A stretch of 64,000 nucleotides of DNA, taken from positions 310,001-374,000 of the forward strand of contig NZ_JACAWV010000023.1 of the NCBI RefSeq assembly GCF_013390595.1. The letters are read 5' to 3'. The notes below the pieces were generated by a model, which saw only the letters and a list, made by a program, of their open reading frames with translations, was not told the DNA's origin and ran no database searches. Positions 1 to 64,000 of this stretch are shown piece after piece. How positions within the stretch are numbered: position 1 is the stretch's first letter; every line of letters starts with the position of its first letter. This DNA comes from Rhizobium sp. RM (GTDB taxonomy: Bacteria > Pseudomonadota > Alphaproteobacteria > Rhizobiales > Rhizobiaceae). The translations under genes and the position numbers were made by a program.

Positions 1-94
1 CCTCACCCGTGAGGAGGTTGCGAACCATAAAACGTGTTACGAATGGCTGTTCATCACAGATCGCATTCAATTGAGCGGCCACGGTCATCGTCAT
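1..94 (-). CDS. N-terminal fragment of a putative serine hydrolase (beta-lactamase-like)
   Basis: The gene starts with ATG at 94 and runs off the left edge, so only 31 codons are visible (MTMTVAAQLNAIC, then a segment with QPFVTRFMVRNLLTGE). The start lies 7 bases beyond the TGA of the upstream ABC ATPase gene, with an AGGGA ribosome site in the gap, so it is probably the next gene of the same operon. The fragment resembles the beginning of class A beta-lactamase-like serine hydrolases that often accompany oligopeptide-type importers, but no catalytic residue is in view. The coding call is fairly safe; the family is a guess from a short stretch. Confidence 0.45.
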   Translation of the reverse strand, partial: MTMTVAAQLNAICDEQPFVTRFMVRNLLTGE

Positions 95-101
95 TTCCCT
101 G

Positions 102-1736
102 TCAAGCTTCATCTTCAAGACGCCATTTGAGTGTCACGCCGCCCTTTTCGTTCTGATCAAGGGCGGGAATGGCCGAGAGGAGCCGGCGCGTATAGGCCTC
201 CTTCGGGCTGTCGAAAATCGTATCGCGATCCCCTTCCTCGATGATGCGACCGTCCTGCATAACGACGACCCGATCAGCGACCTGTTCGACGACACCAAGG
301 TCGTGGCTAATGAACAGGCAGGAAAATCCGTAGCGTTTCTGGAGATCGGAGAAGAGGTCGAGCACCTGGGCGCGAACGGTCACATCAAGGGCAGAGACCG
401 GTTCATCGGCGATCAGGAAGCGGGGGCGGCGTGCCACTGCGCGGGCAATCGCCACACGTTGACGCTGACCGCCGGAAAGTTCATGCGGATAACGGTTGGC
501 ATAGTCGGCCCCTAGCCCCACTTCCTCCAGCGTTTCCAGCGCCCTTTTGCGTTTTGCTGCGCTGTCGAGTCCTGGAACCTGGCGTAAAGCCTGCTCCACG
601 AGCGCCAGAATGGTCATACGTGGATCGAGCGACGAGTAAGGATCCTGGAAGACCATCTGGCAATTGAGCCGGTAGTCCGACCAGTTTTCATTGCGCGCCT
701 TGCCCTGGAACCGGATCTGGCCTTCGCTTTCACTGACCAGACCGGCAATGGTACGCCCGAGCGTTGTCTTGCCTGAACCAGAGCCGCCAACGAGGGCAAC
801 GACCTCACCTGCATGAATATCGATGCTGACACCATGCAGAGCACGCTTAGCCTTTGCCTTCTTCAACAGCGATTTCCGGCCAGCATAATCAACGACAATA
901 TCTCGAGCGGACACCATCGGCGTCTGCGACCTGTCGACAGAGCGCAATTCGCCTCGGAAGGGTAGCGAAGATAGAAGCTTTTTCGTGTACGGGTGCTGTG
1001 GCGCTTCCAGGAGGTCCTCGGTTCGCCCTTCCTCGACGATAGCGCCCTTTTCCATGACGACGATGCGACTGGTGTAGCGTGCGACCATTGGCAGATCGTG
1101 GCTGATGAGCAAAACGGCCGTACCTTCCGCTCGCGTCAGTTCGACCATCAGTTCCATGACGTCTCGCTGGATCACAGCGTCGAGTGCCGTCGTCGGCTCA
1201 TCGGCAATAAGAAGCGCCGGCTTCAGCAGCATGACGGATGCCAACATGATGCGCTGGCGCATGCCGCCAGAAAACTCGTGCGGATAGGACGTCAGCGCGG
1301 CTTCCGGATCGCGAATGCCAACCCGTCGCAGCATATCGAGGATAAGGACCTTGCGCTCCTCCGCCGATGCCTTGGTGTGCAGAATGAGGCCTTCCTCAAG
1401 CTGCTTGCCAATCAGCATCGACGGATTGAGCGAGGTCATCGGCTCCTGGAAGACAACGCCAATCTCGGCGCCACGCAACCTGCGGAGGTCACCATCTGAC
1501 AGGGACATGATGTCCTTGCCCTTGTAGGAAATCGATCCACCGGTCGTCCGGACAGCTGGCGGTAAAAGCGAAATCAACGCTCTTGTGGCCAGCGTCTTGC
1601 CTGAGCCGCTTTCGCCGACGATGCCGAAGATTTCTCCAGGGGCGATATCGAAGGAGATACCCTTGACGACCTGGTGACCCGTTCTTGCCACTTCGAGCGA
1701 AAGATCGCGAACGGTGAGAAGAGTGTTCGTGTTCAT
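102..1736 (-). CDS. Fused dipeptide/opine-type ABC transporter ATP-binding protein
   Basis: This 544-aa protein has two complete ABC ATPase domains in one chain, like a DppD-DppF or GsiA fusion, and should power the two permeases encoded immediately upstream. The first domain has Walker A GESGSGKT at residues 41-48, signature FSGGMRQR near 155 and Walker B LLIADEP near 175. The second has GGSGSGKT at 317-324, then LSGGQRQR and FLIADEP. An oligopeptide/dipeptide transporter C-terminal type linker (HPYTKKLL) follows each domain. The ATG overlaps the permease stop by four bases. The substrate is probably a peptide, opine or related amide, but the sequence does not fix it. No binding protein gene lies next to this set in the window. 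Confidence 0.93.
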   Translation of the reverse strand: MNTNTLLTVRDLSLEVARTGHQVVKGISFDIAPGEIFGIVGESGSGKTLATRALISLLPPAVRTTGGSISYKGKDIMSLSDGDLRRLRGAEIGVVFQEPMTSLNPSMLIGKQLEEGLILHTKASAEERKVLILDMLRRVGIRDPEAALTSYPHEFSGGMRQRIMLASVMLLKPALLIADEPTTALDAVIQRDVMELMVELTRAEGTAVLLISHDLPMVARYTSRIVVMEKGAIVEEGRTEDLLEAPQHPYTKKLLSSLPFRGELRSVDRSQTPMVSARDIVVDYAGRKSLLKKAKAKRALHGVSIDIHAGEVVALVGGSGSGKTTLGRTIAGLVSESEGQIRFQGKARNENWSDYRLNCQMVFQDPYSSLDPRMTILALVEQALRQVPGLDSAAKRKRALETLEEVGLGADYANRYPHELSGGQRQRVAIARAVARRPRFLIADEPVSALDVTVRAQVLDLFSDLQKRYGFSCLFISHDLGVVEQVADRVVVMQDGRIIEEGDRDTIFDSPKEAYTRRLLSAIPALDQNEKGGVTLKWRLEDEA

Positions 1737-2551
1737 TTCAGACCTCTCATGCGCGGGTCAAGTTTGTCGCGAAGGGCATCGCCGAGGAGATTGATGCCAA
1801 GCAGCGTGAGGGCGATGCACAGGCCGGGGAAGAGGCCCAACCAGACGGCCTGCTGGATGAACGGACGACCGGCAGCCAGCATATTGCCCCACGTCGGCGC
1901 CGGAGGCGGAACCCCAAGGCCAAGGAAGGACAGCGCACTCTCTGAGAGGATTGCCCAGCCGAACATCGAGGTCGCGAGTACGGTGATCGGTGCCACGCAG
2001 TTCGGCAGGATATGGCGAAACATCGTGTAGAGTTCGCTGTTGCCCATCACCAGCGACGCCTCGATGAACTCACGTTCCCGTAACGATAAAACGGCGCCAC
2101 GGACCACGCGGGCCATGGATGGCGTGTAGGCGATGCCGAGCGCAAAGATGATGCCGTATTGGTTGGCACCAAAAACTGCGAGCAATCCGAGCGCGAGCAG
2201 GATGCCTGGAAAGGCCAGGAGTGCATTGTTGGCGGCCATGATCACACCATCGACCCAACCGCGGGCATAACCGCTGACAAGACCTATAAGCGTGCCGAAG
2301 ATGGTGGCAAATGCGACAGTCAGGAAACCGATCCAGACGCTGGCGCGCGCGCCAACCATGAGGCGGCTGAGGACATCACGGCCGAATTCGTCTGTGCCGA
2401 GCAGATGGGCACCCCCGGGGCCCGCAAGCCGTGCGGTGAAGCTGAGCTTCATCGGATCGTAAGGGGTCCAGAAGAGGCCGATCACGGCGGTGAGAAGAAG
2501 TAGGGCGATCAGGAAGCCACCGATGAGCCCGTTGAAGGTAAACTTTTTCAT
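1733..2551 (-). CDS. Dpp/Opp-type ABC transporter permease (DppC-like)
   Basis: A 272-aa inner-membrane permease of the binding-protein-dependent family. It has an N-terminal membrane segment, the LLGTDEFGRDVLSR motif typical of DppC/OppC proteins, and the EAA-type cytoplasmic loop near REREFIEASLVMG. It overlaps the DppB-like gene upstream and the fused ATPase gene downstream by four bases each, so the three genes form one translationally coupled unit. Length is normal for the family. The substrate is unknown. Confidence 0.92.
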   Translation of the reverse strand: MKKFTFNGLIGGFLIALLLLTAVIGLFWTPYDPMKLSFTARLAGPGGAHLLGTDEFGRDVLSRLMVGARASVWIGFLTVAFATIFGTLIGLVSGYARGWVDGVIMAANNALLAFPGILLALGLLAVFGANQYGIIFALGIAYTPSMARVVRGAVLSLREREFIEASLVMGNSELYTMFRHILPNCVAPITVLATSMFGWAILSESALSFLGLGVPPPAPTWGNMLAAGRPFIQQAVWLGLFPGLCIALTLLGINLLGDALRDKLDPRMRGLK

Positions 2552-3492
2552 TCGGCAACAACACGCGGATCAAAGAGGGGATAAAGGAGGTCGACAACAA
2601 GGTTGACCAGCACATAGGACAGCGACACGAAAAGCAGGCATCCCTGGATGACGGGATAGTCGCGAGCAAAGATGCTATCGACCATCAATCTGCCGAGACC
2701 GGGAATGGTAAAGACTGTCTCGATGACGGCGATACCTCCGAGCAGGTTGCCAAGGATGAGACCGATCATCGTCCACGTCGGACCGAACGCGTTCTTGAAG
2801 GCGTGACGCCAAAGTACGGCGCTTTCGGAGAGGCCCTTGGCACGTGCGTGGGTGATGTAGTCGAGCCGCAAGACTTCAAGCGTCGATGCGCGTGCCATTC
2901 GGATCAAAACACCCATTTCATGAATGACAAGCGTCATTACCGGCAGAACCAGATAGAGCATGCCACCGACAATGTTGTCGCCGATGGAGACATATCCCAG
3001 CACGGGCAGCCAGCCGAGCTTGAGCCCGAACAGCAGCATCAGAAGAAGCCCAAGCCAGAATGTCGGGATGGACAGGAGAACTGTCGCCGTTCCGACAAGT
3101 GCGAGGTCGGTAAGGCTATTTTGCCGCCATGCAGCGATAACACCCGCAGGAACCGCGAGCAGACTTGCTAGGAAGACGGCAACAACGACGATTTCCGCGC
3201 TGACCATAAACCGGGAAACGACAAGCGGCAGAACCGCCTCGTCATTCACGATCGAACGACCGAAATCGCCTTGCAGTACATTTCCAGCCCAGATGACGAA
3301 CTGCTGCGGCATGGACCTGTCGAGCCCCAGTTCGGTGCGCATCTGCGCGATCTGTTCCGGTTGCGCCATATCGCCCAGCATGAGGGCGGCGGGATCGCCA
3401 GGAATAAAGCGGATAAGCGCAAAGACCGTGATCGAAACGAGTACGATCGTCGGCAACGCCATCAGAAGGCGGCTGAGTATGAATCTAATCAT
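2548..3492 (-). CDS. Dpp/Opp-type ABC transporter permease (DppB-like)
   Basis: A 314-aa permease beginning MIRFILSRLLMALPTI, with the FIPGDPAALMLG and GLDRSMPQQFVIW features of DppB/OppB proteins and an EAA loop near residue 225. The start at 3492 is preferred over a longer frame from 3552 because a GGGGAACC ribosome site precedes it and the first membrane helix then begins at once, as in homologues. It is the first gene of the permease-permease-ATPase set that ends in a putative serine hydrolase. A LysR-type gene lies just upstream on the same strand. Confidence 0.92.
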   Translation of the reverse strand: MIRFILSRLLMALPTIVLVSITVFALIRFIPGDPAALMLGDMAQPEQIAQMRTELGLDRSMPQQFVIWAGNVLQGDFGRSIVNDEAVLPLVVSRFMVSAEIVVVAVFLASLLAVPAGVIAAWRQNSLTDLALVGTATVLLSIPTFWLGLLLMLLFGLKLGWLPVLGYVSIGDNIVGGMLYLVLPVMTLVIHEMGVLIRMARASTLEVLRLDYITHARAKGLSESAVLWRHAFKNAFGPTWTMIGLILGNLLGGIAVIETVFTIPGLGRLMVDSIFARDYPVIQGCLLFVSLSYVLVNLVVDLLYPLFDPRVVAE

Positions 3493-3576
3493 TGGTTCCC
3501 CACGATTCGAAGCGGAGACAAAATCTGTCGCCTCTATCGGTTTCATTGTCAAAAACTATGACGGATTGAGATACGC

Positions 3577-3594
3577 TTCGCAATATTATGCGAA
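3577..3594. promoter_or_regulatory. Dyad-symmetric site upstream of the left ABC permease operon
   Basis: TTCGCA and TGCGAA are perfect inverted arms separated by six A/T bases. Outer arms TGACGG (3559-3564) and CCGTCA (3596-3601) flank them. The site sits 85 bases before the DppB-like start and just after the LysR gene, so it is a candidate LysR binding site. That link is inferred from position and symmetry only. Confidence 0.35.
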
Positions 3595-3673
3595 ACCGTC
3601 ATACCCCTATGCGGATTAGACAGGGTAACAGGGCGCCAATAATGACTGAAGAACCGGCGGTAGACTTCTGTTT

Positions 3674-4579
3674 TCAATCGTCTTTTTGCGAGAGCTGAAT
3701 TTGCCGTTTTAATGCGTCACTCAGCGCCTGCGCGGCGATCGACAACGGTGCACCGGCCGCACGCGCCAGGCCAAACTCCTGCGTGGCCTGCGGTAGGAAT
3801 GGTCGCGCGACGACAGGCAGATGCTTGTAGAGGTTTGCATAGAAGCTGCTAATGATCGTAACACCAAGCCCATGGGCTACGTAGGCGCATGCCGAACTGT
3901 TCGTATGTGTTTCGATCTTTACCAGCGCTTTGACACCGGCTTTCTTGAAGACCTGATCTAGCGCCATTCTGTTCGGTCTCTGACGACCAATCAGGATGAG
4001 TGGGACATTGCGGAGATCTTTTGCGGTAATCGCCTCGAACTCTGCAAGAGGGTGATCACGCCTGACGACGCACACGCTTTTGCCCGTCGCAACCTGTTCC
4101 ACGTCTATCCCCGGTGCAGTCTCCCCTTCCATTCGCAAAAAACCAATGTCGATGACGCGTTCGTCGACAAGTTTTTGAATTGCGGTGGTCGTCTCAAAAA
4201 ACGTCTCGATCTTGATACCGGGAAAATCCCTGGCGTAGTCGATCAGCATGGCGGGGGCAAAATTCTCCCACATGCTGCTTGGCAACCCGATGCGCACGGT
4301 TTCCGGGCCTGCTGCTCCATTGCGCAGGTCTTCTGCGTGGCCCGACATCCGGTCTATGGCAAGCAGAACATTTTCTGCGTCATTTGCAAGAATTGCCGCT
4401 TCCGGGGTCGGGATCAACCGGCCTTTGTCACGGGCAAAAAGGGTGAGCGCGAGGTCTTCTTCAAGCTGCGCAAGTAGGCGGCTCACACCCGATTGGCTAA
4501 GCCCCATCGCCTTGGCCGTGGCGATGGTCGACCCGGTTGAGAGAAGGGTTCGCAAGACTTCGAGTTGCTTGAAATTCAT
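3674..4579 (-). CDS. LysR-family transcriptional regulator
   Basis: A 301-aa regulator with an N-terminal winged helix-turn-helix (MNFKQLEVLRTLLSTGS, SQSGVSRLLAQLEEDL, LFARDKGRLIPTPE) and a periplasmic-binding-like effector domain from about residue 90. The start at 4579 is chosen over a frame open from 4705 because LysR proteins begin at this point and a GGGGAT site precedes it. It lies between the asparaginase-like gene and the left ABC permease operon, all on the minus strand, and probably controls one or both. The effector may be a product of the imported amide or peptide. Confidence 0.9.
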   Translation of the reverse strand: MNFKQLEVLRTLLSTGSTIATAKAMGLSQSGVSRLLAQLEEDLALTLFARDKGRLIPTPEAAILANDAENVLLAIDRMSGHAEDLRNGAAGPETVRIGLPSSMWENFAPAMLIDYARDFPGIKIETFFETTTAIQKLVDERVIDIGFLRMEGETAPGIDVEQVATGKSVCVVRRDHPLAEFEAITAKDLRNVPLILIGRQRPNRMALDQVFKKAGVKALVKIETHTNSSACAYVAHGLGVTIISSFYANLYKHLPVVARPFLPQATQEFGLARAAGAPLSIAAQALSDALKRQIQLSQKDD

Positions 4580-4751
4580 GATCCCCGCCCCTTTTGCATG
4601 CGAACCGCGCGGCTTCAGCCCTACGGTTATGGCACGTCTGTTCAGCGGCAGACACAATACCGCTGAAAAAACGCTATAGGATACGCCCGTTCCAGTCTCA
4701 AGCACCCTCGCCGCGGAGCATACGCACCAAAACCCAATGCGGCTTTGGTTT

Positions 4752-5696
4752 TCAGAGCGTTATCTCGAAAACCTTGTCGTGCGTCGCAACGAAGGCTTTG
4801 CCATCCGGCGCGACCCAGCCACGGAACATGCCGGCCGTATTGTAGGGGGCAGCGACCAGGCCGTCCTTGTCGATCGCAACAAGGCCAGCGCCGATCTTGT
4901 GCGGTGCAAGGTCTCCATGCACCAATCCGCCAGCCGCAGTTTCGAGATCCTGGCCGAGATAGGCGACACGGGACGCGATTTCGTGACCGACGACATAGCG
5001 GATAAAAAATTCGCCCTTTCCGGTACCCGAAACAGCGCAAACACCGTCGCGTGCATAGGTTCCGGCACCGATCACCGGACTGTCGCCGACACGGCCATCA
5101 GGCTTATTCGTGTAACCGCCAGTCGATGTCGCAGCCGCAAGATGTCCTGCCGCATCAAGTGCAACAGCACCCACCGTCCCATGTTTTTCGTTTTCAGTTG
5201 CCTCGGTCCCGGCCACTGCGTGAGCTTTCATAGCCTCGAGAGCCTCGAGACGTTTTTTTGTCGTAAAATAGCTTTGCGGCTCGACCGGGAGACCTTTTTC
5301 TTCGGCAAAACGATCTGCCGCAGCGCCTGTCAGATAAACGGCTCTTTCGTCCTCCATAAGGACACGGGCTGCCATGACCGGATTGCGGATGGAACGGGCT
5401 GCGCTTATGGCACCTGCGGCAAGCGTTGCACCGTCCATGATCGAGGCATCCAACTCGTGAATACCCTTCTCATTCAGCGCCGCACCGTGGCCTGCGTTGA
5501 AATGGGGACTGTCTTCCATCACTATAACAGCAGCCTCGACCGCCGCCAGAGCCGTTCCGCCATTTTTAAGGACCGCGTAACCCGCCCTCAGTGCCACGGC
5601 AAGATCGTCGCGTGCCTCGGACCACTCCTGTGCCGTCATACTGTCTTCCGGCATCACGCCGCAGCCACCGTGGATCGCCAATGCGATTTTCGTCAT
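4752..5696 (-). CDS. iaaA: Isoaspartyl peptidase / L-asparaginase family Ntn hydrolase
   Basis: A 314-aa plant-type asparaginase/isoaspartyl dipeptidase. These enzymes cleave themselves to expose an N-terminal threonine and then hydrolyse beta-aspartyl dipeptides or asparagine. The autocleavage site is visible as HG-TVGAVALD with Thr174 as predicted nucleophile. NAGHGAALNE (67-76) and TSTGGYTNK (from about 190) are family motifs, and GTGKGE near the C-terminal part is typical of the small subunit. It lies 33 bases after the second HyuA-like gene, so it is likely the last step of the same operon, opening an isopeptide or amide after ring hydrolysis. That role is inferred. Confidence 0.85.
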   Translation of the reverse strand: MTKIALAIHGGCGVMPEDSMTAQEWSEARDDLAVALRAGYAVLKNGGTALAAVEAAVIVMEDSPHFNAGHGAALNEKGIHELDASIMDGATLAAGAISAARSIRNPVMAARVLMEDERAVYLTGAAADRFAEEKGLPVEPQSYFTTKKRLEALEAMKAHAVAGTEATENEKHGTVGAVALDAAGHLAAATSTGGYTNKPDGRVGDSPVIGAGTYARDGVCAVSGTGKGEFFIRYVVGHEIASRVAYLGQDLETAAGGLVHGDLAPHKIGAGLVAIDKDGLVAAPYNTAGMFRGWVAPDGKAFVATHDKVFEITL

Positions 5697-5729
5697 TGTT
5701 TCACTCCGTTACGGTCAGACCGTCATCCA

Positions 5730-7268
5730 TCATGCGAAAGCGATATCGCCGATGACACGTACGCGCACGCGCCGCGCTCCGCCAGGCAAATAGGCAATCG
5801 GGATATCCTCTACCTCAAGTGTCTTGAGGCTGGAACGGTCAGCACCTGACGAAACTGCCGCATCCTGTGCCTCGGTTTCCGCCTTTGCCAGGGCCTCATC
5901 CCGGCTCATGCCCGAGAAGACCTGATCGACTTCTCCGGAAACCTGCGCCATGGCAGCACCAAGCGCGTTGGCGACGCCCGCGTTTTCGACACGCAACACT
6001 TCAGAGGCGCCTGGAACATCTTCCGGGATAAGAAACGCACCGCCGCCAACAGCAACGAGCGGGACATCCTCGGCAGAGGTCTTCATCTGGTCGAAACTGT
6101 CGGCGACCATGTCGCGGATACGCGAGAGCGTCGACTGAACGAAAACAGGATCGAGGTCCTTGACCCGGTCCCTATCGCCCATCTCGATCAGACCGGCAGC
6201 AACGGCAATGTCTGAAGTCGTCAGCGTGTTACCACCGAAGACGCGCGCTTCGGTCAGAATTCGATAACCGACCGAGCGGGGGCCGATCTTGCCCGTTTCG
6301 GGGTCTACGATCGTGCCGCCGCCAAGCGCGATCGGCAAAAGGTCCGGCATCCGAAACAGGGTTCTGACACCGCCGATATGCACGATGTTGTTTGCCTCTC
6401 TCGGGAAACCACCGACAAGGCAGCCGATATCGGATGTTGTTCCACCGACGTCCACCACCATGGCATCCGCGAGACCTGTCAGAAAGGCTGCGCCACGCAT
6501 CGAGTTCGTCGGGCCGGATGCGAAGCTGTGAACAGGGTTTGCAGCAGCAATATCGGCGAGTGCAACAGTGCCGTCATTCTGTGTGAGGTAAAATGGCGCT
6601 GTAACGCCTGCTTCGGACAGGGCATCGGAAAATGCCTGAACGGTCGTCTTGCCGAGCGTCTGCAGGGCCGCGTTGAGAAGCGCCACGTTCTCGCGTTCGA
6701 GTAGGCCGATACGGCCCAAGGTGTGAGAAAGGGTGATGCGTGCATCCGGGATGACAGACCGGACGATTTCTGCGGCGCGGATCTCGCATTCCGTCGTCAA
6801 TGGCGAGAAGGTCGCGGAAATCGCGATCGAGGTAATGCCGGCATCGCGGATCTTCATCGCCGCATCTCGGATTTCGCCAGGGATCATCGGCACCAGCGGG
6901 CTACCGTCATATTCATGACCGCCATGCACCATGAAGATCATCGGATCGACGGCGTCGTAGAGATCTTTCGGCCAGTCACACATCGGCGGCAGCGACGCCC
7001 CCGTTGGCAGTGCGATGCGAATAGCCGCAACGCGTTCAAGGCGGGCACGTTCGACGACCGCATTGGTGAAGTGTGTGGTGCCGATCATCACGGCATCGAT
7101 TGGACGGTCAGCCGGGCCAACATAACCCGCAACGTGACCAAGCGCTGCCTTCACACCCGAGAGAACATCCTGCGTCGTCGGAACCTTGATCGACGCGACG
7201 ATCTTTTCTCCATCAATCAGGACGGCATCCGTATTGGTGCCGCCAACGTCAATACCGATGCGTTTCAT
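5730..7268 (-). CDS. Hydantoinase/oxoprolinase (HyuA-like) family protein, copy 2
   Basis: A 512-aa member of the ATP-dependent hydantoinase A/oxoprolinase family. It opens with the phosphate-binding motif IGIDVGGTNTDAV (from residue 4) and has a second nucleotide-binding element AMVVDVGGTTSDIG, both typical of the actin-like ATPase fold. Classical HyuA subunits are about 690 aa; this one lacks the last part. It is a paralogue of the protein encoded at 11254-12831, sharing the C-terminal pattern ED-P-AYLPG. It is coupled to a DUF917 gene by an ATGA overlap, suggesting they act as one enzyme. The likely reaction is ATP-driven opening of a cyclic amide such as a hydantoin, thiohydantoin or lactam. 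The exact substrate is unknown. Confidence 0.88.
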   Translation of the reverse strand: MKRIGIDVGGTNTDAVLIDGEKIVASIKVPTTQDVLSGVKAALGHVAGYVGPADRPIDAVMIGTTHFTNAVVERARLERVAAIRIALPTGASLPPMCDWPKDLYDAVDPMIFMVHGGHEYDGSPLVPMIPGEIRDAAMKIRDAGITSIAISATFSPLTTECEIRAAEIVRSVIPDARITLSHTLGRIGLLERENVALLNAALQTLGKTTVQAFSDALSEAGVTAPFYLTQNDGTVALADIAAANPVHSFASGPTNSMRGAAFLTGLADAMVVDVGGTTSDIGCLVGGFPREANNIVHIGGVRTLFRMPDLLPIALGGGTIVDPETGKIGPRSVGYRILTEARVFGGNTLTTSDIAVAAGLIEMGDRDRVKDLDPVFVQSTLSRIRDMVADSFDQMKTSAEDVPLVAVGGGAFLIPEDVPGASEVLRVENAGVANALGAAMAQVSGEVDQVFSGMSRDEALAKAETEAQDAAVSSGADRSSLKTLEVEDIPIAYLPGGARRVRVRVIGDIAFA

Positions 7269-8341
7269 GGGAATACCGATCTGAAATCAATGTCATAACC
7301 GAAGGCGCGCGGACCGACGGCGGCGATGCCCGCAGGCGTCGTCAAAAGCTCAGGTGCCGGCAGAGCGACAACCGTCACACGCTGACCGTAACGAACGGAT
7401 TCCGTTCCGATGGCACTGCCAGAGATAGTATCGAGCAGGCACAACAAATCCGGTGTCATGCCAACCGGTTCGCCATCGCGAAATGCCACAGCCCATTCAT
7501 TCTGAAACGCAAGTTCCATGCGTGAGCCCTTGTCGGCATCGATACCTTCAATGATCGTCTTGCCGCGCAGGAAGCCGCCGGTCGTTTCGCGGGCAACGTC
7601 GATCACCTTGCCACGGAACAATTGCTTGCCACCTTCGTGGTCGAGAACCGCTTTTACCGGATCGTCATGACGGGCACGAGCCTCCATCACAGCCCTGCCT
7701 AGCGCCGTTGCCTTGGTGACGGTGTAGTGGATGCCCCACTCTTTTACTTCTTTTCCGGTGCGCGGCGCCTTGCAGGTTGCCGCCGTCGATCCAACCTCGG
7801 TGCAGACCTTGCGCGATATCCGCTCCATCCATTTCCAGGAAGCAGCACGGGTTACGATGACCTCGTTATCACGTACGTCAACGAGCGATAGCGGGAACAT
7901 AGGCAAGTTTCCGATGGCAAAAGACGTCATCTGCGCTTCTGGATAGGCACGACCCATTGCATCGGCATTCACCACAGGCCGATCAAGCATGGCGGCAGCG
8001 AGGAAAGATGAGAGCGCGTTCGATCCACCGATTTCGACGCTCATGATCGCCCGGAACGGCCGTCCCAGATAATCCTCCATGACCTCGACAGCGCGAGCGA
8101 GGTGGGTAGGATCACCCAAACGCTCCTGGCCGACGAGTGGCGCACCCATCTTGGAGACGACCGCAACCATATCATCGTCCTCAAGCGCCATGGGGTCCAT
8201 GACCTGAACCCGGCGTCCTTCGGCATAGAGGCGACGGAGATTGAGCGTCGAGATGTACGGGTTGCCGCCACCTCCCGTACCCAATATCCACGCACCAGTG
8301 GCTAGAGGTTCGATATCGTCTTCGGAAAATTCCTGGAACAT
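7265..8341 (-). CDS. DUF917 (S-methyl-thiohydantoin desulfurase-type) family protein, copy 2
   Basis: A 358-aa protein of the DUF917 family with the hallmark glycine-rich motif ILGTGGGGNPY at residues 19-29, followed by the conserved VEIGGSNALSS and ADAMGRAYPE segments. From memory, Pfam renamed this domain after an S-methyl-thiohydantoin desulfurase; members usually sit beside HyuA-like genes. Its TGA overlaps the ATG of the HyuA-like gene downstream. A paralogue is at 10128-11261. An AGGGTGA ribosome site precedes the ATG, and a strong hairpin lies between it and the binding-protein gene. Confidence 0.87.
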   Translation of the reverse strand: MFQEFSEDDIEPLATGAWILGTGGGGNPYISTLNLRRLYAEGRRVQVMDPMALEDDDMVAVVSKMGAPLVGQERLGDPTHLARAVEVMEDYLGRPFRAIMSVEIGGSNALSSFLAAAMLDRPVVNADAMGRAYPEAQMTSFAIGNLPMFPLSLVDVRDNEVIVTRAASWKWMERISRKVCTEVGSTAATCKAPRTGKEVKEWGIHYTVTKATALGRAVMEARARHDDPVKAVLDHEGGKQLFRGKVIDVARETTGGFLRGKTIIEGIDADKGSRMELAFQNEWAVAFRDGEPVGMTPDLLCLLDTISGSAIGTESVRYGQRVTVVALPAPELLTTPAGIAAVGPRAFGYDIDFRSVFP

Positions 8342-8354
8342 GCGTCACCCTGAA

Positions 8355-8387
8355 GCGTCGCGCATCCAAGGGATGCGACAGCGACGC
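8355..8387. other. Intercistronic hairpin after the binding-protein gene
   Basis: Nested arms GCGTCGC/GCGACGC and GCATCC/GGATGC form a long stem between the binding-protein stop (8493) and the DUF917 start (8341). There is no U-run after it in the minus-strand direction, so it is more likely an RNA-stabilising or partial attenuating element than a full terminator. Such elements commonly raise binding-protein mRNA above that of downstream genes. Confidence 0.5.
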
Positions 8388-8492
8388 CCTATCCTTTTTC
8401 AGATTGCGCACCGCATTCAGGCGCGTGCGCAGGAACGTTTGGGGGTTGGTCCCGCCCGATCGGCGAGACCAAGTGTCGTCAAAGGAAAGCGA

Positions 8493-10088
8493 TCAGTTCG
8501 CCTTGCAGTCCCAATGGAAGTTGGAGAAATTCAGATCCCAGCTCTGCATCGGAATAAACTCGTAGCCCTGAAGGCACTTGTTGGCACCGTAACGACGGTT
8601 CGGGGAAACCGCCCATACATCCGGCTGAAGATCGGCTATCTTGGTCTGCAATTCCTTGTAGGTCGCATTCTGCTCGGAAACGTCGGTTGTCGAGCGGACC
8701 TTATCGATCAAGCCGTCGACCTCTGCGTTCTGCAGCCATTCCATGGACATCCACGTACCCGATGCCTTGGAATGATACTGGTTGTAGAACATCGCATCCG
8801 GCGACGGATAGGTCGGCGAAATGTTCACCTGTGTCGAGGCAGGCGTGGTTTCCGGCTTAGAGGAGAGTTCCACGATGCGGTTCCACGGCTCCGGCTTGAT
8901 GTCGAGCGTAATACCGATCTGCTCCAGGCTGGATTGCAGCAGCAGGGCCACTTCCGCCTCAAAGGCAAGCGACGCGACGTAGCTGTTGACGAGCGTGATC
9001 TTCTGCCCGGCATATTTCGACTTCGCGAGTTCTTCCTTGGCTTTTTCAAGGTCGTAAACGCCCGGCTGAATGTCGCCGTTGTGGGCATCCTTGAATGCTG
9101 TGGAAAGCGGACCCTGCATGTCGAAGCCGGGATAGATTACTTCCTGGATCGTCTTGTAGTCGGTCGCATAGGCAATTGCGCGGCGAACGTGAACGTCATC
9201 AGTTGGGTAAACCTTGGTGTTGAGCTTGATGACAAAGCCGCCGGACGTGCGGGTCTGGATCAGCTTATAGCCATCCATCTTGCCAATGGACTCGTAGGTG
9301 TCGTTGCCAAGGCCGTGGGAGGTGAGGCCGAGTTCACCCTTTTCAGCCAACGCTTTAACGGTCGCATCGTCGCTTGTCTGCACAAACCGGACTTCATCGA
9401 TCGGCTTGCCCTTGTTCCAACCAAGGAAGTAATCCGGGTTACGGTCGATCACCATGTCGGCCGAGCGATTGTAGCTGACCAGCTTGTAAGGGCCGGAACC
9501 GGCAGAATGCTCACCGACATAAGCTTCGCCCCACTTGTCGTCAGGCTTTGCGTTGGCTTCGATCAGCGTTTTGTTCAGTGCCATCATCAGTGGGGTCGCT
9601 GCCATGAACGGCGAGAACTGGCGCTCGATCTTCATGACAACGGTCTTTTCGTCCGGAGCAGTCACGTTTTCGGGTTTCAGCACGCCGACGATAAGGTTCG
9701 ACGGTCCCTTGTTGATGCCAACCAGACGCTGAACGGACCAGACGATATCCGATGCCTTGACCGCAGTTCCGTCCTGGAATTTCGCATCGTCGCGCAGGTG
9801 GAACGTATAGGTCAGGCCGTCTTCAGAGATGTCCCATGACTTGGCCAGATGTGGAACGATCTCACCCTTGGGATTAACAGTCGTCAGGCCGTCATACATG
9901 TTCACGATGGCCATGTAACCGGTGTAGTCCGTTACCTTGGCCGGGTCGAGGGAGCTGAAGATCTGCATGGTGTTGACCGCAATCGACACCTTGTCTTCCG
10001 CTGCCTTGGCAGAGAAAGCCATGGGCAACGCAAGCGCCGTACCGAGCGCAAGCACGGCAAGACGGGAATGAAGGGCAGGCACTTTCAT
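8493..10088 (-). CDS. Family 5 (peptide/opine) ABC transporter solute-binding protein
   Basis: A 531-aa periplasmic binding protein of the DppA/OppA family. It has a Sec signal peptide (MKVPALHSRLAVLALGTALA, cleavage after AKAAE or nearby), the family signature YTFHLRDDAKFQDGTAV and the DFKTI/GSGPYKLVSY elements. A GAGGAGAAC ribosome site precedes the ATG. It sits in the middle of the HyuA/DUF917 gene set and should feed the permeases at 14478-16387. The left-end permease set (1733-3492) has no binding protein of its own nearby, so this protein might serve both. Confidence 0.92.
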   Translation of the reverse strand: MKVPALHSRLAVLALGTALALPMAFSAKAAEDKVSIAVNTMQIFSSLDPAKVTDYTGYMAIVNMYDGLTTVNPKGEIVPHLAKSWDISEDGLTYTFHLRDDAKFQDGTAVKASDIVWSVQRLVGINKGPSNLIVGVLKPENVTAPDEKTVVMKIERQFSPFMAATPLMMALNKTLIEANAKPDDKWGEAYVGEHSAGSGPYKLVSYNRSADMVIDRNPDYFLGWNKGKPIDEVRFVQTSDDATVKALAEKGELGLTSHGLGNDTYESIGKMDGYKLIQTRTSGGFVIKLNTKVYPTDDVHVRRAIAYATDYKTIQEVIYPGFDMQGPLSTAFKDAHNGDIQPGVYDLEKAKEELAKSKYAGQKITLVNSYVASLAFEAEVALLLQSSLEQIGITLDIKPEPWNRIVELSSKPETTPASTQVNISPTYPSPDAMFYNQYHSKASGTWMSMEWLQNAEVDGLIDKVRSTTDVSEQNATYKELQTKIADLQPDVWAVSPNRRYGANKCLQGYEFIPMQSWDLNFSNFHWDCKAN

Positions 10089-10106
10089 TTTAGTTCTCCT
10101 CTTTAT

Positions 10107-10121
10107 GCGGGATCATCCCGC
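10107..10121. other. Short inverted repeat before the binding-protein gene
   Basis: GCGGG and CCCGC arms enclose a five-base loop in the 39-base gap between the first DUF917 gene and the binding-protein gene. It may influence mRNA processing at this junction. No function can be assigned from sequence alone. Confidence 0.3.
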
Positions 10122-10127
10122 TTATGA

Positions 10128-11261
10128 TCAGGCGGCCTTCCGCGTCAGCGCGGGCAATGGCGAAAAAGCGATTTCCGGATAGCCAAAAGCAGCAGGACCC
10201 ACGACGTCGAGTGCACGTGCAGTCCGCAAGAGGTCGTGGCAGGGAATGGCAACGACAGCCACGCGCTGGCCGTAGCGCAGAACTTCTGTCGTGATCGGAT
10301 AGCCGGTATCAACATCGAGCAACACGATGAGATCGGGCACCGTTACTTCAACCTTGCCATCGCGGCTGAACAGCAGGAATTCATTCTGGATGGCGACGCC
10401 TGCGGTCTGGCCGGCGCAGTCATCGAATCCTGAGAGTTCGATATCGCCAACCGCAAAGCCGCCGCGCAGATGACGTTTCAGATCAGTGATCTTGCCGTTG
10501 AAGATACGGCGGCCACCTTCCAGCGCGCAGATGGCTGCAATCGGGTCCTGCTGTTCTTTCCGGGCACGGATTACCGCCTCACCGAGTGCAATCGCCTTGG
10601 TGTAGGTTTTCGGGATACCGTACTGGTGCACGTAATGCGCCTGCATTGGCGCGGTCGCCAGCATTGCGCCACCGCCCTGCGCCACGACGCAAGCACGCGC
10701 CATACGCTCGTGCCACACTTCGGAAACAGCGTGGCTGAAGATAACGGCGTTGCCGTGCAGATCACACATGACAGACGGCGTGGAACTGTGGCCGTAGATC
10801 GAGAAGGTGGTCATCTGCATCTCAGGGAAGGCACGCCCCATGCCGTCGCAATCGAGAATTGGCAGACCACCGAGCGCCGCCGTTACCAGCGGGTTCATCG
10901 AGTTGGAACCACCAATTTCCTCACAGACGATCGCATCGATCGGCGTGCGGATCAGCTCTTCCATGGCGCGCAGGCAACGCAGCCCTTCACGGCCTTCGCG
11001 AATGCGCTCGACACCAACCACCGGCGCGCCAATGCCCCCGATAGACATGCAGAGTGCATCCGGCTCAATGGCATCTGTCGCGAGAATTTTCATCTCGTAA
11101 CCGGCTTTCATCGCCTCAAGCGCCAGCAGCTTGCCCTGGTAGGGATTGCCGCCACCGCCAGTACCGAGAATACCAGCACCGATTTCCAGCGCATCCAGAT
11201 CCTCGACCGTCAGCGTACGCAATGCCGCCTCGTCATATTTGAGCTTGTGCGTCTCAGCCAT
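10128..11261 (-). CDS. DUF917 (S-methyl-thiohydantoin desulfurase-type) family protein, copy 1
   Basis: A 377-aa DUF917 protein with GAGILGTGGGGNPYQGKLL near residue 27, CEEIGGSNSMNPL near residue 120 and the conserved CDGMGRAFPEMQM block. The start at 11261 is preferred over an ATG at 11282 because GGGAGCC precedes it at a good distance, while the upstream ATG has a site too close. It overlaps the end of the HyuA-like gene by eight bases, so the two products are probably made in a fixed ratio and may form one enzyme. It is clearly paralogous to the product of 7265-8341 but not identical, suggesting two substrate specificities or a hetero-oligomer. Confidence 0.87.
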   Translation of the reverse strand: MAETHKLKYDEAALRTLTVEDLDALEIGAGILGTGGGGNPYQGKLLALEAMKAGYEMKILATDAIEPDALCMSIGGIGAPVVGVERIREGREGLRCLRAMEELIRTPIDAIVCEEIGGSNSMNPLVTAALGGLPILDCDGMGRAFPEMQMTTFSIYGHSSTPSVMCDLHGNAVIFSHAVSEVWHERMARACVVAQGGGAMLATAPMQAHYVHQYGIPKTYTKAIALGEAVIRARKEQQDPIAAICALEGGRRIFNGKITDLKRHLRGGFAVGDIELSGFDDCAGQTAGVAIQNEFLLFSRDGKVEVTVPDLIVLLDVDTGYPITTEVLRYGQRVAVVAIPCHDLLRTARALDVVGPAAFGYPEIAFSPLPALTRKAA

Positions 11262-12831
11262 GATAGGCTCCCATTTCTCCAACGACTTTCACATGAATAC
11301 GGGTGGCATTGCCCGGTAGGTAAGCGAGCGGCATATCCTCGCGCTCGATCACCTCAAGCGTTTCTGCAGAAGCCCCTGCAGCAATAGCCTTCTCGCGGGC
11401 TTCCGCTTCCGCCTCGGCGAGTGCACTCTCACGTGTACGACCATCGATCAGCGAGAAGACGCGATCTGTTTCACCGCTGATCTGGGCAATGGCTGCACCG
11501 ACAGCGTTGGCAACGGCAAAGTTTTCCGGACGGATAACCTCGAGCTCACCGATGCGATCAGGCATCAGGATCGATCCCCCACCAACAGCAATAACCGGCA
11601 CCGGTGAGGAGGAAATGCGGCTCCGCTCGACGCAGGATTCCAGCATGGCATTCATCTTGGAAACAGCGGCTTCGACCAGAGACGTATCGAGACCCGAAAC
11701 GAGCGCCTTGTCACCCACGTCAGCCTTTCCGGAGGCGACCGCAATGTCCGTGGCCGTCAGTGTCGAGCCACCAAAGCAGAGAGCGTCTTTGCGAACGCGG
11801 TAACCGACCGATTTCGGGCCAACGGTCAGTCCGTGATCGCCATTGACGACAAGCGAACCGCCGCCGAGGCCGATCGAAAATACATCCGGCATACGGAAGT
11901 TTGTGCGAACACCGCCGATATCGACCGTTGTCGAAGCCTGCCGCGGGAAGCCGTGAGCGAGAGAACCGACGTCCGATGTCGTACCGCCGACATCCACCAC
12001 AACCGCGTCTTTGAGGCCCGTCAGGAAGGCTGCACCGCGCATGGAGTTTGTCGGGCCGGACGCAAAGGTCAGGACCGGGAATGCTCGAACAACGTCTGCC
12101 GCCATCAGCGTGCCGTCGTTCTGGGTAATGTAAAACGGGCATGTGATGCCCGCTGCTTTCAGCGCCTTGCCGAAGGCTTCGACCGTGCGATCGGCAAGCG
12201 ACAGCAGGCTGGCGTTCATGATCGCCGCACTTTCGCGTGCCAGGAGACCGTGGCGACCGATATCCTTGGACATCACCACAGGCAGGCCCGGGCAACGCTC
12301 TTGCAGAATTTCCTTGGTGCGCAGTTCCATCGCGTCATTGATGCCGCTGAACACGCAGGTTACGGCGGCAGCCTTGAGGCCCTTGGCGCGAATGTCGGAT
12401 GCAATGCGGATAATGGCGTCTTCATCGAGGGGCGCAATTTCGCGCCCGTCGAACTCATAACCGCCCTTCACCTGATAGCCGTGATTACCGACGATTTCTT
12501 TGAGATCATCAGGCCAATCCACCATCGGAGGCAAACCCGCTCCAGACGGCAGACCGAGGCGGACAGCCGCCACCTGGTCCATGTGTCGGCGCTCGATCAC
12601 CGCATTGGTGAAATGGGTCGTGCCGATCATCACGGCACCGATCGCAGCCCGGTCTATACCGGACGCTTCGATAACCTTTTCCAGGGCCTCGATGACACCC
12701 GTGGTCACATCTTCCGTCGTGGATGCTTTCACCCCCGCCAGAACGGTTTTTTCCTGTAGCACGACAGCATCAGTATTCGTGCCGCCGACGTCAATTCCAA
12801 CGCGATACACGTCAGGCTCCTCTTTCATCAA
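11254..12831 (-). CDS. Hydantoinase/oxoprolinase (HyuA-like) family protein, copy 1
   Basis: A 525-aa HyuA-family ATP-dependent amidohydrolase-like protein. VGIDVGGTNTDAVV (residues 11-24) and VVDVGGTTSDVGSLA are the two nucleotide-binding motifs; FASGPTNSMRGAAFLTG is shared word for word in large part with copy 2. It overlaps the fused ATPase gene by ATGA at its start and the DUF917 gene at its end. The presence of two HyuA/DUF917 pairs in one importer operon points to cleavage of a cyclic amide taken up by this importer; thiohydantoin, hydantoin, oxoproline-like lactams and cyclic dipeptides are all possible. Confidence 0.88.
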   Translation of the reverse strand: MMKEEPDVYRVGIDVGGTNTDAVVLQEKTVLAGVKASTTEDVTTGVIEALEKVIEASGIDRAAIGAVMIGTTHFTNAVIERRHMDQVAAVRLGLPSGAGLPPMVDWPDDLKEIVGNHGYQVKGGYEFDGREIAPLDEDAIIRIASDIRAKGLKAAAVTCVFSGINDAMELRTKEILQERCPGLPVVMSKDIGRHGLLARESAAIMNASLLSLADRTVEAFGKALKAAGITCPFYITQNDGTLMAADVVRAFPVLTFASGPTNSMRGAAFLTGLKDAVVVDVGGTTSDVGSLAHGFPRQASTTVDIGGVRTNFRMPDVFSIGLGGGSLVVNGDHGLTVGPKSVGYRVRKDALCFGGSTLTATDIAVASGKADVGDKALVSGLDTSLVEAAVSKMNAMLESCVERSRISSSPVPVIAVGGGSILMPDRIGELEVIRPENFAVANAVGAAIAQISGETDRVFSLIDGRTRESALAEAEAEAREKAIAAGASAETLEVIEREDMPLAYLPGNATRIHVKVVGEMGAYHG

Positions 12832-14474
12832 TCGGTCGATTTCACAAGGAAGCGCATGCGCTCTTCCTCTGTCACAGTGGGCTTCAGACGCTCCTCCTCA
12901 TCCGTCACGACGGGGATCGCGGCAATCAGCGCACGGGTATAGGGGTGCTCAGGGCTGGCGAAGACCTCGGGGGTTGCGCCCTCCTCCACAATTTCGCCAC
13001 GCAGCATGATGGCAATGCGCGAGCAGAAATTCCGCATCAGCGAAAGATCATGGGAGATCATCATGTATGTGAGCCCGAGTTCCTCGCGAAGCTGCAAAAG
13101 CAGGTCGATGACCGTCTTCTGCACGGAGACATCGAGTGCCGCAGTCGGTTCGTCGAGGATCAGAATTTTCGGTTCGGCAGCCAGAGCACGGGCAATTGCA
13201 ACACGCTGCTTCTGCCCGCCTGAAAGCTCGTGCGGATATTTTCCGAGATAGGATTTCGGCAGGCGCACGAGTTCCATCAGTTGCGCCATGCGGGCGTCCC
13301 GTGCGGTCGCATCCATACCGATGGATTTCAGCGGCAGCGTCAGTGTCTGCTTAACGGTGCGCTTCGGATTGAGCGACGTGCCGGGGTTCTGGTAGACGAT
13401 CTGCGTCAGGCGTTTGCCGCGGCCAGGATCTGCCGCATCGATCACGAGACTGCCCGAGGATGGGCGAGACAAGCCCATGACCATGCGTGCCACGGATGTC
13501 TTGCCAGATCCGGACTCTCCGGCCAGGCCAAAAATCTCGCCTTCGCGCAGCGTCAAGGTGACGTCGCGCACGGCATGGTAACCGTTGCGACGGCCATAGA
13601 CCTTGTTGAGCTTGTCAATGGTCACGATGGGAGCGCGCGTGCTTTGCGGTACCTCGGCAACACGCGGGCCATAAAGTGGCGGCACAGCATCAAGCAGTGA
13701 GCGTGTGTAGTCGCGGCTCGGTTCGCGCAGAATGTCCTTGCATGGCCCGGTTTCCACGATATCGCCGTGATGCATGACGACCACGCGGTCGGCAACCTTT
13801 CGGACCACACCAAGATTGTGGGTGATCATCAGAAGCGCCATGTTTTCTTCGGCAACAAGCTGATTGATGAGATTGAGGATCTCATCCTGCGTTGTGACGT
13901 CGAGCGCGGTTCCGGGTTCATCGGCAATCAGCAGCTTCGGTTGATGCAGAAGAGCCAGACCGATCAGGACACGTTGCCGCATCCCGCCGGAAAGTTCGGA
14001 CGGATAGGCATTCATCACGCGCTCGGTATCGCCGAGCTGCACACGCCGCAGGACGGCTGCGATACGTTTGCGGCGTTCGGCCTTGTTGGAGGAGATCCCG
14101 TCACGCCGATCGGAAAACCGCATGACATCATCGAGATGCGTGCCGATCTTGAAGACCGGATTGAACGAGGAAAGCGGGTCCTGCATAATGAGCGAGAAGG
14201 CTGTACCCTTCAGCGCTTCACGCTCAGAGCGGGGCATGGCCAGGACTTCGCGTCCTTCGATGACAATCGACCCGGAGGTGATGGCAGCATTTTTCGGCAA
14301 GGTGCCGATGATTGCCTTCGCCGTGACAGACTTGCCCGATCCGGTTTCCCCGATCAGCGCCACGCGCTCACCGGCGGCAACCGTGAAGCCAACATTGCGC
14401 AGCACCTGCCTCGTACGGCCATAATTCGTGAAGGTAACGTTGAGGTCTTCGACCTTGAGAAGCGGTTCAGTCAT
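12828..14474 (-). CDS. Fused dipeptide/opine-type ABC transporter ATP-binding protein
   Basis: A 548-aa double ATPase. The first domain has Walker A GETGSGKS at residues 42-49 and signature LSGGMRQR; the second has GESGSGKT and LSGGQKQR with Walker B ILILDEP. It follows two permease genes with a 3-base gap and overlaps the HyuA-like gene by ATGA, so transport and hydrolysis genes are translationally linked. It is homologous to the protein of 102-1736 but has a different C-terminal extension, as expected for a separate importer. Confidence 0.93.
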   Translation of the reverse strand: MTEPLLKVEDLNVTFTNYGRTRQVLRNVGFTVAAGERVALIGETGSGKSVTAKAIIGTLPKNAAITSGSIVIEGREVLAMPRSEREALKGTAFSLIMQDPLSSFNPVFKIGTHLDDVMRFSDRRDGISSNKAERRKRIAAVLRRVQLGDTERVMNAYPSELSGGMRQRVLIGLALLHQPKLLIADEPGTALDVTTQDEILNLINQLVAEENMALLMITHNLGVVRKVADRVVVMHHGDIVETGPCKDILREPSRDYTRSLLDAVPPLYGPRVAEVPQSTRAPIVTIDKLNKVYGRRNGYHAVRDVTLTLREGEIFGLAGESGSGKTSVARMVMGLSRPSSGSLVIDAADPGRGKRLTQIVYQNPGTSLNPKRTVKQTLTLPLKSIGMDATARDARMAQLMELVRLPKSYLGKYPHELSGGQKQRVAIARALAAEPKILILDEPTAALDVSVQKTVIDLLLQLREELGLTYMMISHDLSLMRNFCSRIAIMLRGEIVEEGATPEVFASPEHPYTRALIAAIPVVTDEEERLKPTVTEEERMRFLVKSTD

Positions 14475-14477
14475 TGC

Positions 14478-15359
14478 TCAGCTTTCCACGTCGAACATAT
14501 CGCGCAGGCCATCGCCCAGGAGGTTGAAACCGAGCGTCACATAAAGAACGGCAGCACCCGGGCAGAGAACTTCCCACCAGAAGTCCGGCATGAACTGGCG
14601 CCCATCGGCGACCATTGAGCCCAGATCCGGGATCGGTGGCTTGACGCCAAAGCCGAGGAAGCTCAGCGTCGCACCGAACAGAATGACGAAGGCCGCATCC
14701 AGCGTCGTCTTGACGGAGATGACCGATACGCAATTGGGGAGGATTTCACGAAAGAGGATGTGCATCGGTCCGGCACCGGCAAGACGGGCGGCTTCGATAT
14801 AGTCTTCGGAGGCGATGGATTTCGAGACGGAGTAGATCAGACGTGCGTGCCAGGTCCACCAAAGAAGCGTGATGGCAATCATCGCATTCATCAGCGTTGG
14901 CTCGAGCAGGTTCGATACGGCAAGCGCCATGACGAGCGGCGGCATAGCCAGCATCACATTGGTCAGGCCGCTGATGACTTTTTCGACCCAGCCACCGAAA
15001 TAACCGGCAACGAGACCGAGAACAGTACCGACCGGGACCGAGATGCCAAGCACCCCGATGACCAGCAAAAGCGAGATACGCAGCCCGAAAATTGTACGCG
15101 AGAAGATGTCGCGTCCGGCTTTATCTGTGCCGAACCAGTGGTCGAGATCCGGCGGCATGTGACGCGCACGAAAATCGACGACGGCACCGATATGTTTCGG
15201 ATAAGGTGTCAGCCAAGGTGCGAACACCGCCAGAATGACAACTGATAGAAGGATCAGCGAGCCGATCACCGCAGCCGGATTACGGCTGAAACGGTACCAC
15301 ATCATGTAACCGGTGCTGAGATCGCGGTCCGATTTGTCGAGAATATTGATATCGGCCAT
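14478..15359 (-). CDS. Dpp/Opp-type ABC transporter permease (DppC-like)
   Basis: A 293-aa permease starting MADINILDKSDRDLSTGY. It has a single N-terminal helix, then HWFGTDKAGRDIFSRTIFG, the DppC/OppC hallmark, and an EAA loop around SEDYIEAARLAGAG. The start at 15359 shares one base with the stop of the upstream permease (TGATG), which argues against a longer frame that continues upstream through the neighbouring gene. It works with the DppB-like partner and the fused ATPase. Confidence 0.92.
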   Translation of the reverse strand: MADINILDKSDRDLSTGYMMWYRFSRNPAAVIGSLILLSVVILAVFAPWLTPYPKHIGAVVDFRARHMPPDLDHWFGTDKAGRDIFSRTIFGLRISLLLVIGVLGISVPVGTVLGLVAGYFGGWVEKVISGLTNVMLAMPPLVMALAVSNLLEPTLMNAMIAITLLWWTWHARLIYSVSKSIASEDYIEAARLAGAGPMHILFREILPNCVSVISVKTTLDAAFVILFGATLSFLGFGVKPPIPDLGSMVADGRQFMPDFWWEVLCPGAAVLYVTLGFNLLGDGLRDMFDVES

Positions 15360-16387
15360 CAACGGGCCTCCTTGCGACGCAGGCGCGGGTCGATGATCGA
15401 AATCAAGACATCCACGATCAGGTTGGCAACGATGAAGAACAGCCCGGCCACCAGAACGACGGCGGTTACGGCATTGAGGTCTTTCTGAAGGATCGCGTTC
15501 AAGCCGTAGGATGCAAAACCACCCCATGCAAAGACCATCTCGATCACGAATGCGTTGCCAATCAGCGATGCGAATTCGAGCCCCATGATGGTCAGCGGCG
15601 CGATGGAGGAGAGCTTCAGCAGATAGCGGAAGATGATGACACGCTCAGGCACACCGAAGCTCTGCAAGGTCAAGACATGGTCCTTGCGCTGATTTTCGAT
15701 CATCGAAGAGCGAGTGATGCGCGTGATCTGACCGATCCCTGCCATAGAGAGGGCGAAAGCTGGCAACGCAAGATGCTGGAATGCGTTCAGCATAACATCG
15801 AAACGGCCAGCCAGCAGGCTATCGAGCAGAATGAAGCCCGTCGGGCCACCTTGCCAGCCAAGCGAGTGGTCGATGCGACCGATGATCGGCCATCCCGAAA
15901 GGAAACGGGCTGCAAGCAATTGCAGCGTGATCGCGAACAGGAAGCTTGGAATGGTCACACCGGTTAGCGAAAGGATGCGGCCGATGTGGTCCAACGACCG
16001 ATCACGATAATGGGCAGTGATAACGCCGAGCGGGATCGCGACCGCGAACATGAAGATAACGGATACAAGCACCAGTTCCACGGTCGCCGGGACGGTTTGT
16101 GCAAGATCGGTCGTTACGGGACGCTGGGATACGAGCGAGAAGCCGAGGTCGCCATGAAGGGCGTTCTTGACGTAGTCGACGTACTGCACGGCGAGTGGCT
16201 TATCGAGACCCATCTGGCCTCTCAGTGCGTCAACTTGCTCCTGCGTTGCCGCGGGGCCAAGCGCCATGCGGGCCGGGTCGCCAGGCACCACGCGGGCCAG
16301 CACGAAAATCATGATGGACAGGGCGACCATGACCAGCACGAACGTGCCAAGCCGGTTCAAAATCGCGACCAACGGATGTTGCTGCAT
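15359..16387 (-). CDS. Dpp/Opp-type ABC transporter permease (DppB-like)
   Basis: A 342-aa permease with VVPGDPARMALGPAA near residue 35 and MGLDKPLAVQYVDYV, both typical of DppB. It is the first gene of the long minus-strand operon that contains the HyuA/DUF917 pairs. Its promoter must lie in the 132-base gap shared with the divergent MalT-like regulator, which contains a spaced GTATAG repeat. Confidence 0.92.
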   Translation of the reverse strand: MQQHPLVAILNRLGTFVLVMVALSIMIFVLARVVPGDPARMALGPAATQEQVDALRGQMGLDKPLAVQYVDYVKNALHGDLGFSLVSQRPVTTDLAQTVPATVELVLVSVIFMFAVAIPLGVITAHYRDRSLDHIGRILSLTGVTIPSFLFAITLQLLAARFLSGWPIIGRIDHSLGWQGGPTGFILLDSLLAGRFDVMLNAFQHLALPAFALSMAGIGQITRITRSSMIENQRKDHVLTLQSFGVPERVIIFRYLLKLSSIAPLTIMGLEFASLIGNAFVIEMVFAWGGFASYGLNAILQKDLNAVTAVVLVAGLFFIVANLIVDVLISIIDPRLRRKEAR

Positions 16388-16463
16388 CGGCGGGAAGTTC
16401 CTTGTGCATCAGTTGTCTGACCGCAACTTTTCACCGCTTCCAATTTCGAACAATCTCAAATTA

Positions 16464-16490
16464 GTATAGTTTTTTGAAGAAATGGTATAG
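16464..16490. promoter_or_regulatory. Direct repeat in the divergent promoter region
   Basis: GTATAG occurs at 16464-16469 and again at 16485-16490, each followed by a T-rich run. The copies are 21 bases apart, two helical turns, so a dimer could bind one face of the DNA. The gap lies between the ABC operon and the MalT-like gene. A MalT-type binding site or overlapping promoter elements are both possible. Confidence 0.35.
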
Positions 16491-16519
16491 GTTTTGGTTG
16501 CAGTGCAACAGGACCACTC

Positions 16520-18874
16520 ATGACGCAGCTACTTCCCCGCCCTCACCTCTGCGACCGCATCATTGGCGAGAGGTCGGGCATCATTTTCTTGCGCGCGCCG
16601 GCAGGTGCGGGAAAAAGCGTTTTGCTGGATTTGCTGGCAATGCGCTTGGGGAAAGCCGTGTGCCGGACGCAACAGCCGCGCATGGTTGACGCCACTGGTG
16701 GATGGTTGCTGTGGGATGTGCCAACCCATGTCCGTGCAGCGCGGCTTTCCGCCAATATCCTGGATGCGGAGCAACATGTTGTCATAGCCTGTCGCCCGGA
16801 TCAACGCATCAGCGGGCTTGCACGGCAGATCCTGCATCGGGGTTCGGCCAGCGTTACCGCTCAGGATCTGGCATTCACCCAGGCGGAACTAATGGCCCTT
16901 CCAGCCGATGAGGCGCAAACAGCGTTTGAAATCTACGCCGGCTGGCCGGCATTCCTACCCCTTTCATCGACGCCTGACGAACAATTATGCGCTGACTATC
17001 TGCGCGAGAATTACCTGCCACATCTGTCGCCATCTCAGACGGTCGCGCTTTCTCTCTGGCTTGATAGCCCCCAGACCGAGCCGGACAAGGAATGGGCCGA
17101 ACTGCTACCACCGTTCCTGACCCGCAACCCGAGGGATCACCGACCGCTGATGCGGCTTTTGACCATGGCGGTGCAGGAGCGCCTTGCCGCACTTGAAGCG
17201 GGAAGTGCAGTGATGGAGATTGGAGCCGCGCTCGAAAAGGAGGGGCACTCGCTTTCTGCAATGGCGATGTTGCTCGGGCACGGCTACGAAACGCAAGCCG
17301 CGCAGATTCTGGAACGTGCTCACGGGCGCGAACTGATCTACCGGAGCAGTGTCACCACCTTCCGCGACATCATCATGCAGTTTTCACAAGAGATGATCGC
17401 CGCCAACGAGACGGTACTGTTTGCCGTAACACGCGCTTTACTCAAACAGGGTGAGCTGCAGCGTGTGCGGCATTTGCTCGGCAAGAACCTGGGGTCCGAT
17501 TTTCTTGACCCGCTCAAGGTGTTGACGCGCGGTTCGCGTTTTTCATTTGCCGCACGAACCTTCCGCCTCAACCTGATGATTGCAGAAGACTTTACACCCA
17601 ACGACGCGATCATCCAGCGTCTCGGTGAGTTCATGGCCGACTATCCCATGGACGATCACGGCAAATGGGCGGCCTATTACAATGCGCTGCTTGAGTTTGA
17701 AATCCGTCGCCGCAATTTCCGGGAGGCTGAAGCGGCGGCCGCACGTGCGCTGATCTACCTAAACAAAATGGGTGGACAACCACTTCTGGAGTTCTTCATC
17801 CATCTTCATCAGATCGTTCTCCGGCTGATGAGCGGCGATGTCCTTCTGGCTCGAAGGGCAGCGCAGGATGCCCGGCAAAAGCTGGAGCAGGTCCCACATG
17901 ATGCTGTGCAGGAATTCAGAATGCTGCGTCTTGCGGAAGCCTGCCTTGCCTATGAGACAGGGCGACCGCGCGATCTCCTGGCCTTCGTGCAACAGGAGTT
18001 CGAGCACTTCGCAGCTGCGGAAATCTGGCCGAGCCTCATGCAGTTTGCGCTCCAGTACGCGTCACAGGTTCTGATCGACCACTTCCCCATGACGGTCCGT
18101 CCCGGCTTCCTCGACGGATTGTGGATCCATCTTTCCGAGGGGCTACAATTCCACGCCATGATGGAGATACGTACGGCAATCGCTTATCAGAATGCCAATC
18201 GCTGGTCAGAAGCCGCCGCCACCCTATCGGCAATTCGCATGCCGATGGGACGTAACTGGGTGGAAAGCGCCACAGACGATCTGGCGCGTCTGACGCGACG
18301 CGACGAGATCTCATACGTCATGGCCTGGTTACGTGATGCCGTACGACTATGGACGCCACGCCCCTATCTTTCGCGCCAGATAGAAGCCCTGTTGGCCAAT
18401 CCGAATGTGACCAACCGCGAAAGGGTCGCTTTGCAAATCTGGCAAGGTTACGCGGCGCACCAGCGGCGGGACAATGCCGCCGCCCGTGGTCACCTGTTGT
18501 CGGCTCTCGAAGCTTCGACCAGGCTTGGCTGCAATGGCGTGCTCTCAGAAGAGAGGCTGTTCCTGTCACCACTTTTGAACAACCGGCGTATCCGCAGTTT
18601 CATCGAAACATCCTCAGACGTCAGAACTGCACTTGCGATCTTCGCCTCAGCAGTCAACTCGCCGCAGGCGCGCGCCCTGCACGGTGGGCTTTCTCAGCGG
18701 GAAGCGCAAATGCTGCAATTGCTGGCGAGTGGCATGCCAAACAAGAAGATCGCCCAGACGCTTAATATTTCCGAGGTGACGGTCAAATTTCACCTCGGAA
18801 ACCTTTTTCGCAAACTTGGCTGCAGCAAACGCGCCGAAGCCATTCGCGGTGCCAAGGCGCTCGGCTGGCTCTAG
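16520..18874 (+). CDS. MalT-like LuxR-family ATP-dependent transcriptional activator
   Basis: A 784-aa regulator. The N-terminus has a P-loop APAGAGKS (residues 26-33), the middle is an alpha-helical, TPR-like region with many Ala/Leu helices (about 250-680), and the C-terminus is a LuxR helix-turn-helix (LSQREAQMLQLLASG, KKIAQTLNISEVTVKFHLGN). This is the layout of MalT/LAL regulators, slightly shorter than E. coli MalT at about 900 aa. An AGGA site precedes the ATG. It is divergent from the HyuA/DUF917 ABC operon and probably activates it when ATP and an inducer derived from the imported compound are bound. The target is inferred from position. Confidence 0.88.
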   Translation: MTQLLPRPHLCDRIIGERSGIIFLRAPAGAGKSVLLDLLAMRLGKAVCRTQQPRMVDATGGWLLWDVPTHVRAARLSANILDAEQHVVIACRPDQRISGLARQILHRGSASVTAQDLAFTQAELMALPADEAQTAFEIYAGWPAFLPLSSTPDEQLCADYLRENYLPHLSPSQTVALSLWLDSPQTEPDKEWAELLPPFLTRNPRDHRPLMRLLTMAVQERLAALEAGSAVMEIGAALEKEGHSLSAMAMLLGHGYETQAAQILERAHGRELIYRSSVTTFRDIIMQFSQEMIAANETVLFAVTRALLKQGELQRVRHLLGKNLGSDFLDPLKVLTRGSRFSFAARTFRLNLMIAEDFTPNDAIIQRLGEFMADYPMDDHGKWAAYYNALLEFEIRRRNFREAEAAAARALIYLNKMGGQPLLEFFIHLHQIVLRLMSGDVLLARRAAQDARQKLEQVPHDAVQEFRMLRLAEACLAYETGRPRDLLAFVQQEFEHFAAAEIWPSLMQFALQYASQVLIDHFPMTVRPGFLDGLWIHLSEGLQFHAMMEIRTAIAYQNANRWSEAAATLSAIRMPMGRNWVESATDDLARLTRRDEISYVMAWLRDAVRLWTPRPYLSRQIEALLANPNVTNRERVALQIWQGYAAHQRRDNAAARGHLLSALEASTRLGCNGVLSEERLFLSPLLNNRRIRSFIETSSDVRTALAIFASAVNSPQARALHGGLSQREAQMLQLLASGMPNKKIAQTLNISEVTVKFHLGNLFRKLGCSKRAEAIRGAKALGWL

Positions 18875-18885
18875 AGCCGAAGCGC

Positions 18886-19644
18886 TTATTCGTAGATCGC
18901 ACCGTCCACGATTACCATTGGCCGCCCCTGCGAACAGGGTTCGATGCGCGCGTCGATGCGATAGATATCGCGCAGCATCTCCGATGTTATGACGTCTTCG
19001 GTCGTACCGCTGACCACCATTTCACCTCTTGAGATGACCATGGTGTTTTCGCAATATCGAAGCGCGTGGTTGAGGTCGTGCAGCGCAATGAGGACGATCA
19101 TACCGGTCTTGCGGGCGAGTTCCTGCACGAAGCTAAGAACTTCAATCTGCCGATGAAGATCGAGTGCGGATGTCGGCTCGTCCATCAGCAGGACCTCAGG
19201 CTTGCGCGCCAAAGCCTGCGCCAGCGAAACGAGCTGGCGCTGACCACCGGAAAGTTCGCCAAGACCACGGAACGCCAGATTTTCGATTTTCAGCGCCTTG
19301 AGAATCGCGTCGATCTCAAACAACTCTTCATCGTTGACCCGCCAGCCACCACCCTGCTTCGCCGAAAGAAGAATGGATTCATAGACCGTCAGGACAGCAT
19401 TCGCGCCGGTATCCTGGGGCATATAGCAAATGCCGCGGCTGCCTCTGGCCGTATCTGACAGTTCAACAAGACCCGGACCGGAAATAAGGCTCGCAATCCG
19501 TTTGAAAAGCGTCGACTTGCCCGCCGCATTCGGACCGATCACAGCCGTAACGCTTCCGCTCTGCAATGTATCGATACCAACTTTCGAAAGAACGACGACA
19601 CGACCGTAAGCGGCGCCGACGTCCTTGAGTGCCAAGGCTACCAT
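18886..19644 (-). CDS. Fe-siderophore/cobalamin-type ABC transporter ATP-binding protein
   Basis: A 252-aa FecE/BtuD-type ATPase with Walker A GPNAAGKST near residue 38, signature LSGGQRQLV and Walker B VLLMDEP. It is the last gene of the set binding protein, binding protein, permease, ATPase and overlaps the permease gene by seven bases. Its C-terminal segment (IDARIEPCSQGRPMVIVDG) is typical of metal-chelate ATPases. It ends 11 bases from the convergent MalT-like gene. Confidence 0.92.
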   Translation of the reverse strand: MVALALKDVGAAYGRVVVLSKVGIDTLQSGSVTAVIGPNAAGKSTLFKRIASLISGPGLVELSDTARGSRGICYMPQDTGANAVLTVYESILLSAKQGGGWRVNDEELFEIDAILKALKIENLAFRGLGELSGGQRQLVSLAQALARKPEVLLMDEPTSALDLHRQIEVLSFVQELARKTGMIVLIALHDLNHALRYCENTMVISRGEMVVSGTTEDVITSEMLRDIYRIDARIEPCSQGRPMVIVDGAIYE

Positions 19645-20705
19645 GCGCGCCTCCTGTTGGAGAAGATGAGAATGAAGAAGAACGGAACACCGACAAGCGC
19701 CGTAATCACACCGATCGGCAAAATGGCGCCGGGGATCAGCATCTTGCTCACGACAGACGTGACAGACAGCAAGAGCGCACCGCAGATCACCGAACCTGGC
19801 AGGAAGAAGCGCTGGTCTTCACCAACCACCATGCGGGCAATGTGCGGACCGACGAGGCCAACGAAACCGATCGTACCGACGAACGAAACGGGAATTGCGG
19901 CGAGCAGGCTGACCGTCAGCATGGTTTGCAGACGCAGACGCCGAACATTCACGCCCATGCTGGCGGCCTTGTCATCACCAAGACGAAGCGCAGTCAGCGC
20001 CCAGGCGTTTTTCATGAACATCGGCACCGTGACGAGCAGGATGGCGCCGGTCACAAACACTTTGCTCCACGTGGCCTTTGTCAGGCTCCCCATGGTCCAG
20101 AACACAACGGCTGCCAGCGCCTGTTCGGAGGCCAGATATTCGAGCAAAGAGAGTGCGGCATTGAAGGTAAAGACCAATGCGATACCGAGGAGAACGATGG
20201 TCTCAACGGTGACGCCGCGCATTGTCGAGGCAAAATGAATGAACATTGCTGCCAGCATCGCCATCAGGAACGCATTGATTGGGACCATATACTCAACGGC
20301 ACCGGGAAAAATCGCGATCCCGCCCACCAGTGCCAGGGCTGCACCGAAACTCGCAGCAGCCGAAATGCCGAGCGTAAAAGGGCTTGCAAGCGGGTTTGAA
20401 AGGATGGTCTGCATCTGCGCACCGGCGACCGAGAGCGATGCGCCGACAGTCACCGCCATCAGGGCAATCGGCATACGGATGTCCCAGATCACGACGCGAA
20501 GCTGGTTGGTGACAGCTGCCGGATCGAAGATCGCGCCAACAACTTCAGAAAGTGTGTAACGCGCCGGTCCAAGCGCCATATCGGTTGCCAAACTGAGGCA
20601 GAGTGCGACCACAAGACCGATGAGGATCAGTATTCTGCGTGCGGCAAGAGCGCGATACTGATCGCGCCCTGTCGTCTTCACGTCGGTTTCACCAATGGAA
20701 GCCAT
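19638..20705 (-). CDS. FecCD-family ABC transporter permease
   Basis: A 355-aa permease with about ten membrane segments, in the family that carries Fe-siderophores, heme and cobalamin. Family features are RYTLSEVVGAIFDP, SGAQMQTILSNPLASPFTLGI-type sequence (here AGAQMQTILSNPLA) and FVGLVGPHIARMVVG. Its ATG follows the TAA of the binding-protein gene with no spacer. The substrate is unknown; a metal chelate is likely. Confidence 0.92.
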   Translation of the reverse strand: MASIGETDVKTTGRDQYRALAARRILILIGLVVALCLSLATDMALGPARYTLSEVVGAIFDPAAVTNQLRVVIWDIRMPIALMAVTVGASLSVAGAQMQTILSNPLASPFTLGISAAASFGAALALVGGIAIFPGAVEYMVPINAFLMAMLAAMFIHFASTMRGVTVETIVLLGIALVFTFNAALSLLEYLASEQALAAVVFWTMGSLTKATWSKVFVTGAILLVTVPMFMKNAWALTALRLGDDKAASMGVNVRRLRLQTMLTVSLLAAIPVSFVGTIGFVGLVGPHIARMVVGEDQRFFLPGSVICGALLLSVTSVVSKMLIPGAILPIGVITALVGVPFFFILIFSNRRRAW

Positions 20706-21842
20706 TTAGTTCGCACCTTTTTCGAGTGAAACGAAATATCCCGGCTTGTAGGTCACGGGTAGAAACGTCTTGTGGAATTCCTCGAAATTCTTCTCCGGGT
20801 CAAGGTCAGCAAACAGCTCGGGGTGGAACCACTTCGCAAATTGCTGGATCGGGAAAAACTCGTATGGCGCCCCATAGAACTGGTGCCATGCAGCGTGAAC
20901 ATTGCCTTCCCTGACCGCCTTTAGCGTCGGGAACGGTGTGCGTGTCATCAGATTTTTAAGACGTTCACGAGCAAGGGTCATATCGGCACCGCGTCCAACC
21001 GGGACGAACTGGTTGATATCGGATTCCGCCGCCCAGTTGGAGCCTGTAACAATAACATGGTCCGGATCGGCCACGACGAGTTGCTCCGGATTGAGATCAC
21101 CAAAGGTCGTCTTGATAACGTCGGCGCCAATATTGTGGCCGCCTGCCTGATCCACCATCGCCCCGAAATTGACAGGCCCAAAGGTTCGGCAGCAGTTGTT
21201 TTCGCCGGAAATACCTGGCGAACGCTCGATAAACACGTTTGGACGCTTGAGGTCCTTCACCGCGGCAAGCCTGTCAGTCACCAGTGCGATCTGGGCGCGG
21301 CGATAGGCAATGAAATCTTCCGCACGCTGCTCCGCCCCGAAGATCTGGCCGAGAATACGGATCGAGTTTTCACTGTTCTTGTCGGGATTGATACGGAAAT
21401 CGAGATAGACGACCTTGATGCCTGCAGCACCAGCCTTGTCCTCGAAGCCACTTTCCTTGGCGCTTTTTTCCGCTTCCAGATTGAGCGTGATGATGTCGGG
21501 AGAAAGCGCGATAGCCGTCTCGAGGCTGAAATCGCCCTGCGGCACATAACCGAAACGCGGCAGCTTTTCGATCTGCGGGAAGCGCTCCACATACGCCTTG
21601 TAACTGTCCGGGTCCTTGGTCAGCAGGTCATCGCGCCAGCCGACGATCGTGTCGAATGTCTTTTCGCCGCGCAGTGCTGCGATCACGTGAATTTGCCGCG
21701 CCTCGCCGACAATGACCCGCTTGGCGGGCAGATCAAGTTCAACCGTGCGGCCTGCCGCATCGGTGATCTGCGCTGAAAGAGCCGGTGTCGCAATCATCGC
21801 CAGAAATGCGAAAGCGATATGTTTGACCAGGTTGAACCGCAT
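20706..21842 (-). CDS. Metal-chelate ABC transporter solute-binding protein with a Cys-Cys motif (copy A)
   Basis: A 378-aa class III (BtuF/FhuD fold) binding protein with a Sec signal peptide ending near ATPALSAQ. The start at 21842 follows AAAGGACC; an earlier TTG is less likely. It is paralogous to the product of 21943-23076. Both have GENNCCRTFG/SDDCCMSFG, then GTFG- or TFGDLNPEQ, and the ending AWHQFYGAPYEFFPIQQFAKWFHPELF-type block (shared core WHQFY, KW-HPELFADLDPE). The vicinal cysteines are not usual in this family and may bind metal or form a disulfide. Ligand unknown. Confidence 0.88.
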   Translation of the reverse strand: MRFNLVKHIAFAFLAMIATPALSAQITDAAGRTVELDLPAKRVIVGEARQIHVIAALRGEKTFDTIVGWRDDLLTKDPDSYKAYVERFPQIEKLPRFGYVPQGDFSLETAIALSPDIITLNLEAEKSAKESGFEDKAGAAGIKVVYLDFRINPDKNSENSIRILGQIFGAEQRAEDFIAYRRAQIALVTDRLAAVKDLKRPNVFIERSPGISGENNCCRTFGPVNFGAMVDQAGGHNIGADVIKTTFGDLNPEQLVVADPDHVIVTGSNWAAESDINQFVPVGRGADMTLARERLKNLMTRTPFPTLKAVREGNVHAAWHQFYGAPYEFFPIQQFAKWFHPELFADLDPEKNFEEFHKTFLPVTYKPGYFVSLEKGAN

Positions 21843-21874
21843 GGGCGGGGTCCTTTCGTTCTTCAAACAAAGAT

Positions 21875-21901
21875 GGCGAAGCCGTGTTTTACGGCTTCGC
21901 C
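21875..21901. other. Perfect hairpin between the two binding-protein genes
   Basis: GGCGAAGCCGT and ACGGCTTCGCC form an 11-bp perfect stem with a five-base loop, after the stop of copy B and before copy A. Only a weak U-rich stretch follows on the minus strand. It may be a partial terminator or 3'-end stabiliser that makes the first binding protein more abundant than downstream genes. Confidence 0.6.
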
Positions 21902-21942
21902 TGTTCCGCCAGCGCCCCCCATGCGCCGCCAGTCCTGTGCTG

Positions 21943-23076
21943 TTACTTTTCGTCCTTCAGAGAGACGAAGTAACCAGGCTTGTAGTCGAGTGGCAGGAAG
22001 CGCGCGTGCAGTTCCTTGAACGTTGCTTCCGGATCGAGATCCGCGAAGAGCTCCGGATGCAGCCACTTCGCCATCTCCTGAATGGCGACAAACTGATACG
22101 GATTGTTGTAGAACTGGTGCCAGATCGCGTGGACATTGCCGTCCTGAACCGCCTTGACTCCCGTGAAGGCAGGGCGCTTCGTAAGGCCTTCGAGCTTGCG
22201 GCGCGCTTCCTTCAGATCAGCACCATAACCGACGCCAACCCACTTTCCGCCAGGAACATAGGCGTCCCACTTGCCACCGGTGACGATGATCTGGTCCGGG
22301 TTGGAGGCGATAACCTGCTCCGGGTTGACCGTGCCGAACGTGCCGGGAATGATGTCCTTGGCCATGTTGATGCCACCGGCGATCTCGACCATCTTGCCAA
22401 AGTTCTCGTTACCGAACGACATGCAGCAATCGTCCGAATAACCGCCTGCACGTTCGACGAAGACCACCGGCTTCTTCGGATTTTCCTTGTCAAGAACGTC
22501 CGTGACACGCTTGATGCTGTCAGAACGGAACTTGATGAAGTCTTCAGCCAGCGCCTCCTTGCCCATCAGCTTGCCCATGACGCGCATGCTCGGCTCGGTG
22601 TTTTCCATCGGCTTCTCACGGAAGTCGACATAGACCAGCGGAATACCTACCTTGCCGAGCTTTTCGATATAACCGGCTTCTTCCGTTGCGGTCTTCGCAT
22701 CGATGTTCATTAGGATGACGTCGGGCTTCAGCGCAACGGCCTGTTCGATGTCGAACGTGCCGTCCTTCATGCCGCCAAACGTCGGCAGCTTGGCAATATC
22801 GGGGTATTTCGCCAGATAGGCGTCATAGGTTTCAGGATCGGCCTTCGGCAGATCGTCACGCCAGCCGACCACGTGCTTGAAAGGATTTTCCTTGTCGAGT
22901 GCGGCCAGGAAGTAAATCTGACGCCCCTCCCCGAGGATAACGTTGGAAACGGGGACATTGACCTCCACGTCGCGACCCGTCACATCCTTGACGGTGATCT
23001 TTTCGGCAAATGCCGGCCAGACGGCGGAAACAAGAAGGCCAAAAGTAAGCGCAGCAAATTTACCTGGGACGCGCAT
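21943..23076 (-). CDS. Metal-chelate ABC transporter solute-binding protein with a Cys-Cys motif (copy B)
   Basis: A 377-aa periplasmic binding protein with signal peptide MRVPGKFAALTFGLLVSAVW and cleavage near AFAEK. It is the first gene of the importer unit. The mature start TVKDVTGRDVEVNVPVSNVI is typical of BtuF/FepB-type proteins. Like copy A it has a vicinal Cys pair (SDDCCMSFGNENFG) and the C-terminal core WHQFYNNPYQFVAIQEMAKW. Having two binding proteins for one permease suggests two related ligands, or a bound and a modified form. Confidence 0.88.
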   Translation of the reverse strand: MRVPGKFAALTFGLLVSAVWPAFAEKITVKDVTGRDVEVNVPVSNVILGEGRQIYFLAALDKENPFKHVVGWRDDLPKADPETYDAYLAKYPDIAKLPTFGGMKDGTFDIEQAVALKPDVILMNIDAKTATEEAGYIEKLGKVGIPLVYVDFREKPMENTEPSMRVMGKLMGKEALAEDFIKFRSDSIKRVTDVLDKENPKKPVVFVERAGGYSDDCCMSFGNENFGKMVEIAGGINMAKDIIPGTFGTVNPEQVIASNPDQIIVTGGKWDAYVPGGKWVGVGYGADLKEARRKLEGLTKRPAFTGVKAVQDGNVHAIWHQFYNNPYQFVAIQEMAKWLHPELFADLDPEATFKELHARFLPLDYKPGYFVSLKDEK

Positions 23077-23186
23077 CGGATTATCTCTCCAGTGATGACT
23101 GTGCGGGCCTCTATTCTTTTATGACTGCCATAGTCAACATTTATGTTTTAGAGCGGTTCTCAACTACCGACACGAAAGCCAGAAAA

Positions 23187-24002
23187 ATGCACGAACTTGC
23201 CGAGCACGGACGCAACGACAGTCTTCGAGACGAGATAAAGGCCTATTGGTCGGGACGGGCTGCGACCTTTGACCTGTCCCCCGGCCACGAAATATTTTCC
23301 GACATCGAACGGGAGGCCTGGCACGCCCTGGTTCTGAAGCATCTTGGGCCGGGAGACGGCCGTGCAGCGCTTGATCTGGCGAGCGGCACGGGCGTCATTT
23401 CGCATCTGATGGACGATCTCGGCTATCGCGTTACAGGCATGGACTGGTCTGAGGACATGCTGCAACTCGCACGGGCCAAGGCGAAGTCACGTGGCCGAAA
23501 TATCCGTTTCTTCGTCGGCGACGCAGAGAGAACCATGGAACCGGATGAAAGTGCTGACGTCATCATCACGCGGCATCTGGTCTGGACGCTTGTCGATCCG
23601 AAGGCCAGTTTTGAGGAGTGGTTCCGTGTTCTCAAACCCGGTGGACGCCTGCTCATCATCGACGGCGATTTCGTCAACACAGGTTTGCGAGAGCGCCTCG
23701 TCAAGAAGCTCGCGGCAATCCTTGAACGGACAGGCTTCATCAAAGCCGATCAGCCACACAGGCCGGCAGACAGCTCCAATACCTTCAACAGCATTCTTTC
23801 TCGTGTCTACTTTGCGAAGGGCGCTCGGGCCCCTGACGTCGCCGCCCTGCTTCGCAGCACCGGTTTCATGCCTGTCACCATCGACCAGGACCTGCGTGCG
23901 ATCCACCGCGCACAGGCCAAGAACTTCACCTTCTTCAAAGGCGTTCTACGGGGCCTGCAACATCGCTACGCGGTTGTGGCCGTGAAACCCGATTCAGCCT
24001 GA
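23187..24002 (+). CDS. Class I SAM-dependent methyltransferase (copy A)
   Basis: A 271-aa methyltransferase with SAM motif I LDLASGTGVISHL near residue 68, acidic residue in VTGMDWSEDM, and FFVGDAERTMEPDESADVI. It belongs to the UbiE-like small-molecule group, but the block RHLVWTLVDP followed by LLIIDGDF is shared with copy B at 24059-24841, so the two are paralogues. An ATG at 23187 is chosen because similarity to copy B starts soon after it; the frame is open from 23121 but no ribosome site is seen there. It is divergent from the binding-protein operon (copy B gene at 23076), probably sharing its promoter region, and so may act on the imported ligand. Confidence 0.8.
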   Translation: MHELAEHGRNDSLRDEIKAYWSGRAATFDLSPGHEIFSDIEREAWHALVLKHLGPGDGRAALDLASGTGVISHLMDDLGYRVTGMDWSEDMLQLARAKAKSRGRNIRFFVGDAERTMEPDESADVIITRHLVWTLVDPKASFEEWFRVLKPGGRLLIIDGDFVNTGLRERLVKKLAAILERTGFIKADQPHRPADSSNTFNSILSRVYFAKGARAPDVAALLRSTGFMPVTIDQDLRAIHRAQAKNFTFFKGVLRGLQHRYAVVAVKPDSA

Positions 24003-24005
24003 AAG

Positions 24006-24034
24006 CCTGATGGTTTCGTCCGCGAGCCATCAGG
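24006..24034. terminator. Hairpin between convergent methyltransferase genes
   Basis: CCTGATGG and CCATCAGG form an 8-bp stem just after the TGA of the plus-strand methyltransferase. A second stem, GTGCCGCA/TGCGGCAC (24046-24074), overlaps the 3' end of the minus-strand gene. Their place between convergent genes suggests bidirectional termination, although neither has a long U-run. Confidence 0.45.
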
Positions 24035-24058
24035 AGTTCGTAGCCGTGCCGCAGCACT

Positions 24059-24841
24059 TCACGCCTTGCGGCACGATAGAATGAAGCGGCGATAGACATA
24101 GGTTCGCAATCTGTTGCGCAGATCTGCCGTCTTTCGTTGGGCCGCGGCGATCGGAGCATGCGACGCCGTCTGGACGTCGACGAAACCCGCACCCTCAATG
24201 AAGGGTTGCAGCTTTTCAACACTCAGACCGTCTCCGAACGGCAGTCGCGCCATGATATTCTGGTGGCGATCACTCAGCGCGCCGTCATAATGGTGATCCT
24301 TACCAAGCACCCGATCAATCATGCCAACAGCCAATAGTGCGAGACGCCCAAACGGCGCGGGCTTTGCCCAATCACCGTCAAAAATCAGAAGTTTACCGCC
24401 CGATCTCAAAACGCGATGCCAGTCAGAGAATGCACGTTCCGCATCCGTCAGCGTCCAGACTAGATGCCGGCAGACAACTGCATCATAGTCGCCGTCCGGC
24501 TCCATCGTATTCTCCGCATCGGCGAGAATGAAGCGCGCTTTGGGATTACCGGCATGTTTGCGCTTTGCAACTGCGAGCATATGCTCCGAGAAGTCGAGCG
24601 CCGTGACCTCATGTCCAAGTGACAGCAAGACATTCGTCACTTCCCCGGTTCCGCAGGCAAGTTCAAGCACCCGCAGCGGTTTCGTGCCGAGATGCTGCCT
24701 GGCAGCCTGTGCCCACGCATCCAGTTCGGGTCCCGGGGGTATGCGATGTCCAAAAGCCAGATCAAAGGTCTTTGAACGCTCTGACCAGTAGTCACGGATG
24801 TCTTCCTTCAGACCGTGGTTGATGCCGAATGCCTCGCTCAA
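24059..24841 (-). CDS. Class I SAM-dependent methyltransferase (copy B)
   Basis: A 260-aa methyltransferase with motif I LELACGTGEVTNVL near residue 59, VTALDFSEHM, and ILADAENTMEPDGDYDAVV. The segment RHLVWTLTDAERAF and LLIFDGDW matches copy A closely. The start is a TTG at 24841 that overlaps the TGA of the pseudoazurin gene, preceded by GAGGTGGG; no ATG is available near the conserved N-terminus. It is the last gene of the cobalamin-riboswitch operon, so its expression should fall when cobalamin is plentiful. The methyl acceptor is unknown; an imported corrinoid, its precursor or a metallophore are candidates. Confidence 0.82.
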   Translation of the reverse strand: MSEAFGINHGLKEDIRDYWSERSKTFDLAFGHRIPPGPELDAWAQAARQHLGTKPLRVLELACGTGEVTNVLLSLGHEVTALDFSEHMLAVAKRKHAGNPKARFILADAENTMEPDGDYDAVVCRHLVWTLTDAERAFSDWHRVLRSGGKLLIFDGDWAKPAPFGRLALLAVGMIDRVLGKDHHYDGALSDRHQNIMARLPFGDGLSVEKLQPFIEGAGFVDVQTASHAPIAAAQRKTADLRNRLRTYVYRRFILSCRKA

Positions 24842-25277
24842 TTTCCCACCTCACCCGCACGCTGGAAGAGTGCATCCATCCGAGGCTTGGCCCGCCCCGG
24901 CACATCGATCGTCTTGTAGCTTTCCGGCAAGGATGCCTCGCCGACCTTGATGAGCATGACCATTCCCATCCCGTAATGCGGTGAGCATTTGATCCCGTAG
25001 AAACCGTGGGTCTCGAACGTCGTTACGAATTCGTCGTTGATCTTGCTCTTGAAACCTTCAACGCCATCCGGAACCATTCCGTCAATCGTCGCCGCATTGT
25101 GGCTTTTATGCGTGGGAACAAAGCGTACAACGTCGCCGGGTGAAATTTCCAGGAAATCGGGCTCGAAGACCATGGAGCCGTTTTCGCCGCGATTGAGCAT
25201 CTTGACCTCAAAGGTTTCCGCCATCGCCTGCATCGAGAGACCGACTGTAAAGCAAAGCCCGAGCGTGATTGCCCTGA

Positions 25278-25281
<4 letters not shown>
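24838..25281 (-). CDS. Pseudoazurin (type 1 blue copper protein)
   Basis: A 147-aa periplasmic cupredoxin. A signal peptide ends near QAMAET. The four type 1 copper ligands are present with pseudoazurin spacing: His61 (in THKSHNA), Cys99, His102 and Met107 (in KCSPHYGMGM). Pseudoazurins pass electrons to nitrite or nitrous oxide reductases, but no denitrification genes are near. Instead its ATG overlaps the ABC ATPase gene by four bases and its stop overlaps the methyltransferase start, inside a riboswitch-controlled metal-chelate operon. The start at 25281 fits the signal peptide and has AAAAGGG upstream. A role in reducing an imported metal complex is inferred. Confidence 0.9.
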
Positions 25282-26074
<793 letters not shown>

Positions 26075-26078
<4 letters not shown>

Positions 26079-27103
26079 CGCCCAACCCTCTTCTGTCCAA
26101 GAAGGAACGCGAAGGCAGGCGCGCCAAACAGCGCCGTGATAACCCCGATCGGCAAAACCTGCCCGGGAATAACGATGCGGGATAGAATGTCGGCGATGAT
26201 CATGAAGACCGCACCCGTCAACGCGGTTACAGGCAGGAGAATGGCGTGGCGAACACCGACGAGCATGCGCGCGGCGTGCGGAATGACCAACCCGATAAAG
26301 CCGATTGAACCGACCAGCGACACCATCACGGCCGTCATCGTGGCCGACACGCAGATCAATACGGCATAGACACCGCGGACAGGAACACCGAGAGATGCGG
26401 CTGCATTCGCGCCGAAGGAAAATGCATCGAGTGCTCGCGCATGCCACAAGCAGACGGCAAGCCCAACCAGGCAGACCGGGAGCGCCAACCAGACATCAGG
26501 CCAGCGAACACCGGAAAGGTTTCCAAGCAGCCAGAACATGATGCCGCGTGCCTGTTCAGCGTTTGCGGATTTTGTCACGACGAATGACGTAAGGGCATTA
26601 AAGAGCTGCGAGCCCGCGACACCAGCCAGGATGATGGCGCTGTTGCCATGTCCCGCCCGAATTGCGAGCAGGCTGACGAGCGTGAAAGCAATGAGAGCGC
26701 CGATCAATGCACCGACAGGCATCGTCAGCATCCCAGCCCCGAAACCGAGCAGGGCGACGGCGACAGCCCCGGTCGATGCACCCGCGGAAATGCCGAGGAT
26801 ATAGGGATCGGCAAGGGGATTACGCAGGAGTGATTGCAACACGGCCCCTGCTAGAGCAAGCGAAGCACCGCAACAGGCAGCCACCACGGCCCGGCTTAAT
26901 CTGTAACTCCAGACGATCCCCTCATCGAGTGGTTCGAGCGGATACCCTGCATGGAAAACCCGATTGGCTATGGTTTTGAGAACGACATCGAAGGGGATCG
27001 ACGTCTCACCGATGGCCGCACCCGCAACAAGCGCGGCAATCAGGAGAACGAGTGCGGCAAGGGCCGCACTCACTCTGGTTGGATTGAGAAAACCCGGTCT
27101 CAC
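26075..27103 (-). CDS. FecCD/BtuC-type ABC transporter permease
   Basis: A 342-aa polytopic permease of the BtuC/FecCD family. Recognisable parts are CGASLALAGAVLQSLLRNPLA, ISAGASTGAVAV and FIGLVIPHAARMLVG. It overlaps the binding-protein gene upstream and the ATPase gene downstream by four bases each. Its riboswitch control points to a cobalamin, cobinamide or cobalt-linked substrate. Confidence 0.92.
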
Positions 27104-28134
27104 TTGGCGAGGCCGGATGCGGCAATCGCATCAGCCAGCGTCTCGATGCCTTCGATCGTCCGGATCGTCGGGTTCATGGCCTGCGCATCCATGTCGAATA
27201 TGTGGCCTTCCTTGACTGCGGGCATGATGCTTGCAACGGGATCGCTGGCAAGGAATTCGCGTTTCACAACGACATCATCTGCGGGGAAGCGACGGCGGTC
27301 CATCTTTCCGGCCACGATGATGGTCGGATTGGCCTTGGCCACGGTTTCCCAACCGACGGTCGGCCATTCCTCATCGCTTTCGATGACGTTTTTAATGCCA
27401 AGCGCAGACATGATGTAGCCCGGAGCACCCTTGCGACCGGCGACATAGGGATCGATATCGAGTTCGGCGCTGGAGAACCAGAAGACGGCAGAAAGCTTTC
27501 CTTCAGCCGACGCGATCTTCGCGCGTGCCACTTCCTCGCGCTTTTTCAAATCACTGACGATTTCTTCGCCGCGATCCTGAACATTGAAGATTCTCGCAAG
27601 ATCGCGAACCTCCCGATAGATCAACTCCATCGTGAAAACTTCGTTTCGTACGCCGTCTCCACCGCCCGAATTGTCCTTGCCCATGCAGTCGGCAGGAGAC
27701 GTGTAGACCGGAATGCCCAATTCCTCGAATTGCTCGGGGGTTGCAACGACACCTTCTGGGCCGATCTGCCACTGAAATTGTGTCGTCACCAGATCCGGCT
27801 TTTTGCCGATCACTGCCTCGAAGCTTGGATCGTTATCGGCCAATCGCTCAATCTTGGCATTGGCGTCCTCGTAGCCTTTTAGGACCGGGCCGATCCACAG
27901 AGCCGTACCGGCAACCTTGTCGGAAAGACCGAGCAGGTAAAGAACTTCCGTTGTACTCTGACCTACGGATACGGTGCGTGTCGGAGCCTGCTTGAAAGTG
28001 ATCTCGCGACCGCAATTGTTGATTGTCAACGGATAGGTGGTTTCGGCGGCATGTGCCGGCTGCGCGAGGGGAAAAACAGCAATGGCAGATGCAAACAAGG
28101 CCGCGCCAAAGGACAAAGGTTTAAATTCGAACAT
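27100..28134 (-). CDS. BtuF-like ABC transporter solute-binding protein
   Basis: A 344-aa periplasmic binding protein beginning MFEFKPLSFGAALFASA with a signal peptide ending at PAHAAE. The mature start (YPLTINNCGREITFKQAPTR) and the VSVGQSTTEVLYLLGL segment are typical of BtuF/FepB-type proteins for iron complexes or cobalamin. The ATG at 28134 follows GGAGAACGC; the frame is open to 28197 but the signal peptide fixes the start. It is the first main gene after the cobalamin riboswitch and is coupled to the permease gene by ATGA. Cobalamin or a related corrinoid is the most likely ligand, by regulation rather than by recognised binding residues. Confidence 0.88.
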   Translation of the reverse strand: MFEFKPLSFGAALFASAIAVFPLAQPAHAAETTYPLTINNCGREITFKQAPTRTVSVGQSTTEVLYLLGLSDKVAGTALWIGPVLKGYEDANAKIERLADNDPSFEAVIGKKPDLVTTQFQWQIGPEGVVATPEQFEELGIPVYTSPADCMGKDNSGGGDGVRNEVFTMELIYREVRDLARIFNVQDRGEEIVSDLKKREEVARAKIASAEGKLSAVFWFSSAELDIDPYVAGRKGAPGYIMSALGIKNVIESDEEWPTVGWETVAKANPTIIVAGKMDRRRFPADDVVVKREFLASDPVASIMPAVKEGHIFDMDAQAMNPTIRTIEGIETLADAIAASGLAK

Positions 28135-28186
28135 GCGTTCTCCAGTCAGTGTGTTTGCGTCGTGTGATGGGAAAAATTGCAAAGCG

Positions 28187-28270
28187 TCAAAGCGCATTGC
28201 GACAAACGTCCGACATTCCTGGAAATGGAGAACAAGACACGGAACAAATGTCCGCGCGTGAAGGTATCAT
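28187..28270 (-). CDS. Possible 27-aa leader peptide after the riboswitch
   Basis: ATG at 28270 follows AAGAGGAGCAGG at a normal distance and opens a 27-codon frame that ends at 28187, before the binding-protein start at 28134. The peptide contains three cysteines and begins MIPSRADICSVSC. No homologue is recognised. A short coupled leader frame could make the riboswitch act on translation. It could also be chance. Confidence 0.3.
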   Translation of the reverse strand: MIPSRADICSVSCSPFPGMSDVCRNAL

Positions 28271-28317
28271 AACCTGCTCCTCTTCCGGGCATCCCCGCCC
28301 GTAATGATGGTCGTTGT

Positions 28318-28530
28318 TCTGACGGCAGGTCTCCTGGCTCACGAATATCTATCGTCCACCTACCTTCCCGCATCTCTTCAAGATGCAGTGGCATGACGCC
28401 TCAAGCGCCACGAGGATGGACGGTAATCCGCTTACAGTTGCGGGGGCAGCCATGGCATTGAACCGTCAAGCAGGTCCGCACCATGTTCCCTATTAATCCC
28501 CTCACCCTTTGGGTTCGAGGAACCGTCGTC
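28318..28530 (-). ncRNA. Cobalamin riboswitch (class I type)
   Basis: Read on the minus strand the region has every conserved element of the adenosylcobalamin riboswitch in order: ACGGTTCC arm near 28525, AGGGAACATGGTGCGG, GCTGCCCCCGCAACTGTAAG (about 28432-28451), ATGCCACTG near 28390, CGGGAAGGT, and the B12 box GAGCCAGGAGACCTGCC (about 28325-28341) closing with GCCGTCAG. Downstream, a CGGGC/GCCCG hairpin (28286-28301) lies next to an AGGAG site and has no U-run, so control is probably at translation. It precedes the operon running from 28134 to 24059 and should shut it off when cobalamin is abundant. Confidence 0.95.
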
Positions 28531-28793
28531 CGTTGACATACGCAGCAACGCCCGGTGCGTCAATGCCTTGCCGGCATCCAGATGCTCCGATGAATTGCGT
28601 TTCTCTTCCTGGGGGAGAATGGAAAGAAATGTCTTGGCGTCGTGGAGCCTCGAAAATTCGAGCCGACGCCTGCACTTTCAGCGCGAAAAGCCCGATAAAC
28701 AGGCTTGCAGAGGAATTCGCTAAAAACTACTTAGTAAGTTGAAAACAATCGATCCGGCATTTCAGAGTAAGCCGGTTGCACCCGGGCGGAACA
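28531..28793. promoter_or_regulatory. Divergent promoter region with an ACTTA/TAAGT dyad
   Basis: This gap separates the riboswitch (minus) from the Rrf2 gene (plus) and should hold both promoters. No protein-coding signal was found in it. ACTTAGTAAGT at 28729-28739 is a perfect inverted repeat around one base, 55 bases before the Rrf2 start, and could be an autoregulatory operator. No further structure is evident. Confidence 0.4.
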
Positions 28794-29243
28794 ATGCTGA
28801 CGAAAAAAGGCAAATACGGACTGAAGGCTCTCGTTGATCTGGCACGCCTTCCGCCTGGTGAGACGGCCTTCGTGACCGAGATTGCAACGCGCAACAATAT
28901 TCCAAAGAAATTCCTCGATACGATCCTTCTGGAATTGCGAAATACCGGCATTCTGCGTTCAAAAAAGGGTCCGAACGGCGGTTATTCGCTGTCGAAAATG
29001 CCAAACGAGATCATGATCGGACAGGTTATCCGGACGCTTGATGGCCCCTTGGCACCCATCCGTTGCGCCAGCCGCACCGCTTTCGAAGCATGCGATGACT
29101 GTGACGATCCGGATAACTGTCAGGTAAGGTTGTCGATGACAGACGTTCGAGACGCCATCGCAACCATCCTCGACAATATGACACTGGCCCAGTTCGTGGA
29201 AAAGGACGCCGCAAGCGCTCAATCCATCCCAGCCGGCAAATAA
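28794..29243 (+). CDS. Rrf2-family transcriptional regulator with four C-terminal cysteines
   Basis: A 149-aa regulator beginning MLTKKGKYGLKALVDLA, the normal Rrf2 N-terminus, with the recognition helix region NNIPKKFLDTILLELRNTG and the wing RSKKGPNGGYSLSK. Cysteines 91, 100, 103 and 109 could bind an Fe-S cluster, similar to IscR/RirA-type sensors but with different spacing. The ATG at 28794 is chosen; an earlier TTG at 28776 would add six residues not seen in the family. It heads a region of sulfur-metabolism genes, so it may sense sulfur or cysteine status, as CymR-like Rrf2 proteins do, or iron. That target is inferred from position. Confidence 0.85.
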   Translation: MLTKKGKYGLKALVDLARLPPGETAFVTEIATRNNIPKKFLDTILLELRNTGILRSKKGPNGGYSLSKMPNEIMIGQVIRTLDGPLAPIRCASRTAFEACDDCDDPDNCQVRLSMTDVRDAIATILDNMTLAQFVEKDAASAQSIPAGK

Positions 29244-29256
29244 ACGGCGTAACAGC

Positions 29257-30198
29257 CTACCGACTGAGCAGGTCACTACCGAGAACAGCGACCGGATGAC
29301 TTGTGCTGTCTGTCACGGCGCTTCTCATTCTGGTCATCAATATCTCGAGAGCGGCGGCGCTATGCCGAACGGATTGAACAGTAACATGCTCAGCCCCGAC
29401 CTGTGCCGCATCGATGATTGCTGCGACACGCGTGATTAGCGCCTTCAACAACTCGGTCCCAAGATAGGCCTCGCCGACTTCAAGCGCTGTGACACCTTCA
29501 TTTGTCGGGCTGCGTTCAATCAGATCGGATAGGATGCACTGCGTCTGCCCAAGCAGAATTGCCGCGCGCAGCAGGGTTGCGACCGAAATCGGAAGGTTTT
29601 CTGCGCCTAAGGTGATCGGCAACACGTCATCGACGCGCAGGTCCGTCTCCACGGCAGCGGATCTCCGGTTTTTCACCACGACGAGCACGGGCTGGCGAAG
29701 ATAATTGAGCGCGGGCATGACGATCCAGTCGACATCGGAACGAACAGACGTCAGCCGCGCATCGGAAACCCAAAATGACAAGTCGTCCCCGAGCAGTACC
29801 GGGTGCTCCGGATCTGGAGAATCTGCAACCAGAAAAAATGTCTCTCCAAAACCTGCCCGGGCAAAGAGCGCTCTACGTTGATCTTCACTCCCGGCATTGC
29901 GAACAAATTCCAGAGCTTTGAAGTGATCGGCAAGGCGGCCTGCAATATCCTCATCCGCTTCTGCAATGATCGTTACAGCCTGTGCCAGCAGATCGTTTGT
30001 CACATCCGCACCGCCCAGATCGCTCGGAACAGAGAGCGAAAGCAGTCCCGAATGCGACATCGCCTCGTGGACCCGGTCAGCAGTCGCCACGCCGCATCTA
30101 CGGGCAATCGCGCGCGCTGCGGTCAGGATATCGTCGTCAGCGAAAAGTTGTGGCGGAACGGAGCGTATCTTCTCATTGAACTGCGTAACAGAACCCAT
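29257..30198 (-). CDS. Short acyl-CoA-dehydrogenase-fold protein (DszC/SfnB relative)
   Basis: A 313-aa protein with an acyl-CoA dehydrogenase N-terminal domain (HEAMSHSGLLSLSVPSDLGG, AEADEDIAGRLADHF) and a helical C-terminal domain. In organosulfur clusters such proteins are usually FMNH2-dependent monooxygenases rather than dehydrogenases. It is about 90 residues shorter than the other two copies here, and the His-x-Arg-Asn motif near their C-termini is missing. The start at 30198 has a GGGAG site. It lies next to flavin reductase and ssuD genes on the same strand. It may be a reduced or regulatory relative; activity is uncertain. Confidence 0.7.
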   Translation of the reverse strand: MGSVTQFNEKIRSVPPQLFADDDILTAARAIARRCGVATADRVHEAMSHSGLLSLSVPSDLGGADVTNDLLAQAVTIIAEADEDIAGRLADHFKALEFVRNAGSEDQRRALFARAGFGETFFLVADSPDPEHPVLLGDDLSFWVSDARLTSVRSDVDWIVMPALNYLRQPVLVVVKNRRSAAVETDLRVDDVLPITLGAENLPISVATLLRAAILLGQTQCILSDLIERSPTNEGVTALEVGEAYLGTELLKALITRVAAIIDAAQVGAEHVTVQSVRHSAAALEILMTRMRSAVTDSTSHPVAVLGSDLLSR

Positions 30199-30267
30199 GC
30201 TCAACTCCCTCAAAAGCTTCAAACACAGACAGCGGGATACTCATCTCGCGCGCAGCTTCACCAGGGC

Positions 30268-30813
30268 TTAGCCCAGCGCGTGATAGCGACCATTCTGGTA
30301 GACAAGCGAGGCACCATTGCCGATCCGGATTGCTTCCACCTTGCCGATGACGATGACATGGCTGTGCCGTTCGATGGCCTCTTCCACCGTGCAATCGATG
30401 GCCGCGACGGCGTCTTCCAATATCGGTGCCCCGCTGGCGAGCCTGGTCCACTCCGCGCCGCGATAACGCTCAACGCCCTTCAGGCCACCGATGCCGGCAA
30501 ACTGGTTTGCAACGAACTGGTGGTGCTCGCCGATGATATTGATGGCGAAGTGGCCAAAGCGTTGAACAATCGGCCAGGTCGAGGAAGACCGGTTCAGGGC
30601 GACGAGCATTCTTGGAGGATCGACAGACAAGGCAGTGGCCGAGGTCACCGTTGCGCCAGTGCGCAACTCACCCTCACCTGCCGTCACGAGACTGACACCG
30701 CCGCCAAGCGCTCTCAGCGCAACCTTCAGACTATCGGCATCGGCGACACGATCCGAAACGCTCCCCTTTGCAGCCCTGAACTGTTCATCATTTGCGGCAA
30801 ATTGCACTGTCAT
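30268..30813 (-). CDS. Flavin reductase (HpaC/DszD/SsuE-type role)
   Basis: A 181-aa NAD(P)H:flavin reductase-like protein with RALGGGVSLVTAGEG, GATVTSATALSVDPPRML and FAINIIGEHHQFVANQFAG, the typical HpaC-family blocks, ending DGRYHALG-like (NGRYHALG). It should supply reduced FMN to the two-component monooxygenases encoded around it, including SsuD just upstream on the same strand. It is not of the SsuE flavodoxin-like family, but it fills the same role. No other flavin reductase is visible in the island, so it may serve all of them. Confidence 0.87.
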   Translation of the reverse strand: MTVQFAANDEQFRAAKGSVSDRVADADSLKVALRALGGGVSLVTAGEGELRTGATVTSATALSVDPPRMLVALNRSSSTWPIVQRFGHFAINIIGEHHQFVANQFAGIGGLKGVERYRGAEWTRLASGAPILEDAVAAIDCTVEEAIERHSHVIVIGKVEAIRIGNGASLVYQNGRYHALG

Positions 30814-30992
30814 GGAAAGCTCCCGAAATCATTTGCATTGTCTAAACAGTTAGCGGGCCGGGCGATTTCTACACAGGCATTCTTTTTCATATTTGATATA
30901 TTATATGGAATTAATGTTTTAATTGCTGACGACGCGCAGCGTCGCCATGCGCCTGTGCTGCGACGCGAAGCAATCTCCGCGCCGCCAATCGA

Positions 30993-32159
30993 TCATGATC
31001 CAGATGCAAGCTTGATGTTGCCGCCATGACCTCCACCACCGAAGGCCTGTTGGGCGCCGAAGGATGAGCGGATTTGATTTCGTGGCGCGGCGAGACCAAT
31101 TTCGGGGAATAGCAGTTCCGAAACGCGGTACGCTTCCTCTAGGTGGGGGTACCCGGAGGCAATCACAGTGTCGATGCCGAGATCCTGATATTCCCGCAAG
31201 CGGGCAGCGACGGTTTTGGGTGAGCCGACCAAAGCCGTTCCGGCGCCTGAGCGAACAAGTCCGATACCTGCCCATAAATTTGGAGAGACTTCCAGGCTGT
31301 CGCGTCGGCCGTTGTGCAAAGCCTGCATGCGCGCCTGGCCAACGGAATCGGATGCCTTGGAAAAGACCTCCTGCGCGGCGGCAATTGTTTCATCGGAAAG
31401 TTTTGAAATCAGTCTGTCCGCATCCGCCCACGCTTCTTCGTCGGTCTCTCGCACAATGAAGTGCAGCCGAATTCCGAACGTCACTTCGCGGCCCTGTTTT
31501 GCAGCGGCGGCGCGCACCTTGGCGATCTTTTCGCCAACCTGTGCGGGCGGTTCGCCCCAAGTGAGATATTTATCGGTTATGCCTGCAGAAAACTCGATCC
31601 CCGCGTCCGACGACCCACCGAAATAAATTGGCGGACGCTCCTGAACGGGCGGCAAGCCCAGTCTTGCATCATGTGCCCTGATGTATTTTCCGTCGAGATT
31701 GGCTTTGCCGGTTTCAATCAGCGAATTGAAAACCTCGAAAAATTCTCCAGCATGATCGTAGCGCTCGTCATGCGGCAAGAAGATACCGTCACCCGCCAGT
31801 TCCTGCGAACTTCCACCAACGACAATGTTGAGCAACAATCGCCCGCGAGAGACGCGATCAAGCGTGGATGCCATACGTGCATAATAGGCTGGCGAAGCGA
31901 CACCCGGCCTTATGGCAACGAGAAACTTCAGTTTCTCCGTATGGGCAGCGAGATTGGCCGCGAGAATGAACGATTCCTCACATGCAACGCCTGTTGGAAT
32001 GAGTACGCCGGAATAACCGAGGCGATCGGAAGCCTGTGCAATTTCCTTGAAATAGTCGGGATCAGCAGGGCGTGAGAGGTCGTCCGAGCCAAGATAACTC
32101 CCGTCACCCGAGGAAGGTATGAACCAAAGAAAATCGAGCGGCTTATCTGTCTTGCTCAT
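30993..32159 (-). CDS. ssuD: FMNH2-dependent alkanesulfonate monooxygenase
   Basis: A 388-aa luciferase-fold enzyme closely matching E. coli SsuD along its whole length: [89 protein letters not shown] and [11 protein letters not shown]. It cleaves alkanesulfonates to aldehyde and sulfite with O2 and reduced FMN in the cytoplasm. The start at 32159 follows AGAGG and begins at the conserved region. No SsuABC importer is nearby; the flavin reductase downstream is the likely partner. Confidence 0.92.
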
Positions 32160-32353
32160 TGAGAAACCTCTGCAGTTTGCCCGGCTGGGCTTCCTAGACC
32201 GAGGTAAAAGGGTAGCCATTTCTCCGAGGCATTTAAGAAATTTTGTTCCAATTTGCGATCAGGAGAGAGAGTTTCTCTCTACACAAGGATGTAATCACGT
32301 CGAACGCGGCACGACGGGTGCGAAGCCGATCCCGCCTGTCCCACCCTGCTTGA

Positions 32354-32551
32354 CTAGAGCATCGGGTGGAAGCCGAACGTCGCAAATGCGATTTCGGAGA
32401 TCTCTTTCCTCTCCAGTTCCAGATCGGTTTTCTCCTGCTCCTTTGCCAAGTCTCCGCTGACTGGTACGTCAAAGTCCGGCGATGGCTCCAAATGGGCCGT
32501 ACCGTGCGAACCGATGAGATCAAACGCAAATGATTGCAGTGCTTGCAGCAT
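32354..32551 (-). CDS. Small hypothetical protein (65 aa)
   Basis: ATG at 32551 follows CTGGAGAC with good spacing and the frame ends at a TAG at 32354. The product (MLQALQSFAFDLIGSHG, then an acidic, lysine-rich C-terminal half) is not recognised. It lies upstream of ssuD on the same strand, between it and the YeeE/YedE gene. The ribosome site and position make it a plausible small gene, but there is no family support. Confidence 0.4.
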   Translation of the reverse strand: MLQALQSFAFDLIGSHGTAHLEPSPDFDVPVSGDLAKEQEKTDLELERKEISEIAFATFGFHPML

Positions 32552-32723
32552 GGTCAGTCTCCAGCAACGAAATCGTCATATCGTTAAGTGAAAGGCCCGG
32601 ACCGTCAAGATTTTCCACTAAATCACTATTCTATTTTCGCGTTCGCACACGATGGTTTCAACCCGGAAAATTCGCAGCCGTGGAAGGCGGTTTCAAACGG
32701 GTGAGAGCAACCAAATTCACGTC

Positions 32724-33905
32724 CTATGGCAACGCAAAACGACGTTTGACGATAAGGCCACAAAAGGCGCCAAGACCGCAAAAAAGTAAGAACACCCAGC
32801 CGGACAAGGCGCCCGCGTGAATGCCTGATAGCAATACACCAATGGTGCACCCCAACGCGGTCATGCCACCCCAGCCCATTAGCACACCGCCGACAAATCG
32901 GGTCGCCAACCCACCTGGAGATGGCCATGATGGCTTGAACTTCTCCGAAACCAACGCGGAGGCGAGACTTGCAACAACAAGCCCAACAACGAAAATGCCG
33001 TTTGCAGAAAGCAGCGTGGTTTTGACCGCGCTTATGCAACCCCGCACCGTATCGAGCCCAGCCAGCGTTTCGGACATCCAGCCTTGCTGGGTGGAAACGG
33101 TTCTAACAATGCTTCCCAACTCAGCCGTGACGCCAATGGGTGCAAGCCGAAAATACGAGAATGCGCTGATAGACGCCACGAGGATGCCGGTGACGACAGG
33201 GGGCCAGCGGGCGATGAACACCCGTGTCAGTGCCTGATGCAACTTTGCGTCTGCCGCCTTTTCGGGCGGGATGTCGTTGTTGTTATCCGCGTAAAGAACA
33301 AGGGCAATCAGGATCGCGAGTACGAAAAACGACACAATGAACGTTGGACCGTATCCCAGGTAGTGCGGCAGCCACACAGGAATGTCGTCGTACACAGCCA
33401 GGCTGTAGAGAAAATTCCAACTGAGGAACGCCACGAAAAAACCGACGGCCGCACCGGCAAGCGCCAAAAGCGATCCATAGGCGCCCTCCCCGAGACGATA
33501 AAAATGACCGGAGAGGCATGAGCCCGACAAAGCGGCGCCCAAACCGAAAATCCATGCGGAAACCGCGAGCACCCAGCCGACAGGACCAACATGCGCGTTG
33601 GGTGGCAAACGACCCGGCTGTGGAACAGGGACCCAGGCCATCATGACAATCTGGTAGAATACGACCCCTACAAGCAAGGCTACAAAAATCGCGACAAGTC
33701 CATCAGAGCGCCTGTTTTCGACGAAATCGCGAAAATTGCAAAGAAAACAAAAGCGACCGCGCTGCAGGACAATGCCGAAGGCTGCCCCGGCAAGCAGCGC
33801 AAACCCCAATTGACGCCCCTCTACCAGCATGGAAACGCCGTAGAAGGTAAGAGCCAGTAAAGCTAACAGGGCAATGCCTGCCCAGCGATGGAACCGTAAA
33901 TTCAT
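32724..33905 (-). CDS. YeeE/YedE-family (thiosulfate-type) sulfur transporter
   Basis: A 393-aa membrane protein with about ten hydrophobic segments. The YeeE/YedE family imports thiosulfate (TsuA type) or other sulfur species through conserved cysteines. Here cysteines occur in LQRGRFCFLCNFRD (Cys53, Cys56), SGSCLSGHFYRLGEG and LGCTIGVLLSGIHAG, matching the family's paired motifs. The ATG at 33905 begins just before the first helix. It lies next to a periplasmic rhodanese gene on the same strand, which supports thiosulfate or sulfane-sulfur uptake. Confidence 0.9.
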   Translation of the reverse strand: MNLRFHRWAGIALLALLALTFYGVSMLVEGRQLGFALLAGAAFGIVLQRGRFCFLCNFRDFVENRRSDGLVAIFVALLVGVVFYQIVMMAWVPVPQPGRLPPNAHVGPVGWVLAVSAWIFGLGAALSGSCLSGHFYRLGEGAYGSLLALAGAAVGFFVAFLSWNFLYSLAVYDDIPVWLPHYLGYGPTFIVSFFVLAILIALVLYADNNNDIPPEKAADAKLHQALTRVFIARWPPVVTGILVASISAFSYFRLAPIGVTAELGSIVRTVSTQQGWMSETLAGLDTVRGCISAVKTTLLSANGIFVVGLVVASLASALVSEKFKPSWPSPGGLATRFVGGVLMGWGGMTALGCTIGVLLSGIHAGALSGWVFLLFCGLGAFCGLIVKRRFALP

Positions 33906-33988
33906 GAGATGGCCAGGCAAATCTTTCAATTAACGTCGCCAGCACGCCTAACGCGGCGTGCTGGTCGTCGATGGGATATGATCAGTGG

Positions 33989-34918
33989 TTATTTGCCGGT
34001 CCAGACGGTTCCAGTCGGGTTGCTGATCGGGACGCCGACGGCATTGCCGTATTCCGTCCATGAGCCATCGTAGTTGCGGACATCGTATCCAAGTATTTTC
34101 TTCAAGGCGAACCAGGTGTGGCTCGATCGCTCACCAATACGGCAATATGTGATGACCGGAGCTGTACCGTCGATGCCCTTTTCGGCATAAATCGCCTTGA
34201 TTTCTTCAGCCGACTTGAACGTTCCGTCCTTGTTGACGATGGTGCCCCATGGGACATTTACTGCGCCTGGAATATGGCCCGCCCGCACTGACAGTTCCTT
34301 GACGCCATCGGGCGCAAAGATTTTGCCGGAATATTCATCTGCCGAGCGGATATCGACGAGCTTGATATTGTGCTTACCTTCAGCCACAGCGACGACATCG
34401 ATAAAACGGGCGCGAACTGACGGGTCGCGCTCCTTCAACGTCAGTGTTGTTGCCGTCGTTTTTGGCGCGGAGGTGTCCAGGGGCAGACCCTCAGCCTCCC
34501 AAAGCTTACGACCACCGTCCAGAAGTTTCACCCGATCGCCCAGACCATAGGTTTCGAAGATCCACGCTCCCCAGGCTGCGAACCAGTTGTTGTTATCGCC
34601 GTACAAGACAATCGTTGTATCATCGCCAATACCGGCCTGCTGTAGCAGGCTTTGGAAATGCTCTCGAGAGGCGATATCGCGACGTTCCTTGTCAACGAGA
34701 TCGGTGTGCCAGTTCAGATTGGTCGCGCCGGGAATATGGCCACGCTCGTAAACGCCGGTGTCGACACTGACTTCGAAAACCTTGACTTTCGGATTTTCCA
34801 GATTTTGCTTTAGCCAGTCCGCCGTAACCAGCGCGTCCGACGCATTGGCCGATGCCAGACCGACCGTTGAAAGCAACAATCCCCCGAATACGGACGCCAG
34901 CAACTTGATATTGGACAT
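33989..34918 (-). CDS. Periplasmic thiosulfate sulfurtransferase (tandem rhodanese)
   Basis: A 309-aa protein with signal peptide MSNIKLLASVFGGLLLSTVG (cleavage near ANASDA) and two rhodanese domains. The first (about 30-145) is catalytically silent in such proteins; the second has the active-site loop VITYCRIGERSS with Cys259. It should move sulfur from thiosulfate to an acceptor in the periplasm. The start at 34918 has GGGTAGGGAA just before it. The YeeE/YedE transporter gene follows, so the pair may capture and import sulfane sulfur. Confidence 0.9.
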   Translation of the reverse strand: MSNIKLLASVFGGLLLSTVGLASANASDALVTADWLKQNLENPKVKVFEVSVDTGVYERGHIPGATNLNWHTDLVDKERRDIASREHFQSLLQQAGIGDDTTIVLYGDNNNWFAAWGAWIFETYGLGDRVKLLDGGRKLWEAEGLPLDTSAPKTTATTLTLKERDPSVRARFIDVVAVAEGKHNIKLVDIRSADEYSGKIFAPDGVKELSVRAGHIPGAVNVPWGTIVNKDGTFKSAEEIKAIYAEKGIDGTAPVITYCRIGERSSHTWFALKKILGYDVRNYDGSWTEYGNAVGVPISNPTGTVWTGK

Positions 34919-34988
34919 TTCCCTACCCCTTCCTGATTTGATGACAATGGAAGGGTAGAAAGAAAGCGGCGGCACGCGAAGAAACCAT

Positions 34989-35010
34989 TTTCCATATTAT
35001 CGATAGGAAA
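34989..35010. promoter_or_regulatory. TTTCC-N12-GGAAA dyad upstream of the rhodanese gene
   Basis: TTTCC (34989-34993) and GGAAA (35006-35010) are inverted arms 71 bases before the rhodanese start, in an AT-rich setting. A TTTCC-N10-GGAAA repeat occurs in another promoter gap of the sulfur island at 40095-40114. A shared regulator is possible but unproved. Confidence 0.3.
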
Positions 35011-35075
35011 GGAATAACTCGGTCAAAAACAATCAAAACGAGAAGATTAATTCACTATGCCAATTTATCTGCATT

Positions 35076-35112
35076 AAAAAATCCCGTAGGTTGTATATCG
35101 TACCCTACTGGG
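35076..35112 (-). terminator. Rho-independent terminator
   Basis: On the minus strand CCC-A-GTAGG pairs with CCTAC-GGG around a short loop and is followed by ATTTTTT. It lies 25 bases after the stop of the alpha/beta hydrolase gene and before the rhodanese promoter, so it probably ends the upstream unit. Confidence 0.7.
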
Positions 35113-35136
35113 GATCAAACCCTTTGCTCAGTCTTT

Positions 35137-35754
35137 TTATCGGGGCAGAGCCTCGGTATAGGCGCGGTATGGAGGCGGTAATGTGTGGCGGTCGCGCCCG
35201 ATAGCTGGAATGTTTTCGACAGAAACGCTCTTCAATCTGTCGAGCAATCCGTAGCCCTGCGACCAGCGTCCGAAGCCGCTGGCAATGTTGATATGCCCGA
35301 CATCGCCGAGATTAAGGAGATCGCTGCCCCAGGCGGCGCTTGTTGATGCTAGCTCTTCCGGCTCCATGTAGGGGTCAGACATGCTACCAACAACAAGGCT
35401 CGGAAACGGGAGCGGATCGGTCGGAAACTCACCAAACCGCACGATGCATGGATGGAGCGCCTCGACCTTTTGAAGGTGGGCGGGTGCGACTAACAACGCA
35501 GCCTTTATCTTGGCAGCAAGGGGACGCGCAGCCATATTGGCGACCAACAGGCAACCAAGGCTATGAGCAACGATGTAGGCGCCGTCACTAGCCGCGATCG
35601 CATCCTCCAGCCTCACCAGCCAGTCCTCTAGGACCGGGCACTGCCAATCATCCTGATCGACTAGGCTCGCGTCCGAATGATCCAGCAGCCAGTGCCGCTG
35701 CCAATGTCCTTCATCCGAACCATTGAGGCCAGGCACGATCAAGGTGGTACACAT
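35137..35754 (-). CDS. RBBP9/YdeN-family alpha/beta hydrolase
   Basis: A 205-aa serine hydrolase-like protein. LIVPGLNGSDEGHWQRHW at residues 5-22 and the nucleophile elbow AHSLGC (Ser66 or nearby) are the family marks, with a C-terminal DVGHINIASGFGRW carrying the predicted catalytic histidine. Natural substrates of this family are mostly unknown. It stands alone, ended by a terminator, between the acyl-CoA-dehydrogenase-like gene and the rhodanese gene. Confidence 0.85.
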   Translation of the reverse strand: MCTTLIVPGLNGSDEGHWQRHWLLDHSDASLVDQDDWQCPVLEDWLVRLEDAIAASDGAYIVAHSLGCLLVANMAARPLAAKIKAALLVAPAHLQKVEALHPCIVRFGEFPTDPLPFPSLVVGSMSDPYMEPEELASTSAAWGSDLLNLGDVGHINIASGFGRWSQGYGLLDRLKSVSVENIPAIGRDRHTLPPPYRAYTEALPR

Positions 35755-35954
35755 GTTTGCTCCGTGGATTGCTTGCGTCCCACAGCCAAGATGATGAATT
35801 CCACTATTTTAGTCGACTATTACATTTTCATGCGCCCGAGAGATCGGGAAAAAAGCATCCATTCATTTTCAAAAGCGTGAAAAAAGCATCGCTTCAGATT
35901 TCTGCGATGAGCGAAACCGGCAAACTAAGTGTGATATCTCTCAGTCGGCGAGAC

Positions 35955-35985
35955 GCTTGCAAGGCGCCTGAAGGCGCCTGCAAGC
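35955..35985. terminator. Strong hairpin after the acyl-CoA-dehydrogenase-fold gene
   Basis: GCTTGCA and TGCAAGC outer arms enclose two tandem AGGCGCCTG units that pair with each other. It starts 10 bases after the stop codon at 35996 on the minus strand. It lacks a U-run, so it may be a weak terminator or an mRNA end stabiliser. Confidence 0.5.
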
Positions 35986-35995
35986 TCCAATCTTG

Positions 35996-37207
35996 TTAGC
36001 GAACTGTATGACGCACGTCAGCGGGGTTTTCGGCCGCGCTTTTCCTGATCAGTTCACGACCGATGATCGTACGGATCATATGGCTCTGCGGCGCATGTGC
36101 TCTTGCAGTGATCGCATTCCGGTGATGGCGCTCCAGATGATAATCCCGGCGCAAACCGCGATTGCCGCCAAGCTCCAGTGCCAGATCGGTGATCGTTACC
36201 GCATTCTCGATGACCACATGGCGCACGGCCAGCGCATCGGTGCCGACCTGCTTCTTGTCATCGATATCGCGCCCGACAGAGGTCAGAAGGCGCCTGTTGG
36301 CGGCAATCAATACCTCGATTTGCCCGAGCGCTTCCTGAATTCTCGGTATCGATGAAAGTGGTGCGCCGAGGCTCGCCGGCACATGGCCGTTCAGATGCTT
36401 TAGCAGATCGTTGCGGGCTGAGACGGCGACGCCATGGTAGACAGCCGCCAGCATAACAAAGAAGTTATACCCGTCGACCTCATCCCGGCGAAGAGGCTCA
36501 CTCGCTGGCTGCTCGGCAACGACGTTTTCCAGAGGCACCCGGACGTCATTCAAAAGCAAGTCATCACTCGCGGTCGCAAACATGCCTGTCGCGTCCCAGG
36601 CCTTCTCACGGCCGATACCACCGAGGTCGAGAGGAACTAGCAACTGGATCAGTCGCGGCGTCTCCTCATCCGTTGTCGCCAGAACGATCGCCCATTTCAG
36701 ACCGGGTAGCCCGGTTACGAAACTCTTGCGACCGTTGACGACCCAGGCCTCTCCTTCGATGCGCGCGCTCGTCTCCGGCAAGCCACCGTGGGCTGGAGAA
36801 CCAATGCCTGGCTCGGCCTGCGCATTATTGAGCAAAGCCGTTCCGGAAAGATTCGCCGTCAAGACTTTGGCAGCAAGAACATCAGGCCACTTGCCACGGC
36901 GAATGCTGCCGTGAACACTATAATGCATCGCGAGAACAAGGGCGGTAGAGGGGTCACCTTCAGCAATCGCAGCGATGACAGCCTGGGCTGTCTCGATCCC
37001 TTCGCCCCACCCCCCGGTTTCTTTAGACTGGATCAGGCTGAGAAGGCCTGACCTGAACAGCTCGACAAAATTCTCTGCAGGAAATTCACCTGTCCTGTCG
37101 TGAGCGGCCGCGGTCGTACCGAAGCCCTCAGCAAGCGATCTGGCAATATCGACCGGGTCTAAAGTGGGCCTTTGTGACGACGCCACTGCGGAAATCTGGA
37201 CCGTCAT
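35996..37207 (-). CDS. Acyl-CoA-dehydrogenase-fold monooxygenase-like protein
   Basis: A 403-aa protein with the full acyl-CoA dehydrogenase fold: FRSGLLSLIQSKETGG and AEGDPSTALVLAMHY in the first domain, WVVNGRKSFVTGLPG in the beta domain, and a C-terminal ERHHRNAITARAHAPQ. The last motif resembles the His-Trp-Arg-Asn region of DszC and SfnB, flavin monooxygenases that add oxygen to sulfur, so monooxygenase activity is more likely than dehydrogenation. It overlaps the DszB-like gene by ATGA and forms a unit with that gene and a solute-binding protein gene. Confidence 0.82.
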   Translation of the reverse strand: MTVQISAVASSQRPTLDPVDIARSLAEGFGTTAAAHDRTGEFPAENFVELFRSGLLSLIQSKETGGWGEGIETAQAVIAAIAEGDPSTALVLAMHYSVHGSIRRGKWPDVLAAKVLTANLSGTALLNNAQAEPGIGSPAHGGLPETSARIEGEAWVVNGRKSFVTGLPGLKWAIVLATTDEETPRLIQLLVPLDLGGIGREKAWDATGMFATASDDLLLNDVRVPLENVVAEQPASEPLRRDEVDGYNFFVMLAAVYHGVAVSARNDLLKHLNGHVPASLGAPLSSIPRIQEALGQIEVLIAANRRLLTSVGRDIDDKKQVGTDALAVRHVVIENAVTITDLALELGGNRGLRRDYHLERHHRNAITARAHAPQSHMIRTIIGRELIRKSAAENPADVRHTVR

Positions 37208-38235
37208 GCAACTGCCCTTTCATCCGCCGGGACAAAACGGTCATCGATCCAGGTGTGAATGTCGAAATTGTCCTCAAGAAAACCCCATTCGTGCAGGAAA
37301 TCCTTGTAGTGGCTGATGGCCGCTAGGAGCTCCTTGTCGAGGCCAAGGCCGAGATGGCGATGAACATCGGGGCCATTGGCAGCCAGAACCTGTTCTTCAG
37401 TGGCACCGGCTTCACGCGCAATGAAGCGCCTTGTCTCTTCCGGGTGCTCTTCTGCCCAGATAGACGCCTTGCGGATTGCGTCAACCAGGCGCTCGACAAG
37501 ATCCGGACGTTCATCGGCCAGGCGAGCATCAACTGTCAGAACCCGCGGCGAACCCGAGTTAATGCGGATTTTCGGGTCGGGATGAAACCCGAACTCAATC
37601 ACCTGGACTGCGCCAATCAGATTTGCTGCAGAGACACCGGCCGTCCCTTTGACAAAGATCGCATCGACCTCCCCGCGCAAGAGTGCAGCGATCTCCTCTC
37701 CGAACGATTGTCGGCGCTTCAGACCGAACAGCGAAGGTCCCTCCTGCGTTTCCAACACGGAATGGTCCTGGACAATGTCGATAAGCTCAACATCGCCGAT
37801 CCGCAAACCTCCAAGAGACAAGGCCGAGACGACGCCCTTCAGCGCCGTTGCCCGCATGAAATCGACAATGCCCTCCGGCCTGCGCGGTACGCCAATGCGG
37901 CGCCCCGCTAGATCAGCAACCGTTCGAATACCTGTTTGCGGCAGCGTAATGATAGCCTGAAACTCGTCCGTCCATGTAATGCCGACGAGACGTGTATTGC
38001 GTCCTTCCGACCGGGCGCGAATGGGCGGTACGTTGCCACCGTGCCTGAATGACCATTCCAGCGTGTGGTTGAAATGGCTTTGCCTGATGGAACGATCCGG
38101 CGAATCGATGATCGATTTCAGGGCAATACCGACATCGCCAAAGGTTTTTTCGAGATAACCGAGCTGGACGGCCAGACCGACCGGGGTCGGAACCGGGCAG
38201 CGCGTATACCAGATTTCAGATAGTGGAGTGCTCAT
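37204..38235 (-). CDS. DszB-like desulfinase family protein, copy 1
   Basis: A 343-aa protein of the SsuA/NitT-like binding-protein fold that most resembles the desulfinase DszB. The DszB catalytic residues Cys27, His60, Arg70 and Gly73 have equivalents Cys13 (TRCPVPTP), His54, Arg64 and Gly67 (HF-8 residues-R-x-GG), with identical His-to-Arg and Arg-to-Gly spacing. No signal peptide is visible, so a cytoplasmic enzyme fits better than a transport protein. The start at 38235 has AAGGG upstream. It is translationally coupled to the acyl-CoA-dehydrogenase-fold gene. It would release sulfite from a sulfinate; the substrate is unknown and annotation as an ABC binding protein is the main alternative. 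Confidence 0.78.
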   Translation of the reverse strand: MSTPLSEIWYTRCPVPTPVGLAVQLGYLEKTFGDVGIALKSIIDSPDRSIRQSHFNHTLEWSFRHGGNVPPIRARSEGRNTRLVGITWTDEFQAIITLPQTGIRTVADLAGRRIGVPRRPEGIVDFMRATALKGVVSALSLGGLRIGDVELIDIVQDHSVLETQEGPSLFGLKRRQSFGEEIAALLRGEVDAIFVKGTAGVSAANLIGAVQVIEFGFHPDPKIRINSGSPRVLTVDARLADERPDLVERLVDAIRKASIWAEEHPEETRRFIAREAGATEEQVLAANGPDVHRHLGLGLDKELLAAISHYKDFLHEWGFLEDNFDIHTWIDDRFVPADERAVA

Positions 38236-38341
38236 CGCTTGACCCTTCATGACAGGCGGAACATCGACAGCGTCTGATGTCCGCGAATAGACCATTTGCT
38301 GAAGGCCCGCCGTTACCGGGCGGGCGATATTGCTGTTGAGT

Positions 38342-39949
38342 TCAGGACGCAACGATGTGCGCAAAGGCAAGGCTTCCTGAGACCCCTTCAGCCCCGACCG
38401 TGTGGCCCGATATCCGTTTGTTGAAGATGGTAATCTCAGGGGCAGCGACGATATCGATCGCAGGGACATCCTCGATCAGGATCTGCTGGATCTCTTTCCA
38501 CTGCGCAACGCGTTTGTCCGGATCAATTTCGACCGCCGCCGCTTCCAGCAGGGCATCAACCTTCGGGTTGCTGTAGGCCGCACCATTGGAAAAAGGCACG
38601 CCTTTCTTGAAGTTCTTTGACCAATAGAGACGCTGAACACCAACCGTCGGATCGAACAAATTGCTCATGCCCTCATAGGCAAAATCGAAATCGCGATCGG
38701 TGTAGATGCGTTTCGTATAGGTCGCGAAGTCCTGAGTACGCACCGTGACATCAATGCCGACCTTCGCCAAAGCCTGACGGATATAATCCGCTCCGCGCGG
38801 ATAAGCCTCGGTACTCGGAACGTAATCCAGATTGAGCTTGAAGCGAATTCCGTTTGCGTCTCGTTTGTAGCCTGCATCATCCAGCAGCGCTTCCGCAGCT
38901 TTGAGATCGATCGGATAGGTTTTCAGATCGTCGACAAACCATCGCGTCAGCTTTGGGTTGATAGGCCCGGTGATCGGCGATCCGTATCCGTAATTGACAG
39001 TATTGAAGATGACGTTGCGATCAATCACATGGGCAAACGCGCGACGAACGCGCACATCCTTGAACACCTCTTTCTCAAGATTGAATTCAACGCGGCTGAT
39101 GGAATTTGAGTACTGATAGCCATTGGTCTCAAAAGCCAGGTCCGGCAACTCCTTCAGCCGATCGAGGTCACTGTAGGCCACCGGCGTGCTTGGTGCGAGA
39201 TCGATCTCCCCGGTTTCGATCGCAATAGCTCGGGCGGCCGCGTCCGGAATGAAACGAACGATAAGTTGATCGATGTAGGGGCGTGGCGCATCCCAATAGT
39301 CTGGATTGCGCTCATAAACGACATGGCTGCCACGCACCCACGCCTTGAATTTAAACGCTCCCGTGCCGATTGGTGCCAGATTGACCGGGTTTTCGGTCAC
39401 CTTCGTCCCTTCATAGAGATGCTTGGGTACGATCGGCGTTTCAGCGGCTGCGAGCGCGGTGATCAGGTAAGGTGCGGGCTTCGATAGAACCAAGACTGCC
39501 GTCAGCTCGTCCGGAGTTTCCACATCAGTCAAATTCAGGAACGTGTTGCGCCCGCGCGGATGGACCTCCTTGAGGGTCCGGATTGAGAACGCGACATCGG
39601 CAGCGGTAAACGGCTTGCCATCATGCCACTTTACACCAGACCTCAGATTGAAGGTGTATCGCAGGCCATCGTCACTGATCGCCCAGGATTTTGCCAGAAG
39701 TGGTTGGGGGTTGAGGTCGAAGTCGTAGGTCAAAAGCCCCTCGGTGACCTTCGGCGATACATAGACGGAGTTGTAGGCGGTGTGGGCGATCGTTGTCAGA
39801 ACAGGTGGCTCGGATGATATCAGCAACGTCGCAGTGCCGCCGCGTGCCGGCTCAGCGGCACCCACCTTCAAACCCGACAGTGATGCCGCGCCGAGCGCGA
39901 CCGATGCCAGAAGGAAACTCCGTCTCGTCGTGCGATTGAAATCAGTCAT
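38342..39949 (-). CDS. Family 5 ABC solute-binding protein with twin-arginine signal (SBP 1)
   Basis: A 535-aa DppA/OppA-family periplasmic protein starting MTDFNRTTRRSFLLASVAL, a twin-arginine export signal. The signature YTFNLRSGVKWHDGKPF and the block NPDYWDAPRPYIDQLIVRF are present. Two other binding proteins of the island (48931-50526 and 51188-52783) share its layout. ATG at 39949 follows AAAAGGAGAGG. It is divergent from the only complete ABC permease/ATPase set of the island, which it probably serves, and is followed by a DszB-like gene. Confidence 0.9.
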   Translation of the reverse strand: MTDFNRTTRRSFLLASVALGAASLSGLKVGAAEPARGGTATLLISSEPPVLTTIAHTAYNSVYVSPKVTEGLLTYDFDLNPQPLLAKSWAISDDGLRYTFNLRSGVKWHDGKPFTAADVAFSIRTLKEVHPRGRNTFLNLTDVETPDELTAVLVLSKPAPYLITALAAAETPIVPKHLYEGTKVTENPVNLAPIGTGAFKFKAWVRGSHVVYERNPDYWDAPRPYIDQLIVRFIPDAAARAIAIETGEIDLAPSTPVAYSDLDRLKELPDLAFETNGYQYSNSISRVEFNLEKEVFKDVRVRRAFAHVIDRNVIFNTVNYGYGSPITGPINPKLTRWFVDDLKTYPIDLKAAEALLDDAGYKRDANGIRFKLNLDYVPSTEAYPRGADYIRQALAKVGIDVTVRTQDFATYTKRIYTDRDFDFAYEGMSNLFDPTVGVQRLYWSKNFKKGVPFSNGAAYSNPKVDALLEAAAVEIDPDKRVAQWKEIQQILIEDVPAIDIVAAPEITIFNKRISGHTVGAEGVSGSLAFAHIVAS

Positions 39950-40213
39950 GCGATATCCTCTCCTTTTGAGCGGTAAAAACCGGCAAACCAAACGCTGGCG
40001 CATTGAGAGAAGTTTCTTTCGTCATTGAGAGCCGTCGCGCCAAAAAACACTACAATTCACATTTTGTAGAAATTATCTTTTCTAATGCGGGTTATTTCCT
40101 GTAATTTAAGGAAAATAATTCCATTACTCTTTGACAAATTCCATAAAATTAGTCAACTAATGGCGCACTCCAGATGGAGCATAAGCGACTTGGACGGTTA
40201 CGGATGGGAGCCG
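39950..40213. promoter_or_regulatory. Divergent promoter gap with three inverted repeats
   Basis: The gap is very AT-rich and separates binding protein 1 (minus) from the permease operon (plus). It contains CTACAA-N8-TTGTAG (40050-40069), TTTCC-N10-GGAAA (40095-40114) and TTAGT-CA-ACTAA (40149-40160). At least one is likely an operator, since the two units encode parts of one importer. No protein-coding signal was accepted here. Confidence 0.45.
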
Positions 40214-41203
40214 ATGTCAAATTCGAAACGGATTTTCTCTCAGGCACGTCGTGTCGCCATTCAGGCGGTTCCGACAGTCCTTGGAATTGTCATTCTGAAC
40301 TTCTTTCTGCTGCAACTCGCACCGGGCGACGCAGCCGATGTCCTCGCTGCTGAAGCTGGTTCGGCGACGGTGGAGACCATGGCCGAAATCCGCTCGCGCT
40401 TCGGACTGGATCTGCCTGTTCTTCATCAGCTGATGAACTATCTGGGCAATCTGGCGCAGTTCAGCCTCGGTTATTCTCCGCGCTACGGCATGCCTGTTGC
40501 AGATCTCATCGGCCAGAGACTACCCGGGACCCTTGCGCTGATGGGCGCAGCACTCGGGATCGCCATCGTCGCAGGCGTATTCCTTGGTGCGATCATGGCG
40601 CTTTTCTCCGGCAAGCTGCCAGACCGGATTATCTCGATCGGATCTCTGATCTTCTATTCCGTGCCGGGGTTCTGGATCGGGTTGATGCTGATCCTGACAT
40701 TTTCGGTAAAGCTCGGCTGGCTTCCGTCGGGCGGGGACAGCACGATTGGTAGCAGTCTCACAGGCTTTGATGCGGTCGTCGACAGAGCCCGCTATATCGT
40801 CCTACCGGCTTTGTCGCTCGCCTTATATTTTCTGGCGATCTATGCGCGGCTGACCCGTGCCGCGATGCTGGAGGTCAAATCGCAGGACTACGTCCGCACG
40901 GCACGCGCGAAGGGTGTTTCGCCCTGGCGGCTGACAATTCGCCATATCCTGCGCAATGCACTCATTCCAATCACCACGATGGCCGGCATGCATATTGGCG
41001 GCCTGCTTGGCGGCGCCGTCGTCGTCGAGACAGTCTTCAGTTGGCCAGGCCTCGGTCGGCTGGCGTTCGAAGCCGTCATGGCCCGCGACTTCAGTGTCCT
41101 GCTTGGCATCCTGCTCCTGTCCTCTCTGGTCGTCATTGTCGTTAATGTAGCCGTAGACCTCCTGCAGGCATGGCTAGACCCTCGCATTGGAGAAAGCCGA
41201 TGA
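40214..41203 (+). CDS. Dpp/Opp-type ABC transporter permease (DppB-like)
   Basis: A 329-aa permease starting MSNSKRIFSQARRVAIQ, with LQLAPGDAADVLAAEAG and SRFGLDLPVLHQLMNYL, the DppB marks. The start at 40214 has GGGAG nearby; upstream in-frame ATGs at 40160 and earlier lack ribosome sites. It is the first gene of the plus-strand importer operon and overlaps the next gene by ATGA. Confidence 0.92.
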   Translation: MSNSKRIFSQARRVAIQAVPTVLGIVILNFFLLQLAPGDAADVLAAEAGSATVETMAEIRSRFGLDLPVLHQLMNYLGNLAQFSLGYSPRYGMPVADLIGQRLPGTLALMGAALGIAIVAGVFLGAIMALFSGKLPDRIISIGSLIFYSVPGFWIGLMLILTFSVKLGWLPSGGDSTIGSSLTGFDAVVDRARYIVLPALSLALYFLAIYARLTRAAMLEVKSQDYVRTARAKGVSPWRLTIRHILRNALIPITTMAGMHIGGLLGGAVVVETVFSWPGLGRLAFEAVMARDFSVLLGILLLSSLVVIVVNVAVDLLQAWLDPRIGESR

Positions 41204-42213
41204 GTTCCACGAACACCACCGCGCTCCTGCACGCTCCCGAGATCACCGCTCAGGCAAAGGCCGGCACGCTCGACACCCAAAACGCCTTGCCCCCCAAGGA
41301 AGACAAGACCTGGCCTTACCTTCATGCCCCTGACGCCCTGTCGGCCAGGACCGCATCGGTACCGCGCAGAGGATTGCGGCGGGAAATCAAGGTCTTCCTG
41401 AAAAACCCGAATGCGATTGTCGGGTTGCTCTTCCTTGCGACCGTAATCGTCACCGCACTTCTCGCCCCGCTTCTCTATCCCGGCGATCCCCTGGAGATGG
41501 TAGCGCGTCCGTTCCTTTGGCCCGGTCAGAACGGAGCCTATCCGCTTGGCACGGATTCCATGGGCCGCGATGTGCTGGCCGGGATTGTACATGGTGCACG
41601 CATCTCTTTGACCGTCGGCGTCGTTGCCACGCTGATCGGGCTCACGATCGGCATTTCGGTCGGCGCCTTTGCCGGATATTTCGGCGGCGTCATCGATGAC
41701 GTCCTCGTCAAGCTGATCGAAATCTTCCAGACATTGCCAAATTTTGTACTGCTCGTTGTACTTGTCGCCATTGCCCAGCCATCAGTGACGACGGTGACTT
41801 CCGCAATAGGCATCATTACCTGGCCCTTGGTCGCCCGGCTGACGCGCGCCGAATTCCGCGCAATCCGCGAAAAAGATTACGTCCTGGCGGCCCGCAGTCT
41901 GGGATACGGACACGCGCGGATTGTCTTCACCGAAATCCTGCCCAATGCCCTGCCTCCCATCATCGTGACGTCGTCGGTCATGGTCGCCGGTGCTATCCTG
42001 ATGGAAGCAGCATTGTCCTTTATGGGCCTCGGCGATCCCAACCGTGTCTCCTGGGGTTCGATGATCGGATCGGGACGCGACGTGATCAGAACCGCCTGGT
42101 ACCTCACCGCACTGCCGGGCCTTGCCATCGTCTTCACCGTCATATCGCTGAACCTCATCAGTGACGGGCTGAACGACGCCCTCAACCCGCGCTTTTCGGA
42201 GGAACGCAGTTGA
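41200..42213 (+). CDS. Dpp/Opp-type ABC transporter permease (DppC-like)
   Basis: A 337-aa permease with a long hydrophilic N-terminus (about 60 residues), then one helix, PLGTDSMGRDVLAGIVHG and the EAA loop REKDYVLAARSLGYG. It starts at 41200, overlapping the DppB-like stop, and ends overlapping the TTG of the ATPase gene. It forms the membrane channel with its DppB-like partner. Confidence 0.92.
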   Translation: MSSTNTTALLHAPEITAQAKAGTLDTQNALPPKEDKTWPYLHAPDALSARTASVPRRGLRREIKVFLKNPNAIVGLLFLATVIVTALLAPLLYPGDPLEMVARPFLWPGQNGAYPLGTDSMGRDVLAGIVHGARISLTVGVVATLIGLTIGISVGAFAGYFGGVIDDVLVKLIEIFQTLPNFVLLVVLVAIAQPSVTTVTSAIGIITWPLVARLTRAEFRAIREKDYVLAARSLGYGHARIVFTEILPNALPPIIVTSSVMVAGAILMEAALSFMGLGDPNRVSWGSMIGSGRDVIRTAWYLTALPGLAIVFTVISLNLISDGLNDALNPRFSEERS

Positions 42214-43208
42214 CCCCTTTGGTGGAAGTCCAGGATCTGTCCGTTGGCTTTGGTACGGCACAGCCCGTAAAAGGTGTGAGCTTCAAGGTGCACTCCGGTG
42301 AGATGCTGGCAATCGTTGGCGAAAGCGGCTCAGGCAAGTCCCTGACGGCCCTCTCTCTGATTGGACTGTTGCCATCGAACGCAAAGACCGGTGGCCGCAT
42401 TTTACTGGAAGGTAAGGATCTTTTACCTCTTTCCGAGCGCCGCTGGCGGTCTATTCGCGGCCGAGACATCGGCATGATCTTTCAGGAGCCGATGACCTCG
42501 CTCAACCCTGTGCTGACGGTTGGCGAACAGATCATTGAGGTCCTGCGCATCCACGAGCGCATTAATAAGCACGAGGCGCGCAAACGGGCAATCGAACTCC
42601 TGGAACTCGTCAACATTCCTGAAGCGCGACGCCGTGTCGACGACTACCCGCATCAGCTTTCAGGGGGCATGCGCCAGCGTGTGATGATCGCCATCGGCGT
42701 CGCCTGCAACCCGAAACTGCTGATCGCCGATGAAGCGACAACAGCGCTCGATGTCACGATACAGGCACAAATCCTACAGCTCCTCGACAATCTTCGACGC
42801 GACCTCAACATGGCCGTTGTGCTTATCACACACGACCTCGGCATCGTCGCACAATGGGCTGATCGGGTTATGGTGATGTATGCGGGACGAAAGGTGGAAG
42901 AGGGCTTGCCGGAGCCCGTGTTTTCCCATCCCTATCATCCCTATACGCGGGGATTGCTTGCCGCCTCGCCAAGAGCAGAGGACGGACAACACTACCGGGA
43001 TGGTCCACTGATCGAAATCCCGGGGTCCATCGTCTCCGCAACGGGTGAACGAGGCTGCGCCTTCCGTCCGCGCTGTCCGGACGCCCGCGGTTTCTGCGGG
43101 CAGTTTGTTCCCCCGCTCCGCTCCATTTCCGAAGGGCGTTATGCCGCCTGCCCGTTCGTATCCGAAATTTCAGGGGAGGTCTCCGATGGCGCTTTTGTCA
43201 GTGCATAA
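42210..43208 (+). CDS. Dipeptide-type ABC transporter ATP-binding protein (DppD-like)
   Basis: A 332-aa ATPase with Walker A GESGSGKS near residue 37, LSGGMRQR and LLIADEA (an Ala in place of the usual Pro after DE). The C-terminal cysteine-containing motif [16 protein letters not shown] is typical of DppD/OppD. The start is a TTG at 42210 with a strong GGAGG seven bases before it, overlapping the TGA of the permease gene. Confidence 0.92.
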
Positions 43209-44121
43209 ACTGTCCACCGAATATGCTGGAGGGCGCGGAACGGTTCGCGCCGTCGATGACGTCTCCCTAGAGATCGAGGCCGGTGAAACCGTTGCGCTGG
43301 TGGGAGAATCCGGCTGCGGCAAGTCTTCGCTCGGCAAATCTTTGATGCGCCTTGTTGAACCGTCCTCGGGACAGGTCGTGTTCAATGGCGCCGACGTAAC
43401 GGCGATGTCATCGACTGAACTGCGTAGCATCCGCCGGCGCATACAAATGATCTTTCAGGACCCATTCGCCTCTCTCAATCCTCGCCAGACAGTCCGCACG
43501 ATCCTTACTGGCCCACTGAAAGTGCACGGCATCGGCGACAGGCGGCAACAACAGGAAATTGTCGAGGCAATCGTCGCGCAGGTCGGTTTGCCCGAGGATT
43601 CCCTCGATCGTTATCCGCACGAATTTTCCGGCGGTCAGCGTCAGCGCATCGGCATCGCCCGTGCCCTGATCCTCGAACCTGAACTGGTCGTCTGTGACGA
43701 ACCGGTTTCCGCGCTCGATCTATCGATACAGGCGCAAATTCTCAACCTTCTGGTAGAGATGAAGAGCCGGCTTTCGCTGTCCTACCTCTTCGTCTCGCAC
43801 GACCTGTCCGTGGTCCGTTATTTTTCTGATCGTGTGCTCGTCATGTATCTTGGAAAAATTGTTGAAAGCGCACCGACTGCGCAACTGTGGGCGGCACCTC
43901 GCCACCCCTACACCCGTGCCTTGCTGGCTGCAGTCCCCGACCCTTCACGCCGCAAACAGACCGCACCGATTTCGGGCGATCTTCCAAGTCCTCACAACCC
44001 GCCATCAGGCTGTCGCTTTCACACCAGGTGCCCATTGGCGAGCGACCTCTGTCGCGACAAGGCACCAGAATACCAGTTCTTCGGCAAGAACCACGCTGTG
44101 GCTTGCCATCACGCACAGTAA
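43186..44121 (+). CDS. Dipeptide-type ABC transporter ATP-binding protein (DppF-like)
   Basis: A 311-aa ATPase with Walker A GESGCGKS near residue 41, FSGGQRQRI and a C-terminal GCRFHTRCPLASDLC motif, as in DppF/OppF. ATG at 43186 follows GGGGAGG. It overlaps the DppD-like gene by 23 bases. The two ATPases and two permeases form a full importer that must share the three binding proteins of the island. Confidence 0.92.
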   Translation: MALLSVHKLSTEYAGGRGTVRAVDDVSLEIEAGETVALVGESGCGKSSLGKSLMRLVEPSSGQVVFNGADVTAMSSTELRSIRRRIQMIFQDPFASLNPRQTVRTILTGPLKVHGIGDRRQQQEIVEAIVAQVGLPEDSLDRYPHEFSGGQRQRIGIARALILEPELVVCDEPVSALDLSIQAQILNLLVEMKSRLSLSYLFVSHDLSVVRYFSDRVLVMYLGKIVESAPTAQLWAAPRHPYTRALLAAVPDPSRRKQTAPISGDLPSPHNPPSGCRFHTRCPLASDLCRDKAPEYQFFGKNHAVACHHAQ

Positions 44122-44140
44122 CCTCAAGGAGTACTTACCA

Positions 44141-45196
44141 ATGGTCGACTATCGTTATCTCGGGCGCAGCGCGCTGAAAGTTTCACCGCTGAGCTTAGGC
44201 ACCATGATGTTTGGCGGCCCGACACCGGACGAGACTGCATTCCGGATCATCGACAAAGCCCGCGAACAAGGCATCAACTTCATCGACACGGCGGATGTCT
44301 ATCACGACGGAAAGTCCGAGGAAGTTGTGGGCCGTGGCATCAAGGCACATCGCGATCATTGGGTGCTGGCGACGAAATTCGTCAACTCGCACACCAAGGG
44401 CCCGAACCTTGGCGGCCATTCGCGTAAATGGGTCATCGAAACAGTTGAAAACTCCCTGCGGCGTCTCAATACCGATTACATCGATATCCTCTATTTCCAC
44501 CGCGCCGTATTCGATGCTCCGCTGGAAGAGCCGGTTCGTGCCATCGCCGACCTGATCCGCGCGGGCAAGTTGCGTTACTTCGGCGTTTCGAATTTCCGTG
44601 GCTGGCGTATCGCGGAAATATCGCACCTCGCAGATCAGCTTGGCATCGATCGCCCTGTCGCCAGCCAGCCGCTTTACAACATCGTCAACCGCACGGCGGA
44701 AGCCGAGCAACTGCCGGCCGCCCATCATTATGGTCTCGGCGTCGTTTCCTACTCGCCACTGGCGCGTGGCGTTCTGACTGGCAAATACCAGCCTGGTCAG
44801 GAGCCTGGCGCCGACACACGTGTTGGCCGTGGCGACAAGCGCGTCCTGGAAACGGAATGGCGTCCAGAGTCTGTTGAAATCGCCCAGAAGGTTGCAGCGC
44901 ATGCCGCTGCCAAGGGCGTCTCCGCTGCGGACTTCGCGCTTGCATGGGTGCTGAACAACAAGTTCGTCACCGCCGCCATCACCGGCCCCCGCACAGAGGA
45001 GCACTGGGACAACTACGTTCGCGCCCTCGACGTCACGATCGATGCCGACGATGAGGCACTGGTCGACAGCCTGGTCACGACTGGTCACCCCTCGACACCC
45101 GGCTTTAACGATCCAAGTCACCCGGTCGAAGGTCGCGTTCCGCGCAATCTGGCACCCGCGACACGCCCGGCTGTAAAGCCCCGCGCCGTCGCGTGA
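44141..45196 (+). CDS. Aldo/keto reductase
   Basis: A 351-aa NADPH-dependent oxidoreductase with the AKR fold. The catalytic set is seen as FIDTADVYHDG (Tyr), LATKF (Lys) and YFHRA (His). The C-terminal GPRTEEHWDNYVRALD is the usual cofactor region. AAGGAG precedes the ATG at 44141. It lies between the ABC ATPase genes and a DszC/SfnB-like gene in one operon, so it may reduce an aldehyde or ketone released when the C-S bond is cleaved. Confidence 0.9.
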   Translation: MVDYRYLGRSALKVSPLSLGTMMFGGPTPDETAFRIIDKAREQGINFIDTADVYHDGKSEEVVGRGIKAHRDHWVLATKFVNSHTKGPNLGGHSRKWVIETVENSLRRLNTDYIDILYFHRAVFDAPLEEPVRAIADLIRAGKLRYFGVSNFRGWRIAEISHLADQLGIDRPVASQPLYNIVNRTAEAEQLPAAHHYGLGVVSYSPLARGVLTGKYQPGQEPGADTRVGRGDKRVLETEWRPESVEIAQKVAAHAAAKGVSAADFALAWVLNNKFVTAAITGPRTEEHWDNYVRALDVTIDADDEALVDSLVTTGHPSTPGFNDPSHPVEGRVPRNLAPATRPAVKPRAVA

Positions 45197-45255
45197 CAAC
45201 GGGCCTGCGGCAGGAAACGTGCCGCAGGCTTTTCCAATTTTCAAGGAATAGCGCG

Positions 45256-46497
45256 ATGTCCAAGACCAATATAGTGACGACCGGCACTGCTTCCCCCTCC
45301 GAGGTGCCGAGCCGCGACGAAATACTGGAGAGGGCGAAGGAAATCGCAGATTACGCGGCCAAGAATGCTGCGTTGCGTGAACGGGAGCGGGTTCTGCCGT
45401 TCGATGTTTTCAAGCTGATCAAGGACGCAAAACTCGGAACTCTGCGTATTCCGGAAGCCAAAGGCGGACCTGGCGGATCAATCTCCGACTACATTGAAGT
45501 ACTGATGATCCTCGGGGAGGCGGACAGCAATATCCCCCATGCGCTGCGCAGCCATTTCAACTTCACTGAACATCTCGCCCTCACACCTGTCGAACTTGAA
45601 GATCGCCGGCACCTCGAAAGCGTTCTGGCAGGCAAGCTTTTCGCAGGCGCCAGCACGGAACAGGGCACCAAACGACCGGGTGAAATCACCACACAACTGA
45701 GTACCGATGGCGATCGCTACAGGCTGAATGGCAGGAAGTGGTACGCGACCGGCACAGCGTTTGCAGACTTCGGCACTTTCAGTGCTGTCGACGAAAAGGG
45801 CGACCCGATCGGTGTCTTGATACCCCTCGACCGCGAGGGCATCACAATCCTCGACGACTGGGACAGCATGGGCCAGAGGATGACTGCAAGTGGTGGCGTT
45901 CGACTCGACAATGTGGAGGTACTACCGCACGAACTTACGACACGGCGGCTTTCCAGCCAGGTCGGGCGTCACTCATCTGCCCTGCGTCAGCTTCATCTGG
46001 CCGCATCGGCAACCGGTGCTGTTCAAGGCGCGGTCAATGATGGCATTGATTACGTTCTCAAGCAGGCTCGCACTACCCTTCACAGCTCAGCCGAGATAGC
46101 CAGCCAGGACCCGTTCGTTCAAAAAACTGTCGGTGAACTGAGTGCTGGCGCTTTTGCCGTCAAAACACTCATTCGAGAAGCTGCACGAACACTCGACAAG
46201 ACAGCTGCCGCGTTTGCCGCAGGCGAGGAAGAGGCAATAGAAGCCGCATTGCTGGAAGGCTCACTTGCGACGGCGCGCACGCAGATTATTGCCTCCCAGA
46301 TTTCCCTGAACGTGGCGACAAGCCTCTTTGAACTTGGCGGCGGCTCGGCAACCTCGGCGGAACGGAACTTCGACCGGCACTGGCGAAATATCCGCACCGT
46401 CTACAATCACAATCCACTGCTGCACAAGGCGCGCGTGGTTGGAGATTACTTTCTGAACGGCACCACAACGCATCTTAGGGAGGGCCGGGTTTTCTGA
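45256..46497 (+). CDS. DszC/SfnB-like acyl-CoA-dehydrogenase-fold monooxygenase
   Basis: A 413-aa protein, about the size of DszC (417 aa). The first domain has LRIPEAKGGPGGSI and EADSNIPHALRSHF; the beta domain has LNGRKWYATGTAFAD; the C-terminus has FDRHWRNIRTVYNHNP followed by VVGDYFLNG. That last block is the mark of flavin-dependent sulfur monooxygenases such as DszC and SfnB rather than of true dehydrogenases. It likely oxidises a sulfide, sulfoxide or sulfone with reduced FMN. ATG at 45256 follows AAGGAATA. It is in the operon with the ABC importer, the aldo/keto reductase and a LysR gene. Confidence 0.87.
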   Translation: MSKTNIVTTGTASPSEVPSRDEILERAKEIADYAAKNAALRERERVLPFDVFKLIKDAKLGTLRIPEAKGGPGGSISDYIEVLMILGEADSNIPHALRSHFNFTEHLALTPVELEDRRHLESVLAGKLFAGASTEQGTKRPGEITTQLSTDGDRYRLNGRKWYATGTAFADFGTFSAVDEKGDPIGVLIPLDREGITILDDWDSMGQRMTASGGVRLDNVEVLPHELTTRRLSSQVGRHSSALRQLHLAASATGAVQGAVNDGIDYVLKQARTTLHSSAEIASQDPFVQKTVGELSAGAFAVKTLIREAARTLDKTAAAFAAGEEEAIEAALLEGSLATARTQIIASQISLNVATSLFELGGGSATSAERNFDRHWRNIRTVYNHNPLLHKARVVGDYFLNGTTTHLREGRVF

Positions 46498-46518
46498 CGC
46501 CGGCGAAGAGTAAAGCCC

Positions 46519-47493
46519 ATGCCAACAGAACTCGCCTCCTCCTCCAACACAGTCGCAGCTCTGCGGCTGCCAACCCTTTCCCGATTGCCGCCGCTGACAG
46601 CTTTGCGAGCATTTGTCGTCGCCGCCAGACATGCGAGCTTCGCGCGCGCCGCCGATGAGCTGCATGTATCGACGACCGCAATTGGACAACAGGTCCGCAT
46701 CCTCGAAGGCCACCTCGGCCAGCCCCTGTTCAACCGCCAGCGTGGAGAACTCAGGCTGACAGATGCTGGGGCTGCTCTTTATCCTGGCCTCGCAAACGCT
46801 TTCGACACAATGATCGACAGCATTTCCGATCTATTGCGTTCGGGCTCCAGACCAAGGCTTCGTATGTTGGTCTGTCCGTCCTTGGCGGCACGCTGGCTTG
46901 CACCTCGGCTTGGCAACATCAGCCAAGCTCTGGGCGATGTTGAGCTCTCGGTCGAAACAACCGTGAACGGGCCGCTTGGCCTGCAGCAACTTGATGATGT
47001 CGACTGTGCCATCGTCGCAAGCGATGAACGTATCCCGGGCTTCACCTATGAGCCGCTTTTCGATGATGCGGTCATTGCGATCTGTGCCGCGGATTTCGCT
47101 TTGCGCCACCAGCTAGCCGGTGAGCCCGAAAGACTAAAGCGCAATTCCATTCCGATACTGCGCGGCGCCGACCCCGATCCTGTATTTGAATGGCCACATT
47201 GGTTGCGCGCTAACGGCATCCATTCCCGCATACCCACGACGGGTCCGCGCTTTACCCACCCGCAGGTTCTCATTGAAGCAGCCGCTGCTGGCCATGGCAT
47301 TGCGCTTGTACGATATTCTCTTGTGGCCGGAGACCTGAAGACGGGTCGCCTGGTTTCTCCATTCGGCACGCCACAGCCTACGGTCAATCGTTATCATCTC
47401 ATCGCAAGCCATGAGAGGCGGCGGCAGCCAGAAATAACCTCACTCATCGCTATGCTGCGCGAGGATGTCCCCTCTTTTGCCACCGCCGCCTGA
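46519..47493 (+). CDS. LysR-family regulator (GcvA-like)
   Basis: A 324-aa regulator with a longer than usual N-terminus, then LPPLTALRAFVVAARHASFA, ADELHVSTTAIGQQVRILE and LFNRQRGELRLTDAG, the GcvA-type helix-turn-helix. The effector domain follows. It lies 21 bases after the DszC-like gene and is probably co-transcribed. It is a candidate local regulator of the organosulfur importer operon, but its effector and sites are unknown. Confidence 0.88.
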   Translation: MPTELASSSNTVAALRLPTLSRLPPLTALRAFVVAARHASFARAADELHVSTTAIGQQVRILEGHLGQPLFNRQRGELRLTDAGAALYPGLANAFDTMIDSISDLLRSGSRPRLRMLVCPSLAARWLAPRLGNISQALGDVELSVETTVNGPLGLQQLDDVDCAIVASDERIPGFTYEPLFDDAVIAICAADFALRHQLAGEPERLKRNSIPILRGADPDPVFEWPHWLRANGIHSRIPTTGPRFTHPQVLIEAAAAGHGIALVRYSLVAGDLKTGRLVSPFGTPQPTVNRYHLIASHERRRQPEITSLIAMLREDVPSFATAA

Positions 47494-47517
47494 CGCGCCC
47501 GTCCCACTTCAGGCGCG
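47494..47517. terminator. Hairpin between convergent genes
   Basis: CGCGCC (47494-47499) and GGCGCG (47512-47517) form a 6-bp stem spanning the junction of the LysR gene and the convergent monooxygenase gene, touching the stop of the latter. A bidirectional terminator is possible; there is no U-run. Confidence 0.3.
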
Positions 47518-48861
47518 AATTCTGCTTGTTTCATTGATGGTGTGGATGTTCTGCGGCCGTGGCAGGCCATAGTGGTCGCGAAGCGTGTCACCGGAATAGT
47601 CGGCGCGAAACAGTCCACGCTTTCTCAGAAGTGGCACAACCTCATCAATGAAGATATCAAATCCGCCCGTGAGCCACGGCGGCATGATATTGAAGCCATC
47701 GGCAGCTCCTTCCCGGAACCAGGTCTCGATCCAGTCGGCGACCTGTTCTGGGGTTCCTGCAATGACCTTGTGGCCGCGACCGCCAGCAAGCCGGTGAAGC
47801 AGTTGCCGAATGGTCGGGTTTTCACGATCGATCACATCAAGCACCAGTTGATGCCGGCTGCTGTCTGCACGGGCTCTCGTCGCTTCCACAGCCTCGCTTG
47901 GTAGCGGCTTGTCGAGATCGGCATCACCAAGATCGATACCTGTGATCCTGGTCAGTTGTGTCAGCGAAAAAGCGGGCTGGATGAGATCGTTGAACTCGGC
48001 TTCGAGCTTTTTCGCATCTGTTTCCGTACCGGCAATAAAAGGACTGATCCCCGGCAGGACCTTCACATGGGCCGGATTGCGACCAGCACTCGCAACCCTC
48101 TTCTTGATATCCGAATAGAATGCCTTTGCGCTTTCAATTGTCTGATGCGCGGTGAAGATCGCTTCGGCATATTGGGCGGCAAACCCGCGCCCGTCATCTG
48201 AGGAGCCAGCCTGTACATAGACTGGCCGACCCTGCGGCGAACGCGACACATTCAGCGCACCCTGGACACGATAGAACTCGCCTTCGTGATTGGCGGGGTG
48301 AATACGATCGGTATCGGCGAAAAGCCCGCTTTCTTTGTCTGCAACAATAGCGTCGTCTTCCCAACTGTCCCATAGCTTTGTTACGACATCAACGAACTCG
48401 CTCGCCTGTCGATACCGATCCGCATGCGACGGGTGTTTTTCAAGGTTAAAGTTTGCGGCGGCCGCATCCACTGACGTGGTCACGATGTTCCAGCCGACGC
48501 GACCGCCACTGATGTGATCGACGGATGCAAACAGGCGCGCGAGGTTATAGGGCTCATAATAGGTCGTGGACGCGGTTGCGATAAACCCGATCTTCTCCGT
48601 GACAGCCGAAAGGGCGGCCAGCATAGTGATTGGCTCCAGCCGGTGTTTCGCGGAGTATCTGATATTCCCGTCGAGAACTGGCGCATCGGCAAAGAATATC
48701 GCATCGAGCTTTGCCGCTTCAGCACGCCTTGCGATATCCTGATAAAGCCGGATATCGGTGACGCGATGCGGTTCGGACTGCGGATGCCGCCACGCAGCCT
48801 CATGATGGCCGCCGGGATAAACAAATGCGTTGAGTACGAGTTTTTCGGACGATCTTGCCAT
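47509..48861 (-). CDS. NtaA/SnaA/DszA-family FMNH2-dependent monooxygenase
   Basis: A 450-aa luciferase-fold monooxygenase starting MARSSEKLVLNAFVYPGG. The HHEAAWRHPQ, FFADAPVLDG, PITMLAALSAVT and GRVGWNIVTT segments, and RSPQGRPVYVQAGSSDDGRGFA, are typical of the NtaA/DszA group. Such enzymes use reduced flavin to cleave C-N or C-S bonds; DszA converts a cyclic sulfone to a sulfinate. ATG at 48861 follows AGGATGAGG. It lies downstream of binding protein 2 and a DUF3088 gene. Given the DszB- and DszC-like neighbours, a sulfone substrate is likely but not certain. Confidence 0.87.
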   Translation of the reverse strand: MARSSEKLVLNAFVYPGGHHEAAWRHPQSEPHRVTDIRLYQDIARRAEAAKLDAIFFADAPVLDGNIRYSAKHRLEPITMLAALSAVTEKIGFIATASTTYYEPYNLARLFASVDHISGGRVGWNIVTTSVDAAAANFNLEKHPSHADRYRQASEFVDVVTKLWDSWEDDAIVADKESGLFADTDRIHPANHEGEFYRVQGALNVSRSPQGRPVYVQAGSSDDGRGFAAQYAEAIFTAHQTIESAKAFYSDIKKRVASAGRNPAHVKVLPGISPFIAGTETDAKKLEAEFNDLIQPAFSLTQLTRITGIDLGDADLDKPLPSEAVEATRARADSSRHQLVLDVIDRENPTIRQLLHRLAGGRGHKVIAGTPEQVADWIETWFREGAADGFNIMPPWLTGGFDIFIDEVVPLLRKRGLFRADYSGDTLRDHYGLPRPQNIHTINETSRIRA

Positions 48862-48930
48862 GAGATCCTCATCCTTTTGCCGTTTGCGGAAAAATGTGGC
48901 GCGTCCGGACAATCCGACGCGCCGCAGTCA

Positions 48931-50526
48931 TCAGGCTTCTTTCGCGAGCCAAGCTTTGGCGAGATTGCCGCTTAAGCCCTCAGCACCAACGGCGTAGTCC
49001 TTGACCTTGACGTTTCCGACCACCGGCTGAACAGGAGATACGAGGTTGATGACCGGGAGATCCTTTGCAACGATGGCCTGGAATTCCTTGAAAAAGGCCG
49101 CGCGCTTCTCGATATCGGGCTCCACAGATGCAGCCTCCAACAACCGGTCTACCTCCGGGTTCTCGTAATGGCTGGCATTGGAGAACGGCAGTCCGATCTT
49201 GAAGTTCTTGCTCCAGTAAACACGCTGCACGCCGGCAGTCGGATCGAAGGTGTTCGAAAGCGACTCGACCGACAAGTCCCATGCCCGATCAGTATAGACC
49301 ACCTTCACATAGGTTCCGAAATCGAACTTCTGGATTTCGGCTTCGATGCCGATCTTGGCGAGAGCCTGGGCTATGAAATCCGAATAGGTCTGAGGGTTGA
49401 ATGGGTTCGTCGTCACACGCAACTTGAAACGCTTGCCGTTTTCCTTGCGTGGGAAACCCGCCTCATCCAGGAGTTTCTCGGAAAGCGCGGTGTCGAACTT
49501 CGCAAAGCCGATATCGGGATTGTGAAATTTCGGCAAACCGGGGCTGATCGGCGTTGGAGACGGAACGGCATATCCGTAAAGCACCACATCGATGAGCGCG
49601 GGAACATCGATCGCATGTGCGATTGCCTGCCGCACTTTGAGGTTTTTCAATATCTCGTTTTCGAGATTGATGACGAGCTGGTTCTGTTGGCCCGCATAGG
49701 CATAGATGCGATCATCCACCTTAAGGTTTGGAACTGATTTCAGTCGCTCGAGGTCAGCAAGCGCGACTGGGTTTGGGCCAATATCGCCCTCTCCTGTCTC
49801 GAGCGCTGCGGCACGCGAACCTGCATCGTTGATCAGACGGATGATAACTCGTTCCAGATAGGGACGCGGCGCATCCCAATAGTCCGCATTCCGTTCTAGC
49901 AGGATATGGCTGCCTGGCACCCACTCCTTCAACACGAACGGTCCACTACCTATGATTTGCTCCGGCTTCGGATTATCTGTCGGCTTGAACGTTTCGAAGA
50001 TGTGCTTCGGCACAATCGGCGATTCCGATGATGCGAGCGCTGTGATGAGCCCCGGTGCAGGCTTCGCAAGCTTGACACGCGCAACCAGCGGGTCTGATGA
50101 ATCGACACTCTCTACCTGTGAAAAGGTTGCGCGGCCGCGGGGATGTGCTTCCTTTAGGCGCAGGATAGAGAACGCGACGTCTGCAGAGGTTAGCGGCTTT
50201 CCGTCATGGAATTTTGCCCCAGGCTGCAAATGAAAAACATACTCCAGTCCGTCTGCAGAAACCGACCATTCCTTCGCGAGACTTGGCTTTGGAGAAAGGT
50301 CGTAGTCGTAGGTGAGAAGTCCATCGTAAATCTTCGAGCCAATAAATTGCGGACCGCCCGCACTGGTGTTGATCGCGACAAGCTGCGTCGGCTCGGGGAA
50401 ATAGACAATCTTCAGCGTCCCGCCGGAAACTGGCTCTTCCGCTGCTGCAAAAGCACCGCCGGGAAGTGAGACGATAGTGCCGGCAGCAAGCGCAATCTTG
50501 TGAAACTGACGTCTGGAAAGGTTCAT
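48931..50526 (-). CDS. Family 5 ABC solute-binding protein with twin-arginine signal (SBP 2)
   Basis: A 531-aa DppA/OppA-family protein. The N-terminus MNLSRRQFHKIALAAGTIV is a clear twin-arginine signal. YVFHLQPGAKFHDGKPL and NADYWDAPRPYLERVIIRL are shared with SBP 1. It precedes the DszA-like monooxygenase gene by 69 bases and has no permease genes of its own, so it probably docks with the importer at 40214-44121. Confidence 0.9.
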   Translation of the reverse strand: MNLSRRQFHKIALAAGTIVSLPGGAFAAAEEPVSGGTLKIVYFPEPTQLVAINTSAGGPQFIGSKIYDGLLTYDYDLSPKPSLAKEWSVSADGLEYVFHLQPGAKFHDGKPLTSADVAFSILRLKEAHPRGRATFSQVESVDSSDPLVARVKLAKPAPGLITALASSESPIVPKHIFETFKPTDNPKPEQIIGSGPFVLKEWVPGSHILLERNADYWDAPRPYLERVIIRLINDAGSRAAALETGEGDIGPNPVALADLERLKSVPNLKVDDRIYAYAGQQNQLVINLENEILKNLKVRQAIAHAIDVPALIDVVLYGYAVPSPTPISPGLPKFHNPDIGFAKFDTALSEKLLDEAGFPRKENGKRFKLRVTTNPFNPQTYSDFIAQALAKIGIEAEIQKFDFGTYVKVVYTDRAWDLSVESLSNTFDPTAGVQRVYWSKNFKIGLPFSNASHYENPEVDRLLEAASVEPDIEKRAAFFKEFQAIVAKDLPVINLVSPVQPVVGNVKVKDYAVGAEGLSGNLAKAWLAKEA

Positions 50527-50556
50527 CTTTGTCTCCGAAAAAAGTAGGGCCGTCCT

Positions 50557-50895
50557 TCAGTGGAGGCGCGGAAATCCGTGGCGATCAGCCAGCAATTCGA
50601 GAATGCGTTTGGTGTCCCGCACAAAGCGTCTGTCTCCATACGCGGCGGCATCATCCGGGGGATTTTCGCCCAAGATCAGGAGTGGCAACGACTGATTGTT
50701 CTCCCCGACCTCGGCAATGACAGCAGCCCGTGGCCTTTGGAAATCGACCCGCTGGATATCCAGCGAAGCAGCAATTTCAGGGAACGAAGCGAGCAATCCT
50801 TCAACCTGATTGCAATGCGGGCAGACAAACCGGACACCTGGTTGTTTGGGATCTTCGAAACCGGGAGAAATCAGAAAAAGTGTATCTTTGGCCAT
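50557..50895 (-). CDS. DUF3088 family protein (thioredoxin-like CxxC)
   Basis: A 112-aa protein starting MAKDTLFLISPGFEDP, with FVCPHCNQVEGLLASFPE carrying a Cys-Pro-His-Cys pair near residue 24, then LDIQRVDFQRPRAAVI and LPLLILGE. This is the DUF3088 layout, resembling a thioredoxin fold. The start at 50895 matches the usual start of the family; an ATG at 50907 is also possible and both have weak ribosome sites. It lies 30 bases upstream of binding protein 2 on the same strand. A redox role in the sulfur pathway is possible but not shown. Confidence 0.75.
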   Translation of the reverse strand: MAKDTLFLISPGFEDPKQPGVRFVCPHCNQVEGLLASFPEIAASLDIQRVDFQRPRAAVIAEVGENNQSLPLLILGENPPDDAAAYGDRRFVRDTKRILELLADRHGFPRLH

Positions 50896-51138
50896 GCCAT
50901 CCATCATTGCTAACTGCGATGGAGCGAGAGTGCCGGGAGGTTGGGAGAGCGTCCAGAAACGTATTCTTGCCTCGAAAAGAAGAATAAATTTGCGAACCAG
51001 CCACCCAGAAACGGCTTTCTTCAGAAGAATTTTCCGATGCGAATTTATTCCGGTACCGCTCTCCATCAAGCAATGCGATTGCCGGAAATTTCAAAGGGAC
51101 GCGAATGCCGAAAACCGTCGCCAATCAGGCCGAGGCAT

Positions 51139-51162
51139 AAAAAAACCCGGCGAAAACGCCGG
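51139..51162 (-). terminator. Rho-independent terminator
   Basis: On the minus strand CCGGCG-TTTT-CGCCGG forms a perfect 6-bp stem followed by a run of T. It lies 25 bases after the stop of binding protein 3 and closes the five-gene unit that starts at 57219. Confidence 0.88.
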
Positions 51163-51187
51163 ATTCTTGGGAAAGAGGCCTATGACC

Positions 51188-52783
51188 TCAGCTTTGGGGC
51201 TGTTTCCAGGCGTTGGCGAGGTCGCCGTAGGCGATATCGATGGTGGTCACAAGCGATTGCAGGCTGGCATTTCGCAAGATGACCGTCGGTAGCGCGACAA
51301 TGGAGAAGTTCGGCAAATCATCACCGGTGATCGTTTGGATCTCCTTGAATTGCGCCGCGCGCTTTGTCTCGTCCACCTCAACGGCCGCAGCACGGAAAAG
51401 GTCATCGACTCTAGGGTTGTTGTAGTGCGCTGCGTTGACATAAGGAGCCGGGTTCTTGATCCCGTCCGACCAGTAGAGGCGCTGGACCCCGGCCGTCGGG
51501 TCAAACAGGCGGCTGATCCCGTTTACGTTTATGTCGAAGCCGCGCTCAGTATAGACCCGCTTGATGAATGTCGCGAGATCGCCTTCAAGGATCTCCACCT
51601 TCACTCCTATCTTGCCGAAAGACGAACGCAGGTAATCGGCAGTTTTGCGGAAGGCATCCGATGGCAGGAATGCAAGCCTCAATGTAAATCGCGTGCCATC
51701 CGCCCCCTTCGGGAATCCAGCCTGATCGAGCAGCGCATTCGATTTTGCGAGGTCGAAGGGATAGTTGAAAGGCGCCTCATCATTATAGGCAGTGAACACC
51801 TTGGGGATGTTCGAGCCTGCCGGTTTTGCCGTTCCAAAAAAGATTGCGTCATTGATAAAATCACGATCGATCGCGTGCGCCAGCGCGTGGCGCACCTCTT
51901 TCTTGGCCAGAACCGGATTTTCGAGATTGAATTCGAAGACTTCGGCATTGTTCAGATAGGCATCGGTATAAACTTCGACGGCGAGTTTGGGGTTTTGCCG
52001 CAACCGCTCCAGATCGCCGTAAGACACATCCGCCGCGTAATCCGCTTCACCGGTTTCGACGGCAATCGTCGCAGATGCCGCATCGGCAAAAAAGCGCGCG
52101 ACAAACCCGTCGAGATACGGCAGTCCTGCCTGCCAATAGTTGGGGTTACGCTTCAATTTGACGTAGCTACCGCGTTTCCATTCCTCAAAGACGAAGGGAC
52201 CGGTACCGATCGGGGCGTTGCCATTCGGGCTTTCGTTGAAGTTTTCCGACGGATATGCGTGTGCTGGCAGGATTGGCGTCTCACCGCCCGTCAGTGCCCT
52301 TAACAGATAAGGCGCGGGCTTTGACAATACGACCACCGCAATATGGGGTTCAGGTGTTTCCACATCGGCAATATTGTCGAATGTGATGCGCCCGCGAGGG
52401 CCAACCTTCTTGAAGGCAAGCAAGGAGAACTTCACATCCGTCGCGGTGAAATCCCTCCCGTCATGCCATTTCACGCCTTTACGCAAACGGAATGTATGAC
52501 GCAGACCGTCGGCAGAGGTTTCCCAGCTTTCTGCCAGGACCGGATGCGGATTGAACTCGCTGTCAAAGCGCACCAGACCTTCCAGGATCTTTGTTGAAAT
52601 CGCTCTGGTACGGGTATTGCTGTCGGAGAGCGGTACGAGCGTCGTTGGCTCACCAAGACCGGCAAAGGTCACGATGCCGCCCTTTGAAGGCTCGTCGGAG
52701 GCGGCAAACGACACGGATGGGAGCAATGCTGCTCCACCAAATGCGGCTGTCAAAAGCAATGTCTTACGTCTTGTCAAATCCAT
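51188..52783 (-). CDS. Family 5 ABC solute-binding protein with twin-arginine-like signal (SBP 3)
   Basis: A 531-aa DppA/OppA-family protein with the N-terminus MDLTRRKTLLLTAAFGG, a twin-arginine-type signal, then HTFRLRKGVKWHDGRDF and NPNYWQAGLPYLDGFVARF. It is the last gene of the unit DszB-like 2, NmrA-like, SsuD/SfnG-like monooxygenase, M20 hydrolase, SBP 3, and is closed by a terminator. Like SBP 1 and SBP 2 it has no permease nearby. Confidence 0.9.
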   Translation of the reverse strand: MDLTRRKTLLLTAAFGGAALLPSVSFAASDEPSKGGIVTFAGLGEPTTLVPLSDSNTRTRAISTKILEGLVRFDSEFNPHPVLAESWETSADGLRHTFRLRKGVKWHDGRDFTATDVKFSLLAFKKVGPRGRITFDNIADVETPEPHIAVVVLSKPAPYLLRALTGGETPILPAHAYPSENFNESPNGNAPIGTGPFVFEEWKRGSYVKLKRNPNYWQAGLPYLDGFVARFFADAASATIAVETGEADYAADVSYGDLERLRQNPKLAVEVYTDAYLNNAEVFEFNLENPVLAKKEVRHALAHAIDRDFINDAIFFGTAKPAGSNIPKVFTAYNDEAPFNYPFDLAKSNALLDQAGFPKGADGTRFTLRLAFLPSDAFRKTADYLRSSFGKIGVKVEILEGDLATFIKRVYTERGFDINVNGISRLFDPTAGVQRLYWSDGIKNPAPYVNAAHYNNPRVDDLFRAAAVEVDETKRAAQFKEIQTITGDDLPNFSIVALPTVILRNASLQSLVTTIDIAYGDLANAWKQPQS

Positions 52784-52803
52784 GATTGTTTCCTCTTCGT
52801 GTT

Positions 52804-54009
52804 TTATGCCGGAACCGCCGTGAGGCGCTGCTCGATCAGACGCGCAAACAATGTGGCCCCCACCGGCAAGATCGCGTCGTCGACAATGAAACCTGGGTTA
52901 TGCGCAGGAACGTTTCCCGCATGACCAAGCGTGAAAAAGGCACCAGGAGCGTGCTTCAGGAAGTCTGCGAAGTCCTCGCTGCCCATGAAGCGACCAGGCT
53001 CGGTCGAAACCCTTGCGTCGCCCAGGACATCGCGTGCGACCTCCGCAACGATATCGACAGACGCGTCGTCGTTGGTGAGGACCGAGAAAATGTCTCTGAT
53101 ATCGACGTCCGCTGTCAGGCCGTGGGCGGCAGCAACATGTTCCGAAATCGTTGCGATCCGCTCGCGGATCGTCGCGCGAACTTGATCGGAAAACGCCCTC
53201 ACCGTTCCGGCAATCGACGCCGTTTCTGGGATGACGTTGTAGGCCGAACCGGCCTCAATTCGAGTGATCGATAGGACCGCTGGATCAATCGGCGAAACGT
53301 TGCGGCTCACGATCGTTTGCAATGACTGGATGAGTTCGCCGATTGCCGGTACCGGGTCATGGGAAACATCCGGATGTGCGGCATGTGCACCTTTGCCCTT
53401 CAGCCTAATATCGAAGAAGTCAGCACCAGCGAGAATTATGCCGGGAGAGACTTTGAGGTGGTTGGGCGCGGCATGTGAGGAGTTATGCAGTCCATAAATC
53501 TCATCGACGGGAAAGTCCTTGAACAACCCATCGGCGATCATGGCACGCGCACCGCCAAGACCTTCTTCCGCAGGCTGGAAGATGAAAACGACGGTGCCGG
53601 CGAAATCGCGAGTTTCGGCCAGATAACGCGCAGCCCCCAAAAGGATCGTCGTGTGCGCATCGTGACCGCAGCCATGAAATTTGCCGGGATAGATCGAGGC
53701 ATAGGGCAAACCCGTCTCCTCCGGCATCGGCAGGGCATCCATGTCGGCGCGCAGACCAACCGAGCGATTACCCGCATGTTTTCCACGCAAGATACCGACC
53801 ACGCCTGTTTTGCCATATCCGCGATGCACCTCGATACCCCAGGACGCAAGTTTCTCGGCGACGATCCCGGAGGTTCGAACCTCTTCAAAGCCGATTTCCG
53901 GGTGCTGATGCAGATCGTGACGGATCGACACCAGTTCGGGAATGTAGGTAACAATCCTGTCGATGACTTTCGGTGCTGGGGTGTTTGTGGGGTCTACGGC
54001 GATATTCAC
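52804..54009 (-). CDS. M20 family amidohydrolase (hippurate/IAA-amino acid hydrolase type)
   Basis: A 401-aa metal-dependent amidohydrolase. VSIRHDLHQHPEIGFEE near residue 27, then HGCGHDAHTTILLGAA with the metal-binding Cys and His residues, FQPAEEGLGGARAM, and the C-terminal GSEDFADFLKHAPGAF are diagnostic. These enzymes cleave N-acyl amino acids. In this operon it may free an amino acid or amine from a conjugated organosulfur compound before or after desulfurisation. Confidence 0.9.
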   Translation of the reverse strand: MNIAVDPTNTPAPKVIDRIVTYIPELVSIRHDLHQHPEIGFEEVRTSGIVAEKLASWGIEVHRGYGKTGVVGILRGKHAGNRSVGLRADMDALPMPEETGLPYASIYPGKFHGCGHDAHTTILLGAARYLAETRDFAGTVVFIFQPAEEGLGGARAMIADGLFKDFPVDEIYGLHNSSHAAPNHLKVSPGIILAGADFFDIRLKGKGAHAAHPDVSHDPVPAIGELIQSLQTIVSRNVSPIDPAVLSITRIEAGSAYNVIPETASIAGTVRAFSDQVRATIRERIATISEHVAAAHGLTADVDIRDIFSVLTNDDASVDIVAEVARDVLGDARVSTEPGRFMGSEDFADFLKHAPGAFFTLGHAGNVPAHNPGFIVDDAILPVGATLFARLIEQRLTAVPA

Positions 54010-54101
54010 GGCATATCCTTTGGCAATAGAAGTCCCTGCCGCTACCGGAAGGTGGCGAGTGATCAGGGACGTTTGATGGTGAAACAGAGGTGGCGAAGGC
54101 G

Positions 54102-55271
54102 TCAGAGCCTTAAGCCGGCCTCTTTCATCAGTGGCAGGATCCGGTCGGCGAAATATTCGAGGTCTTCCCGGAAATCGTAGAAATTGAGCTGAACGCCGTC
54201 GATCCCCGCTTTCTTGAGGCCAATCAACTGTTCAACGACCTGTTCAGGCGAACCGATAATCTCGATATTGCCGCCGAGATTGCGTCCCTGCTTGTGGCGC
54301 GCATCGCCACGTCCCCGCCAGGCATGCGCATCGCTCTCATAATTGTTGGTAGCAAAAGCACGTGTACCCGGCTGTGGCTTTCCTGCCTCGATGGCGTCAG
54401 CATACGCAAAGGCTTCAGCTTCAGTATCACGGCTGACAATTATCGGATTGATGAGTGTCTTGACCTGACGGCCATGTGCGATTGCACGGTTTTTAACATT
54501 GGCGACATGGGCCGGGAGTGTTTCCAATGCACTATCGATGTGCGCGCCACCAGGCGATGTCACGAAAACCAGGTCGGAATGACGTGCGGCAAAGTCAATC
54601 CCGGCAGGCGAACCCGTCGCGGTTACCAGAGGTGGACGACCAAAGGACGGCTTTGGTGTGATCCAGCCGTTGTTGACCGCCCAGGGATTGAGCTTTCCTT
54701 CGTAGGAGTAGTTTTCGGTTTCACCCCACAATCGGTGCAGCACATCAAACAGTTCACCCGCCATGTCGTAACGTTTGTCGTGTTCGATCCTTTGCCAACC
54801 AAACATCTCATGCTCGATGGCCCGGTGCCCGGTGACGATATTAATGCCCCAACGGCCATTGGCGATGTGATCCAGTGTCGCCCCGTATTTGGCGAGATGG
54901 AGGGGATGCAAGGGGCCATAAAGGACGTGGATGGTCGAAATTAGCAGGATGCTTTTCGTAACCGCCGCCATAGCACCAAGCGCGATAAAACTGTCGAGGG
55001 AGGAATCACCGTCATAGCCGCCCTTCGGCAGCCATTGCGTGCGACTGAAGGCGATTTCGAAACCCAGCTCCTCAGCGCGTTTGACCAGCTCGACATTGTA
55101 ATCGAATGTCCAGCTATTGCTCGTTGGCAGGCTGGAAAAGTTGATATCCTGCAAATTGAGAAAGAGCCCGAGCATCAACGGCTGTTGTGCAGCACGGCTT
55201 AACGGGCTTTCCTCAAAATCGAACGGTGCCTTCAATTCGAGTGTATCGCTGACCGGCGCTGTCAGTGCCAT
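54102..55271 (-). CDS. SsuD/SfnG-like FMNH2-dependent monooxygenase
   Basis: A 389-aa luciferase-fold enzyme. WTFDYNVELVKRAEELGFE, GRWGINIVTGHRAIEHEMFG, WITPKPSFGRPPLVTATGS, and the C-terminal VQLNFYDFREDLEYFADRIL resemble dimethylsulfone monooxygenase SfnG and related sulfur or pyrimidine (RutA) monooxygenases. It needs reduced FMN, probably from the reductase at 30268. Its ATG overlaps the NmrA-like gene by 10 bases. An alkyl or aryl sulfone or sulfonate is a likely substrate. Confidence 0.85.
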   Translation of the reverse strand: MALTAPVSDTLELKAPFDFEESPLSRAAQQPLMLGLFLNLQDINFSSLPTSNSWTFDYNVELVKRAEELGFEIAFSRTQWLPKGGYDGDSSLDSFIALGAMAAVTKSILLISTIHVLYGPLHPLHLAKYGATLDHIANGRWGINIVTGHRAIEHEMFGWQRIEHDKRYDMAGELFDVLHRLWGETENYSYEGKLNPWAVNNGWITPKPSFGRPPLVTATGSPAGIDFAARHSDLVFVTSPGGAHIDSALETLPAHVANVKNRAIAHGRQVKTLINPIIVSRDTEAEAFAYADAIEAGKPQPGTRAFATNNYESDAHAWRGRGDARHKQGRNLGGNIEIIGSPEQVVEQLIGLKKAGIDGVQLNFYDFREDLEYFADRILPLMKEAGLRL

Positions 55272-56158
55272 GATTTTTCTCCCTTCGGATTATGTGTAGG
55301 AATGTCGGCGCCTGCCAGGCGCGCGCTGAGGTAAGCGTCCACGGTGCGTGGTTCGCGGCCGGTGATCCGACGAACGTCATCACTCAACGAGGACGCCAAA
55401 CCTTCCGCGATCAGCACGCCGAACTCACCAACTGCCTTTTGCTCAAAGGCGCCAGGATGTAATGGCAGCGCGGTGCGAACGGTCTGAGACACGCCGATCG
55501 GGCGATGCAAGATACGCGCGGCAATCCGCCCGATTTCGAGTGCTGTCAGCGCTTTGCCACCCGTCAGGACAAAGGCACCGTTCAACGGTGTCTCTTTCGT
55601 CAATGCCGCAACGGAAACATCCGCGATATCATCCGCATCGATGTAGGAGACGGCGGCACCGGAGTAACGGTCAGGCAAATCCTCCCGGCTGAGAATTGCC
55701 GCGATTGTGGGCTCAAGTGCGACCTGCATCCACGCATTGGGTCTCAGGATCGTGTGTGCGACACCGCTTTCAGCCAGATGGGCTTCCACCAAGGCGTGAG
55801 CCGATCCGGAAACCGAGCGATCTGCATTTCGTATCGTCCAGTCCGAACCGGATACCTTGACGATACGCTCGATCCCGGCAGAAGCTGCAGCATCAACTGC
55901 CGCGTTTTGATGTGATGCCAGCGCTTCGCTGATCGGCGACAGCAGAAAGAGTGCATCGATATCAACCAATGCCTCTTTCAAGCTGGGTGGATCCGCAAAG
56001 TCACCTTGAGCGACCTCCACAGCATCTCGCCACAAGCGACGCGCCTCCTCTGGTCTGCGCGTCAGAATGCGCACCTCGGAATTCTTTTTCAGAAGGCGCT
56101 CGACGACAAGTTTTCCGAGTTTGCCTGTCGCTCCTGTGACGAGAATTCTCCGAGCCAT
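55262..56158 (-). CDS. NmrA-like NAD(P)-binding oxidoreductase
   Basis: A 298-aa atypical short-chain dehydrogenase. MARRILVTGATGKLGKLVVE carries the GATGxxG nucleotide motif at residues 8-14. The middle has LFLLSPISEAL and VKVSGSDW, usual for NmrA/quinone reductase QOR2-type proteins, which may be reductases or redox sensors. The ATG at 56158 follows GAGG; a GTG four codons earlier is less likely. It lies 8 bases after the DszB-like 2 stop. Confidence 0.85.
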   Translation of the reverse strand: MARRILVTGATGKLGKLVVERLLKKNSEVRILTRRPEEARRLWRDAVEVAQGDFADPPSLKEALVDIDALFLLSPISEALASHQNAAVDAAASAGIERIVKVSGSDWTIRNADRSVSGSAHALVEAHLAESGVAHTILRPNAWMQVALEPTIAAILSREDLPDRYSGAAVSYIDADDIADVSVAALTKETPLNGAFVLTGGKALTALEIGRIAARILHRPIGVSQTVRTALPLHPGAFEQKAVGEFGVLIAEGLASSLSDDVRRITGREPRTVDAYLSARLAGADIPTHNPKGEKSWH

Positions 56159-56166
56159 GTCCGACC

Positions 56167-57219
56167 TCACAAATCGCGGGACTGATGTGCCGCCAAGGGG
56201 CGTGCATCAACCCAATCAAGAACGTCGAAATCCGCAGATATGAAGTGCCACTCCAACAGGAAGTCCTTGAAGTGCACGATCGCTTCTACCTCTGCCGGAT
56301 CGAGAGTGAGGCCAAGGTTTTGACTGACATTCGGACCATTGGCGGCGAGCACCGCATCCTCGCTTACGCCAATTTCACGCGCGATAAACCTGACGGCGTC
56401 GCCGGGATTTTCTTTCGCCCAGCCGGAGACCCGCTGCACCGTCGCGACCAATTCCGTTACGAGGTCCGGACGTTCATTTGCAAAAGTCGCGTCGACCGTG
56501 AGTGGTCGCGGCGTGCCGTTGTTGATGCGAATTTTCGGGTCAGGGTGAAATCCCGTCGACACGACAACAACAGCACCGATGAGGTTGGCGACCGTTATCC
56601 CCTCCGCACCCTTGACGAAAAACGCATCAATGTCACCGCGATGCAGAGCTGCAATTTCCTCCCCATAGGGAAAACGCCTTTTCAGCCCAAGAAACCGCTC
56701 GTCATCTGGACGGAGCAAGACCGACTCGTTTGCAACGAGGTCGACAAGCTCGACGTCGCTCGTTCTCAGCCCGGAAATCGTCAGCGCTGAAACAATGCCC
56801 TTTAACGATGTCGCGCGCTGAAAATCGATTGTCTCGTTCGGCCTTCTGGGAAGCCCAACACGCCGCCCCTTCAGATCCGCGCCATTGCGGATACCGCTCG
56901 CGGGCAATGCGATAACAGCCTGAAACTCGTCTGTTCTTGTCAGACCGATCAGGCGTGTCTGACGACCACCCGATCGCGCCCATATTGGTGGAATGCTACC
57001 CCCCTGCCGAAACGACCACTCCAGACTGTGATCAAAATGGCTTTGGCGGATGGAAGGGTCTGCCGCATCGCGTATTGAGGAGACATGGATGGCGTGGTGA
57101 GCGAAGTTTTCCGCGACCCAACCAAGTTGAACGGCGATCGACAACGGCGTCGGCGCAGGACAGCGTGTATACCAGATTGTCTCCGGTTGGAGAGTTTTGC
57201 GTAGTGCCGCCTCGACCAT
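56167..57219 (-). CDS. DszB-like desulfinase family protein, copy 2
   Basis: A 350-aa paralogue of the protein at 37204-38235. The DszB catalytic residues are matched by Cys20 (YTRCPAPTP), His61 and Arg71, with GG at 73-74, in the same spacing as in copy 1. There is no signal peptide. It is the first gene of an operon that also encodes an SsuD/SfnG-like monooxygenase, an M20 hydrolase and SBP 3, ended by a terminator. It probably cleaves a sulfinate made by the monooxygenase. An SsuA-like transport role cannot be excluded by sequence alone. Confidence 0.78.
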   Translation of the reverse strand: MVEAALRKTLQPETIWYTRCPAPTPLSIAVQLGWVAENFAHHAIHVSSIRDAADPSIRQSHFDHSLEWSFRQGGSIPPIWARSGGRQTRLIGLTRTDEFQAVIALPASGIRNGADLKGRRVGLPRRPNETIDFQRATSLKGIVSALTISGLRTSDVELVDLVANESVLLRPDDERFLGLKRRFPYGEEIAALHRGDIDAFFVKGAEGITVANLIGAVVVVSTGFHPDPKIRINNGTPRPLTVDATFANERPDLVTELVATVQRVSGWAKENPGDAVRFIAREIGVSEDAVLAANGPNVSQNLGLTLDPAEVEAIVHFKDFLLEWHFISADFDVLDWVDARPLAAHQSRDL

Positions 57220-57516
57220 GTCATATCCTCAGTGATGATCATGCGCGATAGGCTATAGGCTTAAAAATATTTTCTATAGATAAAGTGTACTATTTAAATT
57301 GCCCACTGGAGAATTCGGTTCCGCATAGATGGCGCTTAGCGTCGTAATCCCGGATCAGCTTCTCGTGTGGAGCATGTGACTGCGTGCAACTGGGACTGAA
57401 AGAACGGTTGTATATTGTTTCCACGATTATATTCAGTATACCATTGGTATGTTTTATTCGCAGAGCGATCAAATTGCTCCAGACGCAAGTCCCGTCCGTT
57501 CCAGAAGGAGACCACC
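57220..57516. promoter_or_regulatory. Divergent intergenic region with dyads
   Basis: This AT-rich gap serves the DszB-like operon (minus) and the DapA-like gene (plus). Two CTATAG palindromes sit 21 bases apart (57253-57258 and 57274-57279), close to the DszB-like start. ATACCA-T-TGGTAT (57438-57450) is a dyad resembling GntR/FadR operators, nearer the DapA-like gene, whose neighbours include two GntR genes. No protein-coding signal was accepted here. Confidence 0.45.
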
Positions 57517-58443
57517 GTGCCATTGATTTCTACGGAGACGAAGGGTGTCTTCGTCATCGCTGTAACGCCCTTTCACGAAGACGGCGCTCTCGATCACGAA
57601 AGCATCGATCGCATGGTCGACTTTTATTACGAGAAAGGTGCCGATGGCCTGACAATCTTGGGCATGATGGGTGAAGCACCCAAGCTGACACAGGCCGAAT
57701 CCATCGAAATAACCCGGCGCACCCTGAAACGTTCACCAGGCAAAGCGGTCGTTGTCGGCGTATCAGCTCCGGGTCTGGCTGCTATCGGTGAACTGACCAA
57801 GGCTGTTATGGATATGGGGGCAGCGGGCGTCATGGTAGCGCCGCCATCAAACCTGCGAACCGACGAACAGATCATTACCTATTACCGTAATGTCGTTGAA
57901 ACCGTCGGCACTGAAGTCCCTCTCGTCCTGCAGGACTTTCCGCTATCGACAGGCGTTCAGATATCCTCAAAAACACTCGGCGTTATTTTTGAAAACCACC
58001 CCAGCATCGTCATGCTGAAACACGAAGACTGGCCGGGTCTGCAAAAAATAACAGATCTGCGTGAGGCCGAAGCCAGAGGGCGCCGCCGTATCTCGATACT
58101 CTGCGGCAACGCCGGCGTCTTCTTGCCGGAAGAAATGCAACGCGGCGCTGACGGTGCGATGACAGGTTTCGCCTACCCGGAGATGATGGTCGATGTCGTG
58201 CGGCTCAGCAACGAGGGCAATCATGACGCCGCACAGGATATGTTCGATGCCTATCTGCCGTTGATGCGCTACGAACAACAACCGGGCATGGGACTGGCGA
58301 TCCGCAAATATGTGCTCGCACAACGTGGTGCGATTGCTAATGCTGCACAACGTCGTCCTGGAGCGGCCCTCAGCCCACGCGCGGCTAACGAAGTTGACCG
58401 GCTGATTGACCGCCAGACCCGTAGGCTTGCCAAGCTTGCCTGA
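57517..58443 (+). CDS. DapA/NAL superfamily lyase (dihydrodipicolinate synthase-like)
   Basis: A 308-aa class I aldolase-fold protein. The Schiff-base lysine is Lys168 in VMLKHEDW. The usual GTTGE motif is GMMGE (49-53), and the catalytic Tyr of true DapA (in LYNVP) is replaced in LQDFP by Gln139, so it is probably not a lysine-biosynthesis enzyme. The start is GTG at 57517 with AAGGAG seven bases upstream. It converges on the GntR/carbamoylase operon and likely cleaves or makes a 2-keto acid in the same catabolic route. Confidence 0.87.
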   Translation: MPLISTETKGVFVIAVTPFHEDGALDHESIDRMVDFYYEKGADGLTILGMMGEAPKLTQAESIEITRRTLKRSPGKAVVVGVSAPGLAAIGELTKAVMDMGAAGVMVAPPSNLRTDEQIITYYRNVVETVGTEVPLVLQDFPLSTGVQISSKTLGVIFENHPSIVMLKHEDWPGLQKITDLREAEARGRRRISILCGNAGVFLPEEMQRGADGAMTGFAYPEMMVDVVRLSNEGNHDAAQDMFDAYLPLMRYEQQPGMGLAIRKYVLAQRGAIANAAQRRPGAALSPRAANEVDRLIDRQTRRLAKLA

Positions 58444-58458
58444 TTGGCACGAAAGAGG

Positions 58459-58509
58459 GATGAAGAGATAGGCGATGTCTCAACACCACCTATCTCCGCC
58501 ATCTTCATC
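58459..58509. terminator. Bidirectional terminator-like hairpin
   Basis: GAGATAGG (58465-58472) pairs with CCTATCTC (58489-58496), and flanking GATGAA and TTCATC extend the stem. It fills the short gap between the convergent DapA-like and VOC genes. Confidence 0.6.
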
Positions 58510-58923
58510 TCATTGAGCAAATACGCCGTCGAAGTCCTTGAAACCCTTGACCTCGATCGGATTGCCGCTCGGATCAAAAAAGAACATCGTGCGCTGTTCG
58601 CCGGGTTCTCCTTCGAACCGCACGACAGGCGGTATGTCAAAGGCAATACCGGCATCTTCGAGGCGTTTTGCCAAAGCAAACCAGTCATCAAGGCGCAAAA
58701 TGACACCGAGATGCGGCATCATCACCATATGGTCCCCAACCTTGCCGGTCCGCGTCACTTCGAATGGCTTTCCGAGATGAAGCGAAATTTGATGACCAAA
58801 GAAATCGAAATCAACCCAGGTGTCGGTGGAGCGGCCTTCCTCACAACCCAGCACATCACCATAGAAGCGGCGAGAAGCATCAAGGTCGGTGACGTGATAG
58901 GCAAGATGGAACAATGAACGCAT
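58510..58923 (-). CDS. VOC (glyoxalase/extradiol) family protein
   Basis: A 137-aa vicinal oxygen chelate protein with FHLAYHVTDLDASRRFYGDVLG at the start, HQISLHLG in the middle and FFFDPSGNPIEVKGF near the end, the three places where metal ligands (His, His, Glu) normally lie. It is the last gene of the minus-strand catabolic operon. Its reaction is unknown; isomerase, lyase or dioxygenase activity occur in the family. Confidence 0.85.
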   Translation of the reverse strand: MRSLFHLAYHVTDLDASRRFYGDVLGCEEGRSTDTWVDFDFFGHQISLHLGKPFEVTRTGKVGDHMVMMPHLGVILRLDDWFALAKRLEDAGIAFDIPPVVRFEGEPGEQRTMFFFDPSGNPIEVKGFKDFDGVFAQ

Positions 58924-58967
58924 GGCTGTCTTCCTTTGGAGGGTAAAATCAATCCGGACCTGCCGGA

Positions 58968-60176
58968 TTATCGGATGCTCATATCGCGCGGCAGGCTGGA
59001 AAGAGGCTCTATGCCATTGTCTGTCACGATGACCGTTTCGGATGCGCCAACGGTCCAGACGCCGTAACTGCGCAATGTGGCTGGGAGGTGAAAGACCATT
59101 CCGGGTTCGATCAAACGCTCAACGCCAGAAAAAAGACTAAGCAGAGCGCCCTCGCCCCAATCAGGTGCAAACGCAATGCCCATGGAGTACCCGATGCGCT
59201 TGCGAAACGCAGCTTTGTAGCCGGCCTCATCGATGATCTTTTGCGCCGCCTCGTGTGGCACGGAGCACGCGACGCCTGGACGCATGACCGACAATGCAGC
59301 ATCCAGCGCTCTCAGGGCGCAATCCATCATCCGCCTCGCCTCGTCAGGCGGGTTACCGATCCACGCACAGCGCATCAGCGCGGCGTGATACCGTGCATGG
59401 CTCCCAGCGAGCTCGAGAAAGATGGGATCGCCATCTTCGAGCTTTCGCCGCCTCCACGTCATGTGTGGAAGTCCGCTGCGATAACCGGACGAAACCAGGG
59501 GCTCCATCGCCATCGTTTCGGAGCCTGCGAGTGTTGCTGCTTCCAGCATCGCTGCCGCAACGGCATTTTCATCCGATCCGAGGCTGCAACACGACAATCC
59601 GGCCATCAACCCCTTTTCCGCATATTTCGCGGCTGTCCGGATGGCCTGCAATTCGGCAGATGACTTGATGATGCGCAACGGTGGCAAGACAGCCGACCCA
59701 TCCTCGATTGCGGCAAATCCCGCTTTCTTTGCAATGTCTGCAGCGAACCGCGGCGAGACGAACCAACCGTCCAGCTCCATCGCCAGACGACTTGCACCAA
59801 TGCCACGAAGCACGCGCGAAAGAGCCTCTGCCGGGTCCTCACCGTCCTGGTAGCTGACGATATCGTCGAGCCAGGTGTTGGCGACGGCACCGGGCATTTC
59901 AAGTTGCCGGACGAGCAGCACCGGCGGCCCGCCTGTCGGCATAATGAAGGCTTGAAACGCAAAATATCCGGCAGTCTGACGACCCGTCAGCCAGTAGATA
60001 TTCTCAGGGCTCGTGACAACAAGGGCGTCAAATCCGGCCTTGTCGATCGCAGCACGCGCCCGTTTCTGCCGCTCAGCGAACTCCGCCGCAGGAAATGCGG
60101 CCTCGCAGCCCTGAAAACCTTTATATTCATGCACTGTCGTCATCGATCCAGGATTGTCCTGCGCCATCTGCCTCAT
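58968..60176 (-). CDS. M24 family creatinase/DoeA-like hydrolase
   Basis: A 402-aa pita-bread-fold protein. The N-terminal creatinase domain includes PENIYWLTG and the C-terminal domain includes LELAGSHARYHAALMR. The metal ligands of M24 aminopeptidases are not kept: the Asp-Asp pair is replaced by Glu and Ala, and the HGIG histidine is missing in IGYSMGIAFAPDWGE. It thus resembles creatinase or ectoine hydrolase (DoeA), which open C-N bonds without metal. ATG at 60176 overlaps the GntR stop by four bases; later ATGs at 60167 and 60143 are possible. It likely hydrolyses a small cyclic or ureido amide. Confidence 0.83.
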   Translation of the reverse strand: MRQMAQDNPGSMTTVHEYKGFQGCEAAFPAAEFAERQKRARAAIDKAGFDALVVTSPENIYWLTGRQTAGYFAFQAFIMPTGGPPVLLVRQLEMPGAVANTWLDDIVSYQDGEDPAEALSRVLRGIGASRLAMELDGWFVSPRFAADIAKKAGFAAIEDGSAVLPPLRIIKSSAELQAIRTAAKYAEKGLMAGLSCCSLGSDENAVAAAMLEAATLAGSETMAMEPLVSSGYRSGLPHMTWRRRKLEDGDPIFLELAGSHARYHAALMRCAWIGNPPDEARRMMDCALRALDAALSVMRPGVACSVPHEAAQKIIDEAGYKAAFRKRIGYSMGIAFAPDWGEGALLSLFSGVERLIEPGMVFHLPATLRSYGVWTVGASETVIVTDNGIEPLSSLPRDMSIR

Positions 60177-60811
60177 GGTCGGGAAAGCCACCCGAGAAAA
60201 CGGTTCTTGGCACTGTCGAAATGCGCCTCCATGGCAGCGGCTGCCCGGGGGGCGTCACGCTCCTCGATTGCGTCGATCACGGCAATATGCTCCCGGGCCT
60301 GATCAGCAAAACGATCATGGGTTCGGGTAATGGTACAGCGCCGTGCAATGCTGCGCAGTTCGTTCAACATCCCGGGAAGAAGTGCGAGGCCCGCGGCATC
60401 TGCCACAGCCTCATGAAACCGGTCGTCATCCATCCAGAAATTGTCGAATGCAGTGTCCTTGCCGTCGGCATAATCCTGCATGACCACACGCGAGGTGTTC
60501 AAAGCGTCAGTGAACGGACGTTCTGCCGCACGCGCAGCGGCCGCTGCTTCCAGAAGCCGTCGGATCTGGATGATCTCGAGAAGCTGTTCCAGCGTGACAG
60601 GCCGAACCATCAAGGCGCCATTGGCCAATCTGGAGACAACTCCCTCTTTTTCAAGTCGGGAAATGGCTGCCCTGAGCGGCGTGCGGGAAATGCCGGAATC
60701 ACCTGCGAGCGTCCGCTCTGTCAAAAGGTCGCCCGCCTTGAACGTTCCTTGCAGTATGCGCTGTTTGAGATCCTTGTAGGCCTGCTGAGCCAAGGTTTCC
60801 TTTTCACTCAT
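60173..60811 (-). CDS. GntR-family regulator (FCD type), copy 1
   Basis: A 212-aa regulator. The N-terminal winged helix has LAQQAYKDLKQRIL, GDSGISRTPLRAAISRLEKEGVV; the C-terminal all-helical FCD domain contains DRFHEAVADAAG and the final REHIAVIDAIEERD with metal-binding histidines. AAGGGGG lies before the ATG at 60811. It probably represses the operon in which it lies and may bind the dyad at 57438-57450. Confidence 0.88.
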   Translation of the reverse strand: MSEKETLAQQAYKDLKQRILQGTFKAGDLLTERTLAGDSGISRTPLRAAISRLEKEGVVSRLANGALMVRPVTLEQLLEIIQIRRLLEAAAAARAAERPFTDALNTSRVVMQDYADGKDTAFDNFWMDDDRFHEAVADAAGLALLPGMLNELRSIARRCTITRTHDRFADQAREHIAVIDAIEERDAPRAAAAMEAHFDSAKNRFLGWLSRP

Positions 60812-60821
60812 GTCGCCCCCT

Positions 60822-62063
60822 TCAAAGACCCGACCATGCACGGTGAAGAACCTGTACGGCCAATGCTAGATCGGCCGGGTTCATCGCCTCATCCGGATTG
60901 TGGCTGCCATTCCAGTTGCGCAGGAACACCATGACGGAATCCCAGCCAGCCTGTGCGAAGGCCGCCGCATCGTGGCCACCACCGGACAACATTGTCCGCG
61001 GTGAGAGGTTCATTTTTGCTGCGGCACCGGAAATTTCAGCAGCAAGACCGCTGGACAGTTTCGTTGGCTGGCTGCGAGATTGCGGCCCCAAAATGAAACG
61101 CACACCCCGGGCCTTTTCGATGCGCGCGATCTCGTTGAGCAGGACAGTATCTACCCGGTCCAGGACCCTATCGTCGTCGCTTCGGATATCGACACAGAAA
61201 TCCAGGCGACCCGGGACCTTGGCGAAGGCATGTTCATTGCTGGCCGCATCGACCCGGCCGAAGGTCACGGCGAGATCTTGACCATCCTGCAAGACACGCT
61301 CCCAAGCCGCGTCCATACCCACGACAAGATCGGCAAACGCAAACACCGCATCTGACCTCGCTTCGCGCGGTGCACCGCCCGAATGCGCCCAGGCGCCCTC
61401 AATCGTTGCCTTGCGATAACGCAAACCGCCACGCACGCCGTGGACGATGCCGAAGGCTTCGCTAGCATTATCGAGGACTGGACCCTGCTCGATATGCAGC
61501 TCAACAAACCGCGCCGGCGCCAAGCCAGGCCCCCGCAGGACAGCCTCCGGATCTCCTCCAAGTTCTGCCATGTGATCGGCGAGTGTGCGTCCAGTATCAG
61601 CCCGCAGCGCTTGCATTTCTGGTGCGGTCAGCCTGCCGAGCGCGGCACGCGAACCGACGTACGAGACCGGAAACCAGACACTTTCTTCCGCCCGCGTCAC
61701 CGTCACCACTATATCGCTTGACGGAACTTCACCGCTTTTGACGAATGCCGCGGCCAGTGCCACGGCGCCTGCCACCCCCGCCTGTCCGTCAAAAGCACCG
61801 CCCATAGGCACGGTGTCGAGGTGAGAGCCAATATAAAGCGGCGGGGCGGTTCGATCCTTGCCCGGCAGGCGCGCAAACAGGTTGAGCGCCGGATCACGCG
61901 TCACCTCGAGACCGAGCACCCCGCATTCCTCTGCAACAATCTGATGTGCGGCGCTTTCCAGTGCACTGTAAGATGGACGGGTAAAGCCTGGTCCCGGTTC
62001 GGATATCGCATTGATGCGATCTATCATCCGGTCGATCGTGTCCTTGATGAAAACCTCTGTCAT
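60822..62063 (-). CDS. N-carbamoyl amino acid hydrolase / allantoate amidohydrolase family (M20)
   Basis: A 413-aa AmaB/HyuC/AllC-type enzyme. Metal ligands are seen as His81 (IGSHLDTV), Asp92 (AFDGQAGV), Glu127 (TRAEES), His in ELHIEQGP and His in NGSHNPDEAM. These enzymes split N-carbamoyl amino acids to amino acid, CO2 and ammonia, or allantoate. It overlaps the hydroxyacid dehydrogenase gene by ATGA. Together with the oxoprolinase-subunit and M24 genes this suggests breakdown of a ring-opened hydantoin or ureido compound. Confidence 0.88.
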   Translation of the reverse strand: MTEVFIKDTIDRMIDRINAISEPGPGFTRPSYSALESAAHQIVAEECGVLGLEVTRDPALNLFARLPGKDRTAPPLYIGSHLDTVPMGGAFDGQAGVAGAVALAAAFVKSGEVPSSDIVVTVTRAEESVWFPVSYVGSRAALGRLTAPEMQALRADTGRTLADHMAELGGDPEAVLRGPGLAPARFVELHIEQGPVLDNASEAFGIVHGVRGGLRYRKATIEGAWAHSGGAPREARSDAVFAFADLVVGMDAAWERVLQDGQDLAVTFGRVDAASNEHAFAKVPGRLDFCVDIRSDDDRVLDRVDTVLLNEIARIEKARGVRFILGPQSRSQPTKLSSGLAAEISGAAAKMNLSPRTMLSGGGHDAAAFAQAGWDSVMVFLRNWNGSHNPDEAMNPADLALAVQVLHRAWSGL

Positions 62064-63007
62064 GCCAGCAAACGCTCCGGTTCATTGAGTGCCGTCACCG
62101 GACGTTCTCCAGAAAGCGCGGTCAGAACATGCCTCGCCGAGCCGATGGCGACACGTTTCAAGGCTTCCAGCGTGGTACCCCCGAGATGCGGTGTGAAGAT
62201 CACCCGTCCGCTGGCAGCAAGAGGACCAATCGGTGCATCGTGGGAATAAACATCCAGCCCCGCAGCTGAGATACGGCCGTCGGCGACGGCATCAGCCAAC
62301 GCGTTCTCGTCGACCAGACCGGCACGCGCTGTGTTGATCAAAATGGCCCCTTTCTTGATCATGGAAAGGGCTTGTTGGCCAATCAGTTCGCGGGTCTCCT
62401 GCCTGAGTGGAGTGTGAAGCGACACCAGATCGCATTGGCGCAACCCATCCTCGAGTGTTGGTGCCCGCTCGAAACCGTCGATGTCGGCAACGCGTGGCGA
62501 ATACACGAGAACGCGCATGTCCAGTGCCGCTTTCAGCATCTTGCCGAGGCCTGCACCTGTTGCGCCCCAACCAACGATAAGTGCCGTTTTTCCAGACAGC
62601 TCCGAAAAGGTCTCACGCTCGCGAAAACCGAAAAGACCTGCACGCTCATCACGATCAGCTGCGGCTATACGACGGGCGGCCGCAAGCGCGAGCCCGAGTG
62701 CCAGTTCGGAAACGGAGCGAGCATTGGCGCCAGGTGTGTTGCAGACCAGGATTCCTCGTGCCGTCGCTGCCTCCTTGTCAACCGCATCGTGCCCGGCACC
62801 GTGTACCACGATAACCCGCAGCCGATCGGCCGCCTGTATCGCTTCCGCCGACAAACCTCTGTCCCGCGTGATAACGGCATCGCACCCCTGAACATACTGC
62901 GACACCACGGCCATGTCAGGGCTCGGGCATATCACCGGTTCAACGCCCGCGGCTTTCAAGATCTCCAGACCGTCGGAGTGGACCGGTTGGACAATAAGAC
63001 ACTTCAT
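62060..63007 (-). CDS. D-2-hydroxyacid dehydrogenase (SerA-like)
   Basis: A 315-aa NAD-dependent dehydrogenase. The nucleotide motif is IVGWGATGAG (about 144-153). The catalytic Arg228 (NTARAGLVDE) and His274 (FTPHLGG) are present; the usual Glu is replaced by Asp257 in LDVYSHDAP. It should interconvert a D-2-hydroxyacid and the 2-keto acid. It overlaps its neighbours by ATGA at both ends. Confidence 0.88.
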   Translation of the reverse strand: MKCLIVQPVHSDGLEILKAAGVEPVICPSPDMAVVSQYVQGCDAVITRDRGLSAEAIQAADRLRVIVVHGAGHDAVDKEAATARGILVCNTPGANARSVSELALGLALAAARRIAAADRDERAGLFGFRERETFSELSGKTALIVGWGATGAGLGKMLKAALDMRVLVYSPRVADIDGFERAPTLEDGLRQCDLVSLHTPLRQETRELIGQQALSMIKKGAILINTARAGLVDENALADAVADGRISAAGLDVYSHDAPIGPLAASGRVIFTPHLGGTTLEALKRVAIGSARHVLTALSGERPVTALNEPERLLA

Positions 63008-63654
63008 CCCTCGTCTGTCCTTTCGGGAAATTGCTCCAGTTTTGCGAGAACGGCGTCACGCGCGTGTACTATGTGGTCTGCCATTATCCGGCCGGCCTCA
63101 TCTCCACGGCCGTCACGCAGTGCCGCAATCATGGCTAGATGCTCATCGCAGCTTTTCAGAAACCGGTCCGGAACCTGCGTGTGGTCAAACATGCAGGTGC
63201 GACGGCGCAAATCCTCGATCATAGCCGCCATTGTCTCGCTGCCTGTGGAAAGGGCGATCGTTCGATGAAACTCGTCATCCACCTGACGCTGCTCATCATC
63301 CTCACCCGGGCCGTTCTGCTGCAGGTGCCTGACACGCGCCTCCAGACCATCAAGGATGCCTGGCGCGACCGCGGTTGCGTGCCGCGCACAATAGGATTCA
63401 AGCACCTGTCGTAAAAAGAAGATTTCCTCGACTTCCTTAGAGCTTAACAGGCGGACCCTCAGAAACCGGCCATCCTGTGAGACCAAACCTTCCGCCTCGA
63501 TACGCTTGATCGCCTCGCGTACGGGTGTGCGAGACATTTCAAGCGCTTCGCCCAGCTTGGCCTCCTGCAAAGCGTCGCCTGGCGTCAAAGCGCCTGACAG
63601 GATCATCTGGATGATTTTGCCATAGGCTTGCTTTGCAAGCGGTTGCGTCGTCAT
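63004..63654 (-). CDS. GntR-family regulator (FCD type), copy 2
   Basis: A 216-aa regulator with LAKQAYGKIIQMILSG, EALEMSRTPVREAIKRIEAE in the DNA-binding half and VDDEFHRTIALSTGS plus CDEHLAMIAALRDGR in the FCD half. It overlaps the hydroxyacid dehydrogenase gene and the oxoprolinase-subunit gene by ATGA. Having two GntR regulators in one operon is unusual and suggests two inducers or two promoters. Confidence 0.88.
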   Translation of the reverse strand: MTTQPLAKQAYGKIIQMILSGALTPGDALQEAKLGEALEMSRTPVREAIKRIEAEGLVSQDGRFLRVRLLSSKEVEEIFFLRQVLESYCARHATAVAPGILDGLEARVRHLQQNGPGEDDEQRQVDDEFHRTIALSTGSETMAAMIEDLRRRTCMFDHTQVPDRFLKSCDEHLAMIAALRDGRGDEAGRIMADHIVHARDAVLAKLEQFPERTDEG

Positions 63655-64000
63655 GGCATGTCTCCTCGAACATTTTGCCGGTTCGGCTTTGTTACCAGAT
63701 TCCCCAACACGTTGCGCAACGCAGCACGCTCGAAAATCAGCAACGCCTCCGCCTCATCTTGCGAGACGTAGTTGAACCGCACGCTGCGGCCGCTTGTAAC
63801 CTGCGCAAGCCTTGGGAGATCGACGGATGCAACCGTGCCTATCTTCGGATAACCACCTGTGGTCTGCCGCTCCGCCATCAACACGATCGGCCGGCCGGAT
63901 GACGGAACCTGAATGGAACCGGCAGACGTCCCGTCGGAAACGATGTCATGGCCACGCTCGGCATGAATTTTCTGTCCATCCAGTATTTGTGCCATCCGGT
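63651..64000 (-). CDS. pxpC: C-terminal part of a biotin-dependent carboxyltransferase-like protein (5-oxoprolinase subunit C)
   Basis: The gene runs off the right edge; about 116 codons of its 3' end are visible. QTTGGYPKIGTVASVDLPRLAQ is the signature of PxpC/KipA/allophanate-hydrolase-subunit-2 proteins, and SSGRPIVLMAE precedes it. PxpABC opens 5-oxoproline to glutamate with ATP. Its partners PxpA and PxpB would lie to the right of the window. It is the upstream-most visible gene of the minus-strand catabolic operon. Confidence 0.82.
   Translation of the reverse strand, partial: RMAQILDGQKIHAERGHDIVSDGTSAGSIQVPSSGRPIVLMAERQTTGGYPKIGTVASVDLPRLAQVTSGRSVRFNYVSQDEAEALLIFERAALRNVLGNLVTKPNRQNVRGDMP

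Follow-up and report, generated by a model that had tools for sequence, protein, structure and literature searches.

Two genes of Rhizobium sp. RM, within a window of 64,000 nucleotides (positions 310,001 to 374,000 of contig NZ_JACAWV010000023.1), raise the question of whether proteins that resemble sulfonate-binding transport components are relatives of the desulfinase DszB. DszB is an enzyme of fuel biodesulfurization, and its step is the slow one in the 4S pathway (PMC12168087; PMC4839641). The two genes are open frames on the minus strand at the places given by the original prediction, DszB1 (P0001, 343 aa) at 37204..38235 and DszB2 (P0002, 350 aa) at 56167..57219. Equivalents of DszB Cys27, His60, Arg70 and Gly73 occur in the same order, as had been claimed, at C13/H54/R64/G67 in DszB1 and C20/H61/R71/G74 in DszB2, each cysteine being the only one in its protein. 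The DszB spacing from His to Gly (H60 to G73) is kept at 13 residues in both, while the Cys-to-His distance is 41 in both versus 33 in DszB. Three of 620 six-frame open frames of at least 200 aa, two of them DszB1 and DszB2, carry the sequence pattern C-x(35-45)-H-x(9)-R-x-G-G; the set of frames comes from the window plus 25 other stretches of this genome and counts some frames twice, since two stretches share 10 kb. The third frame with this pattern lies at 5993-6955 of L192.

In a phmmer search of PDB chains, the top match is DszB (2de2) for both DszB1 (E 1.1e-18) and DszB2 (E 2.2e-9), and the next-best matches after the two DszB entries are to binding proteins (E 0.014 and 0.02). The predicted models of both proteins have the DszB fold and DszB leads their fold lists, with a structure-aligned identity of 28% for DszB1 and 24% for DszB2. 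Sequence, catalytic residues, profile and fold thus bear out the reading as putative DszB-type desulfinases, the activity itself being predicted; retention of the catalytic residues and the fold would not by itself prove turnover. In the same fold lists SsuA folds come after DszB, and PF09084, the family of the sulfonate-binding proteins SsuA and TauA, is matched over its gathering score of 20.5 bits (42.9 bits for DszB1, 25.2 bits for DszB2). The two proteins could accordingly be orphan SsuA-type solute-binding proteins, or cytosolic binding or sensor proteins, devoid of enzyme activity; DszB C27S is reported to be inactive and yet was crystallised with substrate (PMC6100217), and natural Cys-to-Ser copies occur in the family of DszB1 and DszB2. 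This is very unlikely, since the catalytic triad is kept, a signal peptide is absent by inspection and no SsuB/SsuC-type permease stands beside either gene, those ABC permeases and ATPases that a scan of the proteins between 29257 and 57219 detected being Dpp-type; the adjoining importer has SBP_bac_5 proteins of its own. Both proteins also score below the NCBIfam SsuA_fam cut-off of 163.5 bits (80.1 and 74.3 bits), and PHROGs gave no match for DszB1.

The claim that both proteins lack a signal peptide agrees with inspection, by which they do not appear to be exported: there is no hydrophobic stretch before the first strand, which starts at residue 7 in the model of DszB1 and residue 14 in that of DszB2. 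The conserved WYTRCP motif is preceded by 8 and 14 residues, respectively, and by a median of 10 (range 4-51) in the 268 of 333 family proteins that show it. As had also been anticipated, most named entries among 120 database rows of relatives carry transport-protein names. However, for six of the 120 the name given by a source is of the desulfurase, hydroxybiphenyl-sulfinate or dibenzothiophene-enzyme-B kind, so that a desulfinase naming for such proteins is already present in databases and is not new.

The pocket, as read from alignments, appears to differ from that of DszB. Trp155 of DszB stands opposite a gap and has no counterpart, 69% of 87 family rows have Gly at the position of Phe203, Tyr63 is replaced by His, and the family has extra invariant polar residues. 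Ser25 of DszB, which positions His60, is Thr in 99% of the 87 rows; the residue differs, but a hydroxyl is present. This set leaves out L011, L014, P0331 and P0333; nine of its rows, from five genes, have Ser at the Cys position, and near-identical copies are numerous. Family rows taken from loci were read in frames chosen by similarity. Because the aromatic residues Trp155 and Phe203 are missing, dibenzothiophene is probably not the substrate, as originally proposed. The Cys/His/Arg site might instead serve another protonolysis of a C–X bond in the periplasmic-binding-protein fold, e.g., decarboxylation, as the presence of 4,5-dihydroxyphthalate decarboxylase (9jp7) and Thi5 in the fold lists would allow. 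This is the most improbable of the readings considered, since these matches trail DszB by about 14 to 19 Z units and the genes around are sulfur-related.

In the tree, characterised DszB and TdsB form a clade (95/93) separate from that of DszB1 and DszB2 (99/96), and neither protein is placed inside the former; the two clades would be sisters if the transport controls, whose long branches drew a warning from the tree program, are the outgroup. The tree was built without the partial sequences L011 and L014. Distant relatives within the DszB1/DszB2 clade include P0331, without the Cys and His, and P0333, without the Cys. One control, L006, is nested in the family with a branch length of 4.78; having 12 Cys, it was probably read in the wrong frame. 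The family was found in at least 6 of 151, at least 7 of 397 and at least 7 of 398 genomes, each figure including the Rhizobium genome itself; these are lower bounds, as up to 14 and then five candidates were scored per genome. It occurs in Sinorhizobium, a homologous module lying on pSymA of Sinorhizobium meliloti, and a Chelatococcus (L089) has the DszB-Dpp module. A DszB peptide reported from Chelatococcus proteomics (PMC4839641) is found letter for letter in Rhodococcus DszB and has no bearing on the sister clade. No account of this clade or of its Dpp module was found among the open-licence papers listed by literature searches, and in the available part of the account of a sulfolane degrader no dszB is reported (PMC6395730).

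DszB1 overlaps by four bases with the gene of C1 (35996..37207, minus strand), a flavoprotein of the acyl-CoA-dehydrogenase (ACAD) fold by its Pfam domains, whose best solved match is 5z8t (E 2.1e-51), with DszC at 1.5e-15. On its other side are SBP_bac_5 solute-binding protein A (38342..40003, minus strand; PF00496, 308.6 bits; one Cys, two Met), dppB-dppC-dppD-dppF-like permeases and ATPases (40085..44121, plus strand, from 40085, 41170, 42210 and about 43186; PF00528, PF00005, PF08352), an aldo/keto reductase (44135..45196, plus strand; PF00248; start chosen inside a longer frame), an SfnB/DszC-like flavin monooxygenase (45256..46497, plus strand) and a LysR-type regulator (46519..47493, plus strand; PF00126, PF03466). 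The monooxygenase at 45256 scores 304.4 bits against NCBIfam SfnB (cut-off 430.9) and matches the solved structures 8cda, MsuC 6u76 and TdsC 5xb8. Against the DszC equivalog cut-off of 850 bits, it and C1 reach 131.6 and 74.8 bits, and both appear to be DszC-type only in the wide sense. Neighbourhood conservation was assessed in the best 80 of 567 confirmed relatives, at loci found by one pattern, WYT[RN]CP[VA]P, with a bias to close relatives and to the Cys motif; the control loci L001-L008, about 3.0-3.7 kb long, were useless for comparison. Among these 80 loci, a C1 homologue stands beside the DszB1 homologue on the same strand in 65, and an aldo/keto reductase homologue is present in 70.

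The second gene group, all on the minus strand, runs from DszB2 to an NtaA/DmoA-family FMN monooxygenase (47509..48912; TIGR03860, 580.2 bits, cut-off 279.7). DszB2 overlaps by four bases with an NmrA-like NAD(P)H-binding protein (55262..56170; PF13460/PF05368), which is followed by an SfnG-like two-component FMN monooxygenase (54102..55271; 184.7 bits against TIGR04021, below its cut-off of 382.95; E 5.3e-43 to the solved dimethylsulfone monooxygenase 8t0u), an M20 amidohydrolase of aminoacylase type (52804..54009; TIGR01891, 415 bits, over cut-off), SBP_bac_5 proteins C (51188..52783) and B (48931..50526), both with PF00496 and lacking Cys as well as any Met beyond the start, and a DUF3088 protein (50557..51069; PF11287) between them. 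Further minus-strand genes outside both groups encode an SfnB/DszC-like protein recognised by profile in its N-terminal part (29257..30222), a flavin reductase-like protein that could supply FMNH2 (30268..30813; PF01613, 133.6 bits, below every NCBIfam cut-off), an SsuD alkanesulfonate monooxygenase (30993..32219; TIGR03565, 576.8 bits, cut-off 518.2) and a YeeE/TsuA-like sulfur transporter and rhodanese (32724..34975; PF04143, PF00581; under NCBIfam cut-offs). The proteins of the island are low in Cys and Met, as is DszB (PMC8557817), although other SBP_bac_5 and luciferase-like proteins of the genome are equally low and the feature is not unique to the island (30 of 33 SBP_bac_5 and 8 of 22 NMT1 matches were measured). 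This low content, C1, the true SsuD and the M20 gene had not been part of the original prediction.

That prediction had named the flavin reductase, the SfnB/DszC-like, the NtaA-family and the SfnG-like neighbours, all of which are present. Its likening of the island to a 4S-type route has fared less well, since the protein at 47509 is nearer to YtnJ than to DszA, an M20 gene lies in its presumed operon and the flavin reductase is under NCBIfam cut-offs. Among solved structures, the protein at 47509 ranks B. subtilis YtnJ first (E about 1e-106), ahead of NTA monooxygenase (4e-100), 7e36_B (2e-92) and DszA (1e-91), and the M20 protein is nearest to YxeP (E 6.3e-77). Together these two point to salvage of N-acyl or S-alkyl cysteines, and the operon from DszB2 to the NtaA-like gene might serve S-alkylcysteine or mercapturate salvage in the manner of CmoO/CmoJ, together with an N-acetylcysteine deacetylase, DszB2 acting on a side product or in a secondary role. 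YtnJ is presumably CmoJ. CmoJ cleaves S-alkylcysteine sulfoxides (PMC10863075), and ScmP, YhaA and YtnL deacetylate N-acetylcysteine; ScmP is taken here as YxeP because yxe is given as an earlier name of the scm cluster (PMC12757645). The B. subtilis system likewise combines a YtnJ-like monooxygenase, an M20 amidohydrolase and ABC import, but it is the Rhizobium island that has a DszB-type enzyme, DszC-type flavoproteins and an SBP_bac_5/Dpp-type importer. We consider this reading unlikely: CmoJ yields a cysteine sulfenic acid, for which no desulfinase is required, in large families the closest solved structure gives only a loose indication, and in Paracoccus a DszB2 homologue has NmrA, M20 and SBP_bac_5 genes beside it but no NtaA-like gene. 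Within 10 kb, M20 and NtaA-like homologues occur in only 3 and 8 of the 80 loci, respectively, suggesting that the second operon may serve a separate pathway.

A true 4S-like route, with the logic of DszC, DszA and DszB applied to other thiophenic or aromatic thioethers such as benzothiophene, has some precedent. Sinorhizobium sp. KT55, from a genus in which the sister family occurs, desulfurizes benzothiophene (PMC3868597; PMC6630823). In Gordonia terrae C-6, a bdsABC operon of low 4S homology, with a desulfinase and ACAD-type and luciferase-type monooxygenases, converts benzothiophene in E. coli extracts, and peptide ABC transporter genes also rise (PMC3868597). It is likened to the present island by description; ABC transporter genes of neighbouring numbers are found there as well, although these are of the sulfonate/nitrate/taurine type (PMC3868597). 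Against this route, which we regard as rather doubtful, DszB1 and DszB2 do not share Trp155 and Phe203 of the DszB pocket and a Dpp importer would be unexpected for hydrophobic thiophenes. Monooxygenases of the ACAD and luciferase folds also neighbour DszB, whereas here a dszABC operon is absent and a Dpp importer is attached.

We favour, as the probable reading, a scavenging scheme presumably induced by sulfur starvation, in which DszB1 and DszB2, of a clade sister to that of DszB, act last as desulfinases that work in the cytosol and need no cofactor. The Dpp-type importer and SBP_bac_5 proteins would take up a small, polar organosulfur compound. Oxidation of its sulfur would fall to the ACAD-fold flavin monooxygenases (C1 and the SfnB-like protein), and cleavage of one C–S bond by a luciferase-fold FMN monooxygenase (SfnG-like or NtaA-like) would give a sulfinate. 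From this the DszB-type enzyme would liberate SO2 or sulfite for assimilation, its single cysteine donating a proton to the carbon that bears the sulfinate, and a carbonyl product may be processed by the aldo/keto reductase. The presence of an M20 amidohydrolase next to DszB2 suggests that one or more of the substrates carry an N-acyl group. In the Pseudomonas dimethyl sulfone route (SfnG, MsuC, MsuD), which shares SfnG-like and SfnB/MsuC-like flavoproteins with the island, where SsuD also lies nearby, the sulfinate is oxidised to sulfonate, whereas a desulfinase would free sulfite directly. The calculated mechanism of DszB protonates an aromatic carbon (PMC6100217), so that different chemistry would be required if cleavage of the SfnG kind yields an alkyl sulfinate.

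The gene set is widespread and is probably used by soil bacteria for scavenging organic sulfur. More tentatively, and with more doubt than conviction, we suggest that a large, mostly misnamed clade of desulfinases, of which DszB is a small sister, frees sulfur from natural polar organosulfur compounds of soil, namely aryl, heteroaryl or alkenyl thioethers linked to peptides or N-acyl amino acids, which Dpp-type transporters would take up intact; Lys196, Arg224 and Asn226 might replace the hydrophobic pocket and hold the charged part, and the two paralogues might serve two substrates. The family offers many predicted natural desulfinases for comparison with DszB. If the sister clade is a common sulfur-scavenging enzyme of soil, the natural origin and substrates of DszB chemistry become testable, and the label 'ABC transporter substrate-binding protein' has to be replaced for many proteins. 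The turnover of organic sulfur in soil would then include a so far overlooked route, in rhizobia as well as in other bacteria associated with soil and plants.

Two DszB-like proteins are encoded on the minus strand, DszB1 (37204-38235; 343 aa) and DszB2 (56167-57219; 350 aa), which share 59% identity across 332 residues. Among named relatives, Agrobacterium proteins stand closest to DszB1 (84-87% identity). In a search against PDB chains, DszB is the top match of both DszB1 (E 1.1e-18) and DszB2 (E 2.2e-9), and SsuA-type binding proteins appear only at E 0.014 or worse. C13, H54, R64, G66 and G67 of DszB1 align with Cys27, His60, Arg70, Gly72 and Gly73 of DszB. These five columns do not vary among 10 aligned sequences (DszB itself and proteins of rhizobia, Paracoccus, Sphingobium and Streptomyces) or within a 56-row alignment of rows selected from database matches, which bears out the original prediction that equivalents of Cys27, His60, Arg70 and Gly73 are kept. 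The catalytic Cys is the single Cys of either protein, and exactly one Cys is found in 234 of the 241 proteins compared; a paper on sulfur-sparing proteins remarks that DszB has one Cys (PMC8557817). The feature is real, non-random and well conserved, and desulfinase function is likely for both proteins.

Automatic annotation had been expected to name such proteins as transport proteins. This holds for most named rows among 120 listed relatives ("ABC transporter substrate-binding protein"), although 6 of the 120 are named desulfurase, hydroxybiphenyl-sulfinate or Dibenzothiophene desulfurization enzyme B. The enzyme is already known as a type from reports that the proteins with raised levels in Rhodococcus IGTS8 on dibenzothiophene include a chromosomal SsuA/DszB protein (PMC8557817), that 'putative desulfinases' with few Cys and Met residues go up in sulfur-starved Gordonia NB4-1Y (PMC7661421), and that a desulfinase operon of Gordonia terrae C-6, with low homology to the 4S enzymes, acts on benzothiophene (PMC3868597). 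Among the papers listed by searches of the open-licence literature, none dealt with the DszB1/DszB2 clade, its Dpp-linked module or its substrate.

With borders inferred from gene spacing alone, operon 1 (minus strand) comprises the solute-binding protein SBP_bac_5 A (38342-40003), DszB1 and, overlapping DszB1 by 4 bases, the acyl-CoA dehydrogenase (ACAD)-fold flavoprotein C1 (35996-37207). A divergent plus-strand set (40085-47493) carries dppBCDF-like importer genes, an aldo/keto reductase, an SfnB-like gene and a LysR gene. Operon 2 runs on the minus strand from 57219 down to 47509 in the order DszB2, NmrA-like (4-base overlap with DszB2), SfnG-like (10-base overlap), M20 amidohydrolase, SBP_bac_5 C, DUF3088, SBP_bac_5 B and an NtaA/DmoA-family gene. 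Left of operon 1 lie a serine hydrolase, a rhodanese, a YeeE/TsuA-like gene, a true SsuD, a flavin reductase-like gene and a partly recognised SfnB/DszC-like gene. The YeeE/TsuA-like sulfur transporter and the two-domain rhodanese (32724-34975) are very low in Cys/Met and possibly serve thiosulfate. Beside the island, genes labelled by sequence reading as iron-type ABC uptake genes, three binding proteins, two methyltransferases and a cupredoxin-like protein occupy 19638-28197. The genes at 57415-63654 (DHDPS-like, glyoxalase-like, M24, M20, dehydrogenase and two GntR-type regulators, the dehydrogenase and second regulator labelled by reading only) are not low in Cys/Met and form a separate unit.

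One family pattern run over the genome_contigs collection (84,980 species genomes) gave at least 593 matches and at least 567 confirmed relatives. Around the best 80 of these, with homologues counted at 40% identity and 60% coverage within 10 kb, the importer set is found in most loci (SBP_bac_5 79, DppB 77, DppC 77, DppD 75, DppF 75), followed by aldo/keto reductase (70), C1 (69; in 65 of the 80 loci it adjoins the DszB1 homologue and shares its strand), SfnB-like (59) and SfnG-like (46), and more rarely by NmrA-like (22), LysR (18), flavin reductase (15), NtaA-like (8) and M20 (3). These counts are not independent because related species share descent. Of the loci, 63 are from Rhizobiaceae, Mesorhizobium or other Rhizobiales. 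The other 17 (Devosia, Chelatococcus, Acetobacter, Lampropedia, Variovorax, Comamonas, Kaistia or Burkholderiaceae) have SBP_bac_5 in 17, DppB in 15, C1 in 10, SfnG-like in 10, aldo/keto reductase in 9 and SfnB-like in 9. Among annotated plasmids, the set is collinear on Allorhizobium pAtS4e and is carried by Rhizobium relatives; on Sinorhizobium meliloti pSymA two family members flank the ACAD gene. In Paracoccus, a DszB2-like gene occurs with NmrA-like, M20 aminoacylase and SBP_bac_5 genes. The spread is patchy (at least 6 of 151 genomes of the family, 7 of 397 of the order and 7 of 398 of the phylum, own genome counted). A Sphingobium plasmid (L021) carries three DszB-like frames (6177-7265, 8383-9813, 12001-13056), the first without the His, beside ssuABC and ssuD. 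A distant Rhizobium leguminosarum protein (L024, 11974-13140) keeps the triad and has 5 Cys. Its gene is flanked by those of a 2-hydroxyacyl-CoA dehydratase and an activase, and rhodaneses and a sulfate permease are encoded close by; in this different context the chemistry is perhaps different too.

In a 103-row tree, a DszB/TdsB-type clade (95/93) and the DszB1/DszB2 family clade (99/96) are separated from each other and from 7 of 8 own-genome transport controls; the eighth (L006), whose branch is very long, falls inside the DszB1/DszB2 family and was probably read in the wrong frame. DszB1 and DszB2 lie in separate subclades (100/100 and 97/100), each including Devosia, Chelatococcus and Neorhizobium members, and thus the duplication predates these genera and both copies have been retained together in several lineages. 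Two proteins without Cys (P0331, P0333) also fall within the family clade. Natural Cys-to-Ser copies with zero Cys occur in four genomes from one family of the same phylum (L118 1456-2844, L119 1348-2553, L120 1468-2520, L121 1468-2520), each paired in tandem with a copy that has the Cys, and all in one clade; a fifth, also with zero Cys, in a Devosia MAG (L083 1846-2889) has the His replaced by Tyr. In this they are like DszB C27S, a laboratory mutant that is inactive, yet was crystallised with substrate (PMC6100217).

Phe61, Trp155 and Phe203 have been named as possible hydrophobic contacts of DszB (PMC6100217). In 87 family rows Phe61 is retained in 77%, the Phe203 column is predominantly Gly (69%), His replaces Tyr63 in 94%, Thr replaces Ser25 in 99% and Trp145 is not retained; Trp155, invariant in DszB, lies opposite a gap. 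Lys196, Arg224 and Asn226 are invariant across the 56-row alignment; none was found in 15 DszB-clade rows, and some distant members of the DszB1/DszB2 clade also lack them. These columns suggest that close members of the family act on a more polar substrate. In density functional calculations on DszB, the favoured mechanism has Cys27 protonate the aromatic carbon and SO2 depart, with assistance from His60 (PMC6100217). Since the same catalytic residues are kept, DszB1 and DszB2 would carry out the same protonation and SO2 loss. Such a reaction requires a protonatable carbon (aryl, heteroaryl, alkenyl), which would limit the substrate range. In the preceding steps, ACAD-fold enzymes would oxidise the sulfur and a luciferase-like monooxygenase (LLM) would then cleave the C-S bond, roles familiar from the families of DszC, SfnG and DszA/CmoJ.

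The suggested 4S-type route is retained only as a partial likeness: among solved structures the NtaA/DmoA-family protein (47509) is closer to YtnJ, which we take to be CmoJ, than to DszA, C1 is closer to other ACAD proteins than to DszC, and the M20 amidohydrolase is nearest to YxeP. We take YxeP to be ScmP, an N-acetylcysteine deacetylase (PMC12757645). These matches leave two substrate leads. Aromatic or thiophenic thioethers are suggested by analogy with Sinorhizobium KT55, which acts on benzothiophene (PMC3868597; PMC6630823), and N-acyl or peptide-like S-conjugates by Dpp import and the M20 gene.

With bounds and gene starts set by the analyst, Cys and Met make up 1.40% of the island (29257-57219, 24 genes; 122/8714 residues) and 3.64% of 17 other listed genes of the window (183/5031). 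Two 531-aa solute-binding proteins (48931-50526, 51188-52783) have no Cys and no Met beyond the start. Within the genome, DszB1 (0.58%) and DszB2 (0.29%) are below 8 measured NMT1-family frames (1.92-4.40%); the median over 295 sampled open frames is 3.31%, and 1.7% of these frames have 0.7% or less. Of the 6 lowest SBP_bac_5 proteins (30 measured, 33 found) 3 belong to the island, three others elsewhere being equally low; among 10 ACAD proteins, the island holds 2 of the 3 lowest. The three LLM copies rank 6th, 10th and 11th of 21 and are not separated because the genome has other low-sulfur LLM genes. Two further groups, very low in Cys/Met and with SBP_bac_5 and luciferase-type genes, L205 (contig C25:30001-50000, about 7717-17194; also with an ACAD-type gene) and L206 (contig C19:364001-384000), are probably further sulfur-scavenging islands of this genome; a motif search did not find the catalytic triad in either group. 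Across the best 80 of at least 567 related loci, medians are 0.3-1.3% for SBP_bac_5, aldo/keto reductase, SfnB-like, C1 and DszB-type proteins and 1.5% for SfnG-like, and importer permeases and ATPases hold at 2.3-4.0%. This pattern of composition points to island proteins that would be abundant and made when sulfur is scarce.
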